This document shows positions 1-64,000 of a stretch of 64,000 nt of DNA, one piece after another; the first letter of the stretch is position 1; each line of letters opens with the position of its first letter. This stretch comes from Psychromonas sp. SA13A (GTDB lineage Bacteria; Pseudomonadota; Gammaproteobacteria; Enterobacterales; Psychromonadaceae): the NCBI RefSeq assembly GCF_011378715.1, contig NZ_WTKU01000001.1, positions 434,001 to 498,000 on the forward strand. Direction: 5' to 3'. The position numbers and the translations under genes were made by a program. The notes beneath the pieces are model-generated. The model saw only the letters and a list, made by a program, of their open reading frames with translations. It was not told the origin of the DNA and did not search any database.

Positions 1-65
1 TTAGTACTGTGCTAGAGTCAATAAAGAATAAAATAGCTTAACCGCTGGACGTTGGAAAATAACTT

Positions 66-776
66 ATGAGCAAAACTAATCACCTACCCAAAAGCCACCA
101 ACAATCATTGGGTGCGATCGTTTATGAACAAATACTGACGGCTATAATAGAAGGGGTTTATGAACTCAATACAAAACTCCCTGCAGAGACTCAATTATGT
201 AAAGACTTTAAAGTTTCTCGCCCTATTCTTCGCGAAGCTTTAGCACGCCTTCGAGAAGATGAGTTAATTACTTCACGCCGTGGCTCAGGTAGTTATGTAA
301 TAAAAAAACCTGACAGTGATGTGTTAAAATTCTCTCCTCTTTCTAGCATTGCAGATATCCAACGCTGTTTTGAATTCCGAGCTAACTTAGAAGCTGAAGC
401 AGCAGGATTAGCGGCAAGCAGAAGAACTAATATACAGCTTGAAGCCATTCTAGATGCCTATGAGAAAATAAATGTTGCTAACGCTTCCAGTAAACTGGCT
501 ACCGATGAAGATTTCAGTTTTCATTATGCAATTATCGATGCAGCCAATAACTATTTTTATAGTACCGTTCTGAAATCATTGGAAAAAAGTGTCAAAGAAG
601 GAATCAATATCACCAGAAACTTATCGTTACGCCACCCTCCTTCTCGATTAGAGCTTGTACAACAAGAACACCTAGCAATTGTAGATGCAATAAAAGCAGG
701 GGATGCAATAGCAGCAAGAGACGCAATGAAGAGCCATCTTAATAATGCGCGTACTCGTATGTTTGATGGAGTTTAA
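66..776 (+). CDS. GntR-family transcriptional regulator, FadR/FCD type
   Basis: This 236-residue protein has an N-terminal winged helix (about residues 13-77, with the typical LPAETQLCKDFKVSRPILREAL-like recognition region) and a C-terminal all-helical FCD ligand domain (about 95-225). The FCD metal/ligand residues look present: D and H in DEDFSFHYAI, H in EHLAIVDAI and H in SHLNNAR. Family members respond to sugar acids or other small carboxylates and usually repress a neighbouring catabolic operon. The gene convergently faces a quinone oxidoreductase, so its target genes are probably to the left, outside the window. A GGA about 8 bases before the ATG is a weak ribosome site. The family assignment is secure; the effector is unknown. 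Confidence 0.9.
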   Translation: MSKTNHLPKSHQQSLGAIVYEQILTAIIEGVYELNTKLPAETQLCKDFKVSRPILREALARLREDELITSRRGSGSYVIKKPDSDVLKFSPLSSIADIQRCFEFRANLEAEAAGLAASRRTNIQLEAILDAYEKINVANASSKLATDEDFSFHYAIIDAANNYFYSTVLKSLEKSVKEGINITRNLSLRHPPSRLELVQQEHLAIVDAIKAGDAIAARDAMKSHLNNARTRMFDGV

Positions 777-1131
777 GGAGAGGATTTAAGGGGTAGCTTT
801 TGAATTCTCTCATCAACAGTATTTTATAGGCTGTGCTTTTATCCATATTCTATTCTGAAGTATAAAATCAACTAGCCAAGTGACAGCAATAAGTTAAGTA
901 ACTTCAGTTCTGGATAAGTATAAAAATTTGTACTTATGATCTGAATTCAAGAAATTCAAGAAAGAAAAATGATCTGATATTACGTTTTAATCCTTAAAAA
1001 CTAAGCAAGCATCATTAGTAAGCAGATCATTAATTATACAATTTCTCTTTTCTGAATAACTAAGTACATATTATGAGAATCTAGGCTAAATACTTATCTA
1101 TTCAGAGTACTTAACTATTCAGAACACTTAA
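777..1131. other. Intergenic gap with no recognisable gene
   Basis: This is AT-rich spacer between two convergent genes. I see no ORF with a ribosome site, no RNA gene and no strong hairpin followed by a T tract. Confidence 0.6.
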
Positions 1132-2085
1132 TTACTCTTGAACGTTAATAACAATATTACCCGTTGCGCCAGAGCCCATCACTGCAATATGCGCCTCCGT
1201 TGTCTCTGCCAATTCAAAACGTTTCGCAATGACGGGGCTAATATCGCCTTTTTCAGCAGCCGTAAACAAGGCTTCATGTATTAAGGTAACTTGTTCAGGA
1301 CTTGCATTTGCTAGCGCTATGCCCATTACACAAGCATCTTTAGCCATCAAATCACGCGGATTGATTTGCACTTGACCGCGACTACCAATGACTACTACCC
1401 TGCCATTAACATTGAGTAGAGGTAAATCATCACCTAGATTTTGATTCGCGAGCATTTCTAAAATAATATCAACTGCGCCAGCCTCTTTTACACTTTGGTA
1501 ATGTTCAGGATCATGATGATTCACCACCAAATCTGCACCTTGCTGCTGTAATAATGCTCTGCCTTGTTCAGAACTCGCACTAGCAAAGACTTTACAACCA
1601 GCTGCTTTAGCTAACTGCAAAGCCGCTAAACCAACACCACCACTAGCGCCATGAATAAATACCGTTTCTCCTGCCTGGCAATTTGCACGAATAAACAAAG
1701 CTCGCCAAGCGGTAGCATAAGGAGTACCAAGGCAAGCACCTTGCTCAAAGCTAAGGCTATCAGCTAAAGGAAAAACTTGAGCGGGTGTTGCTAATGCAAA
1801 CTGTGCGCTGGTACCTGTTTTAGAACCAGAACAATAAACGCGCTGACCAACCTTAAAACCAGTGACTTGACTCCCTAACGCAGTAATAACACCGGCGCCA
1901 TCTTTGCCAGGGGTGTGAGGAAAAGTAGCGGTATAACCATTGCTTCCAGCAGCGATATAAGTGTCAACAGGGTTAACCCCTGACACTTTAACTGCAATTA
2001 AAATATCCTCATCTGTAACGCTTAAGTCAGCACATTGAGTCAATAAAAGTGGGTCGCCATGGTGATGAATTTGAATCGCTTGCAT
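1132..2085 (-). CDS. Zinc-less MDR/zeta-crystallin quinone oxidoreductase
   Basis: A 317-residue medium-chain dehydrogenase/reductase. The N-terminal GroES-like half contains GVNPVDTYIAAG and HTPGKDGAG. The Rossmann half contains the NADPH-binding loop HGASGGVGLAALQLAK (about residue 145). The zinc-binding cysteines of alcohol dehydrogenases are absent, as expected for NADPH:quinone reductases of the Qor/zeta-crystallin group. The predicted role is cytosolic NADPH-dependent reduction of quinones or enones. It stands alone on the minus strand, about 180 bases before the alpha-E/ATP-grasp cluster. The precise substrate cannot be told from sequence. Confidence 0.85.
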   Translation of the reverse strand: MQAIQIHHHGDPLLLTQCADLSVTDEDILIAVKVSGVNPVDTYIAAGSNGYTATFPHTPGKDGAGVITALGSQVTGFKVGQRVYCSGSKTGTSAQFALATPAQVFPLADSLSFEQGACLGTPYATAWRALFIRANCQAGETVFIHGASGGVGLAALQLAKAAGCKVFASASSEQGRALLQQQGADLVVNHHDPEHYQSVKEAGAVDIILEMLANQNLGDDLPLLNVNGRVVVIGSRGQVQINPRDLMAKDACVMGIALANASPEQVTLIHEALFTAAEKGDISPVIAKRFELAETTEAHIAVMGSGATGNIVINVQE

Positions 2086-2268
2086 AAAATAATCCTATTG
2101 GTGCGGAATAAAGGGGGCTAATACTTAAATGAATGTTTCGAAAACAGAAAACGAGCAAAGCGCTTGGCAGTACCCGTGTCGATTTTTATCTGAAAAGTGA
2201 GTAGTAGGCGTAGGTACCTTGCACTTTATTGAACACACAAGGCTCGCCCACTGCTTTAATAAAATGAC

Positions 2269-3222
2269 TTATTCAGCCGCTTCAGTTTCAATTAATTCAG
2301 GTGCTTTTAAGAAGTACAGTTCAGCGAGCTGATTATGTACACCAGCTAATTTAAGCTGTATTTTATCCACATAATCATGCAGATCACCATTCTTTAGCAT
2401 TCTCACATCTTCATTTTTTAAACTATCACATACTTGATCAATGAGCTTAATTAATTCCTCAGAATGAATAACCGGCTCCATCATTTTTCTTAATTCATTT
2501 AGACAAAATAAAATCGAACGAGGGAAAACCTCACTATGCATTATAAACTCAATTACATCGGAACGTTGAACACGTACACCCATTTGTTGACGATACATTT
2601 GATAAGCACTCATTGAACGTAATAAACTGATCCATTGAATGTTTTCAAAGGGTTTACCTACTTCATTAGTGATCAGCGTAGCGGATCGAATGTCTAAAAT
2701 ACGTGAACTCATGTCGGCGCGTTCTATCATTAAACCAAATCGGCTAAACGTATAACCGTGATCATGGTTAAGAGTGGCATCTAAAGTACCAAAGATCATA
2801 TGCGTTGATTCGATGATCTTTTTTAAGTAAGCAAAGCGTCCGCGCTTGCTCAGCCCTTCGTTTTGATTATCTTTGACATAATAATATAAAGAGTTTATTT
2901 CTTCCCAAACGTCTCTTGGAATAACATCTCGAATAGTACGCGCATTCTCTCTAGCATTAATGACAGAATTGAGGATAGATGAATTATTATCGTAACCGAT
3001 TAATAAATAACGCAATGCTTTTGGTTCTGAAAAGTCAGTATGATTTTCTTGGTAGGCTTGACGCATACCAATAATATCAATTAAAGGCTCCCAACCAGTG
3101 CTCACCCCTTTAGGTAGATCCATGATCAGCATATTATTAACATTAATTAAACGCGCTACGTTTTCTGCACGTTCAATATAGCGAGACACCCAATATAAAG
3201 TTTCACATACTCTTGATAGCAT
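2269..3222 (-). CDS. Alpha-E domain protein
   Basis: An all-helical alpha-E (DUF403) protein of about 317 residues. I start it at MLSRVCETLYWVSRYIERAEN, 16 codons inside the longest frame. That start matches the usual family N-terminus and follows a strong GAGGAGG ribosome site four bases after the upstream gene's stop. Alpha-E proteins always travel with circularly permuted ATP-grasp enzymes and transglutaminases. They are presumed partners in an ATP-dependent peptide ligation or modification, though no reaction is established. It is the last gene of a five-gene minus-strand set and is surely co-transcribed with the ATP-grasp gene before it. Confidence 0.88.
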   Translation of the reverse strand: MLSRVCETLYWVSRYIERAENVARLINVNNMLIMDLPKGVSTGWEPLIDIIGMRQAYQENHTDFSEPKALRYLLIGYDNNSSILNSVINARENARTIRDVIPRDVWEEINSLYYYVKDNQNEGLSKRGRFAYLKKIIESTHMIFGTLDATLNHDHGYTFSRFGLMIERADMSSRILDIRSATLITNEVGKPFENIQWISLLRSMSAYQMYRQQMGVRVQRSDVIEFIMHSEVFPRSILFCLNELRKMMEPVIHSEELIKLIDQVCDSLKNEDVRMLKNGDLHDYVDKIQLKLAGVHNQLAELYFLKAPELIETEAAE

Positions 3223-3226
3223 ATTA

Positions 3227-4678
3227 TTACGCCTCCTCGTCAACAATCCAAGTATCTTTACTACCGCCACCTTGTGATGAATTCACCACCAGCGATCCTT
3301 TGTTCATAGCAACACGTGTTAATCCACCTGTAGTGACCTGAGTATCATGCCCAGATGATAAAATAAACGGCCTTAAATCCACATGTCTTCCATCGGGTTC
3401 AACGCCATCTAATGTTGGCACTGTGGATAAGTCTAATGTCGGTTGAGCAACCCAATTACGAGGATCTGCTTTAATTTGAGCAATGGTTTCTTGTTGTTCT
3501 TTCTTGGTTGACTTGGGACCAATTAACAAACCATAACCACCTGATTCATTTGCGGGTTTAACCACTAATTTATCAATGTTTTTAATAACATGATCGCATT
3601 CTTTTGGATCCAGACACTTGTACGTAGGCACGTTCGCTAGTTTCGCATCTTCGCCTAGGTAATATTTAATCATTTCAGGCACATAGGCATAAACTACTTT
3701 ATCATCGGCAACGCCGGCACCTGGAGCATTTACTAATGCAACATTGCCTTTTGCCCAAGCACGCATTAATCCAGGTACACCTAATTGAGAATCCGGCAAA
3801 AATGCTTCGGGATCTAAAAATAGATCGTCTATACGACGATAAATAACATCAACACGCTGCAAGCCAGTGATGGTACGCATATATACGCAATCATCTTTCT
3901 CTACGACTAAATCACGACCTTCTACTAACTCGCAACCCATCTCTTGTGCTAGGTAACAATGTTCAAAATAAGCTGAGTTAAAAACACCTGGCGTTAAAAC
4001 AACTACTTCAGGCTTATCCTGTGGACGAGGTGACATAGCTGCTAACATATCAAATAATTGAGACGGATAATCATCAACAGGTAGGATCGAGACTTGTTCA
4101 AATAATTCAGGGAAAACACGCTTCATTACGGATCGGTTTTCAAGCATATAAGAAACACCAGATGGGACGCGTAAGTTATCTTCTAAGACATACATGGTGC
4201 CGTTGCCATCACGTACTAAATCAGAGCCACAAATATGTGCCCATATTTTGTTAGGAGGGTTAACCCCTACACATTGCTTGCGAAAGTTAACTGACTTTTC
4301 CAATAGACCTTTTGGAAAAAAACCATCTTTTATTATTTTTTGGTCATGGTATAAGTCATCAATAAATAAGTTAAGCGCCTCGACGCGTTGCTTTAAACCG
4401 ACTTCAATACCTTGCCATTCTTTTTTACCAATGGTGCGTGGAATAATATCAAAAGGCCAGGCTCTATCGATCATGTTACCTTCATCGTAGACGGTGAAGC
4501 TGATCCCCATTTCTTTAATCGCTAAATCTGCAACAGCCCTCGCTTTGACTAACTCTTCACTTGATAAACTCGAAAAGAACTGAGCTAATTGATTGCCGTG
4601 TAATCTCACGTTCCCTTTAGCGTCAATTAATTCATCAAAAAAACCATTTGTTTGATACGCTTTCCAATCAATTCCCAT
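3227..4678 (-). CDS. Circularly permuted type-2 ATP-grasp protein
   Basis: A 483-residue protein of the DUF404/DUF407 circularly permuted ATP-grasp family. The start MGIDWKAYQTNGFFDELIDAKGN and the stretches VRDGNGTMYVLEDNLRVPSGVSYMLENR and VKPANESGGYGLLIGP are family hallmarks, the last being the glycine-rich ATP loop. The family is predicted to form amide bonds on amino acids or peptides by an acyl-phosphate intermediate; its substrate is unknown. It lies 46 bases after the transglutaminase gene and 4 bases before the alpha-E gene, so one transcript is likely. A second ATP-grasp/alpha-E protein is encoded upstream as a fusion. Confidence 0.9.
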   Translation of the reverse strand: MGIDWKAYQTNGFFDELIDAKGNVRLHGNQLAQFFSSLSSEELVKARAVADLAIKEMGISFTVYDEGNMIDRAWPFDIIPRTIGKKEWQGIEVGLKQRVEALNLFIDDLYHDQKIIKDGFFPKGLLEKSVNFRKQCVGVNPPNKIWAHICGSDLVRDGNGTMYVLEDNLRVPSGVSYMLENRSVMKRVFPELFEQVSILPVDDYPSQLFDMLAAMSPRPQDKPEVVVLTPGVFNSAYFEHCYLAQEMGCELVEGRDLVVEKDDCVYMRTITGLQRVDVIYRRIDDLFLDPEAFLPDSQLGVPGLMRAWAKGNVALVNAPGAGVADDKVVYAYVPEMIKYYLGEDAKLANVPTYKCLDPKECDHVIKNIDKLVVKPANESGGYGLLIGPKSTKKEQQETIAQIKADPRNWVAQPTLDLSTVPTLDGVEPDGRHVDLRPFILSSGHDTQVTTGGLTRVAMNKGSLVVNSSQGGGSKDTWIVDEEA

Positions 4679-4723
4679 ACACTTCTCCGCCTTTTGATTA
4701 TTAACTCATATAAGATATTAAAA

Positions 4724-5602
4724 TTACTCTAATCGAATCATATCTACCGCAACGTCTAGCAATTGAGATCCGCCACCAAATACAACACCTTTTAAAGGAG
4801 TGACATCGGAAAAATCTCGTCCTACTGCTAAGGTGATATGCTGGTCTGTGGGTACTACATTATTGGTGGGATCAAAATCAACCCACCCAAAATTAGGCAA
4901 ATAGACGGCAAACCAAGCATGGGTTGCATCAGCGCCTTCTAATTTTTCTTCACCTTCGGGCGGCATGGTTTCAATATATCCACTAATATATCGCCCCGCT
5001 AACCCAACACTTCGTAAACATGCGAGCGCAAAGTGTGCAAAATCTTGGCAAACGCCCCTTTTTTGTGCAAAAACAACGCTTAATGGCGTACTTATTGTTG
5101 TAAAACCTGGGTCATAATAGAACTCATGAAAAATTCGTGCCATCAAGTCTTTACAACCTTCAATTAAATTCACATCGGGTGCAAATGACACCAGCGTATA
5201 TTCTTTTATTCCTTTCTCCAGTGGTGTGAGCTGAGAAGGTAATACAAATTCTGAAGCTCTTAATAGCTCCATGGTGTTAGCACTTTCCAGCAAATCTCGT
5301 ACTTTTATCCATAACATATCAAAACCATTTATATTGGCTTTGGCATCTGTTAATAGCTCAACCTCACTGGTCATGGTGACCTTAAGTGTCTTATGTTGTG
5401 TTGCAACCTCGAAAACTGTCACGTTATTATTAAAATAATCAGTAAATTGCTGTAAATAACTGGGCGGTGGAGAGATATCAATACGGCTATGATGACAGAT
5501 TTGCCCGCGATCAGTTTTGGGTGTCAAGCGAGCTTGATTCTGGCATATACTGACATAGTCAGCATATTGATAAGTCGTTGAATGTTTTATTTTATATTTC
5601 AC
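4724..5602 (-). CDS. Transglutaminase-like cysteine peptidase-fold protein
   Basis: A 292-residue protein. The N-terminal beta-sandwich begins KYKIKHSTTYQYADYVSICQN. The transglutaminase core has a catalytic triad Cys in KRGVCQDFAHFALACLR, His in GADATHAWFAVYLP and Asp in FDPTNN. Such proteins either hydrolyse or transfer acyl groups at peptide bonds. No signal peptide is evident, so cytoplasmic action is likely. Its start codon overlaps the stop of the preceding ATP-grasp/alpha-E fusion by four bases (ATGA arrangement), which shows translational coupling within the cluster. Confidence 0.88.
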   Translation of the reverse strand: MKYKIKHSTTYQYADYVSICQNQARLTPKTDRGQICHHSRIDISPPPSYLQQFTDYFNNNVTVFEVATQHKTLKVTMTSEVELLTDAKANINGFDMLWIKVRDLLESANTMELLRASEFVLPSQLTPLEKGIKEYTLVSFAPDVNLIEGCKDLMARIFHEFYYDPGFTTISTPLSVVFAQKRGVCQDFAHFALACLRSVGLAGRYISGYIETMPPEGEEKLEGADATHAWFAVYLPNFGWVDFDPTNNVVPTDQHITLAVGRDFSDVTPLKGVVFGGGSQLLDVAVDMIRLE

Positions 5603-8097
5603 GATTGAGCTTGCTCAATGTTGGTCCAATTTAATTTATGGGACGTTTTAGTATGTGTGAAGTATTGTAATAACAATACATCACAGAAAGTATTCAAGTT
5701 CATTCGAATATTATGACTGAACTCTATCAATTGTTTACGTTTGCCATCTTCTGCTTTCTGTAGGTAATCTTTTTCAGTCAAATAACAAGTAGTTTTAGAC
5801 AGCAAAATTGCTTTCTCGTGGGCGGCAATTAAACCCGGTCTACGCTTGGTCGGTAAATGCTGACAAAGCTGATTAATTTGCTCTAGTTGGAACAATAACG
5901 AACGAGGGTACTCGGCATCTAACAATAACAACTCTAAACCAGTGCCAATAGTTTGGTACATACGATAACGACGTTTATGCGTAATTAAACTGACTTGGCA
6001 GCTCAATACTGCTTCTAACAACCCTAATTCTTTAGGTGTATCCATCTCATCGGTTAACAGCGCTGAACTTAAAGAAGTAATTTGAATACTGCGTTCAATA
6101 CGGCGACCAATCTCCAATAAAAACCAGCCATTACTATTAGGCATACAATCTGCAATCGAGCCATTAAAAGCCATGATTGAACCGATCACTTTATCTAATA
6201 TACTTTGCATGGCACGTGTTGAGATATCTCGAGTAGTATTTCTTAACTGTTTAACTTGGTCATTAATATCATCAATCATGCGTCGACTATCATGCGATAA
6301 TAACTCCCTCGTTTGCAAAGCAGTATTCGACAAGTACTTAAGTGTATTAATAATACTCCCAGCACATTGTTCATCGGCTAATAATTGAAATGCAACTTGC
6401 TTGGATAAAAGCGGGTCAAAGCCCTCTAATTTAGGTTCCTGTTCAATGTAAGGGTAAACAATATGCTGCGACTTAATCGCGTTGGAGAAGCGCCCGACAA
6501 TACTATGTCGTATTGGATCGGGGTAAATAGCCAACTCCGTATACCTATCAATGAAGATTCGCAAAATACGCACCGTATTCTCGCACCGCTCTAAATAACG
6601 TCCGAGCCAAAATAGATGTTCAGCAGTACGGCTAGAGATAACGCCTTCTAACAATGCAACATCGGTTCTTTTCTTGATCGGTGGAGGCAATACAACGGCT
6701 TCTAGATCGACATCACTCGCTGTATTTATCCAAGTATCTTTGATCCAGCCTGAAACATTAGGATCATTACTAATCTCATTGGAAAAGCATAATGCCGAAG
6801 GTAATATTTCAACCCCATGCTCAGTGGTTAAGGCGTAACACCTAAAAACAACTGGTTTAGATATTAGCTTGCCATTGTCCCAAAAGGGCGCGGTACTAAA
6901 AACAGGTTTATCTTGAAAATAATATTGTTCAGGTTTTGCACTGATCAGCGCTTTTATTTTCTCAGCATCGACACTGCCATCAAGTTTCAAACTTCTATCT
7001 TTATAACTTGCTAACTCTAATCGCGACCAATCTAAGTCTTTAGCTTTTTCAACATCATAGTAATTAGGTTCGGCAATCATCAATGGCTGCTTTAAAAGAT
7101 GTTGCGATAAATGCGTTAAATTACATTGCACTGCAGGCGAAGATAAAACACCACTTCCAAATGGATTTAATACCTTAACAGCACCTTCTCGTACTGCTTG
7201 TAATAAACCTGGGATGCCATGTAAGGAATACTCTGTTTGCTCTAAAGAGTCGATACTGCGATCCGGCACCCAACGCACTATCACGTTAATTTTACCTAAT
7301 CCCTGTAGCGATTTTAAACACACCTCGCCGTTACGTACCGTGAGGTCTGCGCTCTGTACTAGGGTATAACCAAAATAAACGGATAAAAAGGCATGCTCGT
7401 TATAGTTAGGATCATCGGTCCCTTGGGTTAAAATAACCACCCGAGGATCATCCATATATTGAGTATATTCATTGATCCCTTCTTGAAATATTTTCAAAAA
7501 GTTTTTGATTTGCTGAACGTTACAATCAGCAAACTCTTCAGCCATAACACGTCTGGCGATAATACGGCTTTCAACTAACAATCCCATCCCTAATGGGCAT
7601 TGGCAATGATCCGCTAATACTTTGAATTCGCCCGATGGTGCCCGGTAAATATCCAAAGCGGTAAAAAATAACTTCACTTCATTGCTTGGTAAGCTAAAGC
7701 CCTCTCTTAAATAATTACTATTTTGATATAATTGTTGCGCAGGGATATGACCTTCAAGCAACAATTTTTGTTCGCCATAAATATCCTGCTGAATAGCATT
7801 TAAAAGTACAGTTCTTTGTTTAATCCCTTCTTCTAAAAAGGTCCACTCTGACTTAGAAAACATAAAAGGAAGCGGGTCAAAATGCCAGCGCTGATTGCTT
7901 TCAGGTTGCGTATTGCCATTTTGTAATAACTGGCTTATTTCAACAGCACGACTACTCAAATCTTCCGCAGTTAAATTGCCTAAACGCTTAAATAAAGTAT
8001 CCCAATGTTCAGGATATCGTCCACCATGATTAGCCAGCTCATCGTGAACATGGACCTTATTTAAATACAGAGACAGCCATTTAGGTAAGGCCGACAT
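5599..8097 (-). CDS. Circularly permuted ATP-grasp fused to alpha-E domain
   Basis: About 832 residues from the ATG at 8097. The N-terminal half is a circularly permuted ATP-grasp domain (GGRYPEHWDTLFKRLGNL; VKVLNPFGSGVLSSPAV). The C-terminal half is an alpha-E domain (SSRTAEHLFWLGRYLERCENTVRILR). The fusion reproduces in one chain the two separate genes at the 3' end of the cluster, so the partners probably touch physically. The frame is open to a TTG at 8142, and an ACGGAG element sits near there. The family normally begins close to SALPKWLSLYLNKV, so I prefer the later ATG, although its ribosome site is poor. The start is uncertain; the identity is not. Confidence 0.87.
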   Translation of the reverse strand: MSALPKWLSLYLNKVHVHDELANHGGRYPEHWDTLFKRLGNLTAEDLSSRAVEISQLLQNGNTQPESNQRWHFDPLPFMFSKSEWTFLEEGIKQRTVLLNAIQQDIYGEQKLLLEGHIPAQQLYQNSNYLREGFSLPSNEVKLFFTALDIYRAPSGEFKVLADHCQCPLGMGLLVESRIIARRVMAEEFADCNVQQIKNFLKIFQEGINEYTQYMDDPRVVILTQGTDDPNYNEHAFLSVYFGYTLVQSADLTVRNGEVCLKSLQGLGKINVIVRWVPDRSIDSLEQTEYSLHGIPGLLQAVREGAVKVLNPFGSGVLSSPAVQCNLTHLSQHLLKQPLMIAEPNYYDVEKAKDLDWSRLELASYKDRSLKLDGSVDAEKIKALISAKPEQYYFQDKPVFSTAPFWDNGKLISKPVVFRCYALTTEHGVEILPSALCFSNEISNDPNVSGWIKDTWINTASDVDLEAVVLPPPIKKRTDVALLEGVISSRTAEHLFWLGRYLERCENTVRILRIFIDRYTELAIYPDPIRHSIVGRFSNAIKSQHIVYPYIEQEPKLEGFDPLLSKQVAFQLLADEQCAGSIINTLKYLSNTALQTRELLSHDSRRMIDDINDQVKQLRNTTRDISTRAMQSILDKVIGSIMAFNGSIADCMPNSNGWFLLEIGRRIERSIQITSLSSALLTDEMDTPKELGLLEAVLSCQVSLITHKRRYRMYQTIGTGLELLLLDAEYPRSLLFQLEQINQLCQHLPTKRRPGLIAAHEKAILLSKTTCYLTEKDYLQKAEDGKRKQLIEFSHNIRMNLNTFCDVLLLQYFTHTKTSHKLNWTNIEQAQS

Positions 8098-8179
8098 GGT
8101 GTGGTTTTTTATATACAATTTAACATTGCTCCGTTTTATCAAACATCATGATCAGCAGTCATTAGCTTCGAGACCATAA

Positions 8180-8217
8180 AATCACTCTACCTTAAACAAT
8201 CGACAGGTAGAGTGATT
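8180..8217 (-). terminator. Intercistronic hairpin terminator
   Basis: A perfect 13-bp inverted repeat (AATCACTCTACCT and its complement, 12-base loop) is followed on the minus strand by TTTTATGG. It sits just after the stop of the DUF2126 gene, so the rest of the cluster may be made at a lower level or from its own promoter. Confidence 0.75.
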
Positions 8218-8231
8218 AATGTCGCTGTCTT

Positions 8232-11200
8232 TTATTTAAAAGCAGGTTGGCGACGTAAATCCAAGGTATTTGGATAATCTTGGTTAACACTTTCTTCTTC
8301 TGGCACCACAAATTCACTGACTGAATTGGCCACTTGGAAGCTGTGTGTCACCGCTGATGGGCTCCAACTTGGTTGATCTGAAGGCAATAAAGAAGGTGTA
8401 TGACCATGCTCCCAGAATCGAGCCACCCTTCTTCCTTCCGCTTCAAACGCATTCACCGGTAAAGTTTCAGGATTACGTCCACCAGCATGACTCACATGAT
8501 AAACAAAACCACCCAAAGAGCGTCCTTCCCAAGTATCAATTAGATCAAACACCAGAGGAGCATGTACCCCAATAGTTGGATGCAAAGCCGTTGGTGGTTG
8601 CCATGCACGGTAACGAATACCTGCGACACGCTCATCTTTGGCTTTGCCTTTCACCACTTTAAGCGGAACGCGGCGGCCATTACAAGTCACTATATAACGG
8701 TCACTCATAGTCCCTTGAACTTTTATTTGCACCCTTTCTAAAGAAGAATCCACGTACCTTGCAGTACCTGAAGCACTGGCCTCTTCACCGAGTACATGCC
8801 ACGGTTCAATCGCAGTTCTTAATTCCAAGGTGATATTATCCAACTCACGGGTACCACAAACAGGGAACCTAAATTCAAAGAATGGGTTTAACCAACTGAA
8901 TTGGAATGCAAAACCTGATTGTTGTAAATCACGACATACTTCTGCCAAATCATTTTCAACATATTGCGGTAGTAAGAATTTATCATGTAGCTCAGTACCC
9001 CAACGAACCAATGGTTTGTGGTATGGTTTTTTCCAAAACCAAGCTAATAAGGTACGTAGTAATAACATTTGCACCAAACTCATTTGCGAGTGAGGTGGCA
9101 TTTCAAAGCCCCTAAATTCCACAATACCCAAACGCCCTGTTGCAGAATCTGGCGAATATAACTTATCAATACAGAACTCGGCACGGTGTGTATTACCGGT
9201 TAAATCAACCAATAAATTACGTAATAATCGGTCAACTAACCAAGGTTCTGGAACCTCGCCTTCAGGCATATGTGAAAATGCAATTTCTAATTCATATAAC
9301 ACTTCATCGCGAGCTTCATCAACACGAGGAGCTTGGCTTGTTGGGCCAATAAATAAACCAGAAAATAGGTAAGATAACCCAGGATGATGTTGCCAATAGG
9401 TGATAAAGCTTCTTAAAATATCAGGGCGACGTAAGAATGGGCTTTGATCTGGCGTTTCACCACCTAAGGTCACATGGTTACCACCACCGGTCCCCGTATG
9501 ACGACCATCGGCCATAAACTTATCGGTCCCTAAACGCGCCTCTTTGGCTAACGCATATAAGGTAGTCATTCTTTCAACTAACTGATCCCAAGATTTAGAA
9601 GGGTGAATATTCACTTCAATTACACCTGGATCAGGCGTTACCGCATATTTTTCAACACGGCTGTCTTTAGGTGGGTTATAACCTTCAATCACCACCGGCA
9701 TAGATAATGCTTTTGCTACCCCTTCAATGGCAGTCAATAAACCTAAATAATGTTCAAAATGGCTAGTCGGCGGCATAAAGATATATAAACGACCATCTCG
9801 CACCTCTAAGGCCATCGCCGTTTTAATCATCTCTTGACCAATAAAGCCTTTTTTCAGCTTTTTAGGTTTAGAAAATTCTTCAGGAATATCAAAGGGGTCA
9901 CGGTCAATAATATTACTTGTCCACTCCAAGCTATCTAAAGGTAAGCGATAACCCAATGGAGATTCACCTGGCAATAGGAAACAATGCCCGCGCGTAAATT
10001 CCCAAGTACAAGATTGCCAGCAATTTTTACCACCATTCCATTGTAATGGCAGCACATAACCGACTGGTTTTTCTATGCCTAGCTCCATTTTTTTCAAAAA
10101 GCCTTGGCGGCTCATGGCATGTAATAATTCAGGCTGTTTAGGGCCAACTTCAGTAGGTAAAGAACCTTCTTGCCAGAGGTGATAAAGAATATCTTCATAG
10201 GCAGTGGTCAATGCTTTTTTACCTAAACCTAACGCATCACTCAGCTTTTCAGCAAATTTCTTGGTATCTGTATGGTCTAACTTGTAGTCTTTATTGGGAT
10301 CCGCTAATAAATTTGCATCTTTCCATAGAGCTACACCATCTTTGCGCCAGTAACACGCGTATTGCCAACGAGGTAACGGCTCACCTGGATACCATTTACC
10401 TTGTCCATAATGGGTAAAACCGCCTTGCGTGAACACCTTATTCATTTCTACAAATAAGTTTTGCGCTAACTGACGTTTTTCTTTACCGTCGGCTTCCGTA
10501 TTCCATTGCGCATGTTCCATATCATCAATGGAAATGAACGTAGGCTCGCCACCCATAGTTAAATGAATACCTTCTTCATCGTAGGTTTTATCAACATGCT
10601 GACCTAAACGATTAATGGCAGACCACTGCGCTTCTGAATAAGGCTTAGTCACACGTGGGTCTTCATGAACACGCGTCACTTTATTGTAAAAGCTAAACTC
10701 TGATTTACAGTCGTCAATACCACCGGTAACTGGTGCTGCAGAACTTGGTTCAGGCGTACAGGCTAATGGAATGTGTCCTTCTCCCGCAAATAAACCTGAG
10801 GTAGGATCTAAACCAATCCAACCCGCACCCGGAATGTAAACTTCCGCCCACGCATGTAAATCAGTAAAGTCTTCTTCAGGGCCACTCGGGCCATCCAGTG
10901 ATTTTTGGTCAGAAGTTAATTGGATTAAATAGCCAGAAACAAAACGAGAAGCTAATCCTAAATGACGGAATAATTGTACTAACAACCAAGATGAATCACG
11001 ACAAGACCCAGTTTTTTTACTCAGGGTTTCATTGGCGGTCTGCACTCCGGGTTCCAAGCGAATGCCATACCCTACTAACTCATAAATGGCCTGATTAACC
11101 GCCACTAAAAAATCTACACTGCGAAGCGGCTCTTTAGGTTGTAGCGATGCAACTAACGCTAGCATTTTAGGGCTGGCTTTACGTTTTTTTAAATAGGGTG

Positions 11201-11543
11201 CTAATTCTGACTTTGAAATGCTGTCATAAACAAATGGAAATTCTTCTGCATATTCTTCTAAAAAGAAATCGAAGGGGTTAATGACCGTCATCTCTGCGAC
11301 TAAATCGACGGTAAAACTGAACTCTGTGGTGGGTTGGTTAAATACGACGCGGGCTTGATAATTACCGAAGGGATCTTGCTGCCAATTAATATAATGATCT
11401 TCAGGTAATATTTTTAAGGAATAACTTTTAATCTTAGTGCGGCTATGAGGTGCAGGGCGTAAACGAAATATATGCGGCCCCATGTTAACAGAACGGTCAT
11501 ATTTATATTCAGTGTGGTGTGAAATACCAACAGTAATTGTCAT
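8232..11543 (-). CDS. Transglutaminase-DUF2126 large protein
   Basis: A 1103-residue protein. The N-terminal transglutaminase part (about 1-290) has Cys in SKKTGSCRDSSWLLVQLFRHLG, His in DLHAWAEVYIPGAGW and Asp in LDPTSGLF. It is followed by a long DUF2126 region to the end (GGEPTFISIDDMEHAQWNTEADG; MADGRHTGTGGGNHVTLGG). The DUF2126 part resembles glutamine-synthetase/amidoligase-type folds and is predicted to couple ATP use to peptide ligation; no activity is proven. It is the first gene of the five-gene cluster, with GGGGAT placed before the ATG. Its length and domain order are normal for the family. Confidence 0.9.
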   Translation of the reverse strand: MTITVGISHHTEYKYDRSVNMGPHIFRLRPAPHSRTKIKSYSLKILPEDHYINWQQDPFGNYQARVVFNQPTTEFSFTVDLVAEMTVINPFDFFLEEYAEEFPFVYDSISKSELAPYLKKRKASPKMLALVASLQPKEPLRSVDFLVAVNQAIYELVGYGIRLEPGVQTANETLSKKTGSCRDSSWLLVQLFRHLGLASRFVSGYLIQLTSDQKSLDGPSGPEEDFTDLHAWAEVYIPGAGWIGLDPTSGLFAGEGHIPLACTPEPSSAAPVTGGIDDCKSEFSFYNKVTRVHEDPRVTKPYSEAQWSAINRLGQHVDKTYDEEGIHLTMGGEPTFISIDDMEHAQWNTEADGKEKRQLAQNLFVEMNKVFTQGGFTHYGQGKWYPGEPLPRWQYACYWRKDGVALWKDANLLADPNKDYKLDHTDTKKFAEKLSDALGLGKKALTTAYEDILYHLWQEGSLPTEVGPKQPELLHAMSRQGFLKKMELGIEKPVGYVLPLQWNGGKNCWQSCTWEFTRGHCFLLPGESPLGYRLPLDSLEWTSNIIDRDPFDIPEEFSKPKKLKKGFIGQEMIKTAMALEVRDGRLYIFMPPTSHFEHYLGLLTAIEGVAKALSMPVVIEGYNPPKDSRVEKYAVTPDPGVIEVNIHPSKSWDQLVERMTTLYALAKEARLGTDKFMADGRHTGTGGGNHVTLGGETPDQSPFLRRPDILRSFITYWQHHPGLSYLFSGLFIGPTSQAPRVDEARDEVLYELEIAFSHMPEGEVPEPWLVDRLLRNLLVDLTGNTHRAEFCIDKLYSPDSATGRLGIVEFRGFEMPPHSQMSLVQMLLLRTLLAWFWKKPYHKPLVRWGTELHDKFLLPQYVENDLAEVCRDLQQSGFAFQFSWLNPFFEFRFPVCGTRELDNITLELRTAIEPWHVLGEEASASGTARYVDSSLERVQIKVQGTMSDRYIVTCNGRRVPLKVVKGKAKDERVAGIRYRAWQPPTALHPTIGVHAPLVFDLIDTWEGRSLGGFVYHVSHAGGRNPETLPVNAFEAEGRRVARFWEHGHTPSLLPSDQPSWSPSAVTHSFQVANSVSEFVVPEEESVNQDYPNTLDLRRQPAFK

Positions 11544-12504
11544 CGACTAATCCCCTTTCATAAATTACAGCTATATAGATAACATGAAAATCTTTCTTAG
11601 TATTGTATTTATTTTGTGCAATATTTATTCCACTTACTTCAAACATAAAAAATAAAGGTTTTAAGTTAATTAATCGGTCAAATAGCACAATTAAACAGCG
11701 AATATGTTCAATAATGGCTTTTAAAATAACCAAGATTTTTAGAAATGGTGCAGTGATGCACTAAAATAGCCCTTAAAAATCAAATAGAATAAAAATATTT
11801 TTGGTGGACAAACCAGTGCTAGAACAGAAAAAACGATACATACAGGATTATATTTCATCTTTACCTTATCAAAGCACTATCACCGCTATTATCTTTAAAA
11901 GTAAAAAAATATTAAATAAGCGTTAATGAAATTAACATCATTTATACGTACAAAAAACACAATTGAACAGTGTTTAATCACACATGTTTGAGGCAAATAA
12001 CATTTAAATACTTAATTCGTATCGAATATAAAAATCAATTTTAATTAAATATAAAAATAATGAAGACAACTTTATCCATATATCTTTTTATTTAAACCAT
12101 CAAAAAGAAACAATTAAATAGATGAAAAAAGCGATCTAAATAGTTCGAAAAAGTCTAACTTTCGAAGATATGTAGGGATCATAAAAAACACTACCTGTAA
12201 TAGCTTTTTCCATCATTCAGAGATCTTAAGTCTTTATTAAAAAAGAGATTAATTTATATTAAAAAAAAATAAAAAAGAGTATCCGATAAAGCTGCTAAGA
12301 AGCTCAAGAATGATGCTATGATAGTGCATCTTTTAACCGCCACCTTGCGGTTAAACAAACGACCTTAAGATATAATCAAGCGGTATTCAGTATGAGTAAT
12401 ATAGGCAGGATGTTTATTAAACAACCTATTACACAACAGACGCTAATTCAGCCTTTTTCTTTGGCTATTCATTCCCACTCAATTTATAAAAAGGGCGTAT
12501 TATT
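11544..12504. other. Long AT-rich divergent intergenic region
   Basis: About 960 bases without a convincing gene, between the divergent DUF2126 and SHOCT genes, so it must hold both promoters. It is very A/T-rich with many A and T runs. A hairpin, TTTAACCGC with its complement at 12332-12355 (loop CACCTT), is the only clear secondary structure. No T tract follows it, so I do not call it a terminator. Confidence 0.6.
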
Positions 12505-13386
12505 ATGCAAAAACTAACCAATGTTGGTGAAAACCTCGTCAATGATATAGCGTCACGTTATGGCTTAAGCCACGGTGCAGTGACTCACATGTTAGTTGCA
12601 GTGAATAATGGCGGCGGCTCTATGGCACAATTTAACTGTCCTGAATTAGGCGGTTCTGGACAATGGATGCGTGGTGGTATGACCATGGTCGGCGATATGT
12701 TTAATAACGGCCTAAAAACAACCGTCGATAATTTATGTAATGAGTTAGCAAACATACTCAGTAACAACCAAATTTTTCCAGAAATTCCAGCAGGAACACC
12801 TGGCAGCAATCAATGGTGGCCAAGTAACCTCGGCAGTCCATTTAGCAGCGGTGCTCAAAACAATATACGTTATGCGGTTTTTCCAAATCGTCTAGCTGTG
12901 GAATTGAATGGTCAAGTATCAGTTTATGACACATTAGATCATAACATTGGTGGTGTAAGCCAACAGCAAGGTAATAACACTTCTCTGACTTTCAATAGCC
13001 AATGGGGCACTATTAATGTAAGTAGTTTGCCTTTAATCACAGGTCAAGCTCTTCCAACAGTGGAAAATACTAATTTTGCAGATGTGTCAGCGCCTACTGC
13101 GAATAATATGCCTGACAACCTGCCAAAAAATAACAACTTTAACAATAACAACGACCTAAATAACAATACGAATAACAACAGCAGTAACCAACAACAATCA
13201 ACAAATACTAATCTAGACAACAATTACACTGCTAACAGCAACAAGCAACCGGTAGATCAGAACAACCAAAAATCTATTACTCAAACGCTTGAGATCATAG
13301 AAAAATTATCACAACTGCATGAGATGGGCGCATTAACTGATGACGAGTACAATACTAAGAAATCGGATTTATTAAGTCGTATCTAA
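12505..13386 (+). CDS. SHOCT-domain protein with Asn-rich linker
   Basis: A 293-residue protein. The N-terminal ~95 residues (IASRYGLSHGAVTHMLVAVNNGGG) look like a conserved domain of unknown function. A middle beta-rich part follows, then a low-complexity Asn/Gln linker (about 195-255). The C-terminal SHOCT motif is IIEKLSQLHEMGALTDDEYNTKK (about 262-290). SHOCT motifs are short oligomerisation or tethering helices found at protein ends. No signal peptide or membrane segment is visible. The metallopeptidase gene follows after 69 bases on the same strand, so a two-gene operon is plausible. I do not recognise a specific function. Confidence 0.75.
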   Translation: MQKLTNVGENLVNDIASRYGLSHGAVTHMLVAVNNGGGSMAQFNCPELGGSGQWMRGGMTMVGDMFNNGLKTTVDNLCNELANILSNNQIFPEIPAGTPGSNQWWPSNLGSPFSSGAQNNIRYAVFPNRLAVELNGQVSVYDTLDHNIGGVSQQQGNNTSLTFNSQWGTINVSSLPLITGQALPTVENTNFADVSAPTANNMPDNLPKNNNFNNNNDLNNNTNNNSSNQQQSTNTNLDNNYTANSNKQPVDQNNQKSITQTLEIIEKLSQLHEMGALTDDEYNTKKSDLLSRI

Positions 13387-13455
13387 GCAAGTGTATCTCA
13401 GCACGGTAAAGCATTAAATATGCTTGCTTTACATTTTTGTTAATAGAGTATTTAT

Positions 13456-14703
13456 ATGAAAACATTTCAATGTGATTGTGCAGAACAACCTATTTTGTTT
13501 TTTGAAAGCAGTCATTGCCTCGTTTGTAACAGAACCGTAGGGCTTGATGACAACTTTGATCAAGTAGAGCCCTATGAACTTGATCAAACAACAGGTACAT
13601 TTTTTAAAGCGGTTGCCCCGACTATCCATTATCAAAAATGCGATAATAATGCCCAATTTGAAGCTTGCAACGGCATGGTTAATTTAAGCACATTTGTACC
13701 CGTTGAAGGCAAAGATGAAGTGTTGTGTTTTGCTTGTCGTTTTAACGAAACCGTACCTGACTTGAGTATTGCTGAACATATTCCGTTATGGAAAAAAATG
13801 GAAGTAGCAAAACGTCGTGCGTTATATACCTTAAAAGCCCTCTCATTGCCGCTCAATACAATCGCTCAAGACCCAGACAATGGGTTAAGCTTTGATTTTA
13901 TTACCGACCGTAATGTTAATGACCACTTTACTAGCCCATTAGTCGGGCAAGAAACCGTGTTTACCGGTCATGATTGTGGTCATATCACCATCAATCTAGC
14001 CGAAGCCGACGATGTTTCTCGCTCACAAACAAAAGATGCGATGGGTGAACGCTATCGTACATTGCTAGGGCATTTTAGACATGAACTAGGGCACTATTAC
14101 TTTGACCAATTAATCGTCCATACACCAGAAAAGCAGCAACTATGTAAGCAATACTTTGGTGATGATCAACTTGATTATCAAGAAGCCCTAGACCAGCATT
14201 ACCAACATGGTGCACCAAAAAATTGGCCAGAACATTATATTAGTGAATATGCCACTATGCACCCTTATGAAGACTGGGCAGAGACTTGGGCGCATTATAT
14301 GCACATTATTGATACCCTAGAAACAGCACAAAACTTTTCCATTACCGGCTCAACATCTGGTGAACAAGCAGATTCTGATGAGGTAGGGGAATTAAACTTA
14401 CCACAAGATGCTTACTTTTTTTCAGGGCAAACAGCGATCAGTAATATTCTAGATACGTGGGTCGATTTTTCAGTGATCCTCAACTCTTTAAACCGAAGCA
14501 TGGGATTAGCAGATGCCTACCCCTTTGTATTAACACAAGCTGTGCGCACTAAGCTGTCCTTTATCCACCATGCAATTCATCATAAATTGCATTTATTGCC
14601 TGCACTCACGCACAAGACAATACAAAAAAAAATAAAAAAAGCAGCTCCTAAGGTAACTCCTGCAGCAGTCCCTAAAACTGTCCCTAAGCCTCTTGTATCT
14701 TAA
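13456..14703 (+). CDS. Putative zinc-binding metallopeptidase with zinc-ribbon N-terminus
   Basis: A 415-residue protein. The N-terminus holds a zinc ribbon (Cys in FQCDCAEQ and SSHCLVCNR, with two more Cys at about 55-100). The central gluzincin-like site is HELGHYYFDQL (HExxH at about residue 211), with a downstream EDWAETWAHYMHI supplying the third ligand. The C-terminal tail is Lys/Pro/Ala-rich and probably disordered. This matches the family of uncharacterised bacterial 'zinc-binding metallopeptidase' proteins, thought to be cytoplasmic. It follows the SHOCT gene closely. The substrate is unknown. Confidence 0.8.
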   Translation: MKTFQCDCAEQPILFFESSHCLVCNRTVGLDDNFDQVEPYELDQTTGTFFKAVAPTIHYQKCDNNAQFEACNGMVNLSTFVPVEGKDEVLCFACRFNETVPDLSIAEHIPLWKKMEVAKRRALYTLKALSLPLNTIAQDPDNGLSFDFITDRNVNDHFTSPLVGQETVFTGHDCGHITINLAEADDVSRSQTKDAMGERYRTLLGHFRHELGHYYFDQLIVHTPEKQQLCKQYFGDDQLDYQEALDQHYQHGAPKNWPEHYISEYATMHPYEDWAETWAHYMHIIDTLETAQNFSITGSTSGEQADSDEVGELNLPQDAYFFSGQTAISNILDTWVDFSVILNSLNRSMGLADAYPFVLTQAVRTKLSFIHHAIHHKLHLLPALTHKTIQKKIKKAAPKVTPAAVPKTVPKPLVS

Positions 14704-14865
14704 TCACAACTTCTAACCTTTAGTTAATTGATAATGCGGCTGTATAAAGCCGTATTATTAATACAATAAATTTCCCCCTTATTATTAATCTACTAGCCAT
14801 CTATTTATCACTCCCTGTATCATGCCGCCGATATCAGCAAAGACAAAGCCATAAGAGAAGTGATC

Positions 14866-16239
14866 ATGTCATCAAAAAATAGCAATCCAGACAACGCCTT
14901 AAGTGACTTCATTAAATGCTTACATTTTTATATAGGGTTATTGATTGGACCGTTTATTTTTATCGCTGCTTTGACGGGCACCTTATATGTATTGTCTCCT
15001 CAAATAGAACAAATCATTTATAAACAACAACTCACAACTAATAGTCAGGTTCAGGGACTTGATCAGAGCCAATCCCACTCATTACAGACACAAGTGACAG
15101 CTGCTCGAGAAAGCTTAGTAAAGCCTTTACAACTTAAAGCATTGCGCCCATCACCTGCTCAAGGCCAAACCACCCGTGTATTATTTATCGATCCCTCATT
15201 AGACCGTTATCGTGCCCACACCGTCTTTGTCGACCCTGTCACCCTCAACATTCAAGGCAACTTACCAAGTTACGGAACAAGTGGCATTTTACCCTTTCGT
15301 ATCTATCTAGACTTTATGCATAGTGATTTATTACTCGGATCAGTAGGACGTTATTACAGTGAATTAGCTGCGTCATGGATGTGGGTGGCAGCTGTATCAG
15401 GGATATTTTTATGGCTACAACTAGGTCGTCGTCGCAACATAAAAACCACCAGCCAAAAGCAAACAAAAAATACTAAGAATGGTTTCATTCGTTCACGTAC
15501 ACGCCATGCTAATATCGCTATCTATATTAGTCTCGGTTTAATTTTCTTTTCAGCAACAGGTTTAACCTGGTCGAAATGGGCTGGCGCTAATATTTCACAG
15601 TTGAGACAAGATATAGGCTGGATAACACCTAGCGTTTCTCGCCAATTAAGCACACCAAGTATCAATCTAAATACAAGATTATCGGCTCAAGATAATCAAT
15701 TTGATCAAGTCTTATTGGCTGCCCGTAAGTTTGGAATTGATGCCAACAAAATAGAAATAATCCCATCCAATAATAATAAATCAGCTTGGTTGGTACGTGA
15801 AATTGATCATAGTTGGCCAACACAAGTCGATTCCGTTGCAGTGGATACCGCTTCAATGACGGTGATTGACCATGCTGAGTTTAAAGATTTCCCACTCATT
15901 GCAAAACTGATCCGCTGGGGAGTCGATGCACATATGGGCGTATTATTTGGTGTCATCAATCAACTCATATTGGCCGCTTTTGGGTTCGCATTATGTGCAA
16001 TTATTATTTACGGTTACAAAATGCTTTGGCAACGTCGTCGCAATAGCAAAGGCAAACAAAACACCCTTACCGCAGTTTGGTTAAAACTCAGCAAAAACAC
16101 CCAAATAACCCTCAGCATAATAACCATCGCCCTAGGTTATTCCTTACCCCTAATAGGCATCAGTTTATTTTTGTTTTGCATGATCGATCTACTACGTTGG
16201 CGAAGCGTTAAGCTCACTTTAAAAACAGCAAAAAACTAG
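14866..16239 (+). CDS. PepSY-associated membrane protein
   Basis: A PepSY-TM protein of about 457 residues. The first membrane helix is at about 22-45 (FYIGLLIGPFIFIAALTGTLYVL). A periplasmic PepSY region follows, then helices around 165-185 and 220-240, a second PepSY-like region, and two or three helices at the C-terminus. The ends of the loops carry the typical His in MHSDLLLG and DAHMGVLFG. Family members sit next to siderophore receptors or act as inner-membrane reductases for ferric siderophores; no such neighbour is visible here. The GTG at 14860 is in frame, but the ATG at 14866 after AGAGAAG is the better start. Confidence 0.85.
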   Translation: MSSKNSNPDNALSDFIKCLHFYIGLLIGPFIFIAALTGTLYVLSPQIEQIIYKQQLTTNSQVQGLDQSQSHSLQTQVTAARESLVKPLQLKALRPSPAQGQTTRVLFIDPSLDRYRAHTVFVDPVTLNIQGNLPSYGTSGILPFRIYLDFMHSDLLLGSVGRYYSELAASWMWVAAVSGIFLWLQLGRRRNIKTTSQKQTKNTKNGFIRSRTRHANIAIYISLGLIFFSATGLTWSKWAGANISQLRQDIGWITPSVSRQLSTPSINLNTRLSAQDNQFDQVLLAARKFGIDANKIEIIPSNNNKSAWLVREIDHSWPTQVDSVAVDTASMTVIDHAEFKDFPLIAKLIRWGVDAHMGVLFGVINQLILAAFGFALCAIIIYGYKMLWQRRRNSKGKQNTLTAVWLKLSKNTQITLSIITIALGYSLPLIGISLFLFCMIDLLRWRSVKLTLKTAKN

Positions 16240-16316
16240 AACAACAACATCACATAACCACCTGAATAATATGATAATTATTTTAAAATCCTTTAAACTG
16301 CGTACTTCATGTTTTT

Positions 16317-16331
16317 TGTTACCGGTTAACA
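16317..16331. promoter_or_regulatory. Probable GntR operator
   Basis: TGTTACCGGTTAACA, an imperfect palindrome close to the known enterobacterial GntR box, lies about 100 bases before the gntR start. It is the upstream member of a pair of sites here. Confidence 0.6.
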
Positions 16332-16393
16332 CTTTTTATTATTTGTCTATGCCAAGTTGATTAATATTGTGGCATCCACTAACAAGTATTGTT

Positions 16394-16409
16394 ATGTTAC
16401 AGGTAACAT
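16394..16409. promoter_or_regulatory. GntR operator at gntR promoter
   Basis: ATGTTACAGGTAACAT is a 16-base near-perfect palindrome ending 10-16 bases before the gntR start codon. Its position over the promoter or leader implies autorepression by GntR, relieved by gluconate. Confidence 0.75.
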
Positions 16410-16425
16410 TCCATAGGCTATGATT

Positions 16426-17424
16426 ATGAGCAAGAAAAGAAGACCTACCCTGCAAGATGTCGCTAACATTGTTGGCGTAACTAAAATGACTATTAGTCGT
16501 TACCTGCGAGACCCGCAGCAAGTCTCCTCAGAGATGCAAAAAAAGATATCACTTGCGGTAGAAGAATTAGGTTACATACCTAATCGTGCGCCAGATTTAC
16601 TGTCTAATGCAAAAAGCCATGCTATTGGTATCTTAGTGCCCTCTTTAACCAATCAAGTATTCTCTGAAGTGATTCGTGGTATTGAACGGGTGACTGAAGC
16701 AGCAGGTTACCAAACCATGTTTGCCCATTATGGATACAGTGCAGAACTAGAAGAAAAACGTATTAGTTTTTTATTGTCTTACCATATCGACGGTTTAATT
16801 CTTTCTGAAAGCCATCACACCCCAAGAACGTTAAAGATGATTGAAACAGCGGGTATTCCAGTGATCGAAATGATGGATGTAGCGTCACCGGCCATTGAGC
16901 AAGCGGTGGGTGTTGATAATCTCGAAGCGAGTTATCAGATGGTTTCCGCGATGATTGCAAAAGGTTACCAACATATTGTTTATTTAGGTGCACGTTTAGA
17001 TACTCGAACCAAATTAAGACAGCAAGGTTATGAAAAAGCGATGCGAGAGCATGGCCTTAGTTGTAAAAGTATGATGACTGAAGCGGCTTCTTCATTTTCA
17101 CTTGGCGCTGAACTATTAACACGCACGCTGGCTGCACATCCAAAAACAGATGGCTTGTTTTGTACCAATGATGACTTGGCGATCGGTGCTATTTTTGAAG
17201 CACAACGAATGGGCTTAAAAATTCCTGAACAGATTGCAGTTGCTGGTTTTCATGGTCACGATATAGGCCAATCTATGGTGCCTAAGTTAGCTACAGTGGT
17301 AACACCGCGTGAAAAAATAGGTCAAGTCACCGCGCAACAGTTGATTGCACGTTTGGCAGGTGAAGCGATCACCGAAGCTGTGATTGATTTAGGGGTTGAG
17401 ATCCGCCATGGTGAGAGTATTTAA
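16426..17424 (+). CDS. gntR: Gluconate repressor GntR (LacI family)
   Basis: A LacI-family repressor of about 332 residues. The N-terminal helix-turn-helix (LQDVANIVGVTKMTISRYLRDP) and hinge (IPNRAPDLLSNAKSHAIGI) match Escherichia coli GntR almost word for word. So does the effector domain (LGARLDTRT, FCTNDDLAIGAIFEAQRMG, AGFHGHDIGQ). It should bind ATGTTACCxGTAACAT-type operators and release them on binding gluconate. Matching operators lie before this gene, before gntK and before dctP, so the whole 16.4-24.1 kb block is its likely regulon. The frame opens at an ATG at 16420; I chose the in-frame ATG at 16426 because its distance from AGG is more usual. Confidence 0.92.
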   Translation: MSKKRRPTLQDVANIVGVTKMTISRYLRDPQQVSSEMQKKISLAVEELGYIPNRAPDLLSNAKSHAIGILVPSLTNQVFSEVIRGIERVTEAAGYQTMFAHYGYSAELEEKRISFLLSYHIDGLILSESHHTPRTLKMIETAGIPVIEMMDVASPAIEQAVGVDNLEASYQMVSAMIAKGYQHIVYLGARLDTRTKLRQQGYEKAMREHGLSCKSMMTEAASSFSLGAELLTRTLAAHPKTDGLFCTNDDLAIGAIFEAQRMGLKIPEQIAVAGFHGHDIGQSMVPKLATVVTPREKIGQVTAQQLIARLAGEAITEAVIDLGVEIRHGESI

Positions 17425-17632
17425 TCTCAACTTGGAATAGTTAAATAAGGGATTACATTGCAAAATACTCTCGATGCTAGCTTTGTGCTCTAGGTTATAG
17501 ATTAAGTGATGTTTTTCCTAAACGATTAAAAAATTAAAGCATTCATTAATAAGTTTGCTTTGTGGTTTTACCTGCGCTGCTATTTCATCTATCAGTATGG
17601 CGGTCAACTTTCACTATGGTTGAATTATTATT

Positions 17633-18517
17633 ATGTTATTACGCATTATAGAAATTTTATTCCCTATGTTTATGGTCGTATTGGCCGGTTATATTTGTGC
17701 TCGCCGTACTTCGATCGACATGGCACCGATTAATAAATTAAACCTCGATTATTTTGTACCAGCACTGGTATTTGCTTCTTTAGTGAATATGCCTTTAGGC
17801 AGCAAGCAGGTAAATTTGATTACCGCGAGTGTAATTGCGGTGATATTACCCGGCCTTTTGATTGCCATGTTATGCCGTTTCTATCATTGGAATGTGAAGG
17901 TTTGGGTACCTCCGCACATGTTTCGCAACAGTGGTAATTTAGCGATCCCGCTTTTTGTTTATACCTTTGGTGAAGTTGCTAAAAGTGATGCGGTGTTATT
18001 GATGATAGTCGCAACCTGTATACAATTCACGCTGGGCATTGTGATTCTCAGTGGTATTAATAAACAAGGTATCAAGCAATTGTTAAGCATGCCGATCATG
18101 TATGCAACTGTTATTGCACTGGCATTGAATTTAAGCGATGTAACTATTTGGGCGCCGGTATGGGAAGCCGCTAATTTACTTGGTGAGAGTGCGATCCCTT
18201 TGATGCTTTTTTCATTAGGTAGCCAATTGATTTATGTTAATCGTTCGGGGGTTAAAATTGGTTTAGTGAGTACCGTAACTTCCCTATTAAGCGGCGCGAT
18301 CACCTTTACGGTGATCTATTTATGGGTACCTTTAACCCAACTACAGCTACAAATGATGGTGTTCTTTACGATGCTGCCACCAGCGGTAATGAATTATTTA
18401 CTCGCAGAGCGATACCAACTAAATGCTGCGGCAGTGGCTTCTATGGTGTTGTATGGCAACCTCTTATCGGTGTTAAGCATGCCGCTACTGTTATGGTTTG
18501 CTTTAACTATTTTATAA
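17633..18517 (+). CDS. AEC-family transporter
   Basis: A 294-residue membrane protein with about ten hydrophobic helices. It has the auxin-efflux-carrier family pattern: the NKLNLDYFVPALVFASL segment after helix 2 and FRNSGNLAIPLF in helix 4. AEC proteins move organic acids. It lies about 200 bases after gntR on the same strand and its end overlaps the end of gntK on the opposite strand by six bases. Placement inside the gluconate block suggests a sugar-acid or related anion as substrate, but no operator is obvious directly before it. That role is inference. Confidence 0.82.
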   Translation: MLLRIIEILFPMFMVVLAGYICARRTSIDMAPINKLNLDYFVPALVFASLVNMPLGSKQVNLITASVIAVILPGLLIAMLCRFYHWNVKVWVPPHMFRNSGNLAIPLFVYTFGEVAKSDAVLLMIVATCIQFTLGIVILSGINKQGIKQLLSMPIMYATVIALALNLSDVTIWAPVWEAANLLGESAIPLMLFSLGSQLIYVNRSGVKIGLVSTVTSLLSGAITFTVIYLWVPLTQLQLQMMVFFTMLPPAVMNYLLAERYQLNAAAVASMVLYGNLLSVLSMPLLLWFALTIL

Positions 18518-19039
18518 ATTTAGGTTTTGCGTCGCTTCAAGACAACGCTGCACCACGGCTTCGGCACTGCCATCGATATCGATTTTAATGACGTTCACTT
18601 CATCTTCAGTGGGTAACTCTAATGCCTCGAACTGACTTTTTAATAAAGCCACCGGCATAAAGTGTCCTTGACGATTTTGCATACGTTGTAGCACTAGTTC
18701 AAAACTGCCGTGTAACAATAAAAAAGTCACTTGATTGTTATCTTCACAAATTAATTGGCGATATTTTTGTTTTAACGCAGAACAGACGATCACCGCATTT
18801 TCATTCTTTTTCTCAATACTAAAAGCCGCATCTCGAATTCTTTCTAGCCAAGGAATACGGTCTTGATCATTTAATTGCTGACCAGAAGCCATTTTTAAGA
18901 TGTTAGCTTTAGGATGCAGGTCATCACCATCAATGAATTTTACATTTAATGCTTTTGCCAGCGACTGACCGATTGATGATTTACCACTGCTTGCGACTCC
19001 CATTATTATCAATACCGCACCACTAGGTAGTTTATTCAT
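18512..19039 (-). CDS. gntK: Gluconokinase
   Basis: A 175-residue kinase of the GntK/IdnK family. It has the P-loop GVASSGKSS (about residue 14), the substrate motif FIDGDDLHP and the conserved WLERIRDA and CSALKQKYRQLI. It phosphorylates gluconate to 6-phosphogluconate, the substrate of the gnd product encoded 3.5 kb away. The ATG follows AGGGGAACGGG, a strong ribosome site. The double GntR operator at 19107-19136 lies about 70 bases before the start, so gntK and the divergent TRAP genes are jointly controlled. Confidence 0.93.
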   Translation of the reverse strand: MNKLPSGAVLIIMGVASSGKSSIGQSLAKALNVKFIDGDDLHPKANILKMASGQQLNDQDRIPWLERIRDAAFSIEKKNENAVIVCSALKQKYRQLICEDNNQVTFLLLHGSFELVLQRMQNRQGHFMPVALLKSQFEALELPTEDEVNVIKIDIDGSAEAVVQRCLEATQNLNL

Positions 19040-19106
19040 CCCGTTCCCCTATCCATCTTGCTTATGTTGATCAAGTTATATGACTAATATTTTTAAAAAC
19101 AATATC

Positions 19107-19136
19107 ACGTTACGGGTAACATGTTACCCGTAACGT
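19107..19136. promoter_or_regulatory. Two overlapping GntR operators forming a perfect 30-bp palindrome
   Basis: ACGTTACGGGTAACAT at 19107-19122 and ATGTTACCCGTAACGT at 19121-19136 share the central AT and are mirror images, so the whole 30 bases read the same on both strands. It lies in the divergent gntK/dctP control region, nearest gntK. Confidence 0.8.
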
Positions 19137-19393
19137 CTAATAATGTGAACTGTACCCCAACAATAAAAAACGCTCACTAGGTCCTATTTGCAATGTTCAC
19201 ACCATGTAAACTTGCTTACTTAACAAACTAAATCAACAATTAAATTATTTAATTTCAATAGGATAGAGATTAAAAGCAGCACTTACAAATAACAATAAAA
19301 AAGCCAAAATAAGTGCTAAAAAATGATCTTTATCAAGAATAAGGTTAATATCTGCTTATGAATTTGTGATCAAAAACACGAAAAAAGTCAGCA

Positions 19394-19428
19394 GTTACCG
19401 GTAACATGCGCTTCAAGTTACCGGTAAC
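19394..19428. promoter_or_regulatory. Paired GntR operators before the TRAP genes
   Basis: Two perfect GTTACCGGTAAC dodecamers lie at 19394-19405 and 19417-19428. Their centres are 23 bases apart, about two helical turns, which would place bound dimers on nearly the same face. They lie 60-95 bases before dctP. Confidence 0.78.
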
Positions 19429-19489
19429 CTATTTGTAACTGGACATGATTAATTTGAAATTTACACTTATTGGAAAAAGGAATCTCAAC

Positions 19490-20506
19490 ATGAAAAAGCT
19501 TCACAAATCATTACTCTCGGGTGTTATTGCAGGCCTGTTATCGACTTCTGCAATGGCGGCTGATTTTGTGTTTAAAATTCAATCGTCTGATCCTTCTGGT
19601 GACAAAAATTTCCAGGTACAACAAGAATGGGCGGATCGTGTAGAGAAGATGTCTAATGGGCGTATTGATATCAAGTTATTGCCCGTTGCAAGTGTGGTTA
19701 AACATACTGAAACATTAGGTGCAATTAAAATGGGCATTTTAGATGGCCAAATTACTGCAACTGGTTATTTCTCAGGTCAAGATCCAGCCTTTGGTCTAAT
19801 TGGTAATATGGTCGGTGCATGGTCTGATACAACACAGCTTTTACAATATATGAACTACGGTGGTGGTAATCAGTTAATGACTGAGTTATACGCGCCTTAT
19901 GGTGTTAAATTTGTTGGTGCATCAACTACCGGTGTTGAATCATTTGTTTCTAAAGTACCGCTGAATGGTGTCGCTGACTTAAAAGGACTTAAACTACGTG
20001 CCCCAGAAGGCTTAGTACAACAAGTTTTTGCTGCGGCTGGCGCGTCACCAGTTAACTTACCAGGTTCAGAAGTATTTACTGGGCTAAGCAAAGGCGTTAT
20101 TGATGCAGCTGATTACACTGTATTCTCAACTAACCAAAAAAATGGTTTAAATGATGTGGCAACACACCCTGTTCAACCTGGTTTTCACTCATTACCTCTG
20201 ATCGATATTTCAGTAAGTCAGAAAAAATGGGATAAATTACCAATGGATCTTCAAGAGATCTTAACGGTATCTGTACGTGATTTCTCTTACGATATGACGA
20301 CGCAGTTAAAAATTGCCGACCAAGCAGCGATTAAAGAAGCACAAGCAAATCCTAATATCACTATTCACGACTGGTCTGCTGAAGAGCGTAAAAAATTCCG
20401 TAGCATTGCCCAAGGTGAGTGGAAAACATTTGCAGCTCGCTCGGATAACGCCGCTAAAGTATATCAATCGGTGACTACCTTCTTAGCAGAAAACGGTCTG
20501 TTATAA
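19490..20506 (+). CDS. dctP: TRAP transporter substrate-binding protein DctP (probable gluconate)
   Basis: A periplasmic TRAP binding protein of about 338 residues. I start it at MKKLHKSLLSG, giving a clean signal peptide cut after SAMA and a good AAAGGA ribosome site; an in-frame ATG 15 codons earlier would spoil the signal. DctP-family marks include the conserved Arg in LKLRAPEG and GSEVFTGLSKGVIDAADYT. It captures the ligand and delivers it to the DctQM permease. Co-location with gntR, gntK and gnd under GntR operators implies gluconate or a close sugar acid. Confidence 0.92.
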   Translation: MKKLHKSLLSGVIAGLLSTSAMAADFVFKIQSSDPSGDKNFQVQQEWADRVEKMSNGRIDIKLLPVASVVKHTETLGAIKMGILDGQITATGYFSGQDPAFGLIGNMVGAWSDTTQLLQYMNYGGGNQLMTELYAPYGVKFVGASTTGVESFVSKVPLNGVADLKGLKLRAPEGLVQQVFAAAGASPVNLPGSEVFTGLSKGVIDAADYTVFSTNQKNGLNDVATHPVQPGFHSLPLIDISVSQKKWDKLPMDLQEILTVSVRDFSYDMTTQLKIADQAAIKEAQANPNITIHDWSAEERKKFRSIAQGEWKTFAARSDNAAKVYQSVTTFLAENGLL

Positions 20507-20526
20507 GCAATAATCTCAACTTAATC

Positions 20527-20549
20527 GCAAGGGTTGCCTAAACCCTTGC
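20527..20549 (+). terminator. Intercistronic hairpin between dctP and dctQ
   Basis: A 9-bp stem (GCAAGGGTT and its complement, loop GCCTA) is followed by TTTATC. It probably acts as a partial terminator or mRNA-stabilising stem, keeping the binding protein more abundant than the permease. Confidence 0.65.
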
Positions 20550-20567
20550 TTTATCTGGAAGCCTCTT

Positions 20568-21125
20568 ATGCCTACCAAAAAAGTCATGCCACAACCTCAA
20601 GAAGATGAGCAACCTAAGAACAAACTTGATGCTGCCATTTTAAAAGTAAGTAACTGGCTGAGCATGTTGTTTATTTTCACTGTCTTTATCTCTTTTTATG
20701 AAGTGGTAATGCGTTATGCATTTAACTCGCCAACCATTTGGGTGCATGAAACGGCGTCTTTTATTGGCGGTTCATTATTTGTGATTGGTGGATTGTATGC
20801 CTTCGCATCTAACAAACATGTGCGTGTAGTGCTTATTTACGATGTTGTTTCTCAGCGTACCCGCCATTACCTTAATTTATTACACCATATCATCGGTATT
20901 ATTTTTTCTGCATTGATGACTTATGGCGCTTATACACTGGTTGAAAGTGCATGGTTTTCTCCACTAGGCGAACTGCGACTCAATACTTCAGGTAGTGCGT
21001 GGAACCCTCCTTTCCCTGCACTCTTAAAAGCGGTTATCTTTATTAGCTTTTGTATTCTTACCATTCAATTTTTATTGCATTTGATTGCCGAAATCAAAGC
21101 GCTAAGGAAACACTCTCATGTTTGA
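20568..21125 (+). CDS. dctQ: TRAP transporter small permease DctQ
   Basis: A 185-residue protein with four membrane helices. It has the DctQ-family pattern (FISFYEVVMRYAFNSPTIWVHETASFIGGSLFVIGG; SNKHVRVVLIYDV). It is the small inner-membrane subunit that partners DctM in sodium-driven uptake. It starts 61 bases after dctP, beyond the hairpin, and overlaps dctM by eight bases, so dctQ and dctM are translationally coupled. Confidence 0.92.
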   Translation: MPTKKVMPQPQEDEQPKNKLDAAILKVSNWLSMLFIFTVFISFYEVVMRYAFNSPTIWVHETASFIGGSLFVIGGLYAFASNKHVRVVLIYDVVSQRTRHYLNLLHHIIGIIFSALMTYGAYTLVESAWFSPLGELRLNTSGSAWNPPFPALLKAVIFISFCILTIQFLLHLIAEIKALRKHSHV

Positions 21126-22440
21126 TTTATCTGCAATTGGCATCGGCTATGGTAGCTTATTAATGCTGTTTATGATGATAGCGCTACTGTTAACCGGTAT
21201 GCAGCTAGCATTTGTGACGGGTTTTGTTGCACTCTTTTTTACCGTGGGTTGGTTTGGTATCGACGCACTTCCTTTGGTAACTAGTCGCCTCTATAGTTTT
21301 GTAGACAGTTATATTTTTCTTGCGGTGCCAATGTTCGTATTAATGGCCGCGTTATTAGACCGCTCCGGCATTGCCCATGATCTATTTGAAGCCATGAAGT
21401 TATTTGGCAAACGTTTACGTGGTGGTGTTGCGGTACAAACTTTATTGGTTGCGGTTATATTAGCGTCAATGTCAGGTGTTATCGGTGGTGAAACGGTATT
21501 GCTTGGTATATTAGCGTTACCACAAATGTTGCGCTTGGGTTACGACCGTAAACTAGCTATAGGTACAACCTGTGCAGGCGGTGCTTTAGGCACTATGTTA
21601 CCTCCAAGTATTGTACTTATTATTTATGGTTTAACCGCCAGTGTATCTATTGGTGACTTATTTAAAGCCTCTTTTGTACCTGCATTATTATTGGCTATTT
21701 TTTATATTTTATATGTATTAATACGTTGTAAATTAAACCCTGCTTTAGCCCCTTTACCTACGGCGGAAGAACTCGCGGAAGATGCTAAAACACAACCTAA
21801 CTTTTTTAAAGCCTTGTTCTTCCCATTGTTGTCAGTGGCAGTGGTACTTGGCAGTATTTATAGTGGTATTGCATCAGTTACAGAAGCCTCTGCATTAGGG
21901 GTTGTAGGCATTATGTTAAGTACTTGGATCCGTAAAGAGCTTAATATTTCAATGTTACAAGATGCCGCTATCTCGACCATGAAAACCTGTGGCATGATCA
22001 TCTGGATAGGGATTGGCGCCAGCGCATTAGTGGGTGTTTATAACCTGATGGGTGGAATTGATTTTGTAGGCGACACCATACTAGCACTTAGTGGCGGTAG
22101 CCCTACAACAACACTGCTTATTATGATGGCTATTCTATTAGTATTAGGTATGTTCCTTGATTGGGTTGGTGTTGCGTTATTAACTATGCCTATTTTTGTA
22201 CCAATTATTGTTAGCTTGGGTATGGATCCTGTTTGGTTTGGTGTTGTCTTCTGTTTAAATATGCAGGTCTCATTCCTTTCTCCTCCTTTTGGGCCGGCTG
22301 CTTTCTATTTGAAATCAGTGGCACCTAAAGATATTAGTCTGGGTGAGATATTCAGTGCACTAGTGCCTTTCATCTGCTTACAAGTATTAACACTTGGATT
22401 GGTGATTATTTTCCCAATCTTAGCCCTGTGGTGGAGATAA
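21118..22440 (+). CDS. dctM: TRAP transporter large permease DctM
   Basis: A 440-residue integral membrane protein with about a dozen helices and DctM motifs (VLMAALLDRSGIAHDLFEAM; GGALGTMLPPSIVLIIYG; LNMQVSFLSPPFGPAAFYLK). It forms the sodium-coupled transport channel of the TRAP system. It is full length and ends about 155 bases before gnd, probably in the same transcript or regulon. Confidence 0.93.
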   Translation: MFDLSAIGIGYGSLLMLFMMIALLLTGMQLAFVTGFVALFFTVGWFGIDALPLVTSRLYSFVDSYIFLAVPMFVLMAALLDRSGIAHDLFEAMKLFGKRLRGGVAVQTLLVAVILASMSGVIGGETVLLGILALPQMLRLGYDRKLAIGTTCAGGALGTMLPPSIVLIIYGLTASVSIGDLFKASFVPALLLAIFYILYVLIRCKLNPALAPLPTAEELAEDAKTQPNFFKALFFPLLSVAVVLGSIYSGIASVTEASALGVVGIMLSTWIRKELNISMLQDAAISTMKTCGMIIWIGIGASALVGVYNLMGGIDFVGDTILALSGGSPTTTLLIMMAILLVLGMFLDWVGVALLTMPIFVPIIVSLGMDPVWFGVVFCLNMQVSFLSPPFGPAAFYLKSVAPKDISLGEIFSALVPFICLQVLTLGLVIIFPILALWWR

Positions 22441-22595
22441 TCGCGTTAAAAGTCGCCATGTTAAAAATAGCGGCGTTATAGATAATAACGTAATAACAGA
22501 ACGAAAAAATAATAATAAAGATGGCCTAATAAGAAGCATAATAAATAAGGCCATCGAGCCATAAATCAGGCGTCCATTTAAATATTGAGGTTTTA

Positions 22596-24098
22596 ATGCA
22601 AGTACAAAAAGATATTGCCGTGATCGGCTTGGGTGTAATGGGTGCGAACATGGCACTAAACTTAGCCGAGCGTGGGTTTTCTGTGGTCGCCTTTGATACC
22701 AATCCACTACGTAGCCAAGCGCTACTAACGCAACATCAGTCATTAACAGCGGCACCATTACAAACGGTGCAAGATCTAACACAATTAATGGCACAACTTA
22801 CTACGCCTCGCCGTATTGTATTATCTGTTCCGGCGGGTCCTATCGTTGATATTATTTGCCAAGATCTAATTACTGCCGGCTTAGCACCCGATGATGTTGT
22901 GGTCGACACTGGTAATAGCCAATGGCGAGATTCCATTACGCGTCACCAAGCTTATGTGAATAAATTCCATTTCTTTACCTGTGCTATTTCCGGTGGAGAG
23001 CAAGGTGCACGTTTTGGCCCGTCATTAATGCCCAGCGGTGACAAAGCTGCATGGCAACAATTAAAACCGATGTGGCAAGCTATCTCAGCAAAAGTTGACC
23101 CAATAACAGGATCTGAAATTGCACGTACTCACGTTGAACAACCTCTACCTGAAGGCGAGCCCTGTGCTGAATACATTGGTCCAATTGGATCTGGGCACTT
23201 TGTGAAAATGGTACATAACGGCATTGAATACGCTGATATGCAAATGATTGCCGAGACAGTTCAATTCATGCGCCAAGTATTAGCCATGTCTGCCGTTGAA
23301 GTTGCTGATATCTTTAATCAGTGGAATAAAGGCAAGCTACAAAGTTATCTGATTGGCATCACCGCTGATATTTTACGTACCGTTGATCCTAAAACAGGCC
23401 AACCTATGGTTGATGTGATTCTAGATCAAGCCGGCCAAAAAGGCACCGGTAACTGGACAGCTCGTGAGGCTTTGGAATTAGGTGTACCTGCGAATGCGAT
23501 TGCAGCTTCGGTATTTGCACGCTGTTTAAGCACACAAAAGAAAACACGTACTATTGGTGCATCACAATTAGCCGGACCAAAGGTACAAGCAAAAGATAAA
23601 GCACTATGGATAGATAAATTAGCAGACGCTTTATATTGTTCAAAAATATGCAGTTATGCACAGGGTTTTGAGCTGATGTCAGCTGCGGACAAAGAATATA
23701 ACTGGCAACTTGATTATGTGGTGATTGCTAAAATTTGGCGTGCAGGCTGTGTTATTCGCGCCACTTTCCTGAATGATATTGCCGAGGCTTATCAAAACCA
23801 ACCAAAACTTCCCAACTTAATGCTTGCAGAGCGATTTAGTAACGACCTTGCTAAAGGACAATTAGCATGGCGACAAGTATTGACCGAAGCAATCGGCCAA
23901 GGCTTACCAATGTTAACCACCAGCTCAGCGATCGGCTATTATGATAGTTATCGTGAAGCAGACTCGTCAGCAAGCTTAATACAAGCAATGCGTGATTATT
24001 TTGGCAGTCATACCTATCAGCGTAAAGATCAAGATATTACACAGCATTTCCATTTTGATTGGCACTTTGGTCAAGGCGAGCAAACACTTAATCATTAA
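22596..24098 (+). CDS. gnd: 6-phosphogluconate dehydrogenase, decarboxylating
   Basis: A 500-residue protein. The N-terminal NADP-binding fold is GLGVMGANMALNLAERGF. The catalytic region includes SGGEQGARFGPSLMPSG and the Lys/Glu segment GSGHFVKMVHNGIEYADMQ. The C-terminal domain includes IWRAGCVIRATFLNDI. It oxidises 6-phosphogluconate to ribulose-5-phosphate, CO2 and NADPH, completing the path gluconate - uptake - gntK - gnd. Slightly longer than the ~470-residue usual form, with extra residues near 150-175. The gluconate context suggests this may be an inducible copy in addition to a housekeeping one, which the window cannot show. Confidence 0.93.
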   Translation: MQVQKDIAVIGLGVMGANMALNLAERGFSVVAFDTNPLRSQALLTQHQSLTAAPLQTVQDLTQLMAQLTTPRRIVLSVPAGPIVDIICQDLITAGLAPDDVVVDTGNSQWRDSITRHQAYVNKFHFFTCAISGGEQGARFGPSLMPSGDKAAWQQLKPMWQAISAKVDPITGSEIARTHVEQPLPEGEPCAEYIGPIGSGHFVKMVHNGIEYADMQMIAETVQFMRQVLAMSAVEVADIFNQWNKGKLQSYLIGITADILRTVDPKTGQPMVDVILDQAGQKGTGNWTAREALELGVPANAIAASVFARCLSTQKKTRTIGASQLAGPKVQAKDKALWIDKLADALYCSKICSYAQGFELMSAADKEYNWQLDYVVIAKIWRAGCVIRATFLNDIAEAYQNQPKLPNLMLAERFSNDLAKGQLAWRQVLTEAIGQGLPMLTTSSAIGYYDSYREADSSASLIQAMRDYFGSHTYQRKDQDITQHFHFDWHFGQGEQTLNH

Positions 24099-24110
24099 TC
24101 TGCATTAAAG

Positions 24111-24145
24111 ATGACTTTGCAAGGAAATATGCTTTGCAAAGTCAT
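24111..24145 (+). terminator. Rho-independent terminator after gnd
   Basis: A perfect 12-bp stem (ATGACTTTGCAA and its complement) with an 11-base loop is followed shortly by ATTTTTATTT. It lies 13 bases after the gnd stop. Confidence 0.8.
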
Positions 24146-24289
24146 CACTTCAATTTTTATTTCTTTATTTTAACTCTCTTATTTTCTTATTTTAATTCTC
24201 TATATTGTGCTCACCATTATTTTATGAGCATACGACGTATTAATAACAAACCTGCCATCATCCATCGGCTATGCAATCATTTATACGAT

Positions 24290-25159
24290 TTATCGTGAGT
24301 TATAACTTGCATAAGAATACGCCAAACAAGCGCTGACAATAATCGCTAAACCTACGACTTGAAATAGCTGAAATTTTTGTTCAAAGAAGATCGCTTGTAG
24401 TAAAGCGGCAATAAATATATTTAAATAAAATATAGGAGCAAGTTCTGCGCTAGACAGAGATCGTTGGTACGCTTTCGTTCTGAATAATTGTGTGCCAACA
24501 CTCAATGCTCCCATTAACACGATCACTGCCACGTAAGGAAACAACCAATAAGTAAATTCAGAAGTGGATGACTCCATTAATAACGTTGCAATGGGTAACA
24601 CTAATATCGCCGCAATTAAAAAACTAACGCCATTAGTCATAAAGGGATTTAATTTAATTTGACTGGATTTGTACATCGATACCTGCGAACAAGCATTAAA
24701 AAAGCCCGCTAATAACCCTAGCAACATGCCCCACTGAAACTGCACACCGTTAATCACTCCAGATTGCACAATAACGCCAAAAAATGAAAAGACTAATGTC
24801 AGCACTATCGGCCTAGATATTGTGGAGCCATATAATATCCTTTCAATAATGGGGATAAACAGTGGGCCAGTGCTAAATAAAACCACTAACTCAATCAGGC
24901 TTAGTTTCGATAATGATAAAAAGAAGCAAAACTGCGTTAACGCGATAAAAATAGAACGTTTGCCGATCACCTTTGTTTCAGCGAAGGTTGGAAGTCTCGC
25001 TCTTAATATAAAAGCAGTACCTAACATAATAATCGCAGGGATCGTTAAACGGGCCATAAGTAATACATTGATAGGCACAATATGCTCTAAGTACTTAGCA
25101 AGAAAGCCACTTAATGATAAACATACAGTAGAGAGAAGCATTAATAAAAGAGGTGACAT
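24290..25159 (-). CDS. DMT-superfamily (EamA) transporter
   Basis: A 289-residue protein with ten predicted membrane helices in two EamA repeats. The first repeat starts LLLMLLSTVCLSLSGFLAKYLEHIVPINVLLMARL and the second around residue 145. Such proteins usually export amino acids or other small metabolites. It is a single gene convergent with gnd. The substrate is unknown. Confidence 0.85.
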   Translation of the reverse strand: MSPLLLMLLSTVCLSLSGFLAKYLEHIVPINVLLMARLTIPAIIMLGTAFILRARLPTFAETKVIGKRSIFIALTQFCFFLSLSKLSLIELVVLFSTGPLFIPIIERILYGSTISRPIVLTLVFSFFGVIVQSGVINGVQFQWGMLLGLLAGFFNACSQVSMYKSSQIKLNPFMTNGVSFLIAAILVLPIATLLMESSTSEFTYWLFPYVAVIVLMGALSVGTQLFRTKAYQRSLSSAELAPIFYLNIFIAALLQAIFFEQKFQLFQVVGLAIIVSACLAYSYASYNSR

Positions 25160-25591
25160 TAAGCTTGATACCTATTGTGATTGTAAGATGTGGAGCGCTT
25201 TAAGCAGGATAATCTGCTGTTAGATATTTGAGCACACGCAAGTCAGGAAGAGGCAATATAATAGACTATTAAAGGGAGTGAAAGTGATTATTAATGTTAT
25301 TAAACAATATGCTATAAATACAATAAAAAGAATCAAGTACACTGGGTCTATTTGTATTGAACCGAGATTAAAAACAAATGTTTAACCAATGCCAAAGAGC
25401 AGAATGAGGCACGAAAATGAGTAGAGAAAATAACGTAAGACCATCTTATCCTCCCTGTTTAGGCTTTGCTAAGCGAAACACACAGCTTCAAAGAGTAATA
25501 CTGAAAAATCGATAAACAACGCTATTTATGACTTGCATTCAAGCTTAATAAAAATGAACAATAGAGAGGTAAATATGAAAGGGAAAATCTC
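25160..25591. other. Divergent intergenic region
   Basis: About 430 bases between the DMT gene and the DUF6933-like gene. It must contain two promoters, but I see no clear operator, RNA gene or short coding region. Confidence 0.55.
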
Positions 25592-26230
25592 ATGTTAATT
25601 TTTAACTGCACCAACGCGGCAGCCGATTTTTTTAGTGTTAAACGCGATGGTAAAAAAATCACCTGTATTGAACCATCACCACACAAAACGATTGCCGAAT
25701 CGATTGCATCCCCTGTTTTTCCAGAGGATGTAGACCCACAGGAAAACGGTGCATTTCAATGGCAATGGGTAGTCCACTGCGTAACGATACAGCGCAAAAA
25801 ATATTGGTTAGTAACCGACTACCACAGCCGCTATTGCATTATGTTTCCTGTCGGTAAAAAAGGCGATAATGTTGAATTTTTAAATAGCTTTGAATCAGGT
25901 CTTAAGGCAAATTTCCGCTACTGGGTAGATAATGCAAAAATGGGTCAAGATAAGGCTACACAATATATAGAGAAGTATAATGCGGCGATTAGTACCTGTG
26001 CATTTTATCAACGAGGCGACCGAAGTGTGCAAGGTAATATCAATACTACTGCTTGGTATTTGGAGAGCGTTTGTCTCGAAAAGGGGCATTTAACCGAAGC
26101 TTTGGATTGCTTATTATTTAGTGTAAGGGTATCTGAAATTCCAAAACCAAGACCTAAAGAAAAAGAGGATTTTTATACTTATAAAGCCTTTTATGCTTAC
26201 TGGTTAAAAACCTTTTCTCCAAGTTTGTAG
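25592..26230 (+). CDS. DUF6933-like cytoplasmic protein
   Basis: A 212-residue protein. Its N-terminus, MLIFNCTNAAADFFSVKRDGKK, followed by a WVVHCVTIQRKKYWLVTDYHSRYCIMFPVGK stretch, fits the DUF6933 domain as I remember it. The C-terminal ~70 residues look like a helical extension (LESVCLEKGHLTEALDCLL). No signal peptide, membrane helix or catalytic motif is visible. AAAGGGAAA precedes the start. It is monocistronic. Function unknown. Confidence 0.65.
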   Translation: MLIFNCTNAAADFFSVKRDGKKITCIEPSPHKTIAESIASPVFPEDVDPQENGAFQWQWVVHCVTIQRKKYWLVTDYHSRYCIMFPVGKKGDNVEFLNSFESGLKANFRYWVDNAKMGQDKATQYIEKYNAAISTCAFYQRGDRSVQGNINTTAWYLESVCLEKGHLTEALDCLLFSVRVSEIPKPRPKEKEDFYTYKAFYAYWLKTFSPSL

Positions 26231-26391
26231 TAGCAACCAATTACGTTATCGCGATAAGCTAAGGACTGAATAAAGCATTTCGATTGGTAGCGGGTTATAT
26301 AAAGTAATATCCTATTCAGGGGATAGACTTAACAATACCCCTTTAAAGGATATGTAAGTCACTATCCTTATTTACTGCCAGCAAGAACGAG

Positions 26392-26757
26392 TTACTTATC
26401 ATCTGGGTGTTGTTGTAAATAGGCTTTTTTAGCCAGATGTTGGTTTTTAGTACTATCAGCCATTTTGACTTTATAGTGCAAGCCTGCTTTCGCTAACATG
26501 TGTGCCGCAACGGGAGCAGTGATCAACAAGAACATGCTTATTAACATTTCTTTTAAGCTCACGTGACCAAGTTGAACGCTGAAAAATATCATCGAAGCGA
26601 TCAAAATAGAGGCACAGCCTAGAGTGCTGGCTTTGGTGGGAGCGTGTAAGCGCGTAAAATAATCTGGGAGTTTTGCTAAGCCAATAGAACCGATTAGCAT
26701 AACAATGCTACCAAACACCAATAAAACACTTATTACTACTTCTAAAAATACAGTCAT
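26392..26757 (-). CDS. mrpG: Na+/H+ antiporter subunit MrpG
   Basis: A 121-residue protein with three membrane helices and the MrpG/MnhG/PhaG pattern GSIGLAKLPDYFTRLHAPTKASTLG. It is the last gene of the Mrp antiporter operon, nine bases after mrpF. Mrp complexes exchange cytoplasmic sodium for protons and need all subunits. Normal length. Confidence 0.93.
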   Translation of the reverse strand: MTVFLEVVISVLLVFGSIVMLIGSIGLAKLPDYFTRLHAPTKASTLGCASILIASMIFFSVQLGHVSLKEMLISMFLLITAPVAAHMLAKAGLHYKVKMADSTKNQHLAKKAYLQQHPDDK

Positions 26758-26766
26758 CTGCCTTCC

Positions 26767-27036
26767 TTATTCGATAATATCGCCACGTAATAAGTACTTA
26801 CAAAAAGCTGAAGTACTTACAAACCCAAGAAGCGCAATCAATAATGCACTTTCATAATAAATGGCAGAGCCTTGGTGAAGCCCTAACAATATGATCAATG
26901 CAATGCTATTAATGTACATCGTATCAACGGCAATAATTCTATCTGGTGTAGTAGGACCAATAATTAAACGCCAAGTATTTAACGCTAAAGCACAACAAAT
27001 TAGCGCACAAGCAATCAGGATAGCGACACTTAACAT
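26767..27036 (-). CDS. mrpF: Na+/H+ antiporter subunit MrpF
   Basis: An 89-residue protein with three helices and the MrpF motif RLIIGPTTPDRIIAVDTM. It overlaps mrpE by seven bases. It is a small membrane subunit of the Mrp complex and normal in length. Confidence 0.92.
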   Translation of the reverse strand: MLSVAILIACALICCALALNTWRLIIGPTTPDRIIAVDTMYINSIALIILLGLHQGSAIYYESALLIALLGFVSTSAFCKYLLRGDIIE

Positions 27037-27530
27037 CCGAAAATCTCCTTTAAAGGTGCTTCATAACGATCTTTGATAAGGTTAATTAACTCTTGTTCAT
27101 CTTCAAGGTGCAGCACATGCACATATAACCATGTTCGGTCATCTGACAATTCAACGCTCACCGTACCGGGTGTTAATGAAACACTACTGGTAAAAATGGT
27201 GAGTGGTAAAAGCTCTTTAATATCTAAAGGCACCGCAATGAAAGCGGGCTTTAAACCGCGATTGCTTTGCAACACACGCTTTGCTACATCGTAATTAGAG
27301 GCAACAATATCAATTAACAAGCGAAACAAATACATCACCGCCTTGATAGGTTTTTTTGCTACTGCTTCTTTCTCATTGAGAGGTGCGACAATCCAAGGAA
27401 TAACAATCGCAAATACCGCACCTAACACCATATGACCACGACTAAAGTCATGTAAAATTTGCCACACCAACCATAATAATACGCTGTGGTAAGGCGTAGG
27501 AAACCAAACAAATTTACGTAATTTATCCAT
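27030..27530 (-). CDS. mrpE: Na+/H+ antiporter subunit MrpE
   Basis: A 166-residue protein with two N-terminal helices and a cytoplasmic C-terminal domain carrying LTPGTVSVELSDDRTWLYVHVLH, the MrpE hallmark. Its start abuts the mrpD stop and its end overlaps mrpF, consistent with tight coupling in the operon. Confidence 0.93.
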   Translation of the reverse strand: MDKLRKFVWFPTPYHSVLLWLVWQILHDFSRGHMVLGAVFAIVIPWIVAPLNEKEAVAKKPIKAVMYLFRLLIDIVASNYDVAKRVLQSNRGLKPAFIAVPLDIKELLPLTIFTSSVSLTPGTVSVELSDDRTWLYVHVLHLEDEQELINLIKDRYEAPLKEIFGC

Positions 27531-29041
27531 TATTTAGCGACCTCATTAAGTTGTTGTAAACTTAAACCTGCTTTAAGTTGCTCTGCAGCCAATTGTGTAT
27601 AGTCGCTTACTGGTCCTCCAAAAATAACCATCAAAGGCAGTAACGCAACCAATATACCAATGGCCAAATACTGAATAGGATGCCCTTTTAGTGCACTGGT
27701 GTTTTCACCACTGGTTCGCCAAAATAGTGAAGTACCAGCCCGTGATAAGGCGATCAAAGCGATTAGCCCTCCCCCTAGTATGAGAGGGAAAACCCACATT
27801 GCTTCACTTGCTTTGGTAACTGATTGCAAAATCAATGCTTTACCAACAAAACCAGATAATGGTGGCATACCAATTAAACCGATTGCCAATAACACAAAGA
27901 TAAAGCCTAAAACACCTGCCTGTGGCATTGCTCTAGCAGCAACAAAACGGTCTTCCGCTTGGCCACGTTGTTGTTGAATTAAACCTGTGAGCAAGAACAT
28001 AGCAGCACAAGCAACAGTACTATGTAGCAAGTAATAAATCCCTGCTGAAGTAGCCTGTACCGTATTCAAACTGATGGTCACCAATAAAGTGCCAACGGAT
28101 ACAATGACCAAGTTACTACAAAGTACCCGCAAACTTTGACTAGCTAGTACCGCAATCGTACCAACAGCAATGGTTAATAATGCAATCGGCCATAACCAGG
28201 GTAAGGCGATATTCGCGAGTTCACCGGCTTGGTCACCAAACATCACACCATGTACCCGCCAAATACTGTAAATACCAACTTTAGTCATAATGGCAAATAG
28301 CGCAGCGACTGGCGTACTTGTCGTCGAGTAAGCTTTTGGTAGCCAAAAATGCAAGGGAAGCATCGCTGCTTTCAAACCAAAAACAGCCAATAACAATAAG
28401 GCACCAGACTTAGCGATCAGTAATTCGTTGTTTGAGAGTAATGGAATTCTATCAGCCATATCAGCAAAGTTAAGGGTACCTAAAGTGCCGTATAAAGTGC
28501 CTAATGCAAACAAAAATAGTGATGATCCAATTAAATTAAGGAATACATAATGGATGTTCGCCTGTATCCGTTGCTTTCCTCCTCCGTGGATCATCAGAGA
28601 GTATGAGGCTATTAACAACACTTCGAAAAATACAAATAAGTTAAATGCATCACCGGTTAAAAATGCACCATTAATACCCATTAATTGGAACATAATAAGA
28701 GGGTGAAAAAAGGCACCTGTTTTATCTTCTCCGGCACTTGCATATAGCGTTATTGATAAGCCTAAAATAGCACTTAAACACACCATTAATACCGAGAATA
28801 GATCAGCAACTAATACAATACCAAAAGGCGCGGACCAATCACCAAGTGCATATACTTGAATACCTTGCTGCTCAACCTTGAATAGTAATGAGAAGGCAAC
28901 CACGACCAGAAAAACATTGGCGGTGATGCTCAGTACACGTTGTCGGCTTAAGGAGTTGCTTAAGCTTGGAAAAAGCAGAGTAACAGCCACAAAAAAAGGT
29001 ATTAACACTGGGAATATAACTAAATGGTCAAACAAACTCAT
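27530..29041 (-). CDS. mrpD: Na+/H+ antiporter subunit MrpD
   Basis: A 503-residue protein with about 14 helices, homologous to the NuoM/NuoN proton-pumping subunits of complex I. It shows the conserved Glu in FVFFEVLLIASYSLM and the Lys in GLKAAMLPLHFWLPKAYSTTSTPVAALFA. It is one of the two main ion-translocating subunits. It overlaps mrpC and mrpE by single bases. Confidence 0.94.
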   Translation of the reverse strand: MSLFDHLVIFPVLIPFFVAVTLLFPSLSNSLSRQRVLSITANVFLVVVAFSLLFKVEQQGIQVYALGDWSAPFGIVLVADLFSVLMVCLSAILGLSITLYASAGEDKTGAFFHPLIMFQLMGINGAFLTGDAFNLFVFFEVLLIASYSLMIHGGGKQRIQANIHYVFLNLIGSSLFLFALGTLYGTLGTLNFADMADRIPLLSNNELLIAKSGALLLLAVFGLKAAMLPLHFWLPKAYSTTSTPVAALFAIMTKVGIYSIWRVHGVMFGDQAGELANIALPWLWPIALLTIAVGTIAVLASQSLRVLCSNLVIVSVGTLLVTISLNTVQATSAGIYYLLHSTVACAAMFLLTGLIQQQRGQAEDRFVAARAMPQAGVLGFIFVLLAIGLIGMPPLSGFVGKALILQSVTKASEAMWVFPLILGGGLIALIALSRAGTSLFWRTSGENTSALKGHPIQYLAIGILVALLPLMVIFGGPVSDYTQLAAEQLKAGLSLQQLNEVAK

Positions 29042-29391
29042 TAGGATTTTTCCTCAGATAGGGGATCAAAAGGCTCTATTCCATCTACGTGATCACTACC
29101 TAAGTCAGCGCGTCCTCGCATCGCTAAAATCACCGCAAAAGCGGTCATAGCAAATCCAATAACGATCGCCGTCAGTACTAACGCCTGCGGTAACGGATCG
29201 GCGTAATTTTCACTGCTGTTAAGTACCGCGGGTGCGCCTATGGTTAATCCACCACTGGCAAATAGAAATAAGTTAACAGCGTAAGACAATAAAGTAAGCC
29301 CAATAACTAAAGTAAAAGTGTGTCCACGTAGCATTAAAAATATGCCACATGCACTCATGAAGCCGACACAAACTGCGTAGACTAATTCCAT
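29041..29391 (-). CDS. mrpC: Na+/H+ antiporter subunit MrpC
   Basis: A 116-residue protein with three helices, a NuoK homologue (LRGHTFTLVIGLTLLSYAVNLFLF; DPLPQALVLTAIVIGFAMTAFAVIL). It shares its terminal base with mrpA and mrpD on each side. Confidence 0.93.
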   Translation of the reverse strand: MELVYAVCVGFMSACGIFLMLRGHTFTLVIGLTLLSYAVNLFLFASGGLTIGAPAVLNSSENYADPLPQALVLTAIVIGFAMTAFAVILAMRGRADLGSDHVDGIEPFDPLSEEKS

Positions 29392-32186
29392 TATCTTTCT
29401 CCTACTGTGAGTCGTTCTTTAGTCGTTAACTTGCCTAAGCTCGCTAATATAAGCAATGTCGCACCGATAACAGTGAAATAAACCCCGAGGTCAAACATCA
29501 ATGCACTCGCAAGCTCAAATTTACCTATCCAAGGTAAGGAAACATATTCAAACCAAGAGGTTAAGAATGGTCGTTCAACAAACCAACTACCTAAACCAGT
29601 GAATCCAGCGATCGCTAATCCAATAGCGATCATATAGTGATAACTGATACTCACCCTTTTAGCCATCCAATCAACACCGTGTGCAAGGTATTGTTGAATT
29701 AACGCAATGGAAGTAATCAAACCGGCAATAAAACCACCACCAGGCAAGTTGTGCCCGCGCATAAATATATAAGCAGATATGAGCAAAAATAGGGGTAACA
29801 AGCTTTGTGAAACGACCAATAATAATACTGGATATTTCTCTTTAGCCCATAGTCGGCCATCGTAATCTTTAGTGCGCATTGATAAACGCATGCGAGCAAT
29901 CACCTTATGAATACCCAATGCTGCAATCCCCAATACCGTTATTTCACCAAAGGTATCAAAGCCACGGAAATCAACCAGAATAACGTTCACTACATTGGTT
30001 CCACCGCCGCCTGCTTTTGCATTAGCCAAGAAGAACGCAGAAATACTATCCAAAGGATGGGTCATTAAAGCAAAACAAATACTACCAATAATACAACCTA
30101 TTAATGATGCGATGGTCAAGTCACGCACAAAATGGCTAGGTCGACTTTTACTAGTTGGCGTTTGCTGAGGGAAAAAGTACAGCGCTAGTAATAACAAAAT
30201 CACCGTTACAATTTCTACCGATAGCTGAGTAAGGGCTAAGTCGGGAGCAGAGAAATAAGCGAAGGTTATCGATACCACCAAACCAACTAGCGACAACATG
30301 AGTAAAGCGATGAGACGATAATGACTCCAAATTAAGGTTGCAAGTGAACCTGCAATGATCAATATGGCAGCAACCATCACGGCACCATTTATTGGCGTGC
30401 CAGGCATACTTCCTCTCGTTGTGTCGAGGTCAAACAAAGGCGGTGCGATCAGTAATAAAGCAAAGAAGCAGAGACAAAAAGCATAGCGTTGTAAAGAACC
30501 GTTCTCCAATTTAATGGTTATTTTTTGCGCCCACGTTACACAGGCTTGAATACACCCTTCAAATACCAATTTTGCATCAATATCTGGGAACATACCTGCA
30601 AATTTGAATAAATGTTTACGATTCAAATAAATCGCCACGCCACCAACAATAGCCAACGCACTCATTAGCAATGGAAGATTAAATCCATGCCAAATAGCAA
30701 GACTATATTCAGGTAGCGCATGGTTAAGCACCGCCAAAGAAGTACTTTCTAGTAACGGGCCAATAGTATAGTTAGGAAAAATACCGACCAACAAACAAAT
30801 AGTCACTAAAATTTCCACGGGAACACGCATATAACGCGGTGGCTCGTGAGGGGTTTTAGTTAAACCTTTCGGCTCACCGTTAAAGAACACATCATGAATA
30901 AAACGCAGTGAATAAGCGACAGAGAAAGCACCAGCAATTGTCGCTAATACAGGGATTAACCAAGACATAGCACCTAAAATGCTTTGCTCTAAGGTTTCAG
31001 TAAAGAACATTTCTTTAGACAAAAAACCATTGAGCAGCGGCACACCCGCCATCGAGGCAGATGCAACCATCGCTAACGTCGCGGTAATAGGCATGTATTT
31101 CCATAATCCATTAAGTTTACGCATATCTCGTGAGCCAGATTCATGGTCAATAATACCTGCAGCCATAAATAATGATGCTTTAAAAACAGCATGATTCATG
31201 ATGTGAAATATCGCAGCAATCGCAGCTAATTCAGTATTCAAACCGAGTAGCAATACGATTAAACCAAGGTGACTAATGGTCGAATAAGCTAACAGCCCTT
31301 TTAAATCATGTTTAAATAATGCGGTATAAGCCCCTAATAACAAAGTTAATAGACCAGTTAAAGAAACCACAACAAACCACATCTCCGTACCAGCTAATAC
31401 TGGATAGAAACGTGCTAATAAGAAAATACCTGCTTTTACCATGGTCGCCGAGTGTAAGTAAGCACTTACAGGTGTAGGTGCAGCCATGGCATGAGGTAAC
31501 CAAAAATGAAACGGAAATTGCGCAGATTTAGTAAAAGCACCAATTAAAAATAAACTTAGAATTGCAATATAATAAGGGCTTTGTTTTACCAATTCAGCAC
31601 TGTTGAGGACGACGTCTAATTCGTAACTGCCAACGACTTGACCTAATAGGATAATCCCCGCCAACAACGCTAAACCACCAGCACCAGTGATCGTAAGAGC
31701 CATTCTAGCCCCTTTACGCGCATCGCTATTGTGTGACCAAAAACCAATCAACAAGAACGAGCTGATACTGGTCAATTCCCAATAAAGCCAGAGTTGCAGC
31801 ATGTTATTTGACATAACAATGCCGAGCATGGCAGTCATAAACATGATCAAATAGCAGTAAAAACGCCCCATATGATCTTTTTCAGACAAATAGTAACGCG
31901 CATATAAAATGACCAGTAAACCAATACCTAAAATCAATATACTGAACAATGCAGCTAAACCATCGAGCCGAAACGATAACGATAAACCTAATTGGGGGAT
32001 CCAATCAACACTCTTGCTAAAAGACTCTCCAGCAAATATCGCTGGCAAATCAAGAAGAATCAAACCAAGGGCAAGCGCTGGTAACAACGCAGTTGCCAGC
32101 GTACATGCGCTGCGACTCAGTTTATTGGTTAGTAAGGGGACGATAATCCCTAACATGGGTAAAAATGGCACCCAGAAATAATGCAT
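29391..32186 (-). CDS. mrpA: Na+/H+ antiporter subunit MrpA with fused MrpB domain
   Basis: A 931-residue protein. Residues 1-~480 are NuoL-like (YWELTSISSFLLIGFWSHNSDARKGA; FPFHFWLPHAMAAPTPVSAYLHSATMVKAGIFLLARF). A MrpA-specific C-terminal membrane part follows, then from about residue 800 an MrpB domain (LISAYIFMRGHNLPGGGFIAGLITSIAL). The A-B fusion explains the lack of a separate mrpB and is common in proteobacterial group-2 Mrp operons. It is the first gene of the operon. The promoter is in the ~1 kb gap to its right. Confidence 0.93.
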   Translation of the reverse strand: MHYFWVPFLPMLGIIVPLLTNKLSRSACTLATALLPALALGLILLDLPAIFAGESFSKSVDWIPQLGLSLSFRLDGLAALFSILILGIGLLVILYARYYLSEKDHMGRFYCYLIMFMTAMLGIVMSNNMLQLWLYWELTSISSFLLIGFWSHNSDARKGARMALTITGAGGLALLAGIILLGQVVGSYELDVVLNSAELVKQSPYYIAILSLFLIGAFTKSAQFPFHFWLPHAMAAPTPVSAYLHSATMVKAGIFLLARFYPVLAGTEMWFVVVSLTGLLTLLLGAYTALFKHDLKGLLAYSTISHLGLIVLLLGLNTELAAIAAIFHIMNHAVFKASLFMAAGIIDHESGSRDMRKLNGLWKYMPITATLAMVASASMAGVPLLNGFLSKEMFFTETLEQSILGAMSWLIPVLATIAGAFSVAYSLRFIHDVFFNGEPKGLTKTPHEPPRYMRVPVEILVTICLLVGIFPNYTIGPLLESTSLAVLNHALPEYSLAIWHGFNLPLLMSALAIVGGVAIYLNRKHLFKFAGMFPDIDAKLVFEGCIQACVTWAQKITIKLENGSLQRYAFCLCFFALLLIAPPLFDLDTTRGSMPGTPINGAVMVAAILIIAGSLATLIWSHYRLIALLMLSLVGLVVSITFAYFSAPDLALTQLSVEIVTVILLLLALYFFPQQTPTSKSRPSHFVRDLTIASLIGCIIGSICFALMTHPLDSISAFFLANAKAGGGGTNVVNVILVDFRGFDTFGEITVLGIAALGIHKVIARMRLSMRTKDYDGRLWAKEKYPVLLLVVSQSLLPLFLLISAYIFMRGHNLPGGGFIAGLITSIALIQQYLAHGVDWMAKRVSISYHYMIAIGLAIAGFTGLGSWFVERPFLTSWFEYVSLPWIGKFELASALMFDLGVYFTVIGATLLILASLGKLTTKERLTVGER

Positions 32187-32486
32187 TTAAGCGAAGCTCC
32201 GTTAACTAAGTAGTTGGTATTTTCGAACCACGATAGTGATTATTTGGATAAAAATCAATGTCTTATTATGTCTATATTTATTAAACCATTGATTTTAATA
32301 TACTTATAATTTCACACTCAAGTTGCAATTCAAATAGTGTTTTTTTCTACGCTGATTATTTAGGTTTAGCTGAGACTTACTTTGTGTCTATAAAATTGTA
32401 ATAAAGCCTATTTATTACCTAGGCAATTAAAGTAAAACAGTACTATTTGAATTACCACTAAAGTTAAAACTCATCATATTGAATAT

Positions 32487-32673
32487 TTATTCAATATGAA
32501 TATTCTTATCTAGCTTAGCTTACCATTCAATTAAATATACCAATAATAGTATTGGTTTTGAAATACTAGCGTTGTTAGGTAGTTGCAATAATATAGTTTT
32601 ACGTAGTTGATATGTAATGACACTTAATTTTTGGGATTGTACTTCATGGCAGTTTCTTGAGGTTGGTAACGAA
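32487..32673. repeat. Left copy of the direct repeat bracketing the CRISPR island
   Basis: About 190 bases match the segment at 54061-54256 in the same orientation. The core at 32516-32588 differs from 54086-54158 at only about three bases; the flanks are more diverged. The core contains ACCAATA-ATAG-TATTGGT, an inverted repeat. It lies in the divergent gap between mrpA and the DUF1232 gene, just where ordinary chromosomal genes give way to defence genes. Confidence 0.85.
32624..32671 (-). pseudogene. Relic of the 3' end of an FAD-oxidase (BBE-domain) gene, left copy
   Basis: Minus-strand reading gives RYQPQETAMKYNPKN followed by a stop. It aligns with RYKLKDISLKYDPNN in the right-hand copy and with the 'R..IK.KYDP.N' C-terminus of berberine-bridge-type FAD oxidoreductases. 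No body of such a gene remains: the frame closes a few codons upstream. Assignment to that family rests on a short motif only. Confidence 0.45.
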
Positions 32674-33067
32674 TAGGCTCCATCGACATCTTATCTAAAG
32701 GTCATAAGTGACGGTATTGTTAGATTACTATTGACGATTAAAGCTATAACCTCAATCTAAACTCTAGTCACAATCAACCCGCATCCATTATTTTTGGCTG
32801 CAGAGCAATTTACCAGCATCCCATCAAACCTTAAGTGAGTTTTCACCTTCTTCTTTCAATAAGCATTTAAAGAAGCACATTGCTATTTCTTTAATTGTTT
32901 CGTTTCTGAACCAGAAAATATATTTCACCATCATCTAATCAACGCTAACCAAAAATAGTGTAGTCACCGATTTATATTGATGAAAACACCTAAATAATAA
33001 CCCTGCGATATTACTAACTGACAGTTCCGCAGCACATAAAAATAAGTAACTACCTCTTAACTACTTA
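32674..33067. other. Gap between repeat and DUF1232 gene
   Basis: About 390 bases with no ORF I trust and no RNA gene. The sequence is less A/T-monotonous than nearby spacers, which would fit decayed coding DNA, but no frame is convincing. Confidence 0.45.
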
Positions 33068-33077
33068 ACAAATTTGT
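33068..33077. promoter_or_regulatory. Shared island palindrome ACAAATTTGT, site 1
   Basis: ACAAATTTGT in the context TTAACAAATTTGTCATAA lies about 130 bases before the DUF1232 gene. Identical decamers lie before csm6-like (35255), between cas10 and cas1 (44219) and before the GTPase operon (51891). Confidence 0.6.
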
Positions 33078-33208
33078 CATAAGAGAGAAAATACTATTAA
33101 AGCCTTACACTGTAATCATCGTCAGGCACCACCATACAACAGTAAAGCGGCATGACATTAAAATAAAAATGCGAAAAAATACAATAATATTTAAAAAGGA
33201 AGTATGCG

Positions 33209-33622
33209 ATGACATTTTCAAATAAAAAAAGACAATCTACACAAAATAAATTTGAGCAAACTGCCCGAGATATCAATAGTGAAGACATTGAAAAAGCTGC
33301 ACGTAATGGTGATAAAAAGCTGCAAGAATTGTACGAAAAATCCCCCGGTGCACTTATAAAACTATGGAATGATCTAAAACTCATGGTCCGCTTACTCAAA
33401 GACTATAGCGCAGGAACTTACACTGATGTCCCTTGGAAAGTAATGGCGTCAATCACTGCAGCCATCATTTATTTTGTATCACCTATTGATGTGATCCCTG
33501 ATTTTATTCCCTTTGCAGGCTACATAGATGATGCTTATGTTATTAAATTGGCACTTGATTTTGCTCGTGATGATGTCTCTCGCTATAGAGCCTGGAGATC
33601 AATTAATCAACAATCTATTTAG
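33209..33622 (+). CDS. DUF1232 (YkvA-family) membrane protein
   Basis: A 137-residue protein with a charged N-terminal half and a C-terminal DUF1232 domain: VMASITAAIIYFVSPIDVIPDFIPFAGYIDDAYVI (about 85-120) carries the family signature PIDxIPDFIP...GYIDDA. That segment is hydrophobic and probably membrane-embedded. AAGGAAG before the ATG is a strong ribosome site. It is followed after 10 bases by a DUF697-like gene, so the two form an operon. DUF1232 and DUF697 proteins are often found near membrane-associated GTPases, and three such GTPases lie 15 kb away in the same island. Biochemical role unknown. Confidence 0.85.
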   Translation: MTFSNKKRQSTQNKFEQTARDINSEDIEKAARNGDKKLQELYEKSPGALIKLWNDLKLMVRLLKDYSAGTYTDVPWKVMASITAAIIYFVSPIDVIPDFIPFAGYIDDAYVIKLALDFARDDVSRYRAWRSINQQSI

Positions 33623-33632
33623 GAGAAATTAA

Positions 33633-33998
33633 ATGAAGAACACAAAAAGTGTACATACTATCATCCATGCTGCAGCGTCATCGGCAGCATGTGTTGGTGC
33701 TGGACTAGCACAGTTACCAGGGGCGGACATGCCGGTGATTGCAGGTATTCAAACGACCATGATTATTACAATAGCAAATAAATTTGGGGCTGAGTTATCT
33801 GAAGCAGCGGCCATGGATATGCTATTGACTGCAACAGCAAGCTATGGCGGTCGAGCATTATCACAGTACTTAGTTGGTTGGATCCCCGGTTGGGGAAACT
33901 CTATTAATGCGAGTACAGCTTTCGCATTAACAGAGGCTGTCGGGTGGGCAGCTGAACATCACTTTTCAAGCAATGATAAGCAATATAGCTCAACATAA
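33633..33998 (+). CDS. DUF697-like small membrane protein
   Basis: A 121-residue protein. The region PVIAGIQTTMIITIANKFGAELSEAAAMDMLLTATASYGGRAL, followed by VGWIPGWGNSINASTAFALTEAVGW, looks like the DUF697 module usually fused to the C-terminus of Era-like GTPases (YcjF-type). Here it stands free. It contains two or three hydrophobic helices rich in Gly and Ala. It is translated just after DUF1232 (GGAG six bases before ATG). A role as a membrane partner for the YfjP-like GTPases is inference from domain habits. Confidence 0.7.
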   Translation: MKNTKSVHTIIHAAASSAACVGAGLAQLPGADMPVIAGIQTTMIITIANKFGAELSEAAAMDMLLTATASYGGRALSQYLVGWIPGWGNSINASTAFALTEAVGWAAEHHFSSNDKQYSST

Positions 33999-34030
33999 AA
34001 TTGGGGTTGAGCAACCGTCAAATGTATAAA

Positions 34031-35233
34031 TTATTCGCTAAAAATAATTTGATCAGGATTCAGTTGAAGACCTAAATGCCCATTTTTGGTACGAGTACGA
34101 AACCCTTCTTCTGACATTTCTTTTTTAACGATACTAATTTCACAAAAAGTAATGCTTTTTCCTACCGCTATTTTCTTCAATTCACCTGAAATATCAAGTA
34201 ACATACGGCTAACAATCGTATTAGATAAGCCTTTCTTTTCTATCGAATCAAAGCACTTTTTATTTACTTTATAACCCGCATTATCTTCTAACTCTTCTTT
34301 AATATCATCAAACCTATCAAAAGGTTTATCACCATTTAAATTTGTGCCAGAAATCTTTGAAAGCTCAAGAAACAAAGGATCATCCATTTTAAAATCAGTA
34401 ATATCCTGACGGCTATAAATAGGCTCATCTTTACACGTCCTAGCGATGATTCGGTAAAAAGCGATCGTTTCAATAGGTAGGTTTAACTCAGTGCCATTTA
34501 GCAATACTCGGTAATCACGAGTAAATTCTAATACGTTTTCATTCGGTGTAAAAGACAATTGGTAAGCTTTAAGAATATCGCGGTAAGTTGCTTCTTGCGT
34601 TAGCATACCACCATCATTTTTAAGCGAATTATTTAATCTTAAAAAAGGAATTTTAGCGAGTTCAACAATGGCATCTTTTGCATCAAGAGAGATCTCTTCG
34701 CCAGTATTCCAGTTTTTAGAAGCAACAAAAGGGCTGGGCGTTTTAGTCGGAAACCAAAAATTAGCAGATTCAAATTCCGGCGCTACTAAAACGTGGCTCA
34801 ATGTATCGCATGGTCGAGCAAATATAGAAAAGATATACCCCATATAAAAAGACATACTCTTACGCCCACCGGCAATGGAAGCATGAATAGCAGTATCATC
34901 ATCTTTCACTAAAGTACGAACTGTTTGCGTTATTTGATCCGCCATTGATTCTTGATCATGTTTATTACGAATATCATTTAATTCATTCCCCTGTAAGTCT
35001 TTAACAATTTGAATATCTGTTGTTAATAGTGTCGGGATCGGTAAAGCATAATGCTCACAAAGCTCAGTTATTTTTTCATGCACCTTTAGTCTTTTAATTT
35101 CATTCGCGCCATGTAATGTTGTGAACACAATTATCCTTGAAGGAAAATTTTTATCCTTCAAGGCAAATAAGGTTTCAGTCACCACTTGAGGTGAGGAGCC
35201 TAGTACGGTCATTAATGTTGTTTTAACTGTCAT
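34031..35233 (-). CDS. CARF-domain protein, Csm6/NE0113-type ring-nuclease family
   Basis: A 400-residue protein. The N-terminal CARF domain of the NE0113 (TIGR02584) type is seen in TTLMTVLGSSPQVVTETLFAL at the N-terminus and IAGGRKSMSFYMGYIF (about 122-138). CARF domains bind cyclic oligoadenylate made by Cas10. This family is annotated as Csm6-type ring nuclease, which would switch signalling off, or as a signal-activated nuclease. I find no HEPN RxxxxH motif in a credible position, so the output activity is unclear. It is separated from the cas6 stop by 105 bases that hold a 20-bp palindrome, so it may have its own promoter. Confidence 0.8.
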   Translation of the reverse strand: MTVKTTLMTVLGSSPQVVTETLFALKDKNFPSRIIVFTTLHGANEIKRLKVHEKITELCEHYALPIPTLLTTDIQIVKDLQGNELNDIRNKHDQESMADQITQTVRTLVKDDDTAIHASIAGGRKSMSFYMGYIFSIFARPCDTLSHVLVAPEFESANFWFPTKTPSPFVASKNWNTGEEISLDAKDAIVELAKIPFLRLNNSLKNDGGMLTQEATYRDILKAYQLSFTPNENVLEFTRDYRVLLNGTELNLPIETIAFYRIIARTCKDEPIYSRQDITDFKMDDPLFLELSKISGTNLNGDKPFDRFDDIKEELEDNAGYKVNKKCFDSIEKKGLSNTIVSRMLLDISGELKKIAVGKSITFCEISIVKKEMSEEGFRTRTKNGHLGLQLNPDQIIFSE

Positions 35234-35249
35234 ATTGTTCTCATTATAT

Positions 35250-35269
35250 TTTTAACAAATTTGTTAAAA
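35250..35269. promoter_or_regulatory. Shared island palindrome, site 2 (20-bp perfect)
   Basis: TTTTAACAAATTTGTTAAAA is a perfect 20-base palindrome centred on ACAAATTTGT. It begins 16 bases before the csm6-like start codon, overlapping where a promoter -10 or leader would be: a position typical of a repressor operator. Confidence 0.65.
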
Positions 35270-35338
35270 GGTCAGATGGTCTCATTTGCAATATAATCCG
35301 CACCACAATGAGACGGTCACGGATGACTGCTCGCCAAA

Positions 35339-36229
35339 TCACTGAATTAACTTATATTTCCCTAAACCAAAAGTCGTTTTTCCACCAATATGTAATTGTT
35401 CACCGATAAGTAACAAAGGTAATGACTCCGTGATTTCTCCACAAAAGCTGAATTGCCCTTTTAACCCACCAAAAGGAAGGTTTTTTTGTTCTTTTAATGA
35501 ATAACGTTGCCAGTCTTCAAAATAACAATGAGCTGTACTTTTAAACCCACCTAATAGAGGTAGTTGTTGATTAACTTGCTCAAGCAAAGGTGAATCATCA
35601 ACGACCCAAAAGCGACTTAATAAAATTAATCGTCGTTGAATTTGACGAAGGAAGAACTCAAGGGGTGGCGCATTACTTTTAACGATTCTACCTTGATGTT
35701 TCATACGTAAAGGCGTTATTAACTGTAATGCTATTTCATGGTTAATAGAGAGCTCGCGCGAACTATCAAGCTGCATCGAAATAGCATCGAATAACGTGTA
35801 GGTATGAATGCCTGTTTGCTGATTGGTTGGTAGCACAGAGCTCATACTTAATACTGAGAATGGTGTTCTATTTTTACCGAACCCCATCCTTTCACCCATT
35901 TTTAACGCAATAAATAAAGAATCAACAAGCTCAATAGCACTACCAAAAAGCGTTATCTCAAAATCAAACACTTCGTGCTGATGCCAATCCGTTTTATGAT
36001 CAGCGTTTGGTGTAATAATATAAGGTTTGGGTTGTTGATTATCGTGCTCACCATAACAAATAAAAAATGCCTGCTCATCAGCCTGTTTAAGTGCATGACC
36101 AAACCAACCATGCAACATAGACCCTTTAAATGCAGGTAACACAGTATCTTTGTGAAATTGAATATAAACACGCAATTTCAGTAAAGAAAACTGTTGGGAG
36201 AGTTGTTGTAAAGGTGAATGCACTAGCAT
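35339..36229 (-). CDS. cas6: Cas6 pre-crRNA endoribonuclease
   Basis: A 296-residue RAMP-fold protein of the Cas6 (PF10040-like) type. It has VLPAFKGSMLHGWFGHAL near the N-terminus (about 31-48), a central KMGERMGFGKNRTPF loop and the C-terminal glycine-rich loop GGKTTFGLGKYKLIQ. It should cut the array transcript within each repeat. The array repeat has a CCCT/AGGG stem with exactly eight bases (ATTAAGAC) after it, the expected Cas6 cut geometry. The start overlaps the TIGR03986 gene's stop by seven bases, so it is the last gene of the effector operon. Confidence 0.87.
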   Translation of the reverse strand: MLVHSPLQQLSQQFSLLKLRVYIQFHKDTVLPAFKGSMLHGWFGHALKQADEQAFFICYGEHDNQQPKPYIITPNADHKTDWHQHEVFDFEITLFGSAIELVDSLFIALKMGERMGFGKNRTPFSVLSMSSVLPTNQQTGIHTYTLFDAISMQLDSSRELSINHEIALQLITPLRMKHQGRIVKSNAPPLEFFLRQIQRRLILLSRFWVVDDSPLLEQVNQQLPLLGGFKSTAHCYFEDWQRYSLKEQKNLPFGGLKGQFSFCGEITESLPLLLIGEQLHIGGKTTFGLGKYKLIQ

Positions 36230-38391
36230 TGTCCCTCAAGATACTTAATTGCTTTTTCAACATCCTTGTCTGATAAGTTAATATTTTTATAAACTGATAA
36301 TAAATATTTAGCTTCTTCATTTGTTAATGTTAACGCCTTAATATCTTTTAGAATATTGCGTAATTCTTTAATCTTATTTTTCTTTTCCGTGCCATTTAAT
36401 TTATCTTGATCACTTTCGATAAACTCCAAAAATAATTTAGATTTTTCATAAAGACTCATATCGGAATTAGAAACATTAGCCTTTTCTTTTGCAAGCTTAT
36501 CTTTAAGTGCTCTTTTTTCAAAGATCTCAAGATAAGTTTCTTGCAACGCTTTTTCATTGTTATGCCAAGTACTTTCTGAATCAAATAACTGTTTTAAACG
36601 ACCCTTTCCAAAAGAAGGTGAACCGATAGGCTCATACTTACTTTCAACATCATTCAATGATTCATCATTATGGTCATTAATGGTAAGTGAATCTTTCGAA
36701 TTTTTAACTACCTGAAAATCTTTTAATTTCATATATTCGAAATGATTTACATCACTAATACTCGTATCCGATAACTCTAATAAGTGATTAATTTGAACAG
36801 AAGTCTTCCAGCCATTTACTTTGTAATATACTTTTTCCATATGAGATTCAAAAGTATCAATATAAGTGTTTACCTTAGCCGTTGAAATGCCTTTTATTTT
36901 AATATTATTATCAGTAATTGAAAATTGAACAGCACCTGCACCAAGCGGTTTACCGTGACCTAACGAATGGCAATTGAATGAAGACCCACCTAACGTCAAC
37001 GCCCATAATAGAGCTGAAAGTTCTTCTTGTTTTAAATTATGAAAGAATATTTTCCCAGAGAACTCACTACCCGCTTCAAGTAGTTCAAGTTTACTTTTAA
37101 CTTTATTGGACTTGATCTCACTACTATCATTTTCTTTAAAATCCCTTTTTATCGGGTAGCGCTTCCAACCTGATAAAACAGAATTATCATTATTATAATC
37201 ATTATAAGATTCAGGATCATTTTGTTGGATATAACCACCTAAGAAGGTTGCTTTAGGAGAAGATAAAATAACAGGAGCAGACGTTAAGTTATGCTCACAA
37301 GAATCTAAAGTTGCGTCTGAAAAAATAACACGACTTTTAAGACTCAATGCTTTTTCACGTAACGTACCGAACATTAATTCAGCCATATCAAAATAAGCAT
37401 CCGCTGAATGGGCTTTATTTTGGTTATCCGCTAAATCCTTTGTACCATTTTTATAACTTACCCTTGGCATTCTTGCAAAACCTAACGAATGAACCTCAGA
37501 GCCTTTTTTCAATGCAAAAACCGGAATACCATGCTCTCGGTGTTCATTGTCTTGTAAATATTGAACCTGATCGGTTTCTTTACCTCTGATTTCGCAAGTC
37601 ATGCTTCGGTGATTATTAAATAAATGCTGAACTTGGGCATCAACGTTAGAAGATTTAACACTGCGTTTATTATAAAAAAAGTAACTGAATTCATAATCAG
37701 ATGCTTTTCCTTGCCCTTTTATACGTTCATTTGTGAACACACAGTGTCCACTCGTTGTACCTTGGTTAAAATCATCAGCCCAGCAATTTTTCTGCACACC
37801 TTTTGGGGCAGAGATATTTGCTTTAAATTCATTAGAAAGTTTGATCTTTTCATATTTTTCAATGGCCGTATCACTATTTCTAATATCTTTTTCCAAGACT
37901 TGATTCAACGTTTTATGCGATAACTTACAAAAATCAGATTCAGTAAACTCCCAGACTTTCTTGATTTTATTATATTTAATCCAGCCAGCCTGTACTTTGT
38001 TCTTTCCTATGACTTCTGTGAGGTAATGGCTTCGTGAAGAGATATCCCGAAACGAAAAGTGGCTATCATCAATTGCATTAAATTTACCGAAGCTAGCAAT
38101 CTCTAACACACTACGTACCATGCCTTTTAAACTAGAGCCTGGAATAATAGGTTTGCCAGATGGGTCTCTCGCCCACTTGACCACTGAAATACCTTGTGCA
38201 TCTTTTTCTTGCTCTGCACCAACACATAAAGGCGTTTTATTATTAAGGGTATATTCGATGGCACCTGACAACCCTTCTTCAAAAGGATGATCATGGCTCA
38301 CTAAATGCGCCCAATCTGGCATATAAACCCACTTTGAAAGTGGGACAAAATGATAAGGTGCGTGTACTTGATCCTGTGTATCGTATGACAT
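36223..38391 (-). CDS. TIGR03986-family CRISPR RAMP protein (Cas7 with large insertion)
   Basis: A 722-residue protein. The N-terminal RAMP part carries KWARDPSGKPIIPGSSLKGMVRSVLE (about 93-118), the substrate-loop signature. A second glycine-rich element, LGHGKPLGAGAVQFS, lies near residue 480. The C-terminal ~170 residues are charged and helical (probable coiled coil). This fits the TIGR03986 family and the 'Cas7-insertion' subunit of type III-D complexes. At the place where slicing Cas7 subunits have an Asp six residues before the RDP motif I see Val, so it may not cut target RNA. It overlaps its neighbours by single bases. Its exact place in the complex is inferred. Confidence 0.82.
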   Translation of the reverse strand: MSYDTQDQVHAPYHFVPLSKWVYMPDWAHLVSHDHPFEEGLSGAIEYTLNNKTPLCVGAEQEKDAQGISVVKWARDPSGKPIIPGSSLKGMVRSVLEIASFGKFNAIDDSHFSFRDISSRSHYLTEVIGKNKVQAGWIKYNKIKKVWEFTESDFCKLSHKTLNQVLEKDIRNSDTAIEKYEKIKLSNEFKANISAPKGVQKNCWADDFNQGTTSGHCVFTNERIKGQGKASDYEFSYFFYNKRSVKSSNVDAQVQHLFNNHRSMTCEIRGKETDQVQYLQDNEHREHGIPVFALKKGSEVHSLGFARMPRVSYKNGTKDLADNQNKAHSADAYFDMAELMFGTLREKALSLKSRVIFSDATLDSCEHNLTSAPVILSSPKATFLGGYIQQNDPESYNDYNNDNSVLSGWKRYPIKRDFKENDSSEIKSNKVKSKLELLEAGSEFSGKIFFHNLKQEELSALLWALTLGGSSFNCHSLGHGKPLGAGAVQFSITDNNIKIKGISTAKVNTYIDTFESHMEKVYYKVNGWKTSVQINHLLELSDTSISDVNHFEYMKLKDFQVVKNSKDSLTINDHNDESLNDVESKYEPIGSPSFGKGRLKQLFDSESTWHNNEKALQETYLEIFEKRALKDKLAKEKANVSNSDMSLYEKSKLFLEFIESDQDKLNGTEKKNKIKELRNILKDIKALTLTNEEAKYLLSVYKNINLSDKDVEKAIKYLEGQC

Positions 38392-38894
38392 TATGCTCGC
38401 TCCTTCTCATTTGAAAATCCCACAAACTGTTGTGTTAATGGTAGCCAACGGCCTTTTTGGTCGCCTTCTTGTGATTGTCTCCACCAACAACGATATACAG
38501 CACAGGTAAATTCATTTTTTAAACTTTGACGTAACATCACTTTCTGTTCCGAAAAAGCAGTGATATCATCTGTGTCAGCATGACTCATCAACGTGACTTG
38601 AAAAAGATCTGCGCCAATCAACTTAACTTTTAAACTATTGTTGTTGTGTGCCCATTCACCTTCAATCAGGTCTTTTCGCGTAGGCTCCTCAGTACTCATC
38701 TCAACTTGGTCACGGTACATTACCCAACCTTCGGCAGGTGTGAACCCCTTAATTTTTTGAAGCATGTGTTCAGTGTTTAACTGCTCAGATAAAATATTAA
38801 TACTCGCATTTGTTAACTTAGGTAACGCATTGCCTAACAACCTTGGATCATCTTGGCTGTGTACTTGTAATCTATTATAATTTTCTAAACTCAT
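38391..38894 (-). CDS. Csx19-like small CRISPR protein
   Basis: A 167-residue protein with no RAMP glycine loop. It has a Trp/Arg-rich C-terminal stretch, FTCAVYRCWWRQSQEGDQKGRWLPLTQQFVGF. Its place between the double-Cas7 and TIGR03986 genes, with overlaps of four and one bases, and its size match the Csx19 slot of type III-D operons. I did not recognise the sequence independently, so the name rests on context. It is most likely an accessory subunit of the interference complex. Confidence 0.55.
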   Translation of the reverse strand: MSLENYNRLQVHSQDDPRLLGNALPKLTNASINILSEQLNTEHMLQKIKGFTPAEGWVMYRDQVEMSTEEPTRKDLIEGEWAHNNNSLKVKLIGADLFQVTLMSHADTDDITAFSEQKVMLRQSLKNEFTCAVYRCWWRQSQEGDQKGRWLPLTQQFVGFSNEKERA

Positions 38895-40297
38895 GCTTTA
38901 ACCTCTTTTGTTAAATCACCTAAACCATCGATCCAAATGCCTTTTTCATTTTGCATCACCAAACTTGTGCCACGACCACTACCGGCCCCCATCGGCAATA
39001 AACCCAACTTAAGGTCATCTAACGTTTCTGCTAGTGCTTGTATTAAGGTTTCTGAAATACCTGCTCGGTTATCTAACCATAATTTCAGCGTAAACTCGGG
39101 TTGATATAATAGCTCTTCACTGTAAAGCGCACCGCTACGAACACCACCAGTAAAACGGTCAATACTATTATGTGTACGGATAATGGTATCTTTATAAATC
39201 AGTTCGCAATCATCAACTACTAACTTACCAGCAACGCTCTTATCATGATCATCATCAGCAAAACCAAACAGTTCGCTTAATTGTTCAGGGCGAGATTCCC
39301 ATGTTTCATGATCTTCATCAGCAATCGTTTCAGCCCATTGTTGAGTCAGTTTTCGAAAATGGAAAGCAACACGATGCGCTAATATACCTTTCACGCTACT
39401 GCCACAAAGCACAGCTTGCTTTTCTTTAACAGATGCCTTTGAAGCAGCCCAAGTAATAACGGGCTCGCTATAACTCATAATATTGACATTATGCTCTGTT
39501 ACTTTATTTCCCAATAACTCACTCCCCGCACCACAACGCCAATTGTCTAATGCTTTCAACGGTAAACTCATTGCGATTAAATGTTGTTTATTTGAAGGCA
39601 GTTTTATATTTTCGGTCGGTGCCGATATATTATTTAGCGCTTTTTGTAATGCATAGCCTTCTGCAGGGCCTTTAGCCAAATCAAAACATAACAGCTCACT
39701 TGCAACGATCTTAATTGCCCCTAATCCATTACGAGTACTTGCACCAAAGGCAAAGGCACGACTTTGCCAACAGGCTAATAACGCATCAAATTCACTTTCA
39801 TCAACAAACTGATCATCAAACTGAACATTGATACTAAAACGACAGCCTTTAGGTAATAATAACAGATCAAATTTTGCCGTATCTTTAGCAACACCCCGGT
39901 CATTTAATGCAACTCGTTCACGGTGGTGTGGTCTCGCTTGTAATAAAAAAGAAAGCAAAGGATCTTTTTGTAAATCCTGTTGTGTTTTAATACCAACGAC
40001 TGGCTTGTTTTGACTATCATGAAGTAAACCATTTGAAATTTTTAATGCAGATCGTTGTTGCATCGTTCCAAACCAAGCAGCACGAGCGTGATCACTTCCA
40101 AAAATATCTAATGCTTCTGCAACACTCGCCCAAACACCAGCAATACTAGTAGCAGGGATAGTTGGTAAACCATTATTATCACGCGCAAGTTGGGCGTCAA
40201 AAGCCGTTTCTCTATCGCCAGTATTAATCGCCATCGGGCTCTGAGTTTCAACCACAAGACGTACAAGATAACGTTTATTAATTGATGTTTTACTCAT
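38891..40297 (-). CDS. Double Cas7 (two fused Csm3-like RAMP domains)
   Basis: A 468-residue protein. RAMP domain 1 (about 8-215) has FDAQLARDNNGLPTIPATSIAG and the glycine-rich turn AFGASTRNGLGAI. RAMP domain 2 (about 235-460) has CGSSVKGILAHRVAFHFRKL and GAGSGRGTSL. This matches the 'Cas7-2x' subunit of type III-D/III-Dv systems. Asp34 of domain 1 lines up with the RNA-cutting Asp of Csm3; domain 2 has no Asp in the matching loop. It probably forms backbone positions over the crRNA. It overlaps csx10 by eight and the Csx19-like gene by four bases. Confidence 0.85.
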   Translation of the reverse strand: MSKTSINKRYLVRLVVETQSPMAINTGDRETAFDAQLARDNNGLPTIPATSIAGVWASVAEALDIFGSDHARAAWFGTMQQRSALKISNGLLHDSQNKPVVGIKTQQDLQKDPLLSFLLQARPHHRERVALNDRGVAKDTAKFDLLLLPKGCRFSINVQFDDQFVDESEFDALLACWQSRAFAFGASTRNGLGAIKIVASELLCFDLAKGPAEGYALQKALNNISAPTENIKLPSNKQHLIAMSLPLKALDNWRCGAGSELLGNKVTEHNVNIMSYSEPVITWAASKASVKEKQAVLCGSSVKGILAHRVAFHFRKLTQQWAETIADEDHETWESRPEQLSELFGFADDDHDKSVAGKLVVDDCELIYKDTIIRTHNSIDRFTGGVRSGALYSEELLYQPEFTLKLWLDNRAGISETLIQALAETLDDLKLGLLPMGAGSGRGTSLVMQNEKGIWIDGLGDLTKEVKA

Positions 40298-41849
40298 GGT
40301 TATCTCCTGGTGTTAATCCCAACTCGTCAACCATTTTATATAACCCTTTGTACGTTGATAAATCATAACGATTTAACTTTTCGAGTAACTCACGCATTTC
40401 AGTAACATTTAAGCCACTTAACAGATCTTTGGTGAATGCAGAAAAATCAGTATTGGTCTGTGCGCCACTCCAACTAATACCCCAGCCTAATTGATCATTG
40501 TCTGGCTTACAGATTGCATTTTTACCTTCAAAGACAGCTGCAGCCCATTTATTTTCTTTAGTGCGAATAAGTGTGCTTATTCTACGCCACTGGCTACTTG
40601 ACGGACCCGCTTCATGACTATTCAAAATATTGTTATAACGACGCGCATCTTGGTAAGCTTGGACTATTTGCTTGAGCAATGAATTAACGCACTGTTTACG
40701 AACAATCGATTTTTTATCTTCACTCACTTTTTCTTTAACCCATGAAAGCAAAGCAGATGTTGTCGCAACCTCGCCTTTTTTGTCTACACCAGCTTTAATA
40801 ATCACAGGGTTAAATAGCAGCTCACCATTAGATAATGAAGATTTAAACGCCCAAGCCGGATTAACACTGACCCAACCTAAACCTTGTTGCTTATTAAGCC
40901 CAATACCAGCTTCATTCAATGTATTTATTACAGCTTGGTCGACTTTTTGGTCCAAGTCATAAACTAAAACGGACCCTTTGCTAATTAAAACCTGCTCACT
41001 GTCCAAGCCACCTCGTTTTTGATTAAAACGACTACAACTTGTACTGCGAATATAGCTTTTCTGTTTATTCAAGTTGCCACTTAACAACGGATTAATACTT
41101 TGTAGCGTCGGTGTAAAAGTAGGGTTACCAAGATCATCCAAACATTCGCAATCACTCAAGCACCATATTACTAGCGTATTTTCATTATTGGTTGGTTCAG
41201 CAATCGTTGGTGAGTTAATCACATCAACGTGCACGCGTCCAAACTCACTATGACGAGAACGGCCAATATTTATGCCATTATTTAACGTTGTTTTTAACGT
41301 ATCAAGTAACACATCATCTTCACAATCAATCCACCCTAAAAAGGTTTGTGCAGGTTGAATATATGAATAACTAAATAATTGGCTTTCTTTAGCGCCACCA
41401 GTTTGATTATTAATCGCCGTTTTAGTCGTTAACCCTTGTTTAACGACGGCCGATTGCGCATCACTATTAATATAACCATCGCGACATTGTTTATATTGCA
41501 CACCCTCTTGGCGCTCAAAAGACACACTGGCATGGTTGCTTATTTCATTGGCGTTATATTTTCCCGTTGAATCTAGCGCATTTTTACCTTTTAAAAAATG
41601 CCAACTAGCCGGCACCGGTAAAGCAAGCTGATTATTCACCAATGGGTAACAATGACTAAATACACATTCACCCGTATGGAATAACGTCCAACTATCTTGT
41701 TCACTTAACGCGACATAATGCTTACTGGCCAATGCACCTAATATCGCGCTACCTGGTATATAATCTAAACACGCATCATTATTTTCAGAACTATTGTTTT
41801 CACTGACGATAATGGGGTCAATCGTTTTTAACGTATAATATAAACGCAT
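40290..41849 (-). CDS. csx10: Csx10 (Cas5-like RAMP) with helical C-terminal extension
   Basis: A 519-residue protein. The N-terminal RAMP/Cas5-like part has YIPGSAILGALASKHYVAL (about 30-48) and NIGRSRHSEFGRVHVDV (about 193-210), the GRSR..(Y/F)G motif of Csx10. From about residue 365 the chain becomes helix-rich. No separate small-subunit (Cas11) gene is present in the operon, so this tail may provide it, as in the Cas7-Cas5-Cas11 fusion of type III-Dv. Csx10 marks subtype III-D. The start coincides with the preceding cas7 stop. Confidence 0.85.
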   Translation of the reverse strand: MRLYYTLKTIDPIIVSENNSSENNDACLDYIPGSAILGALASKHYVALSEQDSWTLFHTGECVFSHCYPLVNNQLALPVPASWHFLKGKNALDSTGKYNANEISNHASVSFERQEGVQYKQCRDGYINSDAQSAVVKQGLTTKTAINNQTGGAKESQLFSYSYIQPAQTFLGWIDCEDDVLLDTLKTTLNNGINIGRSRHSEFGRVHVDVINSPTIAEPTNNENTLVIWCLSDCECLDDLGNPTFTPTLQSINPLLSGNLNKQKSYIRSTSCSRFNQKRGGLDSEQVLISKGSVLVYDLDQKVDQAVINTLNEAGIGLNKQQGLGWVSVNPAWAFKSSLSNGELLFNPVIIKAGVDKKGEVATTSALLSWVKEKVSEDKKSIVRKQCVNSLLKQIVQAYQDARRYNNILNSHEAGPSSSQWRRISTLIRTKENKWAAAVFEGKNAICKPDNDQLGWGISWSGAQTNTDFSAFTKDLLSGLNVTEMRELLEKLNRYDLSTYKGLYKMVDELGLTPGDNHE

Positions 41850-42421
41850 TAAGAATCTCCCTTAACCTGACAAGAAACAGAAACAGCACCTAAACCGCGA
41901 TGACGCTTTGCACCGCATTCAGTCACTAACGTCAATGCACCTTCTAACCACTGTTGAAACTCAGGAAAGTCACCATTTACGGTTAATTCTGCGCGTAATT
42001 TCATTGGCACAACCACTTCAATACTTCTTAACGCACCTTTTTTAGCCACTCCACTTTTTTTATCGATCGCAGTGGACTGCAAAATACGGAAAAGATGCTT
42101 AATAGCCCCTTTATTTTCCAAAAAATAATCCGTTTCTGATTCACTTAATTGAGCACTACTTATTTGAATACAGCCTTGCGAGTATTCGCCTTCATTTTCA
42201 TAACCAAAAAGATCGCTAAGCACATTGCTATCAGCAAACCAAGCATTGTTAATTGCAGTATCAAACGCTTGACGTAATAACCCTTTAATACTTTTACCCG
42301 GTAAATAAGGTAGCTGTAGATGATTTTTTAATGCCAGTGCATCCGCATAAGCACCGCCTTCTTCGCCGCTCCCGATATGCCAATCGCTTTTAATATCAAA
42401 GATTAAAATATACTTATTCAT
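41849..42421 (-). CDS. Csm3-like Cas7 RAMP protein
   Basis: A protein of about 190 residues. I start it at MNKYILIFDIKSDWHIGSG, seven codons inside the longest frame. That ATG overlaps the cas10 stop by eight bases (AATGAATAA), a common coupling arrangement. Key elements are GAYADALALKN (Asp27 in the slicer position of Csm3), LPYLPGKSIKGLLRQAF and the C-terminal glycine loop CGAKRHRGLGAVSV. It should bind the crRNA backbone and cut target RNA. Confidence 0.87.
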   Translation of the reverse strand: MNKYILIFDIKSDWHIGSGEEGGAYADALALKNHLQLPYLPGKSIKGLLRQAFDTAINNAWFADSNVLSDLFGYENEGEYSQGCIQISSAQLSESETDYFLENKGAIKHLFRILQSTAIDKKSGVAKKGALRSIEVVVPMKLRAELTVNGDFPEFQQWLEGALTLVTECGAKRHRGLGAVSVSCQVKGDS

Positions 42422-44108
42422 TATTATCACCTTCATCTGCAATCACCGGCTGGAAATGGTCAACAATTAATAGGTCGTTAATAATACAATTCAACACACC
42501 ATTTTCTTCGCTATACCACCCTTCAATAGCATCAGCCTTTAATAATGCTTGTATAGCATCACTCAAATGACTCATCGCGTTATGGTCAGAAGCCAAAGAC
42601 TTAACACGATTAAACATCGCTTGCGCTTCATCTAAATCACCTTGAGAAAGTAACGTCGCCATTTGTCGCCATTTAGCCGGAGTCATTGCCTTATGTTTAC
42701 TGATGTCATCTAAACGCTTCAGGTTATTGGCATAAACCTCTTCAACAAAATAAGCACTTTTACCCATAGTAATATGTTTATTATTATCTAAAGCAAATAC
42801 TTGAGATTGCTCAAAAGCCTGATCAAACGAAGAGGAAATCGCATTTGATATACGATAAAAAGCGAGTGCAGCTGGCCCAACTTCTGTCTCCGATTTCGTT
42901 ATACTTTTAGTGAGCTTTTTAGCATGTGCACATAAATCTTCAACCAAGCTCAAGCTATTTATAAACGGGTGCCCGGCTTTGTTATACAAAATGCCACCGC
43001 TTGCCGTTAAATAAGGTTTCATGCCACTTGCTTTTAAATGTTGATCGTAAATAGGCGCTAACGCTTTTTCAGAAGCGACTTTAAACTCTTTGCAAAATAT
43101 TTGGCTAAACGTTAAGGCTAAATCGGCACGACATAACAAAGTAACATCATCCCCTCCTAATACAATGGGACGCATCGGTAAGTATTTTTTATTACCTTCA
43201 CTTTTAATGGTATAAGTTGCATTATCGACAATCCACTGCGTCGCTGTTTGTGCAGCTTCAATGGTTGCTTTATTTAAAGCATCAGAAAACTGTCTGAAAG
43301 CATGTTGATAAATATTGTCATCTACCCCTTTTAATGCATCTTTAAGTCCCATTAACAAAATGCCTAACCCGTTGCCATCAATATGAATTAATGCAATATC
43401 ACGTGTTGCTACCAAGTTTGTGGCTTTAGCATCAGCATGTGTTTGAAACTCTTTTTCAATATCAACCGGGTAATGGATTTCGCCTCTTAATTCAGGAGGA
43501 GTAAACCTATCTTGTAATGCCGCATTATCTTTCATCTCCAACGCTTTATAAGCTTGGCGATGATGCTCAGTATCAAGGTCTACACTATCTTCATTCATGG
43601 ATGCTTGAAAGGCGAGTTTAGAAAGAGGGACAGCGACCTTGCCTGAACGTTGATAACGCGCGCTAATAGCACTTGCAAAAGGAAATTTAATAGTAGGGTT
43701 ATTTCGGTCAGTCGCCAGCTGTTGGTGAGCTAAATCTAATGCAACTGGTAACTTATCTGCATGTGTTAACGCATCAGTAAATTCAAGGGAAGGGAAAAGC
43801 TGTTGTAAGGTTAATGTCCATAATGAACGTAACTTAAGGAGCGGTGTTTCGCTTTGACAATAACAATAAAAAGCCCCCCCTTTACAACGTAAAAAATGAA
43901 TACTATTTTCATCATTTTTAGTTTTATCGAGCGCCAACAAATCAGAATCAAGACCAGCATTTAACAACACTTGGTTTAATACACTCTCTTTTTCAGAGTC
44001 GATCAAATTATCTAATCGCTCACTTGCAGCAATCACATCCTTTAATTTACCAGATCGAAAAAGGTATTGTTGAATAGACTTCGCTTCAAACAAATAACAG
44101 TAAATCAT
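42414..44108 (-). CDS. cas10: Cas10 (HD-less, polymerase/cyclase GGDD present)
   Basis: A 564-residue large subunit. It starts directly with a Palm-like domain (YLFEAKSIQQYLFRSGKLKDVIAASERL); no N-terminal HD nuclease domain exists, and the protein is shorter than the usual 700-900 residues. HIDGNGLG (242-249) and LGGDD (317-321) mark the two Palm domains. GGDD is the cyclic-oligoadenylate synthetase site. Target RNA binding should therefore yield second messengers rather than DNA cutting, which fits the two CARF proteins in the island. It is the first gene of the effector operon, divergent from cas1. Confidence 0.88.
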   Translation of the reverse strand: MIYCYLFEAKSIQQYLFRSGKLKDVIAASERLDNLIDSEKESVLNQVLLNAGLDSDLLALDKTKNDENSIHFLRCKGGAFYCYCQSETPLLKLRSLWTLTLQQLFPSLEFTDALTHADKLPVALDLAHQQLATDRNNPTIKFPFASAISARYQRSGKVAVPLSKLAFQASMNEDSVDLDTEHHRQAYKALEMKDNAALQDRFTPPELRGEIHYPVDIEKEFQTHADAKATNLVATRDIALIHIDGNGLGILLMGLKDALKGVDDNIYQHAFRQFSDALNKATIEAAQTATQWIVDNATYTIKSEGNKKYLPMRPIVLGGDDVTLLCRADLALTFSQIFCKEFKVASEKALAPIYDQHLKASGMKPYLTASGGILYNKAGHPFINSLSLVEDLCAHAKKLTKSITKSETEVGPAALAFYRISNAISSSFDQAFEQSQVFALDNNKHITMGKSAYFVEEVYANNLKRLDDISKHKAMTPAKWRQMATLLSQGDLDEAQAMFNRVKSLASDHNAMSHLSDAIQALLKADAIEGWYSEENGVLNCIINDLLIVDHFQPVIADEGDNNE

Positions 44109-44218
44109 TGTTTCCCCTATTGTTGTTAAAAAACATGAGATAAATCATAATAAAGTAAATATTTATAAATATCATTTAATTAACTAATTATAGATACATT
44201 TATTTTGATTTTTTTGAA

Positions 44219-44228
44219 ACAAATTTGT
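44219..44228. promoter_or_regulatory. Shared island palindrome ACAAATTTGT, site 3
   Basis: It lies in the 186-base divergent cas10/cas1 control region, 111 bases from cas10 and 67 from cas1, so a bound protein could control both interference and adaptation. Confidence 0.6.
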
Positions 44229-44294
44229 CAAAGTTCAAGCAACTACAAAATATTTTATGATGGTTCCAGTCAAAAACGTCAACTGGAGATAAAT

Positions 44295-45200
44295 ATGAGT
44301 GCATTAGTCATCATGGAAAAAGAAACAAGGTTATTTTTACGGGAAGGTCAAATATGTTACAAGGCAATCTCAGATACTAGCCGGTTATTGCCTTGGAAAG
44401 GTATTACACACTTAGTGATCGGCAAAGGTGTAGACATATCAACTCAACTTATATTACGCCTGGCAGAAAAAGGTATTTCTTTACTTATTCATGGCACAAA
44501 AAATAATGAGCTAGCTTCACTTGTCCCTTTAAGAACACCGACATCCCCAATAAAATTACAACAATACCAAGTATTTTCAGACCAACATTGCTGCCATCGA
44601 TTATCGATTATGTTATTAAAAGTGAGAGCTAATATGCAATTTAATAATTTACGAAAACTACAACTGCCAGTTAGTGGGGATAGGGTCAAAGAGCGAGAGC
44701 AACTACAGACAACCCCAAATCTAATGCTACAAGAAGCCAAAATAAGCAAACAATATTGGCAACAACTAACCACTATTTTGCAACCATGGGGCTTTACAGG
44801 GCGTATACGCAGACCACCAACAGATCCAATTAATGCTTTACTTTCATTAACTTCAGTAATGGTTGATGGCTTGTATAATCATTCACTACTTATACAAGGT
44901 TTAGATTTAGGCTTAGGATTTCATCACCAAACGGGTTACCGAAGACAGAGTTTGATTTGCGATTTAAAAGAGCTTTCGCGTGCAGATTTAGAATATTGGG
45001 TTATATCGATATTCTTAAATAAGCAACTCACTCAGGCACATTTTGAAAACAACAACGAAGGGTGCCGACTCAATAAAGAAGGGCAAGTACTTTTTTATAA
45101 AGCTTGGTATGCTTTTGCTGAACAACATAAAAAACATGTCGATTATGTCTGTAAATTGGCTAAAAAAGTCATATTAAGGGAGGTTAAGCATGCTAAATAA
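44295..45200 (+). CDS. cas1: Cas1 integrase
   Basis: A Cas1 of about 301 residues. I start it at MSALVIMEKETRLFLREG after a clear GGAG; the longer in-frame ATG at 44205 lies inside the control region before the shared palindrome. Metal ligands look intact: Glu in LMLQEAKISKQYW, His in LGFHHQTGYRR and Asp in LICDLKELSR. There is no reverse transcriptase or Cas6 fusion. It joins new spacers to the array 0.4 kb downstream. The stop overlaps the cas2 start. Confidence 0.92.
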   Translation: MSALVIMEKETRLFLREGQICYKAISDTSRLLPWKGITHLVIGKGVDISTQLILRLAEKGISLLIHGTKNNELASLVPLRTPTSPIKLQQYQVFSDQHCCHRLSIMLLKVRANMQFNNLRKLQLPVSGDRVKEREQLQTTPNLMLQEAKISKQYWQQLTTILQPWGFTGRIRRPPTDPINALLSLTSVMVDGLYNHSLLIQGLDLGLGFHHQTGYRRQSLICDLKELSRADLEYWVISIFLNKQLTQAHFENNNEGCRLNKEGQVLFYKAWYAFAEQHKKHVDYVCKLAKKVILREVKHAK

Positions 45201-45492
45201 CAAACCAATATGGCTTATTAGTTATGATATAAGTTGTGCTAAGCGGCTAAAAAAAGTACATAGAATATGCAGTAGTGAGGGCTGGGCACTGCAAAAATCA
45301 CTTTTTCTATTTTGCATTAACAAAGCAGAACGTTTATTAATATGTGCAAAACTTAACGAAATTATCGACCTCTCCGAGGATCGCCTTTTGTGTATTCCAT
45401 TTTCACCGACTGATGGTAGTTTTCACCAAGGTAAGCAAGAAAAATGGTTATTAATCCATTCAGATCCTCGTTTGGAAGGCTATATTCTTTAA
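45190..45492 (+). CDS. cas2: Cas2
   Basis: A 100-residue protein of the Cas2 ferredoxin fold: ISYDISCAKRLKKVHRICSSEGWALQKSLFLF, with the catalytic-position Asp in YDI. It is the structural partner of Cas1 in spacer acquisition. It overlaps cas1 by 11 bases. The array leader begins right after its stop. Confidence 0.92.
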   Translation: MLNNKPIWLISYDISCAKRLKKVHRICSSEGWALQKSLFLFCINKAERLLICAKLNEIIDLSEDRLLCIPFSPTDGSFHQGKQEKWLLIHSDPRLEGYIL

Positions 45493-45667
45493 ACAAAGCA
45501 TAATCTAGGCCAAATAAAAAAAGAGTAATATAAGCAACTGATGTTAAAGTAAAGCATAATTATTGGCTGCTATATTGCTTAATTGATAGAAAAACATAAG
45601 TGACTAGGTCTACTTTTTAACGTATTATTTAATTTATATAAATCAATATGTTGTAGTTTCATGCTCT
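45493..45667 (+). promoter_or_regulatory. CRISPR leader
   Basis: This 175-base AT-rich stretch between cas2 and the first perfect repeat has no ORF. The degenerate repeats are at the other end of the array, so this side is the leader and should carry the array promoter and integration signals. Confidence 0.75.
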
Positions 45668-46713
45668 ATCAACCTAAAGAACGCCCTGAACTAAGGGATT
45701 AAGACCCTATGAATAAAAGTCGACCTATGGGCTCTATTTCAATCAACCTAAAGAACGCCCTGAACTAAGGGATTAAGACCTCCGTCTCTGTTGGCTATAG
45801 TACTATGGTTAGATCAACCTAAAGAACGCCCTGAACTAAGGGATTAAGACTTGGAAAGGTGGTTGCCAGATTGAGATGCTACGATCAACCTAAAGAACGC
45901 CCTGAACTAAGGGATTAAGACCTTGACAGGTGGCGCGTTAAACTCTATTGCATTCATCAACCTAAAGAACGCCCTGAACTAAGGGATTAAGACGCTTCCT
46001 CGGCACTGGATGTGAGGGGGCTGTAGAATCAACCTAAAGAACGCCCTGAACTAAGGGATTAAGACGGCATTGTGTATTGCGCATCTCCCTCGTAATTGTA
46101 TCAACCTAAAGAACGCCCTGAACTAAGGGATTAAGACGAAGCCACTTGGTACGAGGTAACTTCAGCCTTATATCAACCTAAAGAACGCCCTGAACTAAGG
46201 GATTAAGACGAACTCGGCACCTGGGAAAGCCTCTTTAAGTGCACATCAACCTAAAGAACGCCCTGAACTAAGGGATTAAGACTTAGGAGACTTCGCTTGT
46301 AACTTACGGTATTCTTATCAACCTAAAGAACGCCCTGAACTAAGGGATTAAGACAACAATTGAAAAGACGCTTCACCGACAATATCAATCAACCTAAAGA
46401 ACGCCCTGAACTAAGGGATTAAGACCTCATCAAAAAACTCACTATCACGGCTACACCAATCAACCTAAAGAACGCCCTGAACTAAGGGATTAAGACCCAA
46501 GTATTGCGTTCATTAAATCCTTGTTCACCTATCAACCTAAAGAACGCCCTGAACTAAGGGATTAAGACATAGAACTGAAGTGTCTATATGGTGTATATTC
46601 ATAGATCAACCTAAAGAACGCCCTGAACTAAGGGATTAAGACATTACCTGTATTTCGAACGTGCGCACCAAATACATCAACCTAAAGAACGCGCTGCTCT
46701 AAGGCGGTTAAGG
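45668..46713 (+). CRISPR. CRISPR array: 14 perfect 38-bp repeats plus one degenerate, 14 spacers
   Basis: Repeats start at 45668, 45742, 45813, 45884, 45956, 46028, 46100, 46172, 46245, 46317, 46388, 46459, 46531, 46605 and 46676 (degenerate). The 38-base repeat begins ATCAACCTAAAGAACG and ends AGGGATTAAGAC, with a CCCT/AGGG stem. Spacers are 33-36 bases and all differ. The last repeat is intact to about its 17th base and then diverges, fixing the leader on the cas2 side and transcription rightward. Cutting after the stem leaves the 8-base tag ATTAAGAC on each crRNA, as usual for type III. Confidence 0.98.
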
Positions 46714-46750
46714 CTTATGTTTTTCAATGAATGATTCTGATAGTCGAGGG

Positions 46751-46790
46751 CAAAAACTGAACAATGCCCTAAGTAAAGGGCATAAATAAG
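46751..46790 (+). repeat. Probable decayed sixteenth CRISPR repeat
   Basis: The sequence around TGCCCTAAGTAAAGGGCATAAATAAGG keeps the repeat's hairpin and AT-rich tail in altered form. It sits 75 bases after the matching place in the degenerate fifteenth repeat, one array period (71-74) away. It can also fold as a 6-bp hairpin. Confidence 0.45.
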
Positions 46791-46803
46791 GGGGCAAATA
46801 AAA

Positions 46804-46841
46804 TATACAACAAAAATATACAACAAAACTATACAACAATA
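46804..46841. repeat. Three tandem 13-bp repeats, TATACAACAAAA(A/C)
   Basis: Copies begin at 46804, 46817 and 46830 with an exact 13-base period. They are followed by ACAAC-AATAG-GTTGT, a small inverted repeat. They lie between the array end and the stop of the radical SAM gene; read on the minus strand they are T-rich and could form that gene's 3' end. Confidence 0.7.
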
Positions 46842-46866
46842 GGTTGTAGCTATTTCTGCAATATAA

Positions 46867-48624
46867 TCATTTATTGGTGTGCGACGATAATAAGTTATAA
46901 ATGGAGGTTGTAAGTGGCTTTACACTAAGTGATAGCTCTTGAAGTGGTGATTCTGTTCTTAATAAACATAACCCTGTATCTTCATTATGACTAATAGCAT
47001 AGGCGATATCTTTACTCTTATAATATTCAATATCCCAGGTATATATTGCTTGTTGCGTAAAACCTTGGTTTTGCATAGAGGTAAGGTAATGCGGAATATC
47101 TTTTATCACACGTCCTTCATCTAAAAACTCAGTTTGATGTGCACCGTTAGCTAAAATGGTCATTTTTTGTGAGATAGCTAAAGCGGACTCATCGTAGCTG
47201 TTTTTAGCAAGTTTTCGATATTCATTTTCAGGTTGCTGAGGATGGAAAAAGTAAGTTTCAGTGAATTTTCTGACTCTTTCAAGCTGCCCATTCAACAATC
47301 TCTTTCCACGTTCCACTTGTTCTTTGTTAAGTAGATAATAATAGGCCGTTTCGTGTTTTTTACTATTATGCTCTTGGATAAGGATTGGACTATTATCTTG
47401 AAAGTACTCAGCCATTTTATCGATATATTTATCACCTTCCATGATATTGGTTGCCAGGTTATCAGCTGATAATGTTTCAAAGTGTTCTGGGTGAAGAAAG
47501 CAAGGAAACTGTTTCATTTCAGCAGTGAAGGTAACACCTCTGTTTAATAAACAAACATTGCAACCTCGCGCACAAGGACAATGTTGCAACTCAACCTCTA
47601 AATGACTGTTTTTATATTGATACACATCCTTTTTTTGGTTTTGCCATAATAATGTTAATTCATTATGTAAACTGCTTTTAACAGCTCCTAATGTGTAAAA
47701 ATAGGGGTAAAAATCTTTTAAAGCTTCTGTAATTAATAACTCTAAAAATTTTACTGATGTGGCTCCACTTTGTTCTGCATAATGTAAAATAGCATCAAGT
47801 GAGTTTTTGGAGGTATTAATGTCTTTCAAAAGTACAATATTAAGTTTAAAGGGTATGCTTGCCTTTTCAATCATGGTTATTTTCGATTTTATTTTATCTA
47901 ATAAATCGTCGCTTCCAAATTGTTGTTTTTTCTTGCGATGTACTATTTCAAGGTATTCATCATCTAACAAACTATGTAGCGATAAGTTAAAGCGCACTAA
48001 ACTTGGAAAATTTGATAACCTATCAATAATATGTTGATTGATTCTTTCGCCATTAGTGACAATTGTGATCTCAGGAAGGTAATTGATTTTCTCCATATAG
48101 TCTAAGCACGCGCTAATCCCCTTCCAATTTAAAAGAGGCTCCCCCCCTGTAAAGGTAAAATCATCGTATCCGAGATCTGCAAGCTGCTTTATAACGTCGA
48201 AAAACTGTTGATGCTGCCCTTTTTCTCGACGAACCTCCATTTCCATACCTTCTTCATGACAAAAAAAACAATGGTAGTTACATTTTTCAGTGATCGAAAA
48301 TCGAACGGCTTTACGATAAGTTATCTTTTTATGATAATGATCTGATGCATGATAGTAGTTTAATTTTAATAGGCGTTTTATCGTTGAATCACAAGCTGAC
48401 GCTAAAAAGTATAGCTTTATGTTTGTGATATTTTGTTCTGCAAGTGCAAGTTCTAATTTAACTAAAGCAGGCAAAATATCAGCGGTCGATTTCTGTATCT
48501 GTAGTATCGCGGTGTTTGATTCAATCTTTAATTGATAATAAACCCCCATAAACGGTGAGTCGTAGAATGCATCTTTTAACATGGGTAAGGCCTTTGAATT
48601 AAATGAAGTGCAGGAGATTATCAT
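46867..48624 (-). CDS. Radical SAM protein of unknown role beside the CRISPR array
   Basis: A 585-residue protein. An unusual ~105-residue N-terminal domain precedes the radical SAM core: CNYHCFFC (Cys115/119/122) binds the iron-sulfur cluster, and TGGEPLLNW binds SAM. A second Cys group, CPCARGCNVCLL followed by FPCFLH (about 350-375), suggests an auxiliary cluster. The last ~140 residues contain TETYFFHPQQPENEYRKL and a YTWDIEYYKSKD stretch; they resemble no SPASM domain I know and only faintly a CYTH-type fold. MoaA-like similarity is limited to the core. The product is unknown. It points toward the array and is set apart from cas and GTPase genes by gaps of over 200 bases. Confidence 0.75.
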   Translation of the reverse strand: MIISCTSFNSKALPMLKDAFYDSPFMGVYYQLKIESNTAILQIQKSTADILPALVKLELALAEQNITNIKLYFLASACDSTIKRLLKLNYYHASDHYHKKITYRKAVRFSITEKCNYHCFFCHEEGMEMEVRREKGQHQQFFDVIKQLADLGYDDFTFTGGEPLLNWKGISACLDYMEKINYLPEITIVTNGERINQHIIDRLSNFPSLVRFNLSLHSLLDDEYLEIVHRKKKQQFGSDDLLDKIKSKITMIEKASIPFKLNIVLLKDINTSKNSLDAILHYAEQSGATSVKFLELLITEALKDFYPYFYTLGAVKSSLHNELTLLWQNQKKDVYQYKNSHLEVELQHCPCARGCNVCLLNRGVTFTAEMKQFPCFLHPEHFETLSADNLATNIMEGDKYIDKMAEYFQDNSPILIQEHNSKKHETAYYYLLNKEQVERGKRLLNGQLERVRKFTETYFFHPQQPENEYRKLAKNSYDESALAISQKMTILANGAHQTEFLDEGRVIKDIPHYLTSMQNQGFTQQAIYTWDIEYYKSKDIAYAISHNEDTGLCLLRTESPLQELSLSVKPLTTSIYNLLSSHTNK

Positions 48625-48857
48625 TGTGATGACATCGAAAAAGCAATTAAAGCACCTATTAAGGAGTAATTCAGGCTAAAGTTAACATTTATTTTTATAT
48701 CATCATCTTTTAGGGTGTTATTATCCAATGAGCCTATTGTCAAAATGTATTGCTTCAAAAGGATGAAGCATTACCGAAGGCTCTTATCTACTCGTTTTTA
48801 TATAAAATAAGCAAAATATATTGCGCCACTTAGCCTTCAATTAAATAAAGCTCTTAT

Positions 48858-49865
48858 TTAAAGACCAAAAAGATTAGCAATGCCACTTACCAAACTTCGC
48901 CCTGTAGAAGCAATAGATTTGCCAATATTGACAACTGCATTAAAGGTACTCACAACAGTATTGCTAACAATATCAACCGCTGCACTTGAAATGTCACTAA
49001 CTACTGCCATTAATGATTCTGCCATCGATTTTTTAGTTTCGTTAGTGTAGTCCTTTAAATCGTCATTGGTAGCGTAAAGACTGTCATCTGTTGTCATATT
49101 GTCTGCTATTTTATAACGCTTGTTTGCCGGTATGTTTTGCACAATAAAGTGAAGCAATTTGGCAAGGTTGTAAGGGTTTTGCTTTTCTAATTCATCTTGG
49201 TAGCCAGCGCAATAATAAATAGGTTCAATATCTACGCCAGTATTTTCTTTAATACGAACTTGTGTTGATTTTACTTTTGCTTCTAGCTGCTCAATTAATG
49301 CCTTTGTCGGGCGATTTAATTGGTGATCCCATCCTTTTCCGTTCATTGCCATGTCTGCTTGGTTAATAGCAATTAAAATACGACAATCATTATTCCCTAT
49401 ATTAGGAATAATAATTTTCTCCAATAATCGGTAAGTTGTTCCATAGTCTCTACTGCCACCATCAAGCAATACAAGCACTAAATCTATTTTACAGTGTCCT
49501 TCCTCATCGGTTTCATTAAGTAGTTTACTTATGCCCTGAGCGTGGCGAATATCCTCATTGATACCATCCCCAAAACCAGGACTATCCAATATTACTAAGT
49601 TATCTAGTGTATATTGCTGAATGTCCATTGTTTCTGGCATGCTACTCATTCCAACGGTCGCAACATCGGTTTCAAATAAAGCGTTGATAGTAGAGCTTTT
49701 ACCTGACCCTGTTGCACCAGTGATTAACAAATTAACTTCTTTTTTTTCCATTTTTATAATGTTGTTTAAAATGGTTTTTTTATCTAATTCATTAATAGCA
49801 TCTAACGACATTAACTTTTCTTTTAACGTCTTTAATAAATTCTCTTTTTTCGATGACTTTTTCAT
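48858..49865 (-). CDS. YfjP-like membrane-associated GTPase, paralogue 3
   Basis: A 335-residue GTPase. G1 is GATGSGKSSTINALF, G3 DSPGFGDG and G4 NQAD (Gln replacing the usual Lys). The charged N-terminal ~35 residues are helical. The C-terminal ~60 residues (SDISSAAVDIVSNTVVSTFNAVVNIGKSIAS) form amphipathic, Gly/Ala/Val-rich helices likely to touch membrane. The family (YfjP/YeeP/YkfA of E. coli prophages) has no settled function. It is last of three tandem paralogues on the minus strand, 52 bases after the second. Confidence 0.82.
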   Translation of the reverse strand: MKKSSKKENLLKTLKEKLMSLDAINELDKKTILNNIIKMEKKEVNLLITGATGSGKSSTINALFETDVATVGMSSMPETMDIQQYTLDNLVILDSPGFGDGINEDIRHAQGISKLLNETDEEGHCKIDLVLVLLDGGSRDYGTTYRLLEKIIIPNIGNNDCRILIAINQADMAMNGKGWDHQLNRPTKALIEQLEAKVKSTQVRIKENTGVDIEPIYYCAGYQDELEKQNPYNLAKLLHFIVQNIPANKRYKIADNMTTDDSLYATNDDLKDYTNETKKSMAESLMAVVSDISSAAVDIVSNTVVSTFNAVVNIGKSIASTGRSLVSGIANLFGL

Positions 49866-49917
49866 TCACACACTCCAAATAACGATTAATAAAATAATAT
49901 TTTTTGTTGTATTAACA

Positions 49918-50889
49918 TTAAGAAAACAATCCGAAAAAACCACCTATCACGCCACCAATCACACTACCGGCAACCTCGCCTGCAAAGCCAAAACGTCTAC
50001 CTATACGCCCTCCCAACTGCGAACCTTGTTGAACGCCATTAAGTACTTGCCCGAACATATTCTTACTGATTTTTTCTTGATATTTCTTATCTTCTTCACG
50101 CTCTCCCCACATTTCTTGCTCTGGGTTACTTTCAAGTATGACAGTGGCTGCTTTGTTTTTAGGCGTATGTTTAATAATAAAATAAAGCAATTTTGATAGG
50201 TTGTAAGGTTGCAGTCTATCGCTCTCTTCTTGGTAACCGGCACTGTAATAAATAGGCTCAATATCAACACCCGTTGACTGGTTAATACGGGACTGTGTTG
50301 AGATCACTTTTTGATCCAAAAAGTCAATTAATGCTGGAGTTGGTTGGTTCATTTCACTGTCCCAACCACGCCCTTTTTTCGCTTGATCAGCTTGATTAAT
50401 AGCCACTAGAATACGATCTTTTCGTTGCTTACCAAGGTACGGTATAAGCACTTTGGTTAATAACTCATAGCTAGTGCCGTAGTCTTTTTGACTACCATCT
50501 AAAATAAGCAAAACCATGTCGATTAAGGCTTCACCATTTTCATCGGTTTGTTGTAAAAGATCGATTATCTTCTGACTATGGCGTTTGTCATTTTCGATAC
50601 CATCTCCAAGGCCAGGGCTATCCCAAATAGTTAAACCACCAAGAATATATTTATCAATATCCATGGTTTCAGGATCAACGCCCATCCCTACCCGAGTGAC
50701 TTGTTTTCCAAACAATGCATTAATAGTGGAGCTTTTACCTGAACCTGTTACACCTGTGATCAACATATTCACTTTTTGGTTACGCATTTTTTGGATGTTT
50801 TTTAACATTTGAATTTTATCTGCTTCATGCAATGATGCATTTTCACGGATCTGTTTTTCAATCTCATTTAATTTATTAACATCATTCAT
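49918..50889 (-). CDS. YfjP-like membrane-associated GTPase, paralogue 2
   Basis: A 323-residue GTPase closely similar to paralogue 3: GVTGSGKSSTINALFG, DSPGLGDG, NQAD. The C-terminus, GSQLGGRIGRRFGFAGEVAGSVIGGVIGGFFGLFS, is a glycine-zipper type hydrophobic tail likely to insert in or bind a membrane. The N-terminal helix (MNDVNKLNEIEKQIRENASLHEADKIQML) is shared with paralogue 3. It is the middle gene of the trio. Differing tails suggest the paralogues form a mixed complex rather than being redundant. Confidence 0.82.
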   Translation of the reverse strand: MNDVNKLNEIEKQIRENASLHEADKIQMLKNIQKMRNQKVNMLITGVTGSGKSSTINALFGKQVTRVGMGVDPETMDIDKYILGGLTIWDSPGLGDGIENDKRHSQKIIDLLQQTDENGEALIDMVLLILDGSQKDYGTSYELLTKVLIPYLGKQRKDRILVAINQADQAKKGRGWDSEMNQPTPALIDFLDQKVISTQSRINQSTGVDIEPIYYSAGYQEESDRLQPYNLSKLLYFIIKHTPKNKAATVILESNPEQEMWGEREEDKKYQEKISKNMFGQVLNGVQQGSQLGGRIGRRFGFAGEVAGSVIGGVIGGFFGLFS

Positions 50890-50926
50890 ATTTAAACTCT
50901 CTTAATTTATTATTTTTAATCGCTAT

Positions 50927-51637
50927 TTATGCAATATGAAGCATTAAGTTCCGACGTACTTCTGGCATGGCATTGATGATGGCATCCATAAAAACATCAA
51001 GGTTAAAACCTTTATCAGCCGAGTAAAAAATAGGACGCTTTACCTCGATACCACAGGCCGATTTAATACGAGATTGGATAGAACAAGCCTGCTCTTCTAA
51101 AAATTCATGGAGAGATGAAGTGGGCTCCCCTTTAGTGTCATCCCAGCCTCGGCCTTTTTTAGCAACATCTGCTTTATTAATCGCAATCACTACTCTTTCC
51201 GGTTCGATATTTGCTAAAATAACGTCATTAATAAGCTGATAAGTGCTTCCCATATCACGATTGCTACCTTCTATTACGATCACAACCATGTCGATGAAGC
51301 CATATGTATTACCTTGCATTGGATATGTTTTATGCAATAATTCTATTAATTTTTTACTATGCTTTTTATCTGACTCAATACCATCTCCGAGACCAGGAGT
51401 GTCCCAAAACCGTAATTCACCATGAAGTTTGTAGTGATCTAAAGTCATGGTCATAGGGTCACAACCGTATCCAACTTTAGCGATTTTTTTGTGGAATAAA
51501 GCGTTTAATGAGGTTGATTTACCTGCTCCCGTTACACCTGTAAACATTACATCTAATGGACGAAACCCTGCTTTATTAAGGTTTAATCTCATCTCTTCGA
51601 TACGATAATCAATGCTATTAAAATGTTGTTTATTCAT
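50927..51637 (-). CDS. YfjP-like GTPase, paralogue 1 (no membrane tail)
   Basis: A 236-residue GTPase: GVTGAGKSTSLNALF, DTPGLGDG and canonical NKAD. It consists of little more than the G domain: it ends at PEVRRNLMLHIA, lacking the 60-90-residue hydrophobic tail of the other two. This could be the soluble regulatory member of the trio. It is the first GTPase of the operon. TTAAGGAATTAAATT precedes the ATG, and two tiny ORFs lie in its 5' region. Confidence 0.82.
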   Translation of the reverse strand: MNKQHFNSIDYRIEEMRLNLNKAGFRPLDVMFTGVTGAGKSTSLNALFHKKIAKVGYGCDPMTMTLDHYKLHGELRFWDTPGLGDGIESDKKHSKKLIELLHKTYPMQGNTYGFIDMVVIVIEGSNRDMGSTYQLINDVILANIEPERVVIAINKADVAKKGRGWDDTKGEPTSSLHEFLEEQACSIQSRIKSACGIEVKRPIFYSADKGFNLDVFMDAIINAMPEVRRNLMLHIA

Positions 51638-51735
51638 AATTTAATTCCTTAATAAAACACAATAGTTACCAGTAAAAAGATTGCCTCACCTGTATACTTC
51701 TAAGTTTTTGATAGGTAAAACGAGTTAAATGACGA

Positions 51736-51777
51736 TTAATCGTCGAGTAACCATTTAACAATTAATAATGCAAACAT
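51736..51777 (-). CDS. Tiny ORF 1, 13 residues (MFALLIVKWLLDD)
   Basis: The ATG follows AAGGAT at 7-8 bases; an in-frame ATG two codons earlier is too close to that site. It encodes a hydrophobic 13-residue peptide ending in two Asp. The stop lies in the perfect palindrome GACGATTAATCGTC (51731-51744). A diverged second copy is at 51940-51966. It sits about 100 bases before the GTPase operon on the same strand: a leader peptide or type I toxin-like peptide are both possible. Expression is unproven. Confidence 0.4.
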   Translation of the reverse strand: MFALLIVKWLLDD

Positions 51778-51890
51778 GTTCATATCCTTGTTGATTCGAT
51801 GCTTTATAAAATTGGCGGTTAAAGTAATATTTAACGCTCTCTGCTTTGTTGTTATTTAATATACTGATTTTTTGTATTTATGATGCCGAC

Positions 51891-51900
51891 ACAAATTTGT
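51891..51900. promoter_or_regulatory. Shared island palindrome ACAAATTTGT, site 4
   Basis: In the context CGACACAAATTTGTCTAAC, it lies 114 bases before tiny ORF 1 and 254 before the first GTPase gene, between the two tiny-ORF copies. Confidence 0.55.
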
Positions 51901-51939
51901 CTAACACCAGTTAACTGCTGACGATTCATCATCGAGTAG

Positions 51940-51966
51940 CTATTTAGTAATTAATAACGTGATCAT
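51940..51966 (-). pseudogene. Tiny ORF 2, copy of tiny ORF 1 broken by a stop
   Basis: The reading is MITLLITK then TAG where copy 1 has TGG (Trp); beyond the stop the frame continues LLDD as in copy 1. The ribosome site GGGGAGG, five bases from the ATG, is excellent. The copies are about 189 bases apart and share the downstream TCGTC-type palindrome region in weaker form. Confidence 0.4.
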
Positions 51967-52811
51967 GTTCCTCCCCTTGTTTATTAGATAATTTGTTAAA
52001 TAATTATTTTATGTGTTCTGCTTTATTGGTATCTAAAAGGCTGTTTTTTATATCCTGATACGAATAAAAATTTACTTGAAAAAACTTACAAATCGTTAAT
52101 GCACAAAAATAGTGTTTTATTTTATTGTTGTTCTTTGTAGCTTATTTAATTTTTTTAATGAGGATAGATAAGAGCTAAAACTTGCTGGATAAGATAAAAA
52201 AGAGGAGCTTGGATCAATATTAAGCGGCACTGAAATTAGAATAAGATCATTATTTTGGTTCACTCCTTTAGAATATAAATATCAAAGACATTCAATGTTT
52301 TCCAGCTAACTTTCTGACTTTTAAATCAACATGGCTTTATAATATTTGATATCTATATTTAGTAATAAAAAAGTGATATTTAACTTTAAATAAATACGCC
52401 TAATGTAACTATAATCATCCTAAAGCGAATAGAGGCATTACAGCTAAAGCGCATGTTTTTAACCTTTTAGGTTGGCTAATAAACCAAGACAGCAGCAGCT
52501 TTATTGGTTATCAATACTGAGAATGGGATAGACTTTTAGGTCTATAGACAGAAGAGTAATAATCTAAAGTGCAGTACGACTTTAACGCCTTTCTATTATT
52601 CACTTGAATAATAATTATCACTATATTAAACAAAATAAACTGACTTCAAAAAATATTGAAATCAGTAAAGTTTAAACGAGAAAAATAAGTTCAAAAAAGC
52701 TAAATAGTAGCTAGATATAAGATAGCGATGGTTGTATAGGCCGCATTCTCAAATTTACTTAGCGGCATAATTTAACTTTTACACAAAGATAAATAATATT
52801 GTTTTACAAGG
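51967..52811. other. Gene-free region between GTPases and Card1-like gene
   Basis: About 840 AT-rich bases. I see no ORF with a ribosome site. Small hairpins are present, such as ATAGAC/GTCTAT around 52530 and GCCGC/GCGGC around 52740-52767, but none has a convincing terminator tail. It holds the promoter side of the GTPase operon and the 3' side of the Card1-like gene. Confidence 0.5.
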
Positions 52812-53972
52812 TTAATCGCCCTGAATAATTTTACGTACTCGGTCTTCCATTGCCTTAATATCATTATGATGATCAACTATATCTATATTAAGTAATCTAG
52901 CCCGATCTTTATCTCGAATATCAATATCACGGTAGCTCATGATAATTCCTTTAGCTCTAATACCACCTAACGAGTTTAATAGGGTGCCTAATTTATAGAC
53001 AGCTTCATCGGCTCGACCATTTTTACCTGATATGTTTGCTGTTTTGCACTCGAATAAATACAATCGATTATTCAGTAAGAAAGCCACATCAATTTCATTT
53101 TTTATCTCTTTTTGTGTTTTTTCAGTCGGTTTAACAATTAAGCTGGTAATAATTTTACCTTTACCGTCAAAATACTGCTTATTAATCCCCTGTAATAGAG
53201 TGCAAACATACAACTCATACCAACCACCATTAGCAAAAAAGCGTGCTTCTTCAGATTTGAAACGAACCTTTTCTGCTAAGAGCTCTATCAATCCAACGCG
53301 ATCTAGGTCATCAAGCAAACTACCGACGGGATGATTCTCATCTTTTTCTTTCCCCTCTAAAGGCACGGTTAATTTATTTTTATCACCACGTGAAGCTATA
53401 TAATTAAGCATACCAATAGCAATTTTTTCCGATTTGTTTTTATCGGTTGCCCAGTCCTTTACCAACGCTTTATAATCTGATGAACTAAACAAAGGAGAGT
53501 CAGAAATAATGTCATAACCATGAGCAACCAAATAGCTAGAAATTGCTAAACTTGCCTCAATTTCGACGCTGACTAGACTTTGTATACCTGCTTTAAATAA
53601 CCAATTCAATTTATTATCATCGACATAAAATACGGGTATATCTTCGTTATAACAATACTCGTATGCTGCTAATGTCATTGGTTTAGTACCGCCATTACTA
53701 TTGAAAACGATTTGTTTATCTGGGTAACCTTTCACCGCATTTTCAACTGTCTTCTGTATTTCACCCCAATCATTCGAAAGCAGATCAACTGAGCTTACTT
53801 TTATTCCATTAGGTTTTAATGCTTTGGCAATATTTTCATCTATCTTTTTATTTTTACTCCAATCACTTACTAATAAAATAAGGTGTTTACACTCTATCTG
53901 TGGAGATAAAAAGGGTAATATAATTGGATCTGGCTGACCAGAAGCAATGGCAATAATAGCGTCAAATTTCAT
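52812..53972 (-). CDS. Card1/Can2-type CARF nuclease (DUF1887 family)
   Basis: A 386-residue protein. The N-terminal CARF domain has IAIASGQPDP and the ligand loop NSNGGTKPM (91-99). The C-terminal PD-(D/E)xK-like nuclease has Glu253 in GGWYELYV, Asp295 in NEIDVAFLL and ECK (308-310). Card1/Can2 enzymes are switched on by cyclic tetra-adenylate from Cas10 and cut nucleic acids non-specifically, causing dormancy. It stands 7.7 kb beyond the array and 18 kb from csm6-like, monocistronic, yet inside the same repeat-bounded island, so it is a likely second effector of this CRISPR system. Confidence 0.87.
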   Translation of the reverse strand: MKFDAIIAIASGQPDPIILPFLSPQIECKHLILLVSDWSKNKKIDENIAKALKPNGIKVSSVDLLSNDWGEIQKTVENAVKGYPDKQIVFNSNGGTKPMTLAAYEYCYNEDIPVFYVDDNKLNWLFKAGIQSLVSVEIEASLAISSYLVAHGYDIISDSPLFSSSDYKALVKDWATDKNKSEKIAIGMLNYIASRGDKNKLTVPLEGKEKDENHPVGSLLDDLDRVGLIELLAEKVRFKSEEARFFANGGWYELYVCTLLQGINKQYFDGKGKIITSLIVKPTEKTQKEIKNEIDVAFLLNNRLYLFECKTANISGKNGRADEAVYKLGTLLNSLGGIRAKGIIMSYRDIDIRDKDRARLLNIDIVDHHNDIKAMEDRVRKIIQGD

Positions 53973-54024
53973 TCGAATTCTCTTTATATTAAGTTAGATA
54001 TGTTAACTTTTTATGTGACTGCCA

Positions 54025-54042
54025 GCGCCCCTTTAGGGGCGC
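54025..54042. repeat. GC-rich perfect hairpin upstream of Card1-like gene
   Basis: GCGCCCC-TTTA-GGGGCGC, a 7-bp all-GC stem in an AT-rich setting, lies 52 bases before the Card1-like start. No T tract follows on either strand. It could be a regulatory or recombination-related structure. Confidence 0.6.
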
Positions 54043-54060
54043 ATTCATAATAAAAACTTG

Positions 54061-54256
54061 TTTATTTAATATGAATATTTTTACCTAGCTTACCATTCAA
54101 TTAAATATACCAATAATAGTATTAGTTTTGAAATACTAGCGTTGTTATGTAGTTGCAACACAGTTCTATGTAGTTGATATGTAGCTTCTATGCAATCGTA
54201 AAGTAATTATTTGGATCGTACTTCAGAGAAATATCTTTAAGTTTGTAACGAACAAT
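54061..54256. repeat. Right copy of the direct repeat bracketing the CRISPR island
   Basis: Same orientation as 32487-32673, about 21.57 kb away. The core from 54086 to 54158 is nearly identical to the left copy. It lies in the divergent gap between the Card1-like gene and the sulfatase-maturase gene. Confidence 0.85.
54188..54250 (-). pseudogene. Relic of the 3' end of an FAD-oxidase (BBE-domain) gene, right copy
   Basis: The minus-strand frame reads RYKLKDISLKYDPNNYF then TIA and a stop. KYDPxNxF is the usual C-terminus of berberine-bridge-type FAD oxidases. The frame runs back to a stop near 54336 without further family features. The left repeat carries the matching but shorter tail. Confidence 0.5.
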
Positions 54257-54362
54257 AAAAAATTCACTTACAAGGGTAAAACCAGCTAGACCTGAGAGCA
54301 ACCCTGTCCTACAACCTGTAAATTGCCTATCATTAACTTAATCACATTAAAGATAGATCATT

Positions 54363-54434
54363 ATGAATAAAGAAGAGCTAGAAGCATTCGCCCTTAAAGC
54401 ATCAAAGGGCTTAAAGTCCCACCGATTAACATAA
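54363..54434 (+). pseudogene. 5' relic of an IS256-family transposase
   Basis: MNKEELEAFALKASKGLK followed by SHRLT and a stop. The first 18 residues match the usual N-terminus of IS256/mutator-type transposases; everything after 'KGLK' is gone. It is evidence of past mobile-element activity at the right border of the CRISPR island. Confidence 0.65.
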
Positions 54435-54480
54435 GTTTTTGTTTGGCTGAGAGGCACCTTATAATTTAAGCATTTCCTTT

Positions 54481-54667
54481 CTAGATCACATAATTTCTAA
54501 TAATAATCGACGCGCTCTTAGTATGTTCGTTTTTTACATCATCTTTATTATTTAATCCATTCATATACTGGTTATACCTGTGGAATATAGCCAAACGTTA
54601 AACAAATAATCTCATCATTGTCGTTTAGGTATTTATTAATAACTTCCTCAACAGCACTATTGTTCAT
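54481..54667 (-). pseudogene. Possible frame-broken small gene
   Basis: Two adjacent minus-strand frames read like coding DNA. One is a 31-residue ORF at 54572-54667 (MNNSAVEEVINKYLNDNDE..., stop after IPQV). The other is a 27-residue ORF at 54481-54564 (MNGLNNKDDVKNEHTKSAS...). Neither has a ribosome site. Together they could be one decayed gene with a frameshift. No family recognised. Confidence 0.25.
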
Positions 54668-54829
54668 TTACAAAAAAACATCAGAATAATATTTAATATC
54701 ACGTTTAATCAATGTGGGTATAAGTACAATATTATTAATAAATACCTAATGAACTTTTATCAATGAGATTTAGTGACTTTATTTTCTAAAGGTAGTGTTA
54801 GCAACTTTTTAATATAGTGAGTATAAAAT

Positions 54830-56044
54830 ATGGAAAAATTAAATAGTGGCTGTCATGTCATGACAAAACCAACGGGGTCTACCTGTAATATTGACTGTAC
54901 TTATTGTTTTTATTTAGAAAAATATAAATTATATCCAGAATCCAAGCAAAAATTTATGGATGATGAAACACTAGAAATTTTCATTCGCCAACAAATAGAA
55001 GCGCAATCAAGCGATACTGTGGATTTTGCTTGGCAAGGTGGTGAACCGACTTTAGCTGGTATTGAGTTTTATGAGAAAGCGATTCAATTACAAAAAAAAT
55101 ATGCTAAAAACAAAAAGATCGTCAATGTCATGCAGACGAACGGTTTGCTTTTAAATAAAGCATGGTGCCAGTTATTTAAAAGAAATGACTGGTTAATAGG
55201 TATATCTATAGATGGCCCAGAAGAATTACATAACGCCTACCGTGTAACAAGAAGTGGTAAAGGCACGCACCATAAAGTCATTAAGGCAATTGAACTGCTA
55301 AAGCGCCATAAAATAGAGTTTAATATCTTAGCCGTAGTTAATAGCCTTAATGTTAAACAACCAGAGAAAGTGTATAAATATCTAAAATCATTAGGCACAC
55401 CTCATATTCAATTTATCCCACTCGTTGAACGAGAAAATACTAATGCAGAATCTAATGAAATCCGCTTAATTGGACCAGATTTTGTTCGCCAAGCACAAGT
55501 AACAAAATGGTCAGTTCCATCACTTCAATATGGTGAGTTTTTATCGCGTATTTTTGATATCTGGGTAAAAAATGATATCGGTAAGGTGTTTGTACAAATA
55601 TTTGAAACGACCCTAGCAACGACCTGTGGTTACCCTGCTCAGGTATGTATTTTTAGTGAAAAATGTGGCCATGCTTTTGCTCTGGAAGCTAATGGAGATC
55701 TTTATAACTGTGACCATTATGTATACCCCGAACATAAGCTAGGCAATATTCATGAACAATCAATAACCACCATGAATAACAGCGATCACGCAAATCAGTT
55801 TGGTGAAGACAAAAAAGATAAAATAGCAGAAGACTGTAAAACATGTGCATTTTTAGAACAATGTCATGGTGATTGTCCAAAACATCGATTCATTGCTTCA
55901 TCTACAGGTGAACATAATCTGAGCTATTTCTGTGAAGGGCTGTTTTACTTTTTTAAACATAGTGCACCTTATATGAAAACCATGAAAGGTTTACTAGAAA
56001 CGCAACAATCTCCGGCCCTATTAATGAATATTTTAAGAAACTAA
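54830..56044 (+). CDS. Anaerobic-type sulfatase-maturating radical SAM enzyme
   Basis: A 404-residue radical SAM/SPASM protein. The start HVMTKPTGSTCNIDCTYCFYLEK holds the CxxxCxxC cluster motif (19-26). AWQGGEPTLAG binds SAM. The C-terminal Cys-rich SPASM region (CGYPAQVCIFSEKCGH...CDHY...CKTCAFLEQCHGDCPKHR) holds two auxiliary clusters. Such enzymes convert the active-site Cys or Ser of sulfatases to formylglycine. The setting beside GH82 and GH110 enzymes fits removal of sulfate from carrageenan; the sulfatase itself must lie outside the window. Despite the name, these enzymes are also found in aerobic marine bacteria. Confidence 0.9.
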   Translation: MEKLNSGCHVMTKPTGSTCNIDCTYCFYLEKYKLYPESKQKFMDDETLEIFIRQQIEAQSSDTVDFAWQGGEPTLAGIEFYEKAIQLQKKYAKNKKIVNVMQTNGLLLNKAWCQLFKRNDWLIGISIDGPEELHNAYRVTRSGKGTHHKVIKAIELLKRHKIEFNILAVVNSLNVKQPEKVYKYLKSLGTPHIQFIPLVERENTNAESNEIRLIGPDFVRQAQVTKWSVPSLQYGEFLSRIFDIWVKNDIGKVFVQIFETTLATTCGYPAQVCIFSEKCGHAFALEANGDLYNCDHYVYPEHKLGNIHEQSITTMNNSDHANQFGEDKKDKIAEDCKTCAFLEQCHGDCPKHRFIASSTGEHNLSYFCEGLFYFFKHSAPYMKTMKGLLETQQSPALLMNILRN

Positions 56045-56177
56045 AATTTAATAAATCGTCAAAGTAAATATCAGAACGACTGCTTAGAATGATCAAAATC
56101 ATGTTTGTTTAGGTGCTCTAAATACAACTATAAATGATTATTGTAATAAATAAGGCAAATACAGGAATAGAATAAAG

Positions 56178-57089
56178 ATGGAAAAATTATTCACTCATTT
56201 TATGCAAGTTGTTTTACATGGTTCTATTTCGCAAGCAGCCATATTTCTTAACATTACGCAGCCAGCAATAAGTCGAAGCATAAAAACCCTTGAGGAGCGT
56301 TATAAAGTTCAACTATTTGAGCGTAAAGCGCGTGGTGTTGAATTAACACCGGCTGGCCAAATAATGATGGAGCGATGCATTCTGATAGAAAATGAGATGA
56401 AAGGTATGGAATCTGAAATCAATTCTTTATTTTCTGAAAAAGAATCTTTGCGAATTGGCTCAGGCCCTGCTTGGGAAACCCCCATAAAAGAAATGATTTC
56501 TAATTTTTTATTTATGTATCCAAATGTACATATAGAAATTATGCCAAATACTATTGAAAATCTAATTCCAAAGTTAATTTCAGGTGAATTGGATATCGTA
56601 TTAGGGGGAGAGAATGGTAAGTCATTTGTAGAAAATAATGATGTCTCTTTTATTCCGCTGATGGATACTCGCCTATGCATTATTGCCCACGAAAACCATA
56701 AGCTCGTTCAATCATCGGAATACTCATTAAAACAGCTTTCAGATTATCCTTGGGTTGGTTTTCAAAGTTCGAACTCGATGCTTGATAGCATCAATAAATT
56801 ATTATCACGCGAGCGTACTCCCCCAATTAACTTTATTCTCAAGACAGGGTTTATTGAAGTTGCATTAGCTTTGGTAAAGAAAAATGATGCATTATTATGT
56901 GCAACAAACTCTCTGCTACATAAAATCAAAAATAGAGGATTCGTTGAGCTGCCTTTAAATGAGCCCATTTGGCATTATCATATAGGTGTTTGGACTAAAC
57001 CTAATGCACAGCGTCGCCATTTAATTAATGAGTTTATAAAACAAATTAAGCAGCAGGTAGCCAATAATAAACATCATAAGCACTTTTAA
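56178..57089 (+). CDS. LysR-family transcriptional regulator
   Basis: A 303-residue LysR protein. The N-terminal winged helix is GSISQAAIFLNITQPAISRSIKTLEERYKVQLFERKARGVELTPAG. The C-terminal periplasmic-binding-like effector domain begins near residue 92 (LRIGSGPAWETPIKEMISNFL). It lies between the sulfatase maturase and the glycosidase genes, so it probably senses a galactan breakdown product and controls the locus. That role is inferred from position. Confidence 0.88.
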   Translation: MEKLFTHFMQVVLHGSISQAAIFLNITQPAISRSIKTLEERYKVQLFERKARGVELTPAGQIMMERCILIENEMKGMESEINSLFSEKESLRIGSGPAWETPIKEMISNFLFMYPNVHIEIMPNTIENLIPKLISGELDIVLGGENGKSFVENNDVSFIPLMDTRLCIIAHENHKLVQSSEYSLKQLSDYPWVGFQSSNSMLDSINKLLSRERTPPINFILKTGFIEVALALVKKNDALLCATNSLLHKIKNRGFVELPLNEPIWHYHIGVWTKPNAQRRHLINEFIKQIKQQVANNKHHKHF

Positions 57090-57379
57090 TTCGCTAATAT
57101 TCAAAAAGTGCCTTATTTTCAACATCATCAAATAATCGACGTAATATTTGCTTTAACCTCAATTCTGGTTAATCAAAGTGGAATTATATTTAAAATCATA
57201 AGATTATCTTTTTTGGCTATACAGTGCCGTTAGTTTTTTGTAGTTCAAGGCGAATTATTGAAGGAATAACGGGTTATTGAGAGATAATTTAACGCAGAAA
57301 TCTGCGGAAATAACGGTGTTATATCGTTTTGCTTATCCAGAACAGAGGTTACTTAGCATCAAGGCCTATCAAAACTGGC

Positions 57380-58675
57380 TTATTCTTCTGTTGTATAAAC
57401 CTTGCCTCTGTCAGCGGGAGTGATGATTTCTTTTGTATCTGCTTTAAATCCATACATTTTAATATTGGTTAACGATGCCTCATAATTTATTGGCTGACCT
57501 GGGCCACCAACATAACCAACCGCAGAGATAGACGGACCTTCCAATGCTTCCAACGCGTTATCTGTTCTGAATATATATCGTTGTAAGTCTTTAGATAATA
57601 AAGAAAAGTCTTTATGTAAAATTTGAGAGTGGTAGCCAAAGGTTGCATCGATCCCATCTATACTTACATTTTTAAATACTCCAAGTTTTAGTCCTTCCAT
57701 TGTATTTTTCTTTGAAATAAAACCAGTGGCGATTCTGACTGCAAAATTACAACCATCTGCACTTATATTATGTGCTTCTATATTCTCATTAGTTTGAATC
57801 GTATGAGGAGATAATGTTAATGCAGCACTACCATTGATACACCTTATATCTTTGGCTTTAATATTAGTGACACCACCTAACTGCATATTATTCATAGGAG
57901 CATAACCCGTTTCCAACCTTAATGCAGCGCCACCTTCAGACTCTATATTTTCAAAATAGACCTTATTTGCAGCTTGGGCTTGCACTGCTCCATAACCATA
58001 TGCAGCGTTATAAATAGTGATGTTTTTAACATCGCCGCTTGTTGGCAACTTACCTCTATTCGCTTTATTTTTATCGGTTAATATTACATTCAAACTCATC
58101 GCTGAATATTTTGTATTGTTATCATAAATATTCATATTTGATGTCAAAAAGTTTTCAATATTGAAAAAATGAAACACTTTTATGCCGTAAACATTATTAA
58201 ATGGTTTAGCAGGATTCGCGCCGGAAACTTTAGTGATAGCAGGCAGCTGCACGATAAAGCGTTTGTCTTTTTGTAAACTTGTCACAGCAACATTTTTGAC
58301 AACTTCATCATTATGCTTCCCCACGTTGAATATCGCATCACCGCCATTATCATACATCGCCTGTAGATAAGGCCTTATGCTGGCACTTTCATCAATTAAT
58401 AACTTAATATTTGATTTTAACTCCACATTCATAAAGTAATATACGCCTGCAGGGATAATAATCTCTGCTCCGCCCATTTGTGATAGTTCATTAATTGCAG
58501 ATTGAAGTTTTTGTGTATCATCTTTTTGATCAGAATTATCAACGTCGTAATCAGTCACTAAGTTTTTTACGATAGACGTTTCAAAACCTTTGTAATATCC
58601 GTTATCTGCAAAAACTTGGAGAGATGTTGCTGAAATCAGTAAAGCAAGTGATACGTTTTTTAATCTATTGTTCAT
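57380..58675 (-). CDS. GH82 iota-carrageenase-like right-handed beta-helix enzyme
   Basis: A 431-residue protein. A signal peptide is likely cut after LQVFA. A pectate-lyase-type N-terminus (DDTQKLQSAINELSQMGGAEIIIPAGVYYF) leads into a beta-helix. From memory, the Alteromonas iota-carrageenase CgiA uses Gln222, Glu245, Asp247 and His281. Here Gln232, Glu255 and His291 keep the same spacing (+10), while Asp247 becomes Gly257. This makes GH82 membership likely, with a changed base residue. It should cut iota-carrageenan in the periplasm or outside. Same strand as the porin, GH110 and symporter genes. Confidence 0.7.
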   Translation of the reverse strand: MNNRLKNVSLALLISATSLQVFADNGYYKGFETSIVKNLVTDYDVDNSDQKDDTQKLQSAINELSQMGGAEIIIPAGVYYFMNVELKSNIKLLIDESASIRPYLQAMYDNGGDAIFNVGKHNDEVVKNVAVTSLQKDKRFIVQLPAITKVSGANPAKPFNNVYGIKVFHFFNIENFLTSNMNIYDNNTKYSAMSLNVILTDKNKANRGKLPTSGDVKNITIYNAAYGYGAVQAQAANKVYFENIESEGGAALRLETGYAPMNNMQLGGVTNIKAKDIRCINGSAALTLSPHTIQTNENIEAHNISADGCNFAVRIATGFISKKNTMEGLKLGVFKNVSIDGIDATFGYHSQILHKDFSLLSKDLQRYIFRTDNALEALEGPSISAVGYVGGPGQPINYEASLTNIKMYGFKADTKEIITPADRGKVYTTEE

Positions 58676-58706
58676 ATATATACTTAAAGAGTGTTATTAA
58701 TAACTT

Positions 58707-58734
58707 AAAAGCGATGACCACCGCCATCGCTTTT
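58707..58734 (-). terminator. Terminator after the porin gene
   Basis: A perfect 10-bp stem, AAAAGCGATG and its complement, has an 8-base loop and a flanking T run on either strand. It sits 40 bases after the porin stop and just before the GH82 start. Confidence 0.78.
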
Positions 58735-58774
58735 AGATTTAGTTAAATATCAGATATTCTAAATTTCAGTCCTG

Positions 58775-59869
58775 TTAAAAATGGTATTTGAGACGAACAC
58801 GTCCACCAATGGCACTTTCTTTACTATTGTCGCCAATTTTAGTTTGCGTATAACCAGCCCCAAGATATATATCAAAGTTTTCTAGATCCAAAACACTTGG
58901 AAATTTATAGGAAGTATAAATTCTTAATTCTTCTGTATCGTTAGCATTTTTGTCCGCATTTCTTGCCCCATATAATGTAGCTATATAAAAATTTTGATAC
59001 TGAGCACCAACACCCATCGAGAAAGATGTGGCTTCATTATCATTAATACGTTTATCAGATAAATACCCCATACGAGCATTTAGTGCTAGATCATTTGTCA
59101 CCTTATAAATACCGGTAACCGCTGAACCAAACCATGCATTTCCATCATCTACAACCTTCGAGCTATCATTAAAATCATCTTTAACATTGTCATTAGCCGT
59201 AATAAAAGAAGCGACGTCTTTTCCTGCTATATCAGAGCTATCGGTTGCTACAGGGATTTCAAAACCAAATGCCATTGATACTGTGTCTGTATCATAAGTA
59301 ACGAGTGGTCGGGCAACCATAGTACTACCATCGTCACGAGATTGAGCGGTCAATTCAAATCCAAAATTATCATTTAGTGTTTTAGTAAAAGTAATTTGTG
59401 GGTACCCAGTACGACCACGAAATTGTTTTGCACGATAAACCGTTGAGTTCGCGGTTACAAAATAAGTATCTTGCCCCTGATAAGAAAGCGTCGTTGCTTC
59501 AAAATGACCTGCTTTAATAGACCAATCATTTACTACACCAAATTGAAGAGTAATCTCATGTGCATTACCATTATTATCATTACCATTTTGTCTCCATATT
59601 GGGTGAAGGTTAAACCCAACAAAGTGACCATTTTCTAACGTTCTCTGCCCATCAAAAAGAAACTTTAAACGACCGCCAGAATTGAAAACTTTAGCGTCAT
59701 TATCCGTTCTTTGCTCTATTTTGTTCACATTCGATTCGTTCGAAAAATCAAACTCGGCATCTACCCCTAAATTTATAGTACCGATAGGCGTTTCATACAC
59801 AGCCCCTGCATGCGCTGTTGATGCAAAAAGTAAGGCGAGAATACTTGGTGTCAAAAAACTTTTTTTCAT
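58775..59869 (-). CDS. Outer-membrane porin, carbohydrate type
   Basis: A 364-residue protein with a signal peptide (cut after STAHA). It has many alternating amphipathic strands and a C-terminal Phe (VRLKYHF), the outer-membrane insertion signal. Length and the Asp/Asn-rich loops fit a 16-strand general or sugar-selective porin. In this locus it probably lets carrageenan oligosaccharides into the periplasm. It has its own terminator and a large upstream gap, so it likely has a strong separate promoter. Confidence 0.82.
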   Translation of the reverse strand: MKKSFLTPSILALLFASTAHAGAVYETPIGTINLGVDAEFDFSNESNVNKIEQRTDNDAKVFNSGGRLKFLFDGQRTLENGHFVGFNLHPIWRQNGNDNNGNAHEITLQFGVVNDWSIKAGHFEATTLSYQGQDTYFVTANSTVYRAKQFRGRTGYPQITFTKTLNDNFGFELTAQSRDDGSTMVARPLVTYDTDTVSMAFGFEIPVATDSSDIAGKDVASFITANDNVKDDFNDSSKVVDDGNAWFGSAVTGIYKVTNDLALNARMGYLSDKRINDNEATSFSMGVGAQYQNFYIATLYGARNADKNANDTEELRIYTSYKFPSVLDLENFDIYLGAGYTQTKIGDNSKESAIGGRVRLKYHF

Positions 59870-60758
59870 ACGTTTATGTCCCTATTAATTATCAGAAATC
59901 ACTAATAAATTTATTTCTGATAATTAATAAAAAAAACATCTGTTTTTTTCATTTACCCAATATTTTTTATAAAATAAAAGGATTCATCTATCGATAAAAT
60001 TTATCTGTGAGCAATTTCGACTAACCTTATAGGTACAAAAATTCTAATTAATGATGTGTCTCACGTTTTTATTTGGGTCAAATTTTACTTTGATAAAAGT
60101 CTGAGATAGGCCATCTTAGGGATAAAGAATAAATGAGGAAGGTATCAATATAATTAATAGGTCTGCATTGTTTTTAATTTCAAAACATAAATATAACGAG
60201 GGAAATACCTCTTTAAAATAGCCTAACTCACTCTATTTTTAATAATTTTTTGATCTCGATAACAAAGACGATTAAATAGCATTTTAAAATTGGCTCAGAT
60301 ATAACACACCTAGATTCCGCATAGTAAGTGCTGCATTCAGAGTCATATCGACGTTCATAAAGAATATTTAGTTGTAATGGTAGTGGAACAGCTATACCTA
60401 TGAAGATAAAAGAATCAGCCTGCTGTAAAAAAATCTAGGTATAAACGATAGGCTCTAACAAGTAGATCTCCTTCGACTTTGAGTGATGGATAATTTACAG
60501 AGTCAGAATTACAGTGAATATTATGCTTATAAAGACCTGTAGATAAACTTAACCTGAACAGGTTTAAACAATGTAATAGAAATGGAAGATGCAGAAGGTA
60601 CTCAGTCGAGAAATGGGTTAAAATTATACATTCATATAAAAAACAACAGATCTGCTTTGAATCATACTTAATGATGTCATTGAAAGATCATGTTATAAAT
60701 TAGTTTAAAGCTGCAAATTCATTTAATCATTTACAGCTTATTGTTATATTTAAGCAGG
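59870..60758. other. Large non-coding gap in the galactan locus
   Basis: About 890 bases with no accepted gene. It must hold the porin promoter. On the minus strand around 60440-60590 one frame reads plausibly (YPSLKVEGDLLVRAYRLYLDF) before a stop, which could be a gene relic, but I recognise no family. Confidence 0.45.
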
Positions 60759-62540
60759 TTAATTCGTCGAGTAGAAACCCAAGTTTTTATCCACAACAGC
60801 TTCGCTCACCTTACTCTGTTTGACTAACAGCTCACTGTTAAAGCCCTCGCTACGATTATTTTTAATTACCGCTTTATTTACAGAGTTAAGATTTATAGAG
60901 GGATACTGACTTAGATAGTCACGGGTATTTGTAGATGAAACGATACTATTATTGCTAACTAATAAGCTATCAATCGAACTACCGTGTACGAACAGTCCAT
61001 TAAGACTATTAATTTGATTCTCTATAAAACTCACCTTTCCATGATAGGGTTTTTCACCATATTTTTGGTCTTTGGTTAATTTAACTAATACATATAATGG
61101 ATAGGCATCTGGATCTGAAAAGCCCACTTTATCAAAAATATTATTATGAATTGTCACATCTTTTGTACCACTCGATTCATACCAGAAGTCATTGTCACCC
61201 ACCAAAAGTACATTATGCATTTGGTTATAAAAACAATTTCCAGTAATTTCAACCTTACCTTTTGTGGTCAATAAAGCTCCGCGAGCCCTATTTTTTTCTA
61301 TAATATTATTTTTAAAAACAACATTCGGCTGCCATGTTAAGTTTTCAAGCGTCATTTCAAAAGGAGGGATTGGATCCGGTACTTCAGCAAAGCGAATTAA
61401 AAATACTTTACTGTTAATAATGTTAACTTCTTCCACCGTTGTTTCAAAAAAAGAAGAGATAGTTTCTTTATTAGTAAAAGCAACCTTATCTCCAGGATCA
61501 GCAAAAATAATACCTTCCTGTTGAAAATGGCTAATCGAAGCGACGAATGTATTATCTCCGACATAGGAGTCAACATTGACATAAGCACCGTGAACATTAA
61601 TGCCATCATCAAGCATGTGATCTAATTTACAATCTTCAACAACAATGTCGCCTTTACAATTCATAAAGTGCGTAGCATCGGCCCTCGTCGAAACCATACG
61701 ATCATTTGATGGTGTAACAAAATATTGTGATAAGTTAATATTCTCAGTTCGCTCAATAATCAGAGACATGCCCCCCGCAGTATGCACAGTCATATTTTCT
61801 AAAATAATATTTTTAGAATCAATGACATGAATCGCTGGGATATGACGATTTAAGGTTCTTTCTCCATAAGTGATCCAAACAGCGCCTTCGGGAATGGGTT
61901 GTATATTTTCACCTAGTTTTGAGAATTCTACACAATCATTTCCAAGATCAATTGCATGAGGATAATCAACTGTTTCATATAAAGGAGGATTATAAATTGG
62001 TGCGGTTGTATTTTTATCAAAAGCTATGTTTTGGCCAACATGAACCCATTGCTCAAAACGTTTAAACAAAATTTTGTTATTTTCAATTTTATAAGGGTAA
62101 CGCTGTGCATTTATTTTAGCGATAAAACTCTTTTTTTCAGGATCAGAGGTGACAATCTCTAACTCTGAGTGGAATGGCATAATAAAATCTATTTTCACAT
62201 TTTTAATAGTGAAATTTTTTGATTTATCAACAGCAAAAGGAATGACTTCATCATAAAAAAGAAATAATGAATCATCGCCATCGATAGATAAACTATTCAT
62301 ATTATTAATTAAAAATGCGATACGTTTTAGACCATCATCATGATTCGCAATGTTTTTATATGCTTCCATCGCGTGTTTTTTATAGAATTGATAGACCCCT
62401 TTAGGAAAAAACAACTTAATGTCGTCCATCCCCTTTATTTTAAATAATAATTGACTCAATTTTAATGTGATGTCGGTGTTCGGTACAATTCCATGGTTAG
62501 ATACATCTATTATTTTTTGTTTCATTTCTTTAGCGCACAT
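60759..62540 (-). CDS. GH110-type alpha-1,3-galactosidase-like protein
   Basis: A 593-residue right-handed beta-helix protein. TRADATHFMNCKGDIVVEDC (about 285-304), followed by LDDGINVHG (310-318), matches the GH110 catalytic region, whose paired Asp residues are Asp311-Asp312 here. GH110 enzymes invert and release terminal alpha-1,3-linked galactose, including from galactans. No signal peptide is visible (MCAKEMKQKIIDVSNHG), so it may act in the cytoplasm on imported oligosaccharides. AGGACAGG before the ATG supports this start. Placed between the porin and the symporter, it fits the last steps of carrageenan use. Confidence 0.8.
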   Translation of the reverse strand: MCAKEMKQKIIDVSNHGIVPNTDITLKLSQLLFKIKGMDDIKLFFPKGVYQFYKKHAMEAYKNIANHDDGLKRIAFLINNMNSLSIDGDDSLFLFYDEVIPFAVDKSKNFTIKNVKIDFIMPFHSELEIVTSDPEKKSFIAKINAQRYPYKIENNKILFKRFEQWVHVGQNIAFDKNTTAPIYNPPLYETVDYPHAIDLGNDCVEFSKLGENIQPIPEGAVWITYGERTLNRHIPAIHVIDSKNIILENMTVHTAGGMSLIIERTENINLSQYFVTPSNDRMVSTRADATHFMNCKGDIVVEDCKLDHMLDDGINVHGAYVNVDSYVGDNTFVASISHFQQEGIIFADPGDKVAFTNKETISSFFETTVEEVNIINSKVFLIRFAEVPDPIPPFEMTLENLTWQPNVVFKNNIIEKNRARGALLTTKGKVEITGNCFYNQMHNVLLVGDNDFWYESSGTKDVTIHNNIFDKVGFSDPDAYPLYVLVKLTKDQKYGEKPYHGKVSFIENQINSLNGLFVHGSSIDSLLVSNNSIVSSTNTRDYLSQYPSINLNSVNKAVIKNNRSEGFNSELLVKQSKVSEAVVDKNLGFYSTN

Positions 62541-62726
62541 AAACCTGTCCTATTTTATAGCAAAGAAAATAATGAAGTATTCGATGGTTGCTACGTAAAA
62601 ATTTCACTAACAAGACGTGGCTTTAATAGATAGTTGTTATCACTTCAAGACTCAACGTAGGTAGGTTAAATTTCAACAAGCAGAACGAAACGTTTTTTAC
62701 TTCCTTTGCTCTTATTCTTTGTTCAT

Positions 62727-62774
62727 AAAAAAACACTCTATGCCTTCGTTTTAATAACAAATACATAGAGTGTT
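62727..62774 (-). terminator. Rho-independent terminator after the symporter gene
   Basis: An 11-bp stem, AACACTCTATG and its complement, is followed on the minus strand by TTTTTTTATG. It lies 13 bases after the symporter stop, so GH110 needs a separate promoter or read-through. Confidence 0.85.
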
Positions 62775-62786
62775 AATAAATCTAAC

Positions 62787-64000
62787 CTAGCTTAAGACCT
62801 CTACCTCAGCTTGCTTCTTTGCATGGTGTTTAGCTAAAAGGGCTTTAACTAATATGTTCAATACAAAAACAGAGATGATTGATCCAACTAAAATAGTGAT
62901 AAGGTTTCGAGCAATATTTTCAGGCTCAGTAACAATACCCGCAGAAGAAGCCATGACATAAGTAGCGACCATTAACACAAAGGTCATAACGCAAGCGATA
63001 CGTATATGTTTCCAGTGAGTTAAATCGACAACATCTACTATAGGTAATAATACTTTGTTTGATGTATCAGGATTTCTTATGGTCATGAACCATGTAATGG
63101 CAAGACTCAATCCGAATAAGATAGCTGCTTTATGAAGGAAATGTAGATGCCAACCAGTATAAATGTAATTTAAGAATAATGAGAAAACAACATAGGCAAT
63201 GGCACCTGTAATCGTTGATTTAGCAGTCGCACGTTTGGAAACCATACCTACAACAACAATCAATAGTATTGGTAAATGAAGCGAAGCATTAAATTTTTGC
63301 ACAAACATGTACATTCCAGCATCTGCATATTGAATCAATGGTGCAAGACAAGCAGCCATGACGGCAATAACAGCGCCAAACTTTTTACCAACTGAAATAC
63401 ATTTCATATCAGAGTTAGATTTACTAAATGGTTTATAAATATTCAGAGCAAAAATAGTAGAACATGTATTTATAATTGAATTAAACGTAGAAACAACTGC
63501 ACCAAATAATACCGCACCAAAAATACCAACCAAATAATCAGGCATGAGACGATTAATCAATAGTGGATAAGCTTCATCGGCTTTAATACCTTCTGTGCCA
63601 TAAAGATGAAAAGCAATAATACCTGGTATTAACAAAATGCCGATACTCAGAATTTTTACCACTCCCGCCATCAGGATGCCTTTCTGCCCTTCAGCTAAAT
63701 TCTTAGCACCTAGAGCACGCTGTATAATCAACTGATTGGCACAAGCAAAATAAAGATTGATCAAAATCATACCAGTAAATATGGCAGAAAAAGGCACTGT
63801 TACTTTCGGAGCAGAAACTGCATTTAACATTTGAGGATTATCGACAACTAATCGATGAACGCCTTCAGATATACTACCGCCACCTAAAGCGTTTAATCCC
63901 AAAACTAGCACTAAAATACTACCGAAGAAGAACCCAATACCATTAATTGTATCCGAGATAACGACCGCTTTCAGACCACCAAAAATCGCATAAATACTGC
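62787..64000 (-). CDS. Sodium:solute symporter (SSS family), partial at window edge
   Basis: The frame is open from the stop at 62787 to the right end, so the gene's N-terminus is outside the window. The visible part encodes about 400 residues with some ten membrane helices. YAIFGGLKAVVISDTIN at the edge is the classic SSS motif. FGAVVSTFNSIINTCSTIFALNIYKP is the conserved sodium-site helix of SglT-like proteins. A GTG at 63909-63911 is merely internal. It probably imports galactose or small galactan products, given the GH82/GH110 neighbours. Confidence 0.88.
   Translation of the reverse strand, partial: SIYAIFGGLKAVVISDTINGIGFFFGSILVLVLGLNALGGGSISEGVHRLVVDNPQMLNAVSAPKVTVPFSAIFTGMILINLYFACANQLIIQRALGAKNLAEGQKGILMAGVVKILSIGILLIPGIIAFHLYGTEGIKADEAYPLLINRLMPDYLVGIFGAVLFGAVVSTFNSIINTCSTIFALNIYKPFSKSNSDMKCISVGKKFGAVIAVMAACLAPLIQYADAGMYMFVQKFNASLHLPILLIVVVGMVSKRATAKSTITGAIAYVVFSLFLNYIYTGWHLHFLHKAAILFGLSLAITWFMTIRNPDTSNKVLLPIVDVVDLTHWKHIRIACVMTFVLMVATYVMASSAGIVTEPENIARNLITILVGSIISVFVLNILVKALLAKHHAKKQAEVEVLS

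What the first reader, a model, noticed from the sequence alone, without database searches (positions are those of the whole stretch)
33068..51900. One palindrome, ACAAATTTGT, in four separate control regions of the defence island
The identical decamer occurs at 33068 (before DUF1232-DUF697), 35255 (before csm6-like, there a perfect 20-base palindrome), 44219 (between cas10 and cas1) and 51891 (before the tiny ORFs and GTPases). All are non-coding. From base composition I would expect well under one copy in 64 kb. It looks like the operator of one regulator that unites CRISPR interference, adaptation and the GTPase/DUF697 genes. No obvious regulator gene is inside the island, so the protein is probably chromosomal.
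Basis: partly seen in the sequence, partly recalled or inferred. Interest (0 to 1): 0.8.

Follow-up and report, generated by a model that had tools for sequence, protein, structure and literature searches.

The report
CRISPR activator's DNA-binding sites
The repeated palindrome marks promoters that are probably switched on by a sensor protein encoded in the same bacterial immune island, so the infection signal made by this CRISPR system could turn its own defence genes on.

Summary
Four exact ACAAATTTGT copies lie in non-coding promoter regions of an 18.8-kb type III CRISPR island; the other 4.55 Mb hold nine, seven in coding sequence. A sister Psychromonas keeps the island and sites at all four control regions.

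The regulator is not missing: the "csm6-like" gene (34031-35233) encodes a CARF domain plus an OmpR/PhoB-type winged helix. Of its non-redundant relatives, 47 of 85 have the core CAAGCTTG (family operator YGRCAARYTTGYCR) within 300 bp upstream; shuffles give 0.45. Sites also precede cas, csx1, darT and GTPase genes.

A -10 hexamer often starts 34 bp from the operator centre, without a conserved -35; the window's cas10, cas1, DUF1232 and GTPase promoters have it at +32 to +34. That is class II activator geometry; at its own promoter the site looks repressive.

Best reading: a cyclic-oligoadenylate-sensing activator of the island. DNA binding, ligand and sign are inferred. Against a strict link: 30 of 85 relatives lack a site, and three assemblies have sites but no detectable regulator gene.

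The parts
33066..33079 (.). Operator before DUF1232-EcsC: TAACAAATTTGTCA, 13 of 14 consensus positions
33106..33111 (+). Predicted -10 TACACT, starting at +34 from the operator centre
33209..33622 (+). DUF1232 protein, predicted regulon member
   Evidence: PF06803 52.3 bits
33633..33998 (+). EcsC-like small protein (reader: DUF697)
   Evidence: PF12787 E 1e-4, below cut-off
34031..35233 (-). Proposed regulator: NE0113-family CARF domain (about 1-205) plus OmpR/PhoB-type winged helix (about 205-400)
35250..35269 (.). Operator at the regulator's own promoter, perfect 20-bp palindrome TTTTAACAAATTTGTTAAAA
35243..35248 (-). Predicted -10 TATAAT of the regulator gene, only +12 from the operator centre, so that the operator covers the stretch just upstream of the -10
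42414..44108 (-). cas10 (contains GGDD), first gene of the presumed interference operon 35339-44108
44187..44192 (-). Predicted -10 TATAAT of the cas10 operon, +32 from the operator centre
44217..44230 (.). Operator AAACAAATTTGTCA between divergent cas10 and cas1, 12 of 14 consensus positions
44256..44261 (+). Predicted -10 TATGAT of cas1-cas2, +33 from the operator centre
44295..45200 (+). cas1 (likely start ATG 44295)
45190..45492 (+). cas2-position gene, 100 aa, named by its place after cas1; kept in the sister island; not scanned against family libraries
51889..51902 (.). Operator ACACAAATTTGTCT before a tiny ORF and the GTPases, 11 of 14 consensus positions
51858..51863 (-). Predicted -10 TATATT, +33 from the operator centre
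51736..51783 (-). Tiny ORF MNMFALLIVKWLLDD; the sister island has three such ORFs, each behind its own operator
50927..51637 (-). GTPase 3 (first GTPase of the presumed operon)
49918..50889 (-). GTPase 2 (not scanned itself; similar to the other two by comparison in the sister locus)
48858..49865 (-). GTPase 1

Best explanation
The palindrome is the operator of the CARF plus OmpR-type winged-helix protein encoded at 34031-35233 (NE0113 family). A dimer, expected from what is known of CARF proteins, binds the two-fold site YGRCAARYTTGYCR (here ACAAATTTGT). At the cas10 operon, cas1-cas2, DUF1232-EcsC and tiny ORF-GTPase promoters it sits about 45 bp upstream of the inferred start of transcription, next to where a -35 element would be, and recruits RNA polymerase as a class II activator. 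Cyclic oligoadenylate made by Cas10 most likely binds the CARF domain and sets its activity, giving positive feedback from target recognition to expression of the CRISPR genes and effectors. In this genome the same protein probably limits its own synthesis, since there the operator lies against the -10 box. Shown by computation: sites, conservation, family-wide operator, promoter geometry, domain make-up. Inferred: DNA binding by this protein, ligand, sign of the ligand's effect.
For: Island-specific cluster. Sites kept at all four control regions in sister island G391, though number and exact spot differ before DUF1232 and the GTPases. Of the 256 8-bp palindromes, CAAGCTTG is upstream of 47 of 85 non-redundant relatives, the next one of 7; shuffles average 0.45, maximum 3 of 100 rounds. 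Strong sites also before genes matching cas10, cas1, cas2, cas6, cas7, DUF1232 and GTPases, and before csx1, cas8b-like and darT genes. TATAAT-like hexamer at exactly +34 in 21 of 56 sites before the regulator gene and in 21 of 69 other site-gene pairs, about 0.5 and 0.7 expected per offset; no conserved -35. Window promoters: +34, +33, +32, +33; chance for 4 of 4 about 3e-4, or 1.2e-3 for 4 of 5 when the regulator's own promoter, which does not fit, is counted; of 18 orientations of the nine other genomic copies, 1 has it at +32 to +35. C-terminal domain of a relative: 24 of Foldseek's top 25 are OmpR-type DNA-binding proteins (CadC and ChxR counted so from recall), a profile search finds RstA, CarR, BasR, KdpE, PhoB; the window's subgroup is homologous (hhalign 99.3 percent). 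Operator centre goes with protein subgroup: among the 51 of 75 aligned relatives with a site, non-GC centres in 8 of 9 with long C-termini and 0 of 42 with short ones. cas10 loci without the gene are at background in 7 of 10 genomes.
Against: No binding or expression data. 30 of 85 non-redundant relatives have no CAARYTTG within 300 bp, and a third same-genus genome with a relative (G381) has none within 300 bp either. Three of ten cas10-bearing genomes without a detectable regulator gene (G009, G273, G191, assemblies of 150 to 410 contigs) carry sites, some before cmr1-like genes. Genome-wide counts of the 14-mer do not separate genomes with and without the gene: 82 hits in 30 genomes with it (control 37), 27 in 10 with cas10 but not it (control 14), 32 in 20 others (control 20); sums mine. 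About half of the other site-gene pairs (35 of 69) have no -10-like hexamer at +32 to +35. The window protein's own C-terminal model is of low confidence in places; the good model is of a relative, and its best Foldseek E-value is only 9e-3. The operator-centre link is not corrected for phylogeny or base composition, counts the near-identical window and sister proteins both, and has an exception outside the aligned set: L028, 376 aa, with CAAACTTG. Csa3, the studied analogue, bound its promoter with or without cA4 in one study (PMC8844856, passages).
Confidence: 0.72

Rival explanations
1. Same regulator and operator, but it acts as a repressor: the protein sits on the promoters and cyclic oligoadenylate releases it during infection.
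For: In the window and sister the operator lies against the -10 of the regulator's own gene (+12 and +11); a studied CARF-winged-helix protein, Csa3b, is described as a repressor (PMC7465815 passages).
Against: A preferred operator-to-(-10) distance of 34 bp in two sets of sites and the lack of a conserved -35 are what an activator needs and a repressor does not.
Confidence: 0.17
2. The palindrome is the site of another, unlinked host regulator, and its place near NE0113-family genes reflects shared type III loci.
For: Three of ten cas10-bearing genomes without a detectable NE0113-family gene still carry sites.
Against: The site is before the regulator gene itself in 47 of 85 non-redundant relatives, from contigs titled with several classes and phyla; the other seven of the ten are at background, 2 CAAGCTTG in 121.7 kb against 1.5 expected (sums mine); operator centre goes with regulator subgroup.
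Confidence: 0.07
3. Chance or base-composition artefact, or a DNA element of other purpose (for example a recombination or nucleoid-protein site).
For: With one mismatch the window has no excess; in 24 genomes of the genus the decamer occurs 4 to 16 times without special meaning.
Against: Clustering P about 2e-5 after correction, conservation in the sister island and the promoter geometry.
Confidence: 0.02

Closest known systems
Csa3 (CARF-winged-helix transcription factors of archaeal type I/III systems)
   Same: CARF sensor fused to a winged helix; binds cA4; acts on cas promoters and adaptation genes (PMC8844856 and PMC9704534: passages; PMC7480081: start of abstract in the search listing).
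   Different: Here a bacterial type III-D-like island, an OmpR/PhoB-type winged helix by fold and profile, a defined short palindromic operator and a bacterial class II promoter layout.
NE0113 family (PF09623, TIGR02584, named 'ring nuclease Csm6' in NCBIfam; PADLOC CARF5)
   Same: The window protein passes both curated cut-offs. Makarova 2014 predicted that NE0113 proteins regulate transcription directly (PMC4012209, passages).
   Different: I found no published operator, regulon or promoter geometry in my searches.
MM_0565 of Methanosarcina mazei (CARF-winged-helix)
   Same: Binds its own promoter and CRISPR leader regions (PMC7465815, passages incl. part of the abstract).
   Different: The paper states that no distinct binding motif was identified so far; type I-B archaeal setting, no direct effect on cas transcription seen.
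WYL-domain regulators of defence systems, e.g. BrxR (PMC9122601, PMC9122589: search listing only)
   Same: Regulator tied to defence islands.
   Different: WYL, not CARF (their operators and repressor role are recalled); I did not search the window for WYL genes as such, but none of the 17 window proteins scanned was one.

Membership tests
NE0113 / TIGR02584 family | Score above the curated cut-offs | tested here: met
   TIGR02584 173.2 bits (cut-off 80.65), PF09623 112.3 (cut-off 23)
NE0113 / TIGR02584 family | Ring-nuclease activity implied by the NCBIfam name | not testable with these tools
   needs biochemistry
Csm6/Csx1 (CARF-HEPN RNase) | HEPN RNase domain at the C-terminus | tested here: not met
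   no HEPN match in Pfam or NCBIfam at E 1e-3; PADLOC 'Csx1' matches end by residue 219; the C-terminus of a relative folds as a winged helix
Csa3 family | CARF plus winged helix | tested here: met
Csa3 family | Csa3-type sequence (a Csa3 model match) | tested here: not met
   no Csa3-named model in the tables for this protein (whether the libraries hold one was not checked); DNA-binding part resembles OmpR/PhoB proteins
OmpR/PhoB-type DNA-binding domain | Fold or profile match to OmpR-family effector domains | tested here: met
   24 of the top 25 Foldseek hits for a relative's domain, best E 9e-3, none at 1e-3 or below; profile hits RstA 1.5e-3 and others. The Pfam scan of the full window protein shows no such domain at E 1e-3; a scan of the C-terminal part alone failed on another input
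Class II activator promoter | Activator site at fixed distance from -10, no -35 element | tested here: met
   transcription starts themselves not known
cOA-responsive regulator | Binds cyclic oligoadenylate | not testable with these tools
   only indirect: CARF fold, conserved GGRK motif, GGDD in the Cas10 of the island

The most novel reading that the evidence does not exclude
Bacterial type III CRISPR systems run an infection-triggered regulon: the second messenger that activates their effectors also turns on, through a CARF-OmpR activator, the transcription of the interference complex, the spacer-acquisition genes and a set of otherwise silent effectors, among them unrecognised ones such as the three GTPases, DUF1232-EcsC, tiny hydrophobic peptides, DarT and LRAT-fold proteins. 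The operator-plus-(-10) signature would then be a tool to find new effectors from sequence.
Probability: 0.45. Interest if true: 0.9.

Novelty: new variant of a known kind. Interest (0 to 1): 0.78.

Why it matters
How type III CRISPR genes are switched on in bacteria is, to my knowledge, largely open; the 2024 survey left regulators for later work (PMC11229360, passages). This gives a named regulator, a binding site and a promoter layout that can be tested in one gel shift and one reporter assay. A signature that marks regulon members would also help to sort real ancillary effectors from bystanders in defence islands; here it already includes GTPase genes in Psychromonas and in Zoogloea.

Tried and rejected
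Genome-wide pattern counts as a test of the regulator link: 452 sites with up to 2 mismatches against 522 for the control pattern in the own genome, and 14-mer counts in 60 genomes; neither separates. Sigma-70 scan of the island: promoter-like sites no more frequent than in shuffles (66 against 73.9), so single calls from it were not used. Rfam: no family at gathering score in 32000-55000. phmmer of the regulator against solved structures: no hit at E 1. Csm6 RNase reading rejected (no HEPN). Paper search for the motif letters gave 318 papers, of which I saw 15 listings, by title general CRISPR papers; not informative.

Rows dropped or chosen before counts: locus L040 (77 bp upstream only) from the 110; relatives at 80 percent identity or more (86 of 110 kept, 85 with 250 bp upstream), whose 56 sites include the window's own regulator site; the weight matrix used all 75 sites, redundant ones included. 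One search counts only sites with 12 or more of 14 consensus positions and a start 30-200 bp downstream; its 69 rows include sister sites from L044, and one listed row (L080) is annotated as the NE0113 gene itself. One search picks rows by the -10, so only the lack of a -35 is read from it; 13 of 79 rows there have 4 or more of 6 matches to TTGACA against 5 of 79 in a control stretch. In one search and 94 the centre test used the 75 relatives of A2, not the 29 others. The ten regulator-free genomes are those with a PF22335 match at 1.1e-15 or better and no match; the comparison set is 9 stretches from 8 of the 30 genomes with the gene, chosen by me, one stretch (L182) not itself holding it. 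The seven-genome background figure leaves out G009, G273 and G191, which carry sites; of the seven, G075 has an interrupted and G117 a fragmentary match to the family.
Full report
THE OBSERVATION. ACAAATTTGT occurs exactly four times in the window, at the stated places, with 0.33 expected. The whole genome (G000, 4.57 Mb) has 13 copies. I read all nine outside the island: 7 of 9 are inside long ORFs (some look like lacZ, thrC, rlmD, nirB, nusB and proV; names from recalled resemblance), 1 lies between convergent genes and 1 upstream of a gene for what looks like a membrane protein. The density elsewhere predicts 0.037 in 18.8 kb. In 24 genomes of the genus (own genome included) the motif occurs 4 to 16 times per genome, so it is not special by itself; its clustering in promoters of one island is.

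WHAT THE ISLAND IS. PADLOC, NCBIfam and Pfam matches place 35339-44108 as a type III effector operon with Cas10, Cas5 and Cas7 proteins of III-D kind and a Cas6; one small gene (38391-38894) had no NCBIfam hit. Nearby are cas1, a cas2-position gene, a Card1-like nuclease (52812-53972), a radical SAM protein and GTPases. The Cas10 keeps GGDD (sequence), so a cyclase is likely. Rfam finds nothing in 32000-55000.

THE REGULATOR IS IN THE ISLAND. The 'csm6-like' protein matches TIGR02584 over residues 7-204 and the PADLOC model CARF5--CARF over residues 4-398. A model of it matches CARF proteins in the PDB. No HEPN was found. An alignment of 71 C-terminal regions (A3) gave a confident model for the Rhodoferax antarcticus relative (pLDDT 90); 24 of Foldseek's top 25 are OmpR-type DNA-binding proteins, BaeR, KdpE, VicR and PhoB among them, though with weak E-values, from 9e-3 up. 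A profile search of PDB sequences gives RstA at 1.5e-3, then CarR, BasR, KdpE, PrrA and PhoB among some unrelated hits. The window's subgroup and the canonical subgroup are homologous over this domain (hhalign 99.3 percent, E 4.6e-20).

THE OPERATOR IS FAMILY-WIDE. A relative was found in 30 of 369 genomes drawn from the class, own genome included, and 549 encoding stretches in a scan of named genome contigs, of which the best 80 were kept. Upstream regions of these 110 loci were scanned with starts set by alignment. Of 109 with 250 bp or more upstream, 65 have exact CAAGCTTG and 77 have CAANNTTG within 300 bp. After removing relatives at 80 percent identity or more: 47 of 85 have CAAGCTTG and 55 of 85 CAARYTTG, so 30 have none; no other 8-bp palindrome is upstream of more than 7; dinucleotide shuffles average 0.45. 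The weight matrix of 75 sites reads YGRCAAR|YTTGYCR; the window's ACAAATTTGT is the A/T-centred form. Contigs with a site include Gamma- and Betaproteobacteria and metagenome bins titled Blastocatellia, Bryobacteraceae, Desulfobacterales and Acetothermia. Among 51 aligned relatives with a site, non-GC centres occur in 8 of 9 with long C-termini and in 0 of 42 with short ones; this is not corrected for phylogeny, and L028, outside that set, is an exception.

THE REGULON. In the loci, strong sites lie upstream of 131 ORFs: 37 NE0113, 6 cas7, 5 cas2, 5 cas6, 2 cas10, 2 GTPase, 1 cas1, 1 DUF1232 by comparison with window proteins, and 72 not so named, some of them surely not genes. Hmmscan of 15 of the 60 longer unnamed ones (10 per call, five in both) found a Cas10, a CARF-HEPN Csx1, Cas8b-like proteins in two loci, DarT in two, an LRAT-fold protein, a helicase, a PDC-M45/dual-OB protein and one protein with PKD-type surface domains; five had no hit in the library or libraries used. 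In Zoogloea loci L063 and L117 the operator precedes GTPases related to those of the window.

THE SISTER ISLAND. Genome G391 (contig NZ_CANLFB010000045.1, uncultured Psychromonas; loci L044 and L197) keeps the genes from Card1 to DUF1232. Operators lie between cas1 and cas10, before the regulator, two before DUF1232 and three before the GTPases. The regulator promoter is nearly identical (122 of 125), while cas10-cas1 is 146 of 182 with the core intact.

HOW IT WORKS. I counted TATAAT-like hexamers at every distance from the operator centre. Before regulator genes 21 of 56 sites have one starting at +34, with 5 each at +33 and +35 and 0 to 4 elsewhere. Another set of 69 site-gene pairs before other genes gives 21 at +34, 7 each at +33 and +35 and 0 to 3 elsewhere; 34 of 69 have one at +32 to +35. 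No conserved -35 shows between. So the operator centre lies about 45 bp before the inferred start of transcription: the layout of class II activation. The window's four other promoters, not used to find the rule, follow it: DUF1232 TACACT +34, cas1 TATGAT +33, cas10 TATAAT +32, GTPases TATATT +33. In the sister, cas10, cas1, one DUF1232 site and three tiny-ORF sites have hexamers at +32 to +34; the second DUF1232 site does not (+31, +36). The regulator's own promoter differs in both: TATAAT at +12 and +11, operator just upstream of the -10, as in autorepression.

CONTROL. Around cas10 in ten genomes without a match to the regulator I found 10 CAAGCTTG in 174 kb (2.2 expected), against 25 in 170 kb (2.1 expected) in stretches from eight genomes with it. 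All excess in the first set comes from G009, G273 and G191; the other seven have 2 (1.5 expected). Those three are assemblies in 150 to 410 contigs; a profile search still finds no regulator there. With the 30 relatives without a site, this is the main result against a simple one-to-one link.

KNOWN OR NEW. Makarova and colleagues predicted in 2014 that NE0113 proteins regulate transcription directly (PMC4012209, passages). Csa3 is the studied CARF-winged-helix factor (PMC8844856, PMC9704534, passages). The 2024 survey of type III loci set regulators aside for later work (PMC11229360, passages); the 2025 ring-nuclease survey and CRISPR classification name transcriptional regulators only in general in the passages I saw (PMC12409355, PMC12669027). 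My searches listed no paper that I recognised as giving an operator, a regulon or an activator geometry for this family; I read listings and passages, not whole papers, and the library lacks most subscription journals.

Noticed in passing
51736-51783 (-), and L197 4217, 4387, 4558: Tiny ORFs of 13-15 codons ending in WLLDD stand in tandem units before the GTPases; in the sister island three near-identical copies each follow an AGGAGG ribosome site and their own operator. The second unit of the window (51919-52001) reads only a short, differently ending ORF.
   Followed up: partly
L084 3828-16550 and L079 3835-11630 (Alishewanella, Arsukibacterium): Arrays of five or more operator-like sites around DarT, an LRAT-fold protein (Pfam hit in L079), a helicase-like protein and small proteins, which look like further regulon members.
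   Followed up: partly
46867-48624 (-): Large radical SAM protein with similarity to viperin-type models (PADLOC pVip, 1e-20) between the CRISPR array and the GTPases, kept in the sister island (78 percent) without an operator-like site close upstream.
   Followed up: no
46680-46790: The repeat at this end of the CRISPR array is degenerate, and a terminator-like hairpin on the - strand lies beyond it at 46764-46783.
   Followed up: no
L175 11361, L178 6937, L177 6459: Operators before cmr1-like genes (named from recalled resemblance) in three assemblies with no detectable NE0113-family gene; either the gene was lost or unbinned, or another protein reads the site.
   Followed up: partly
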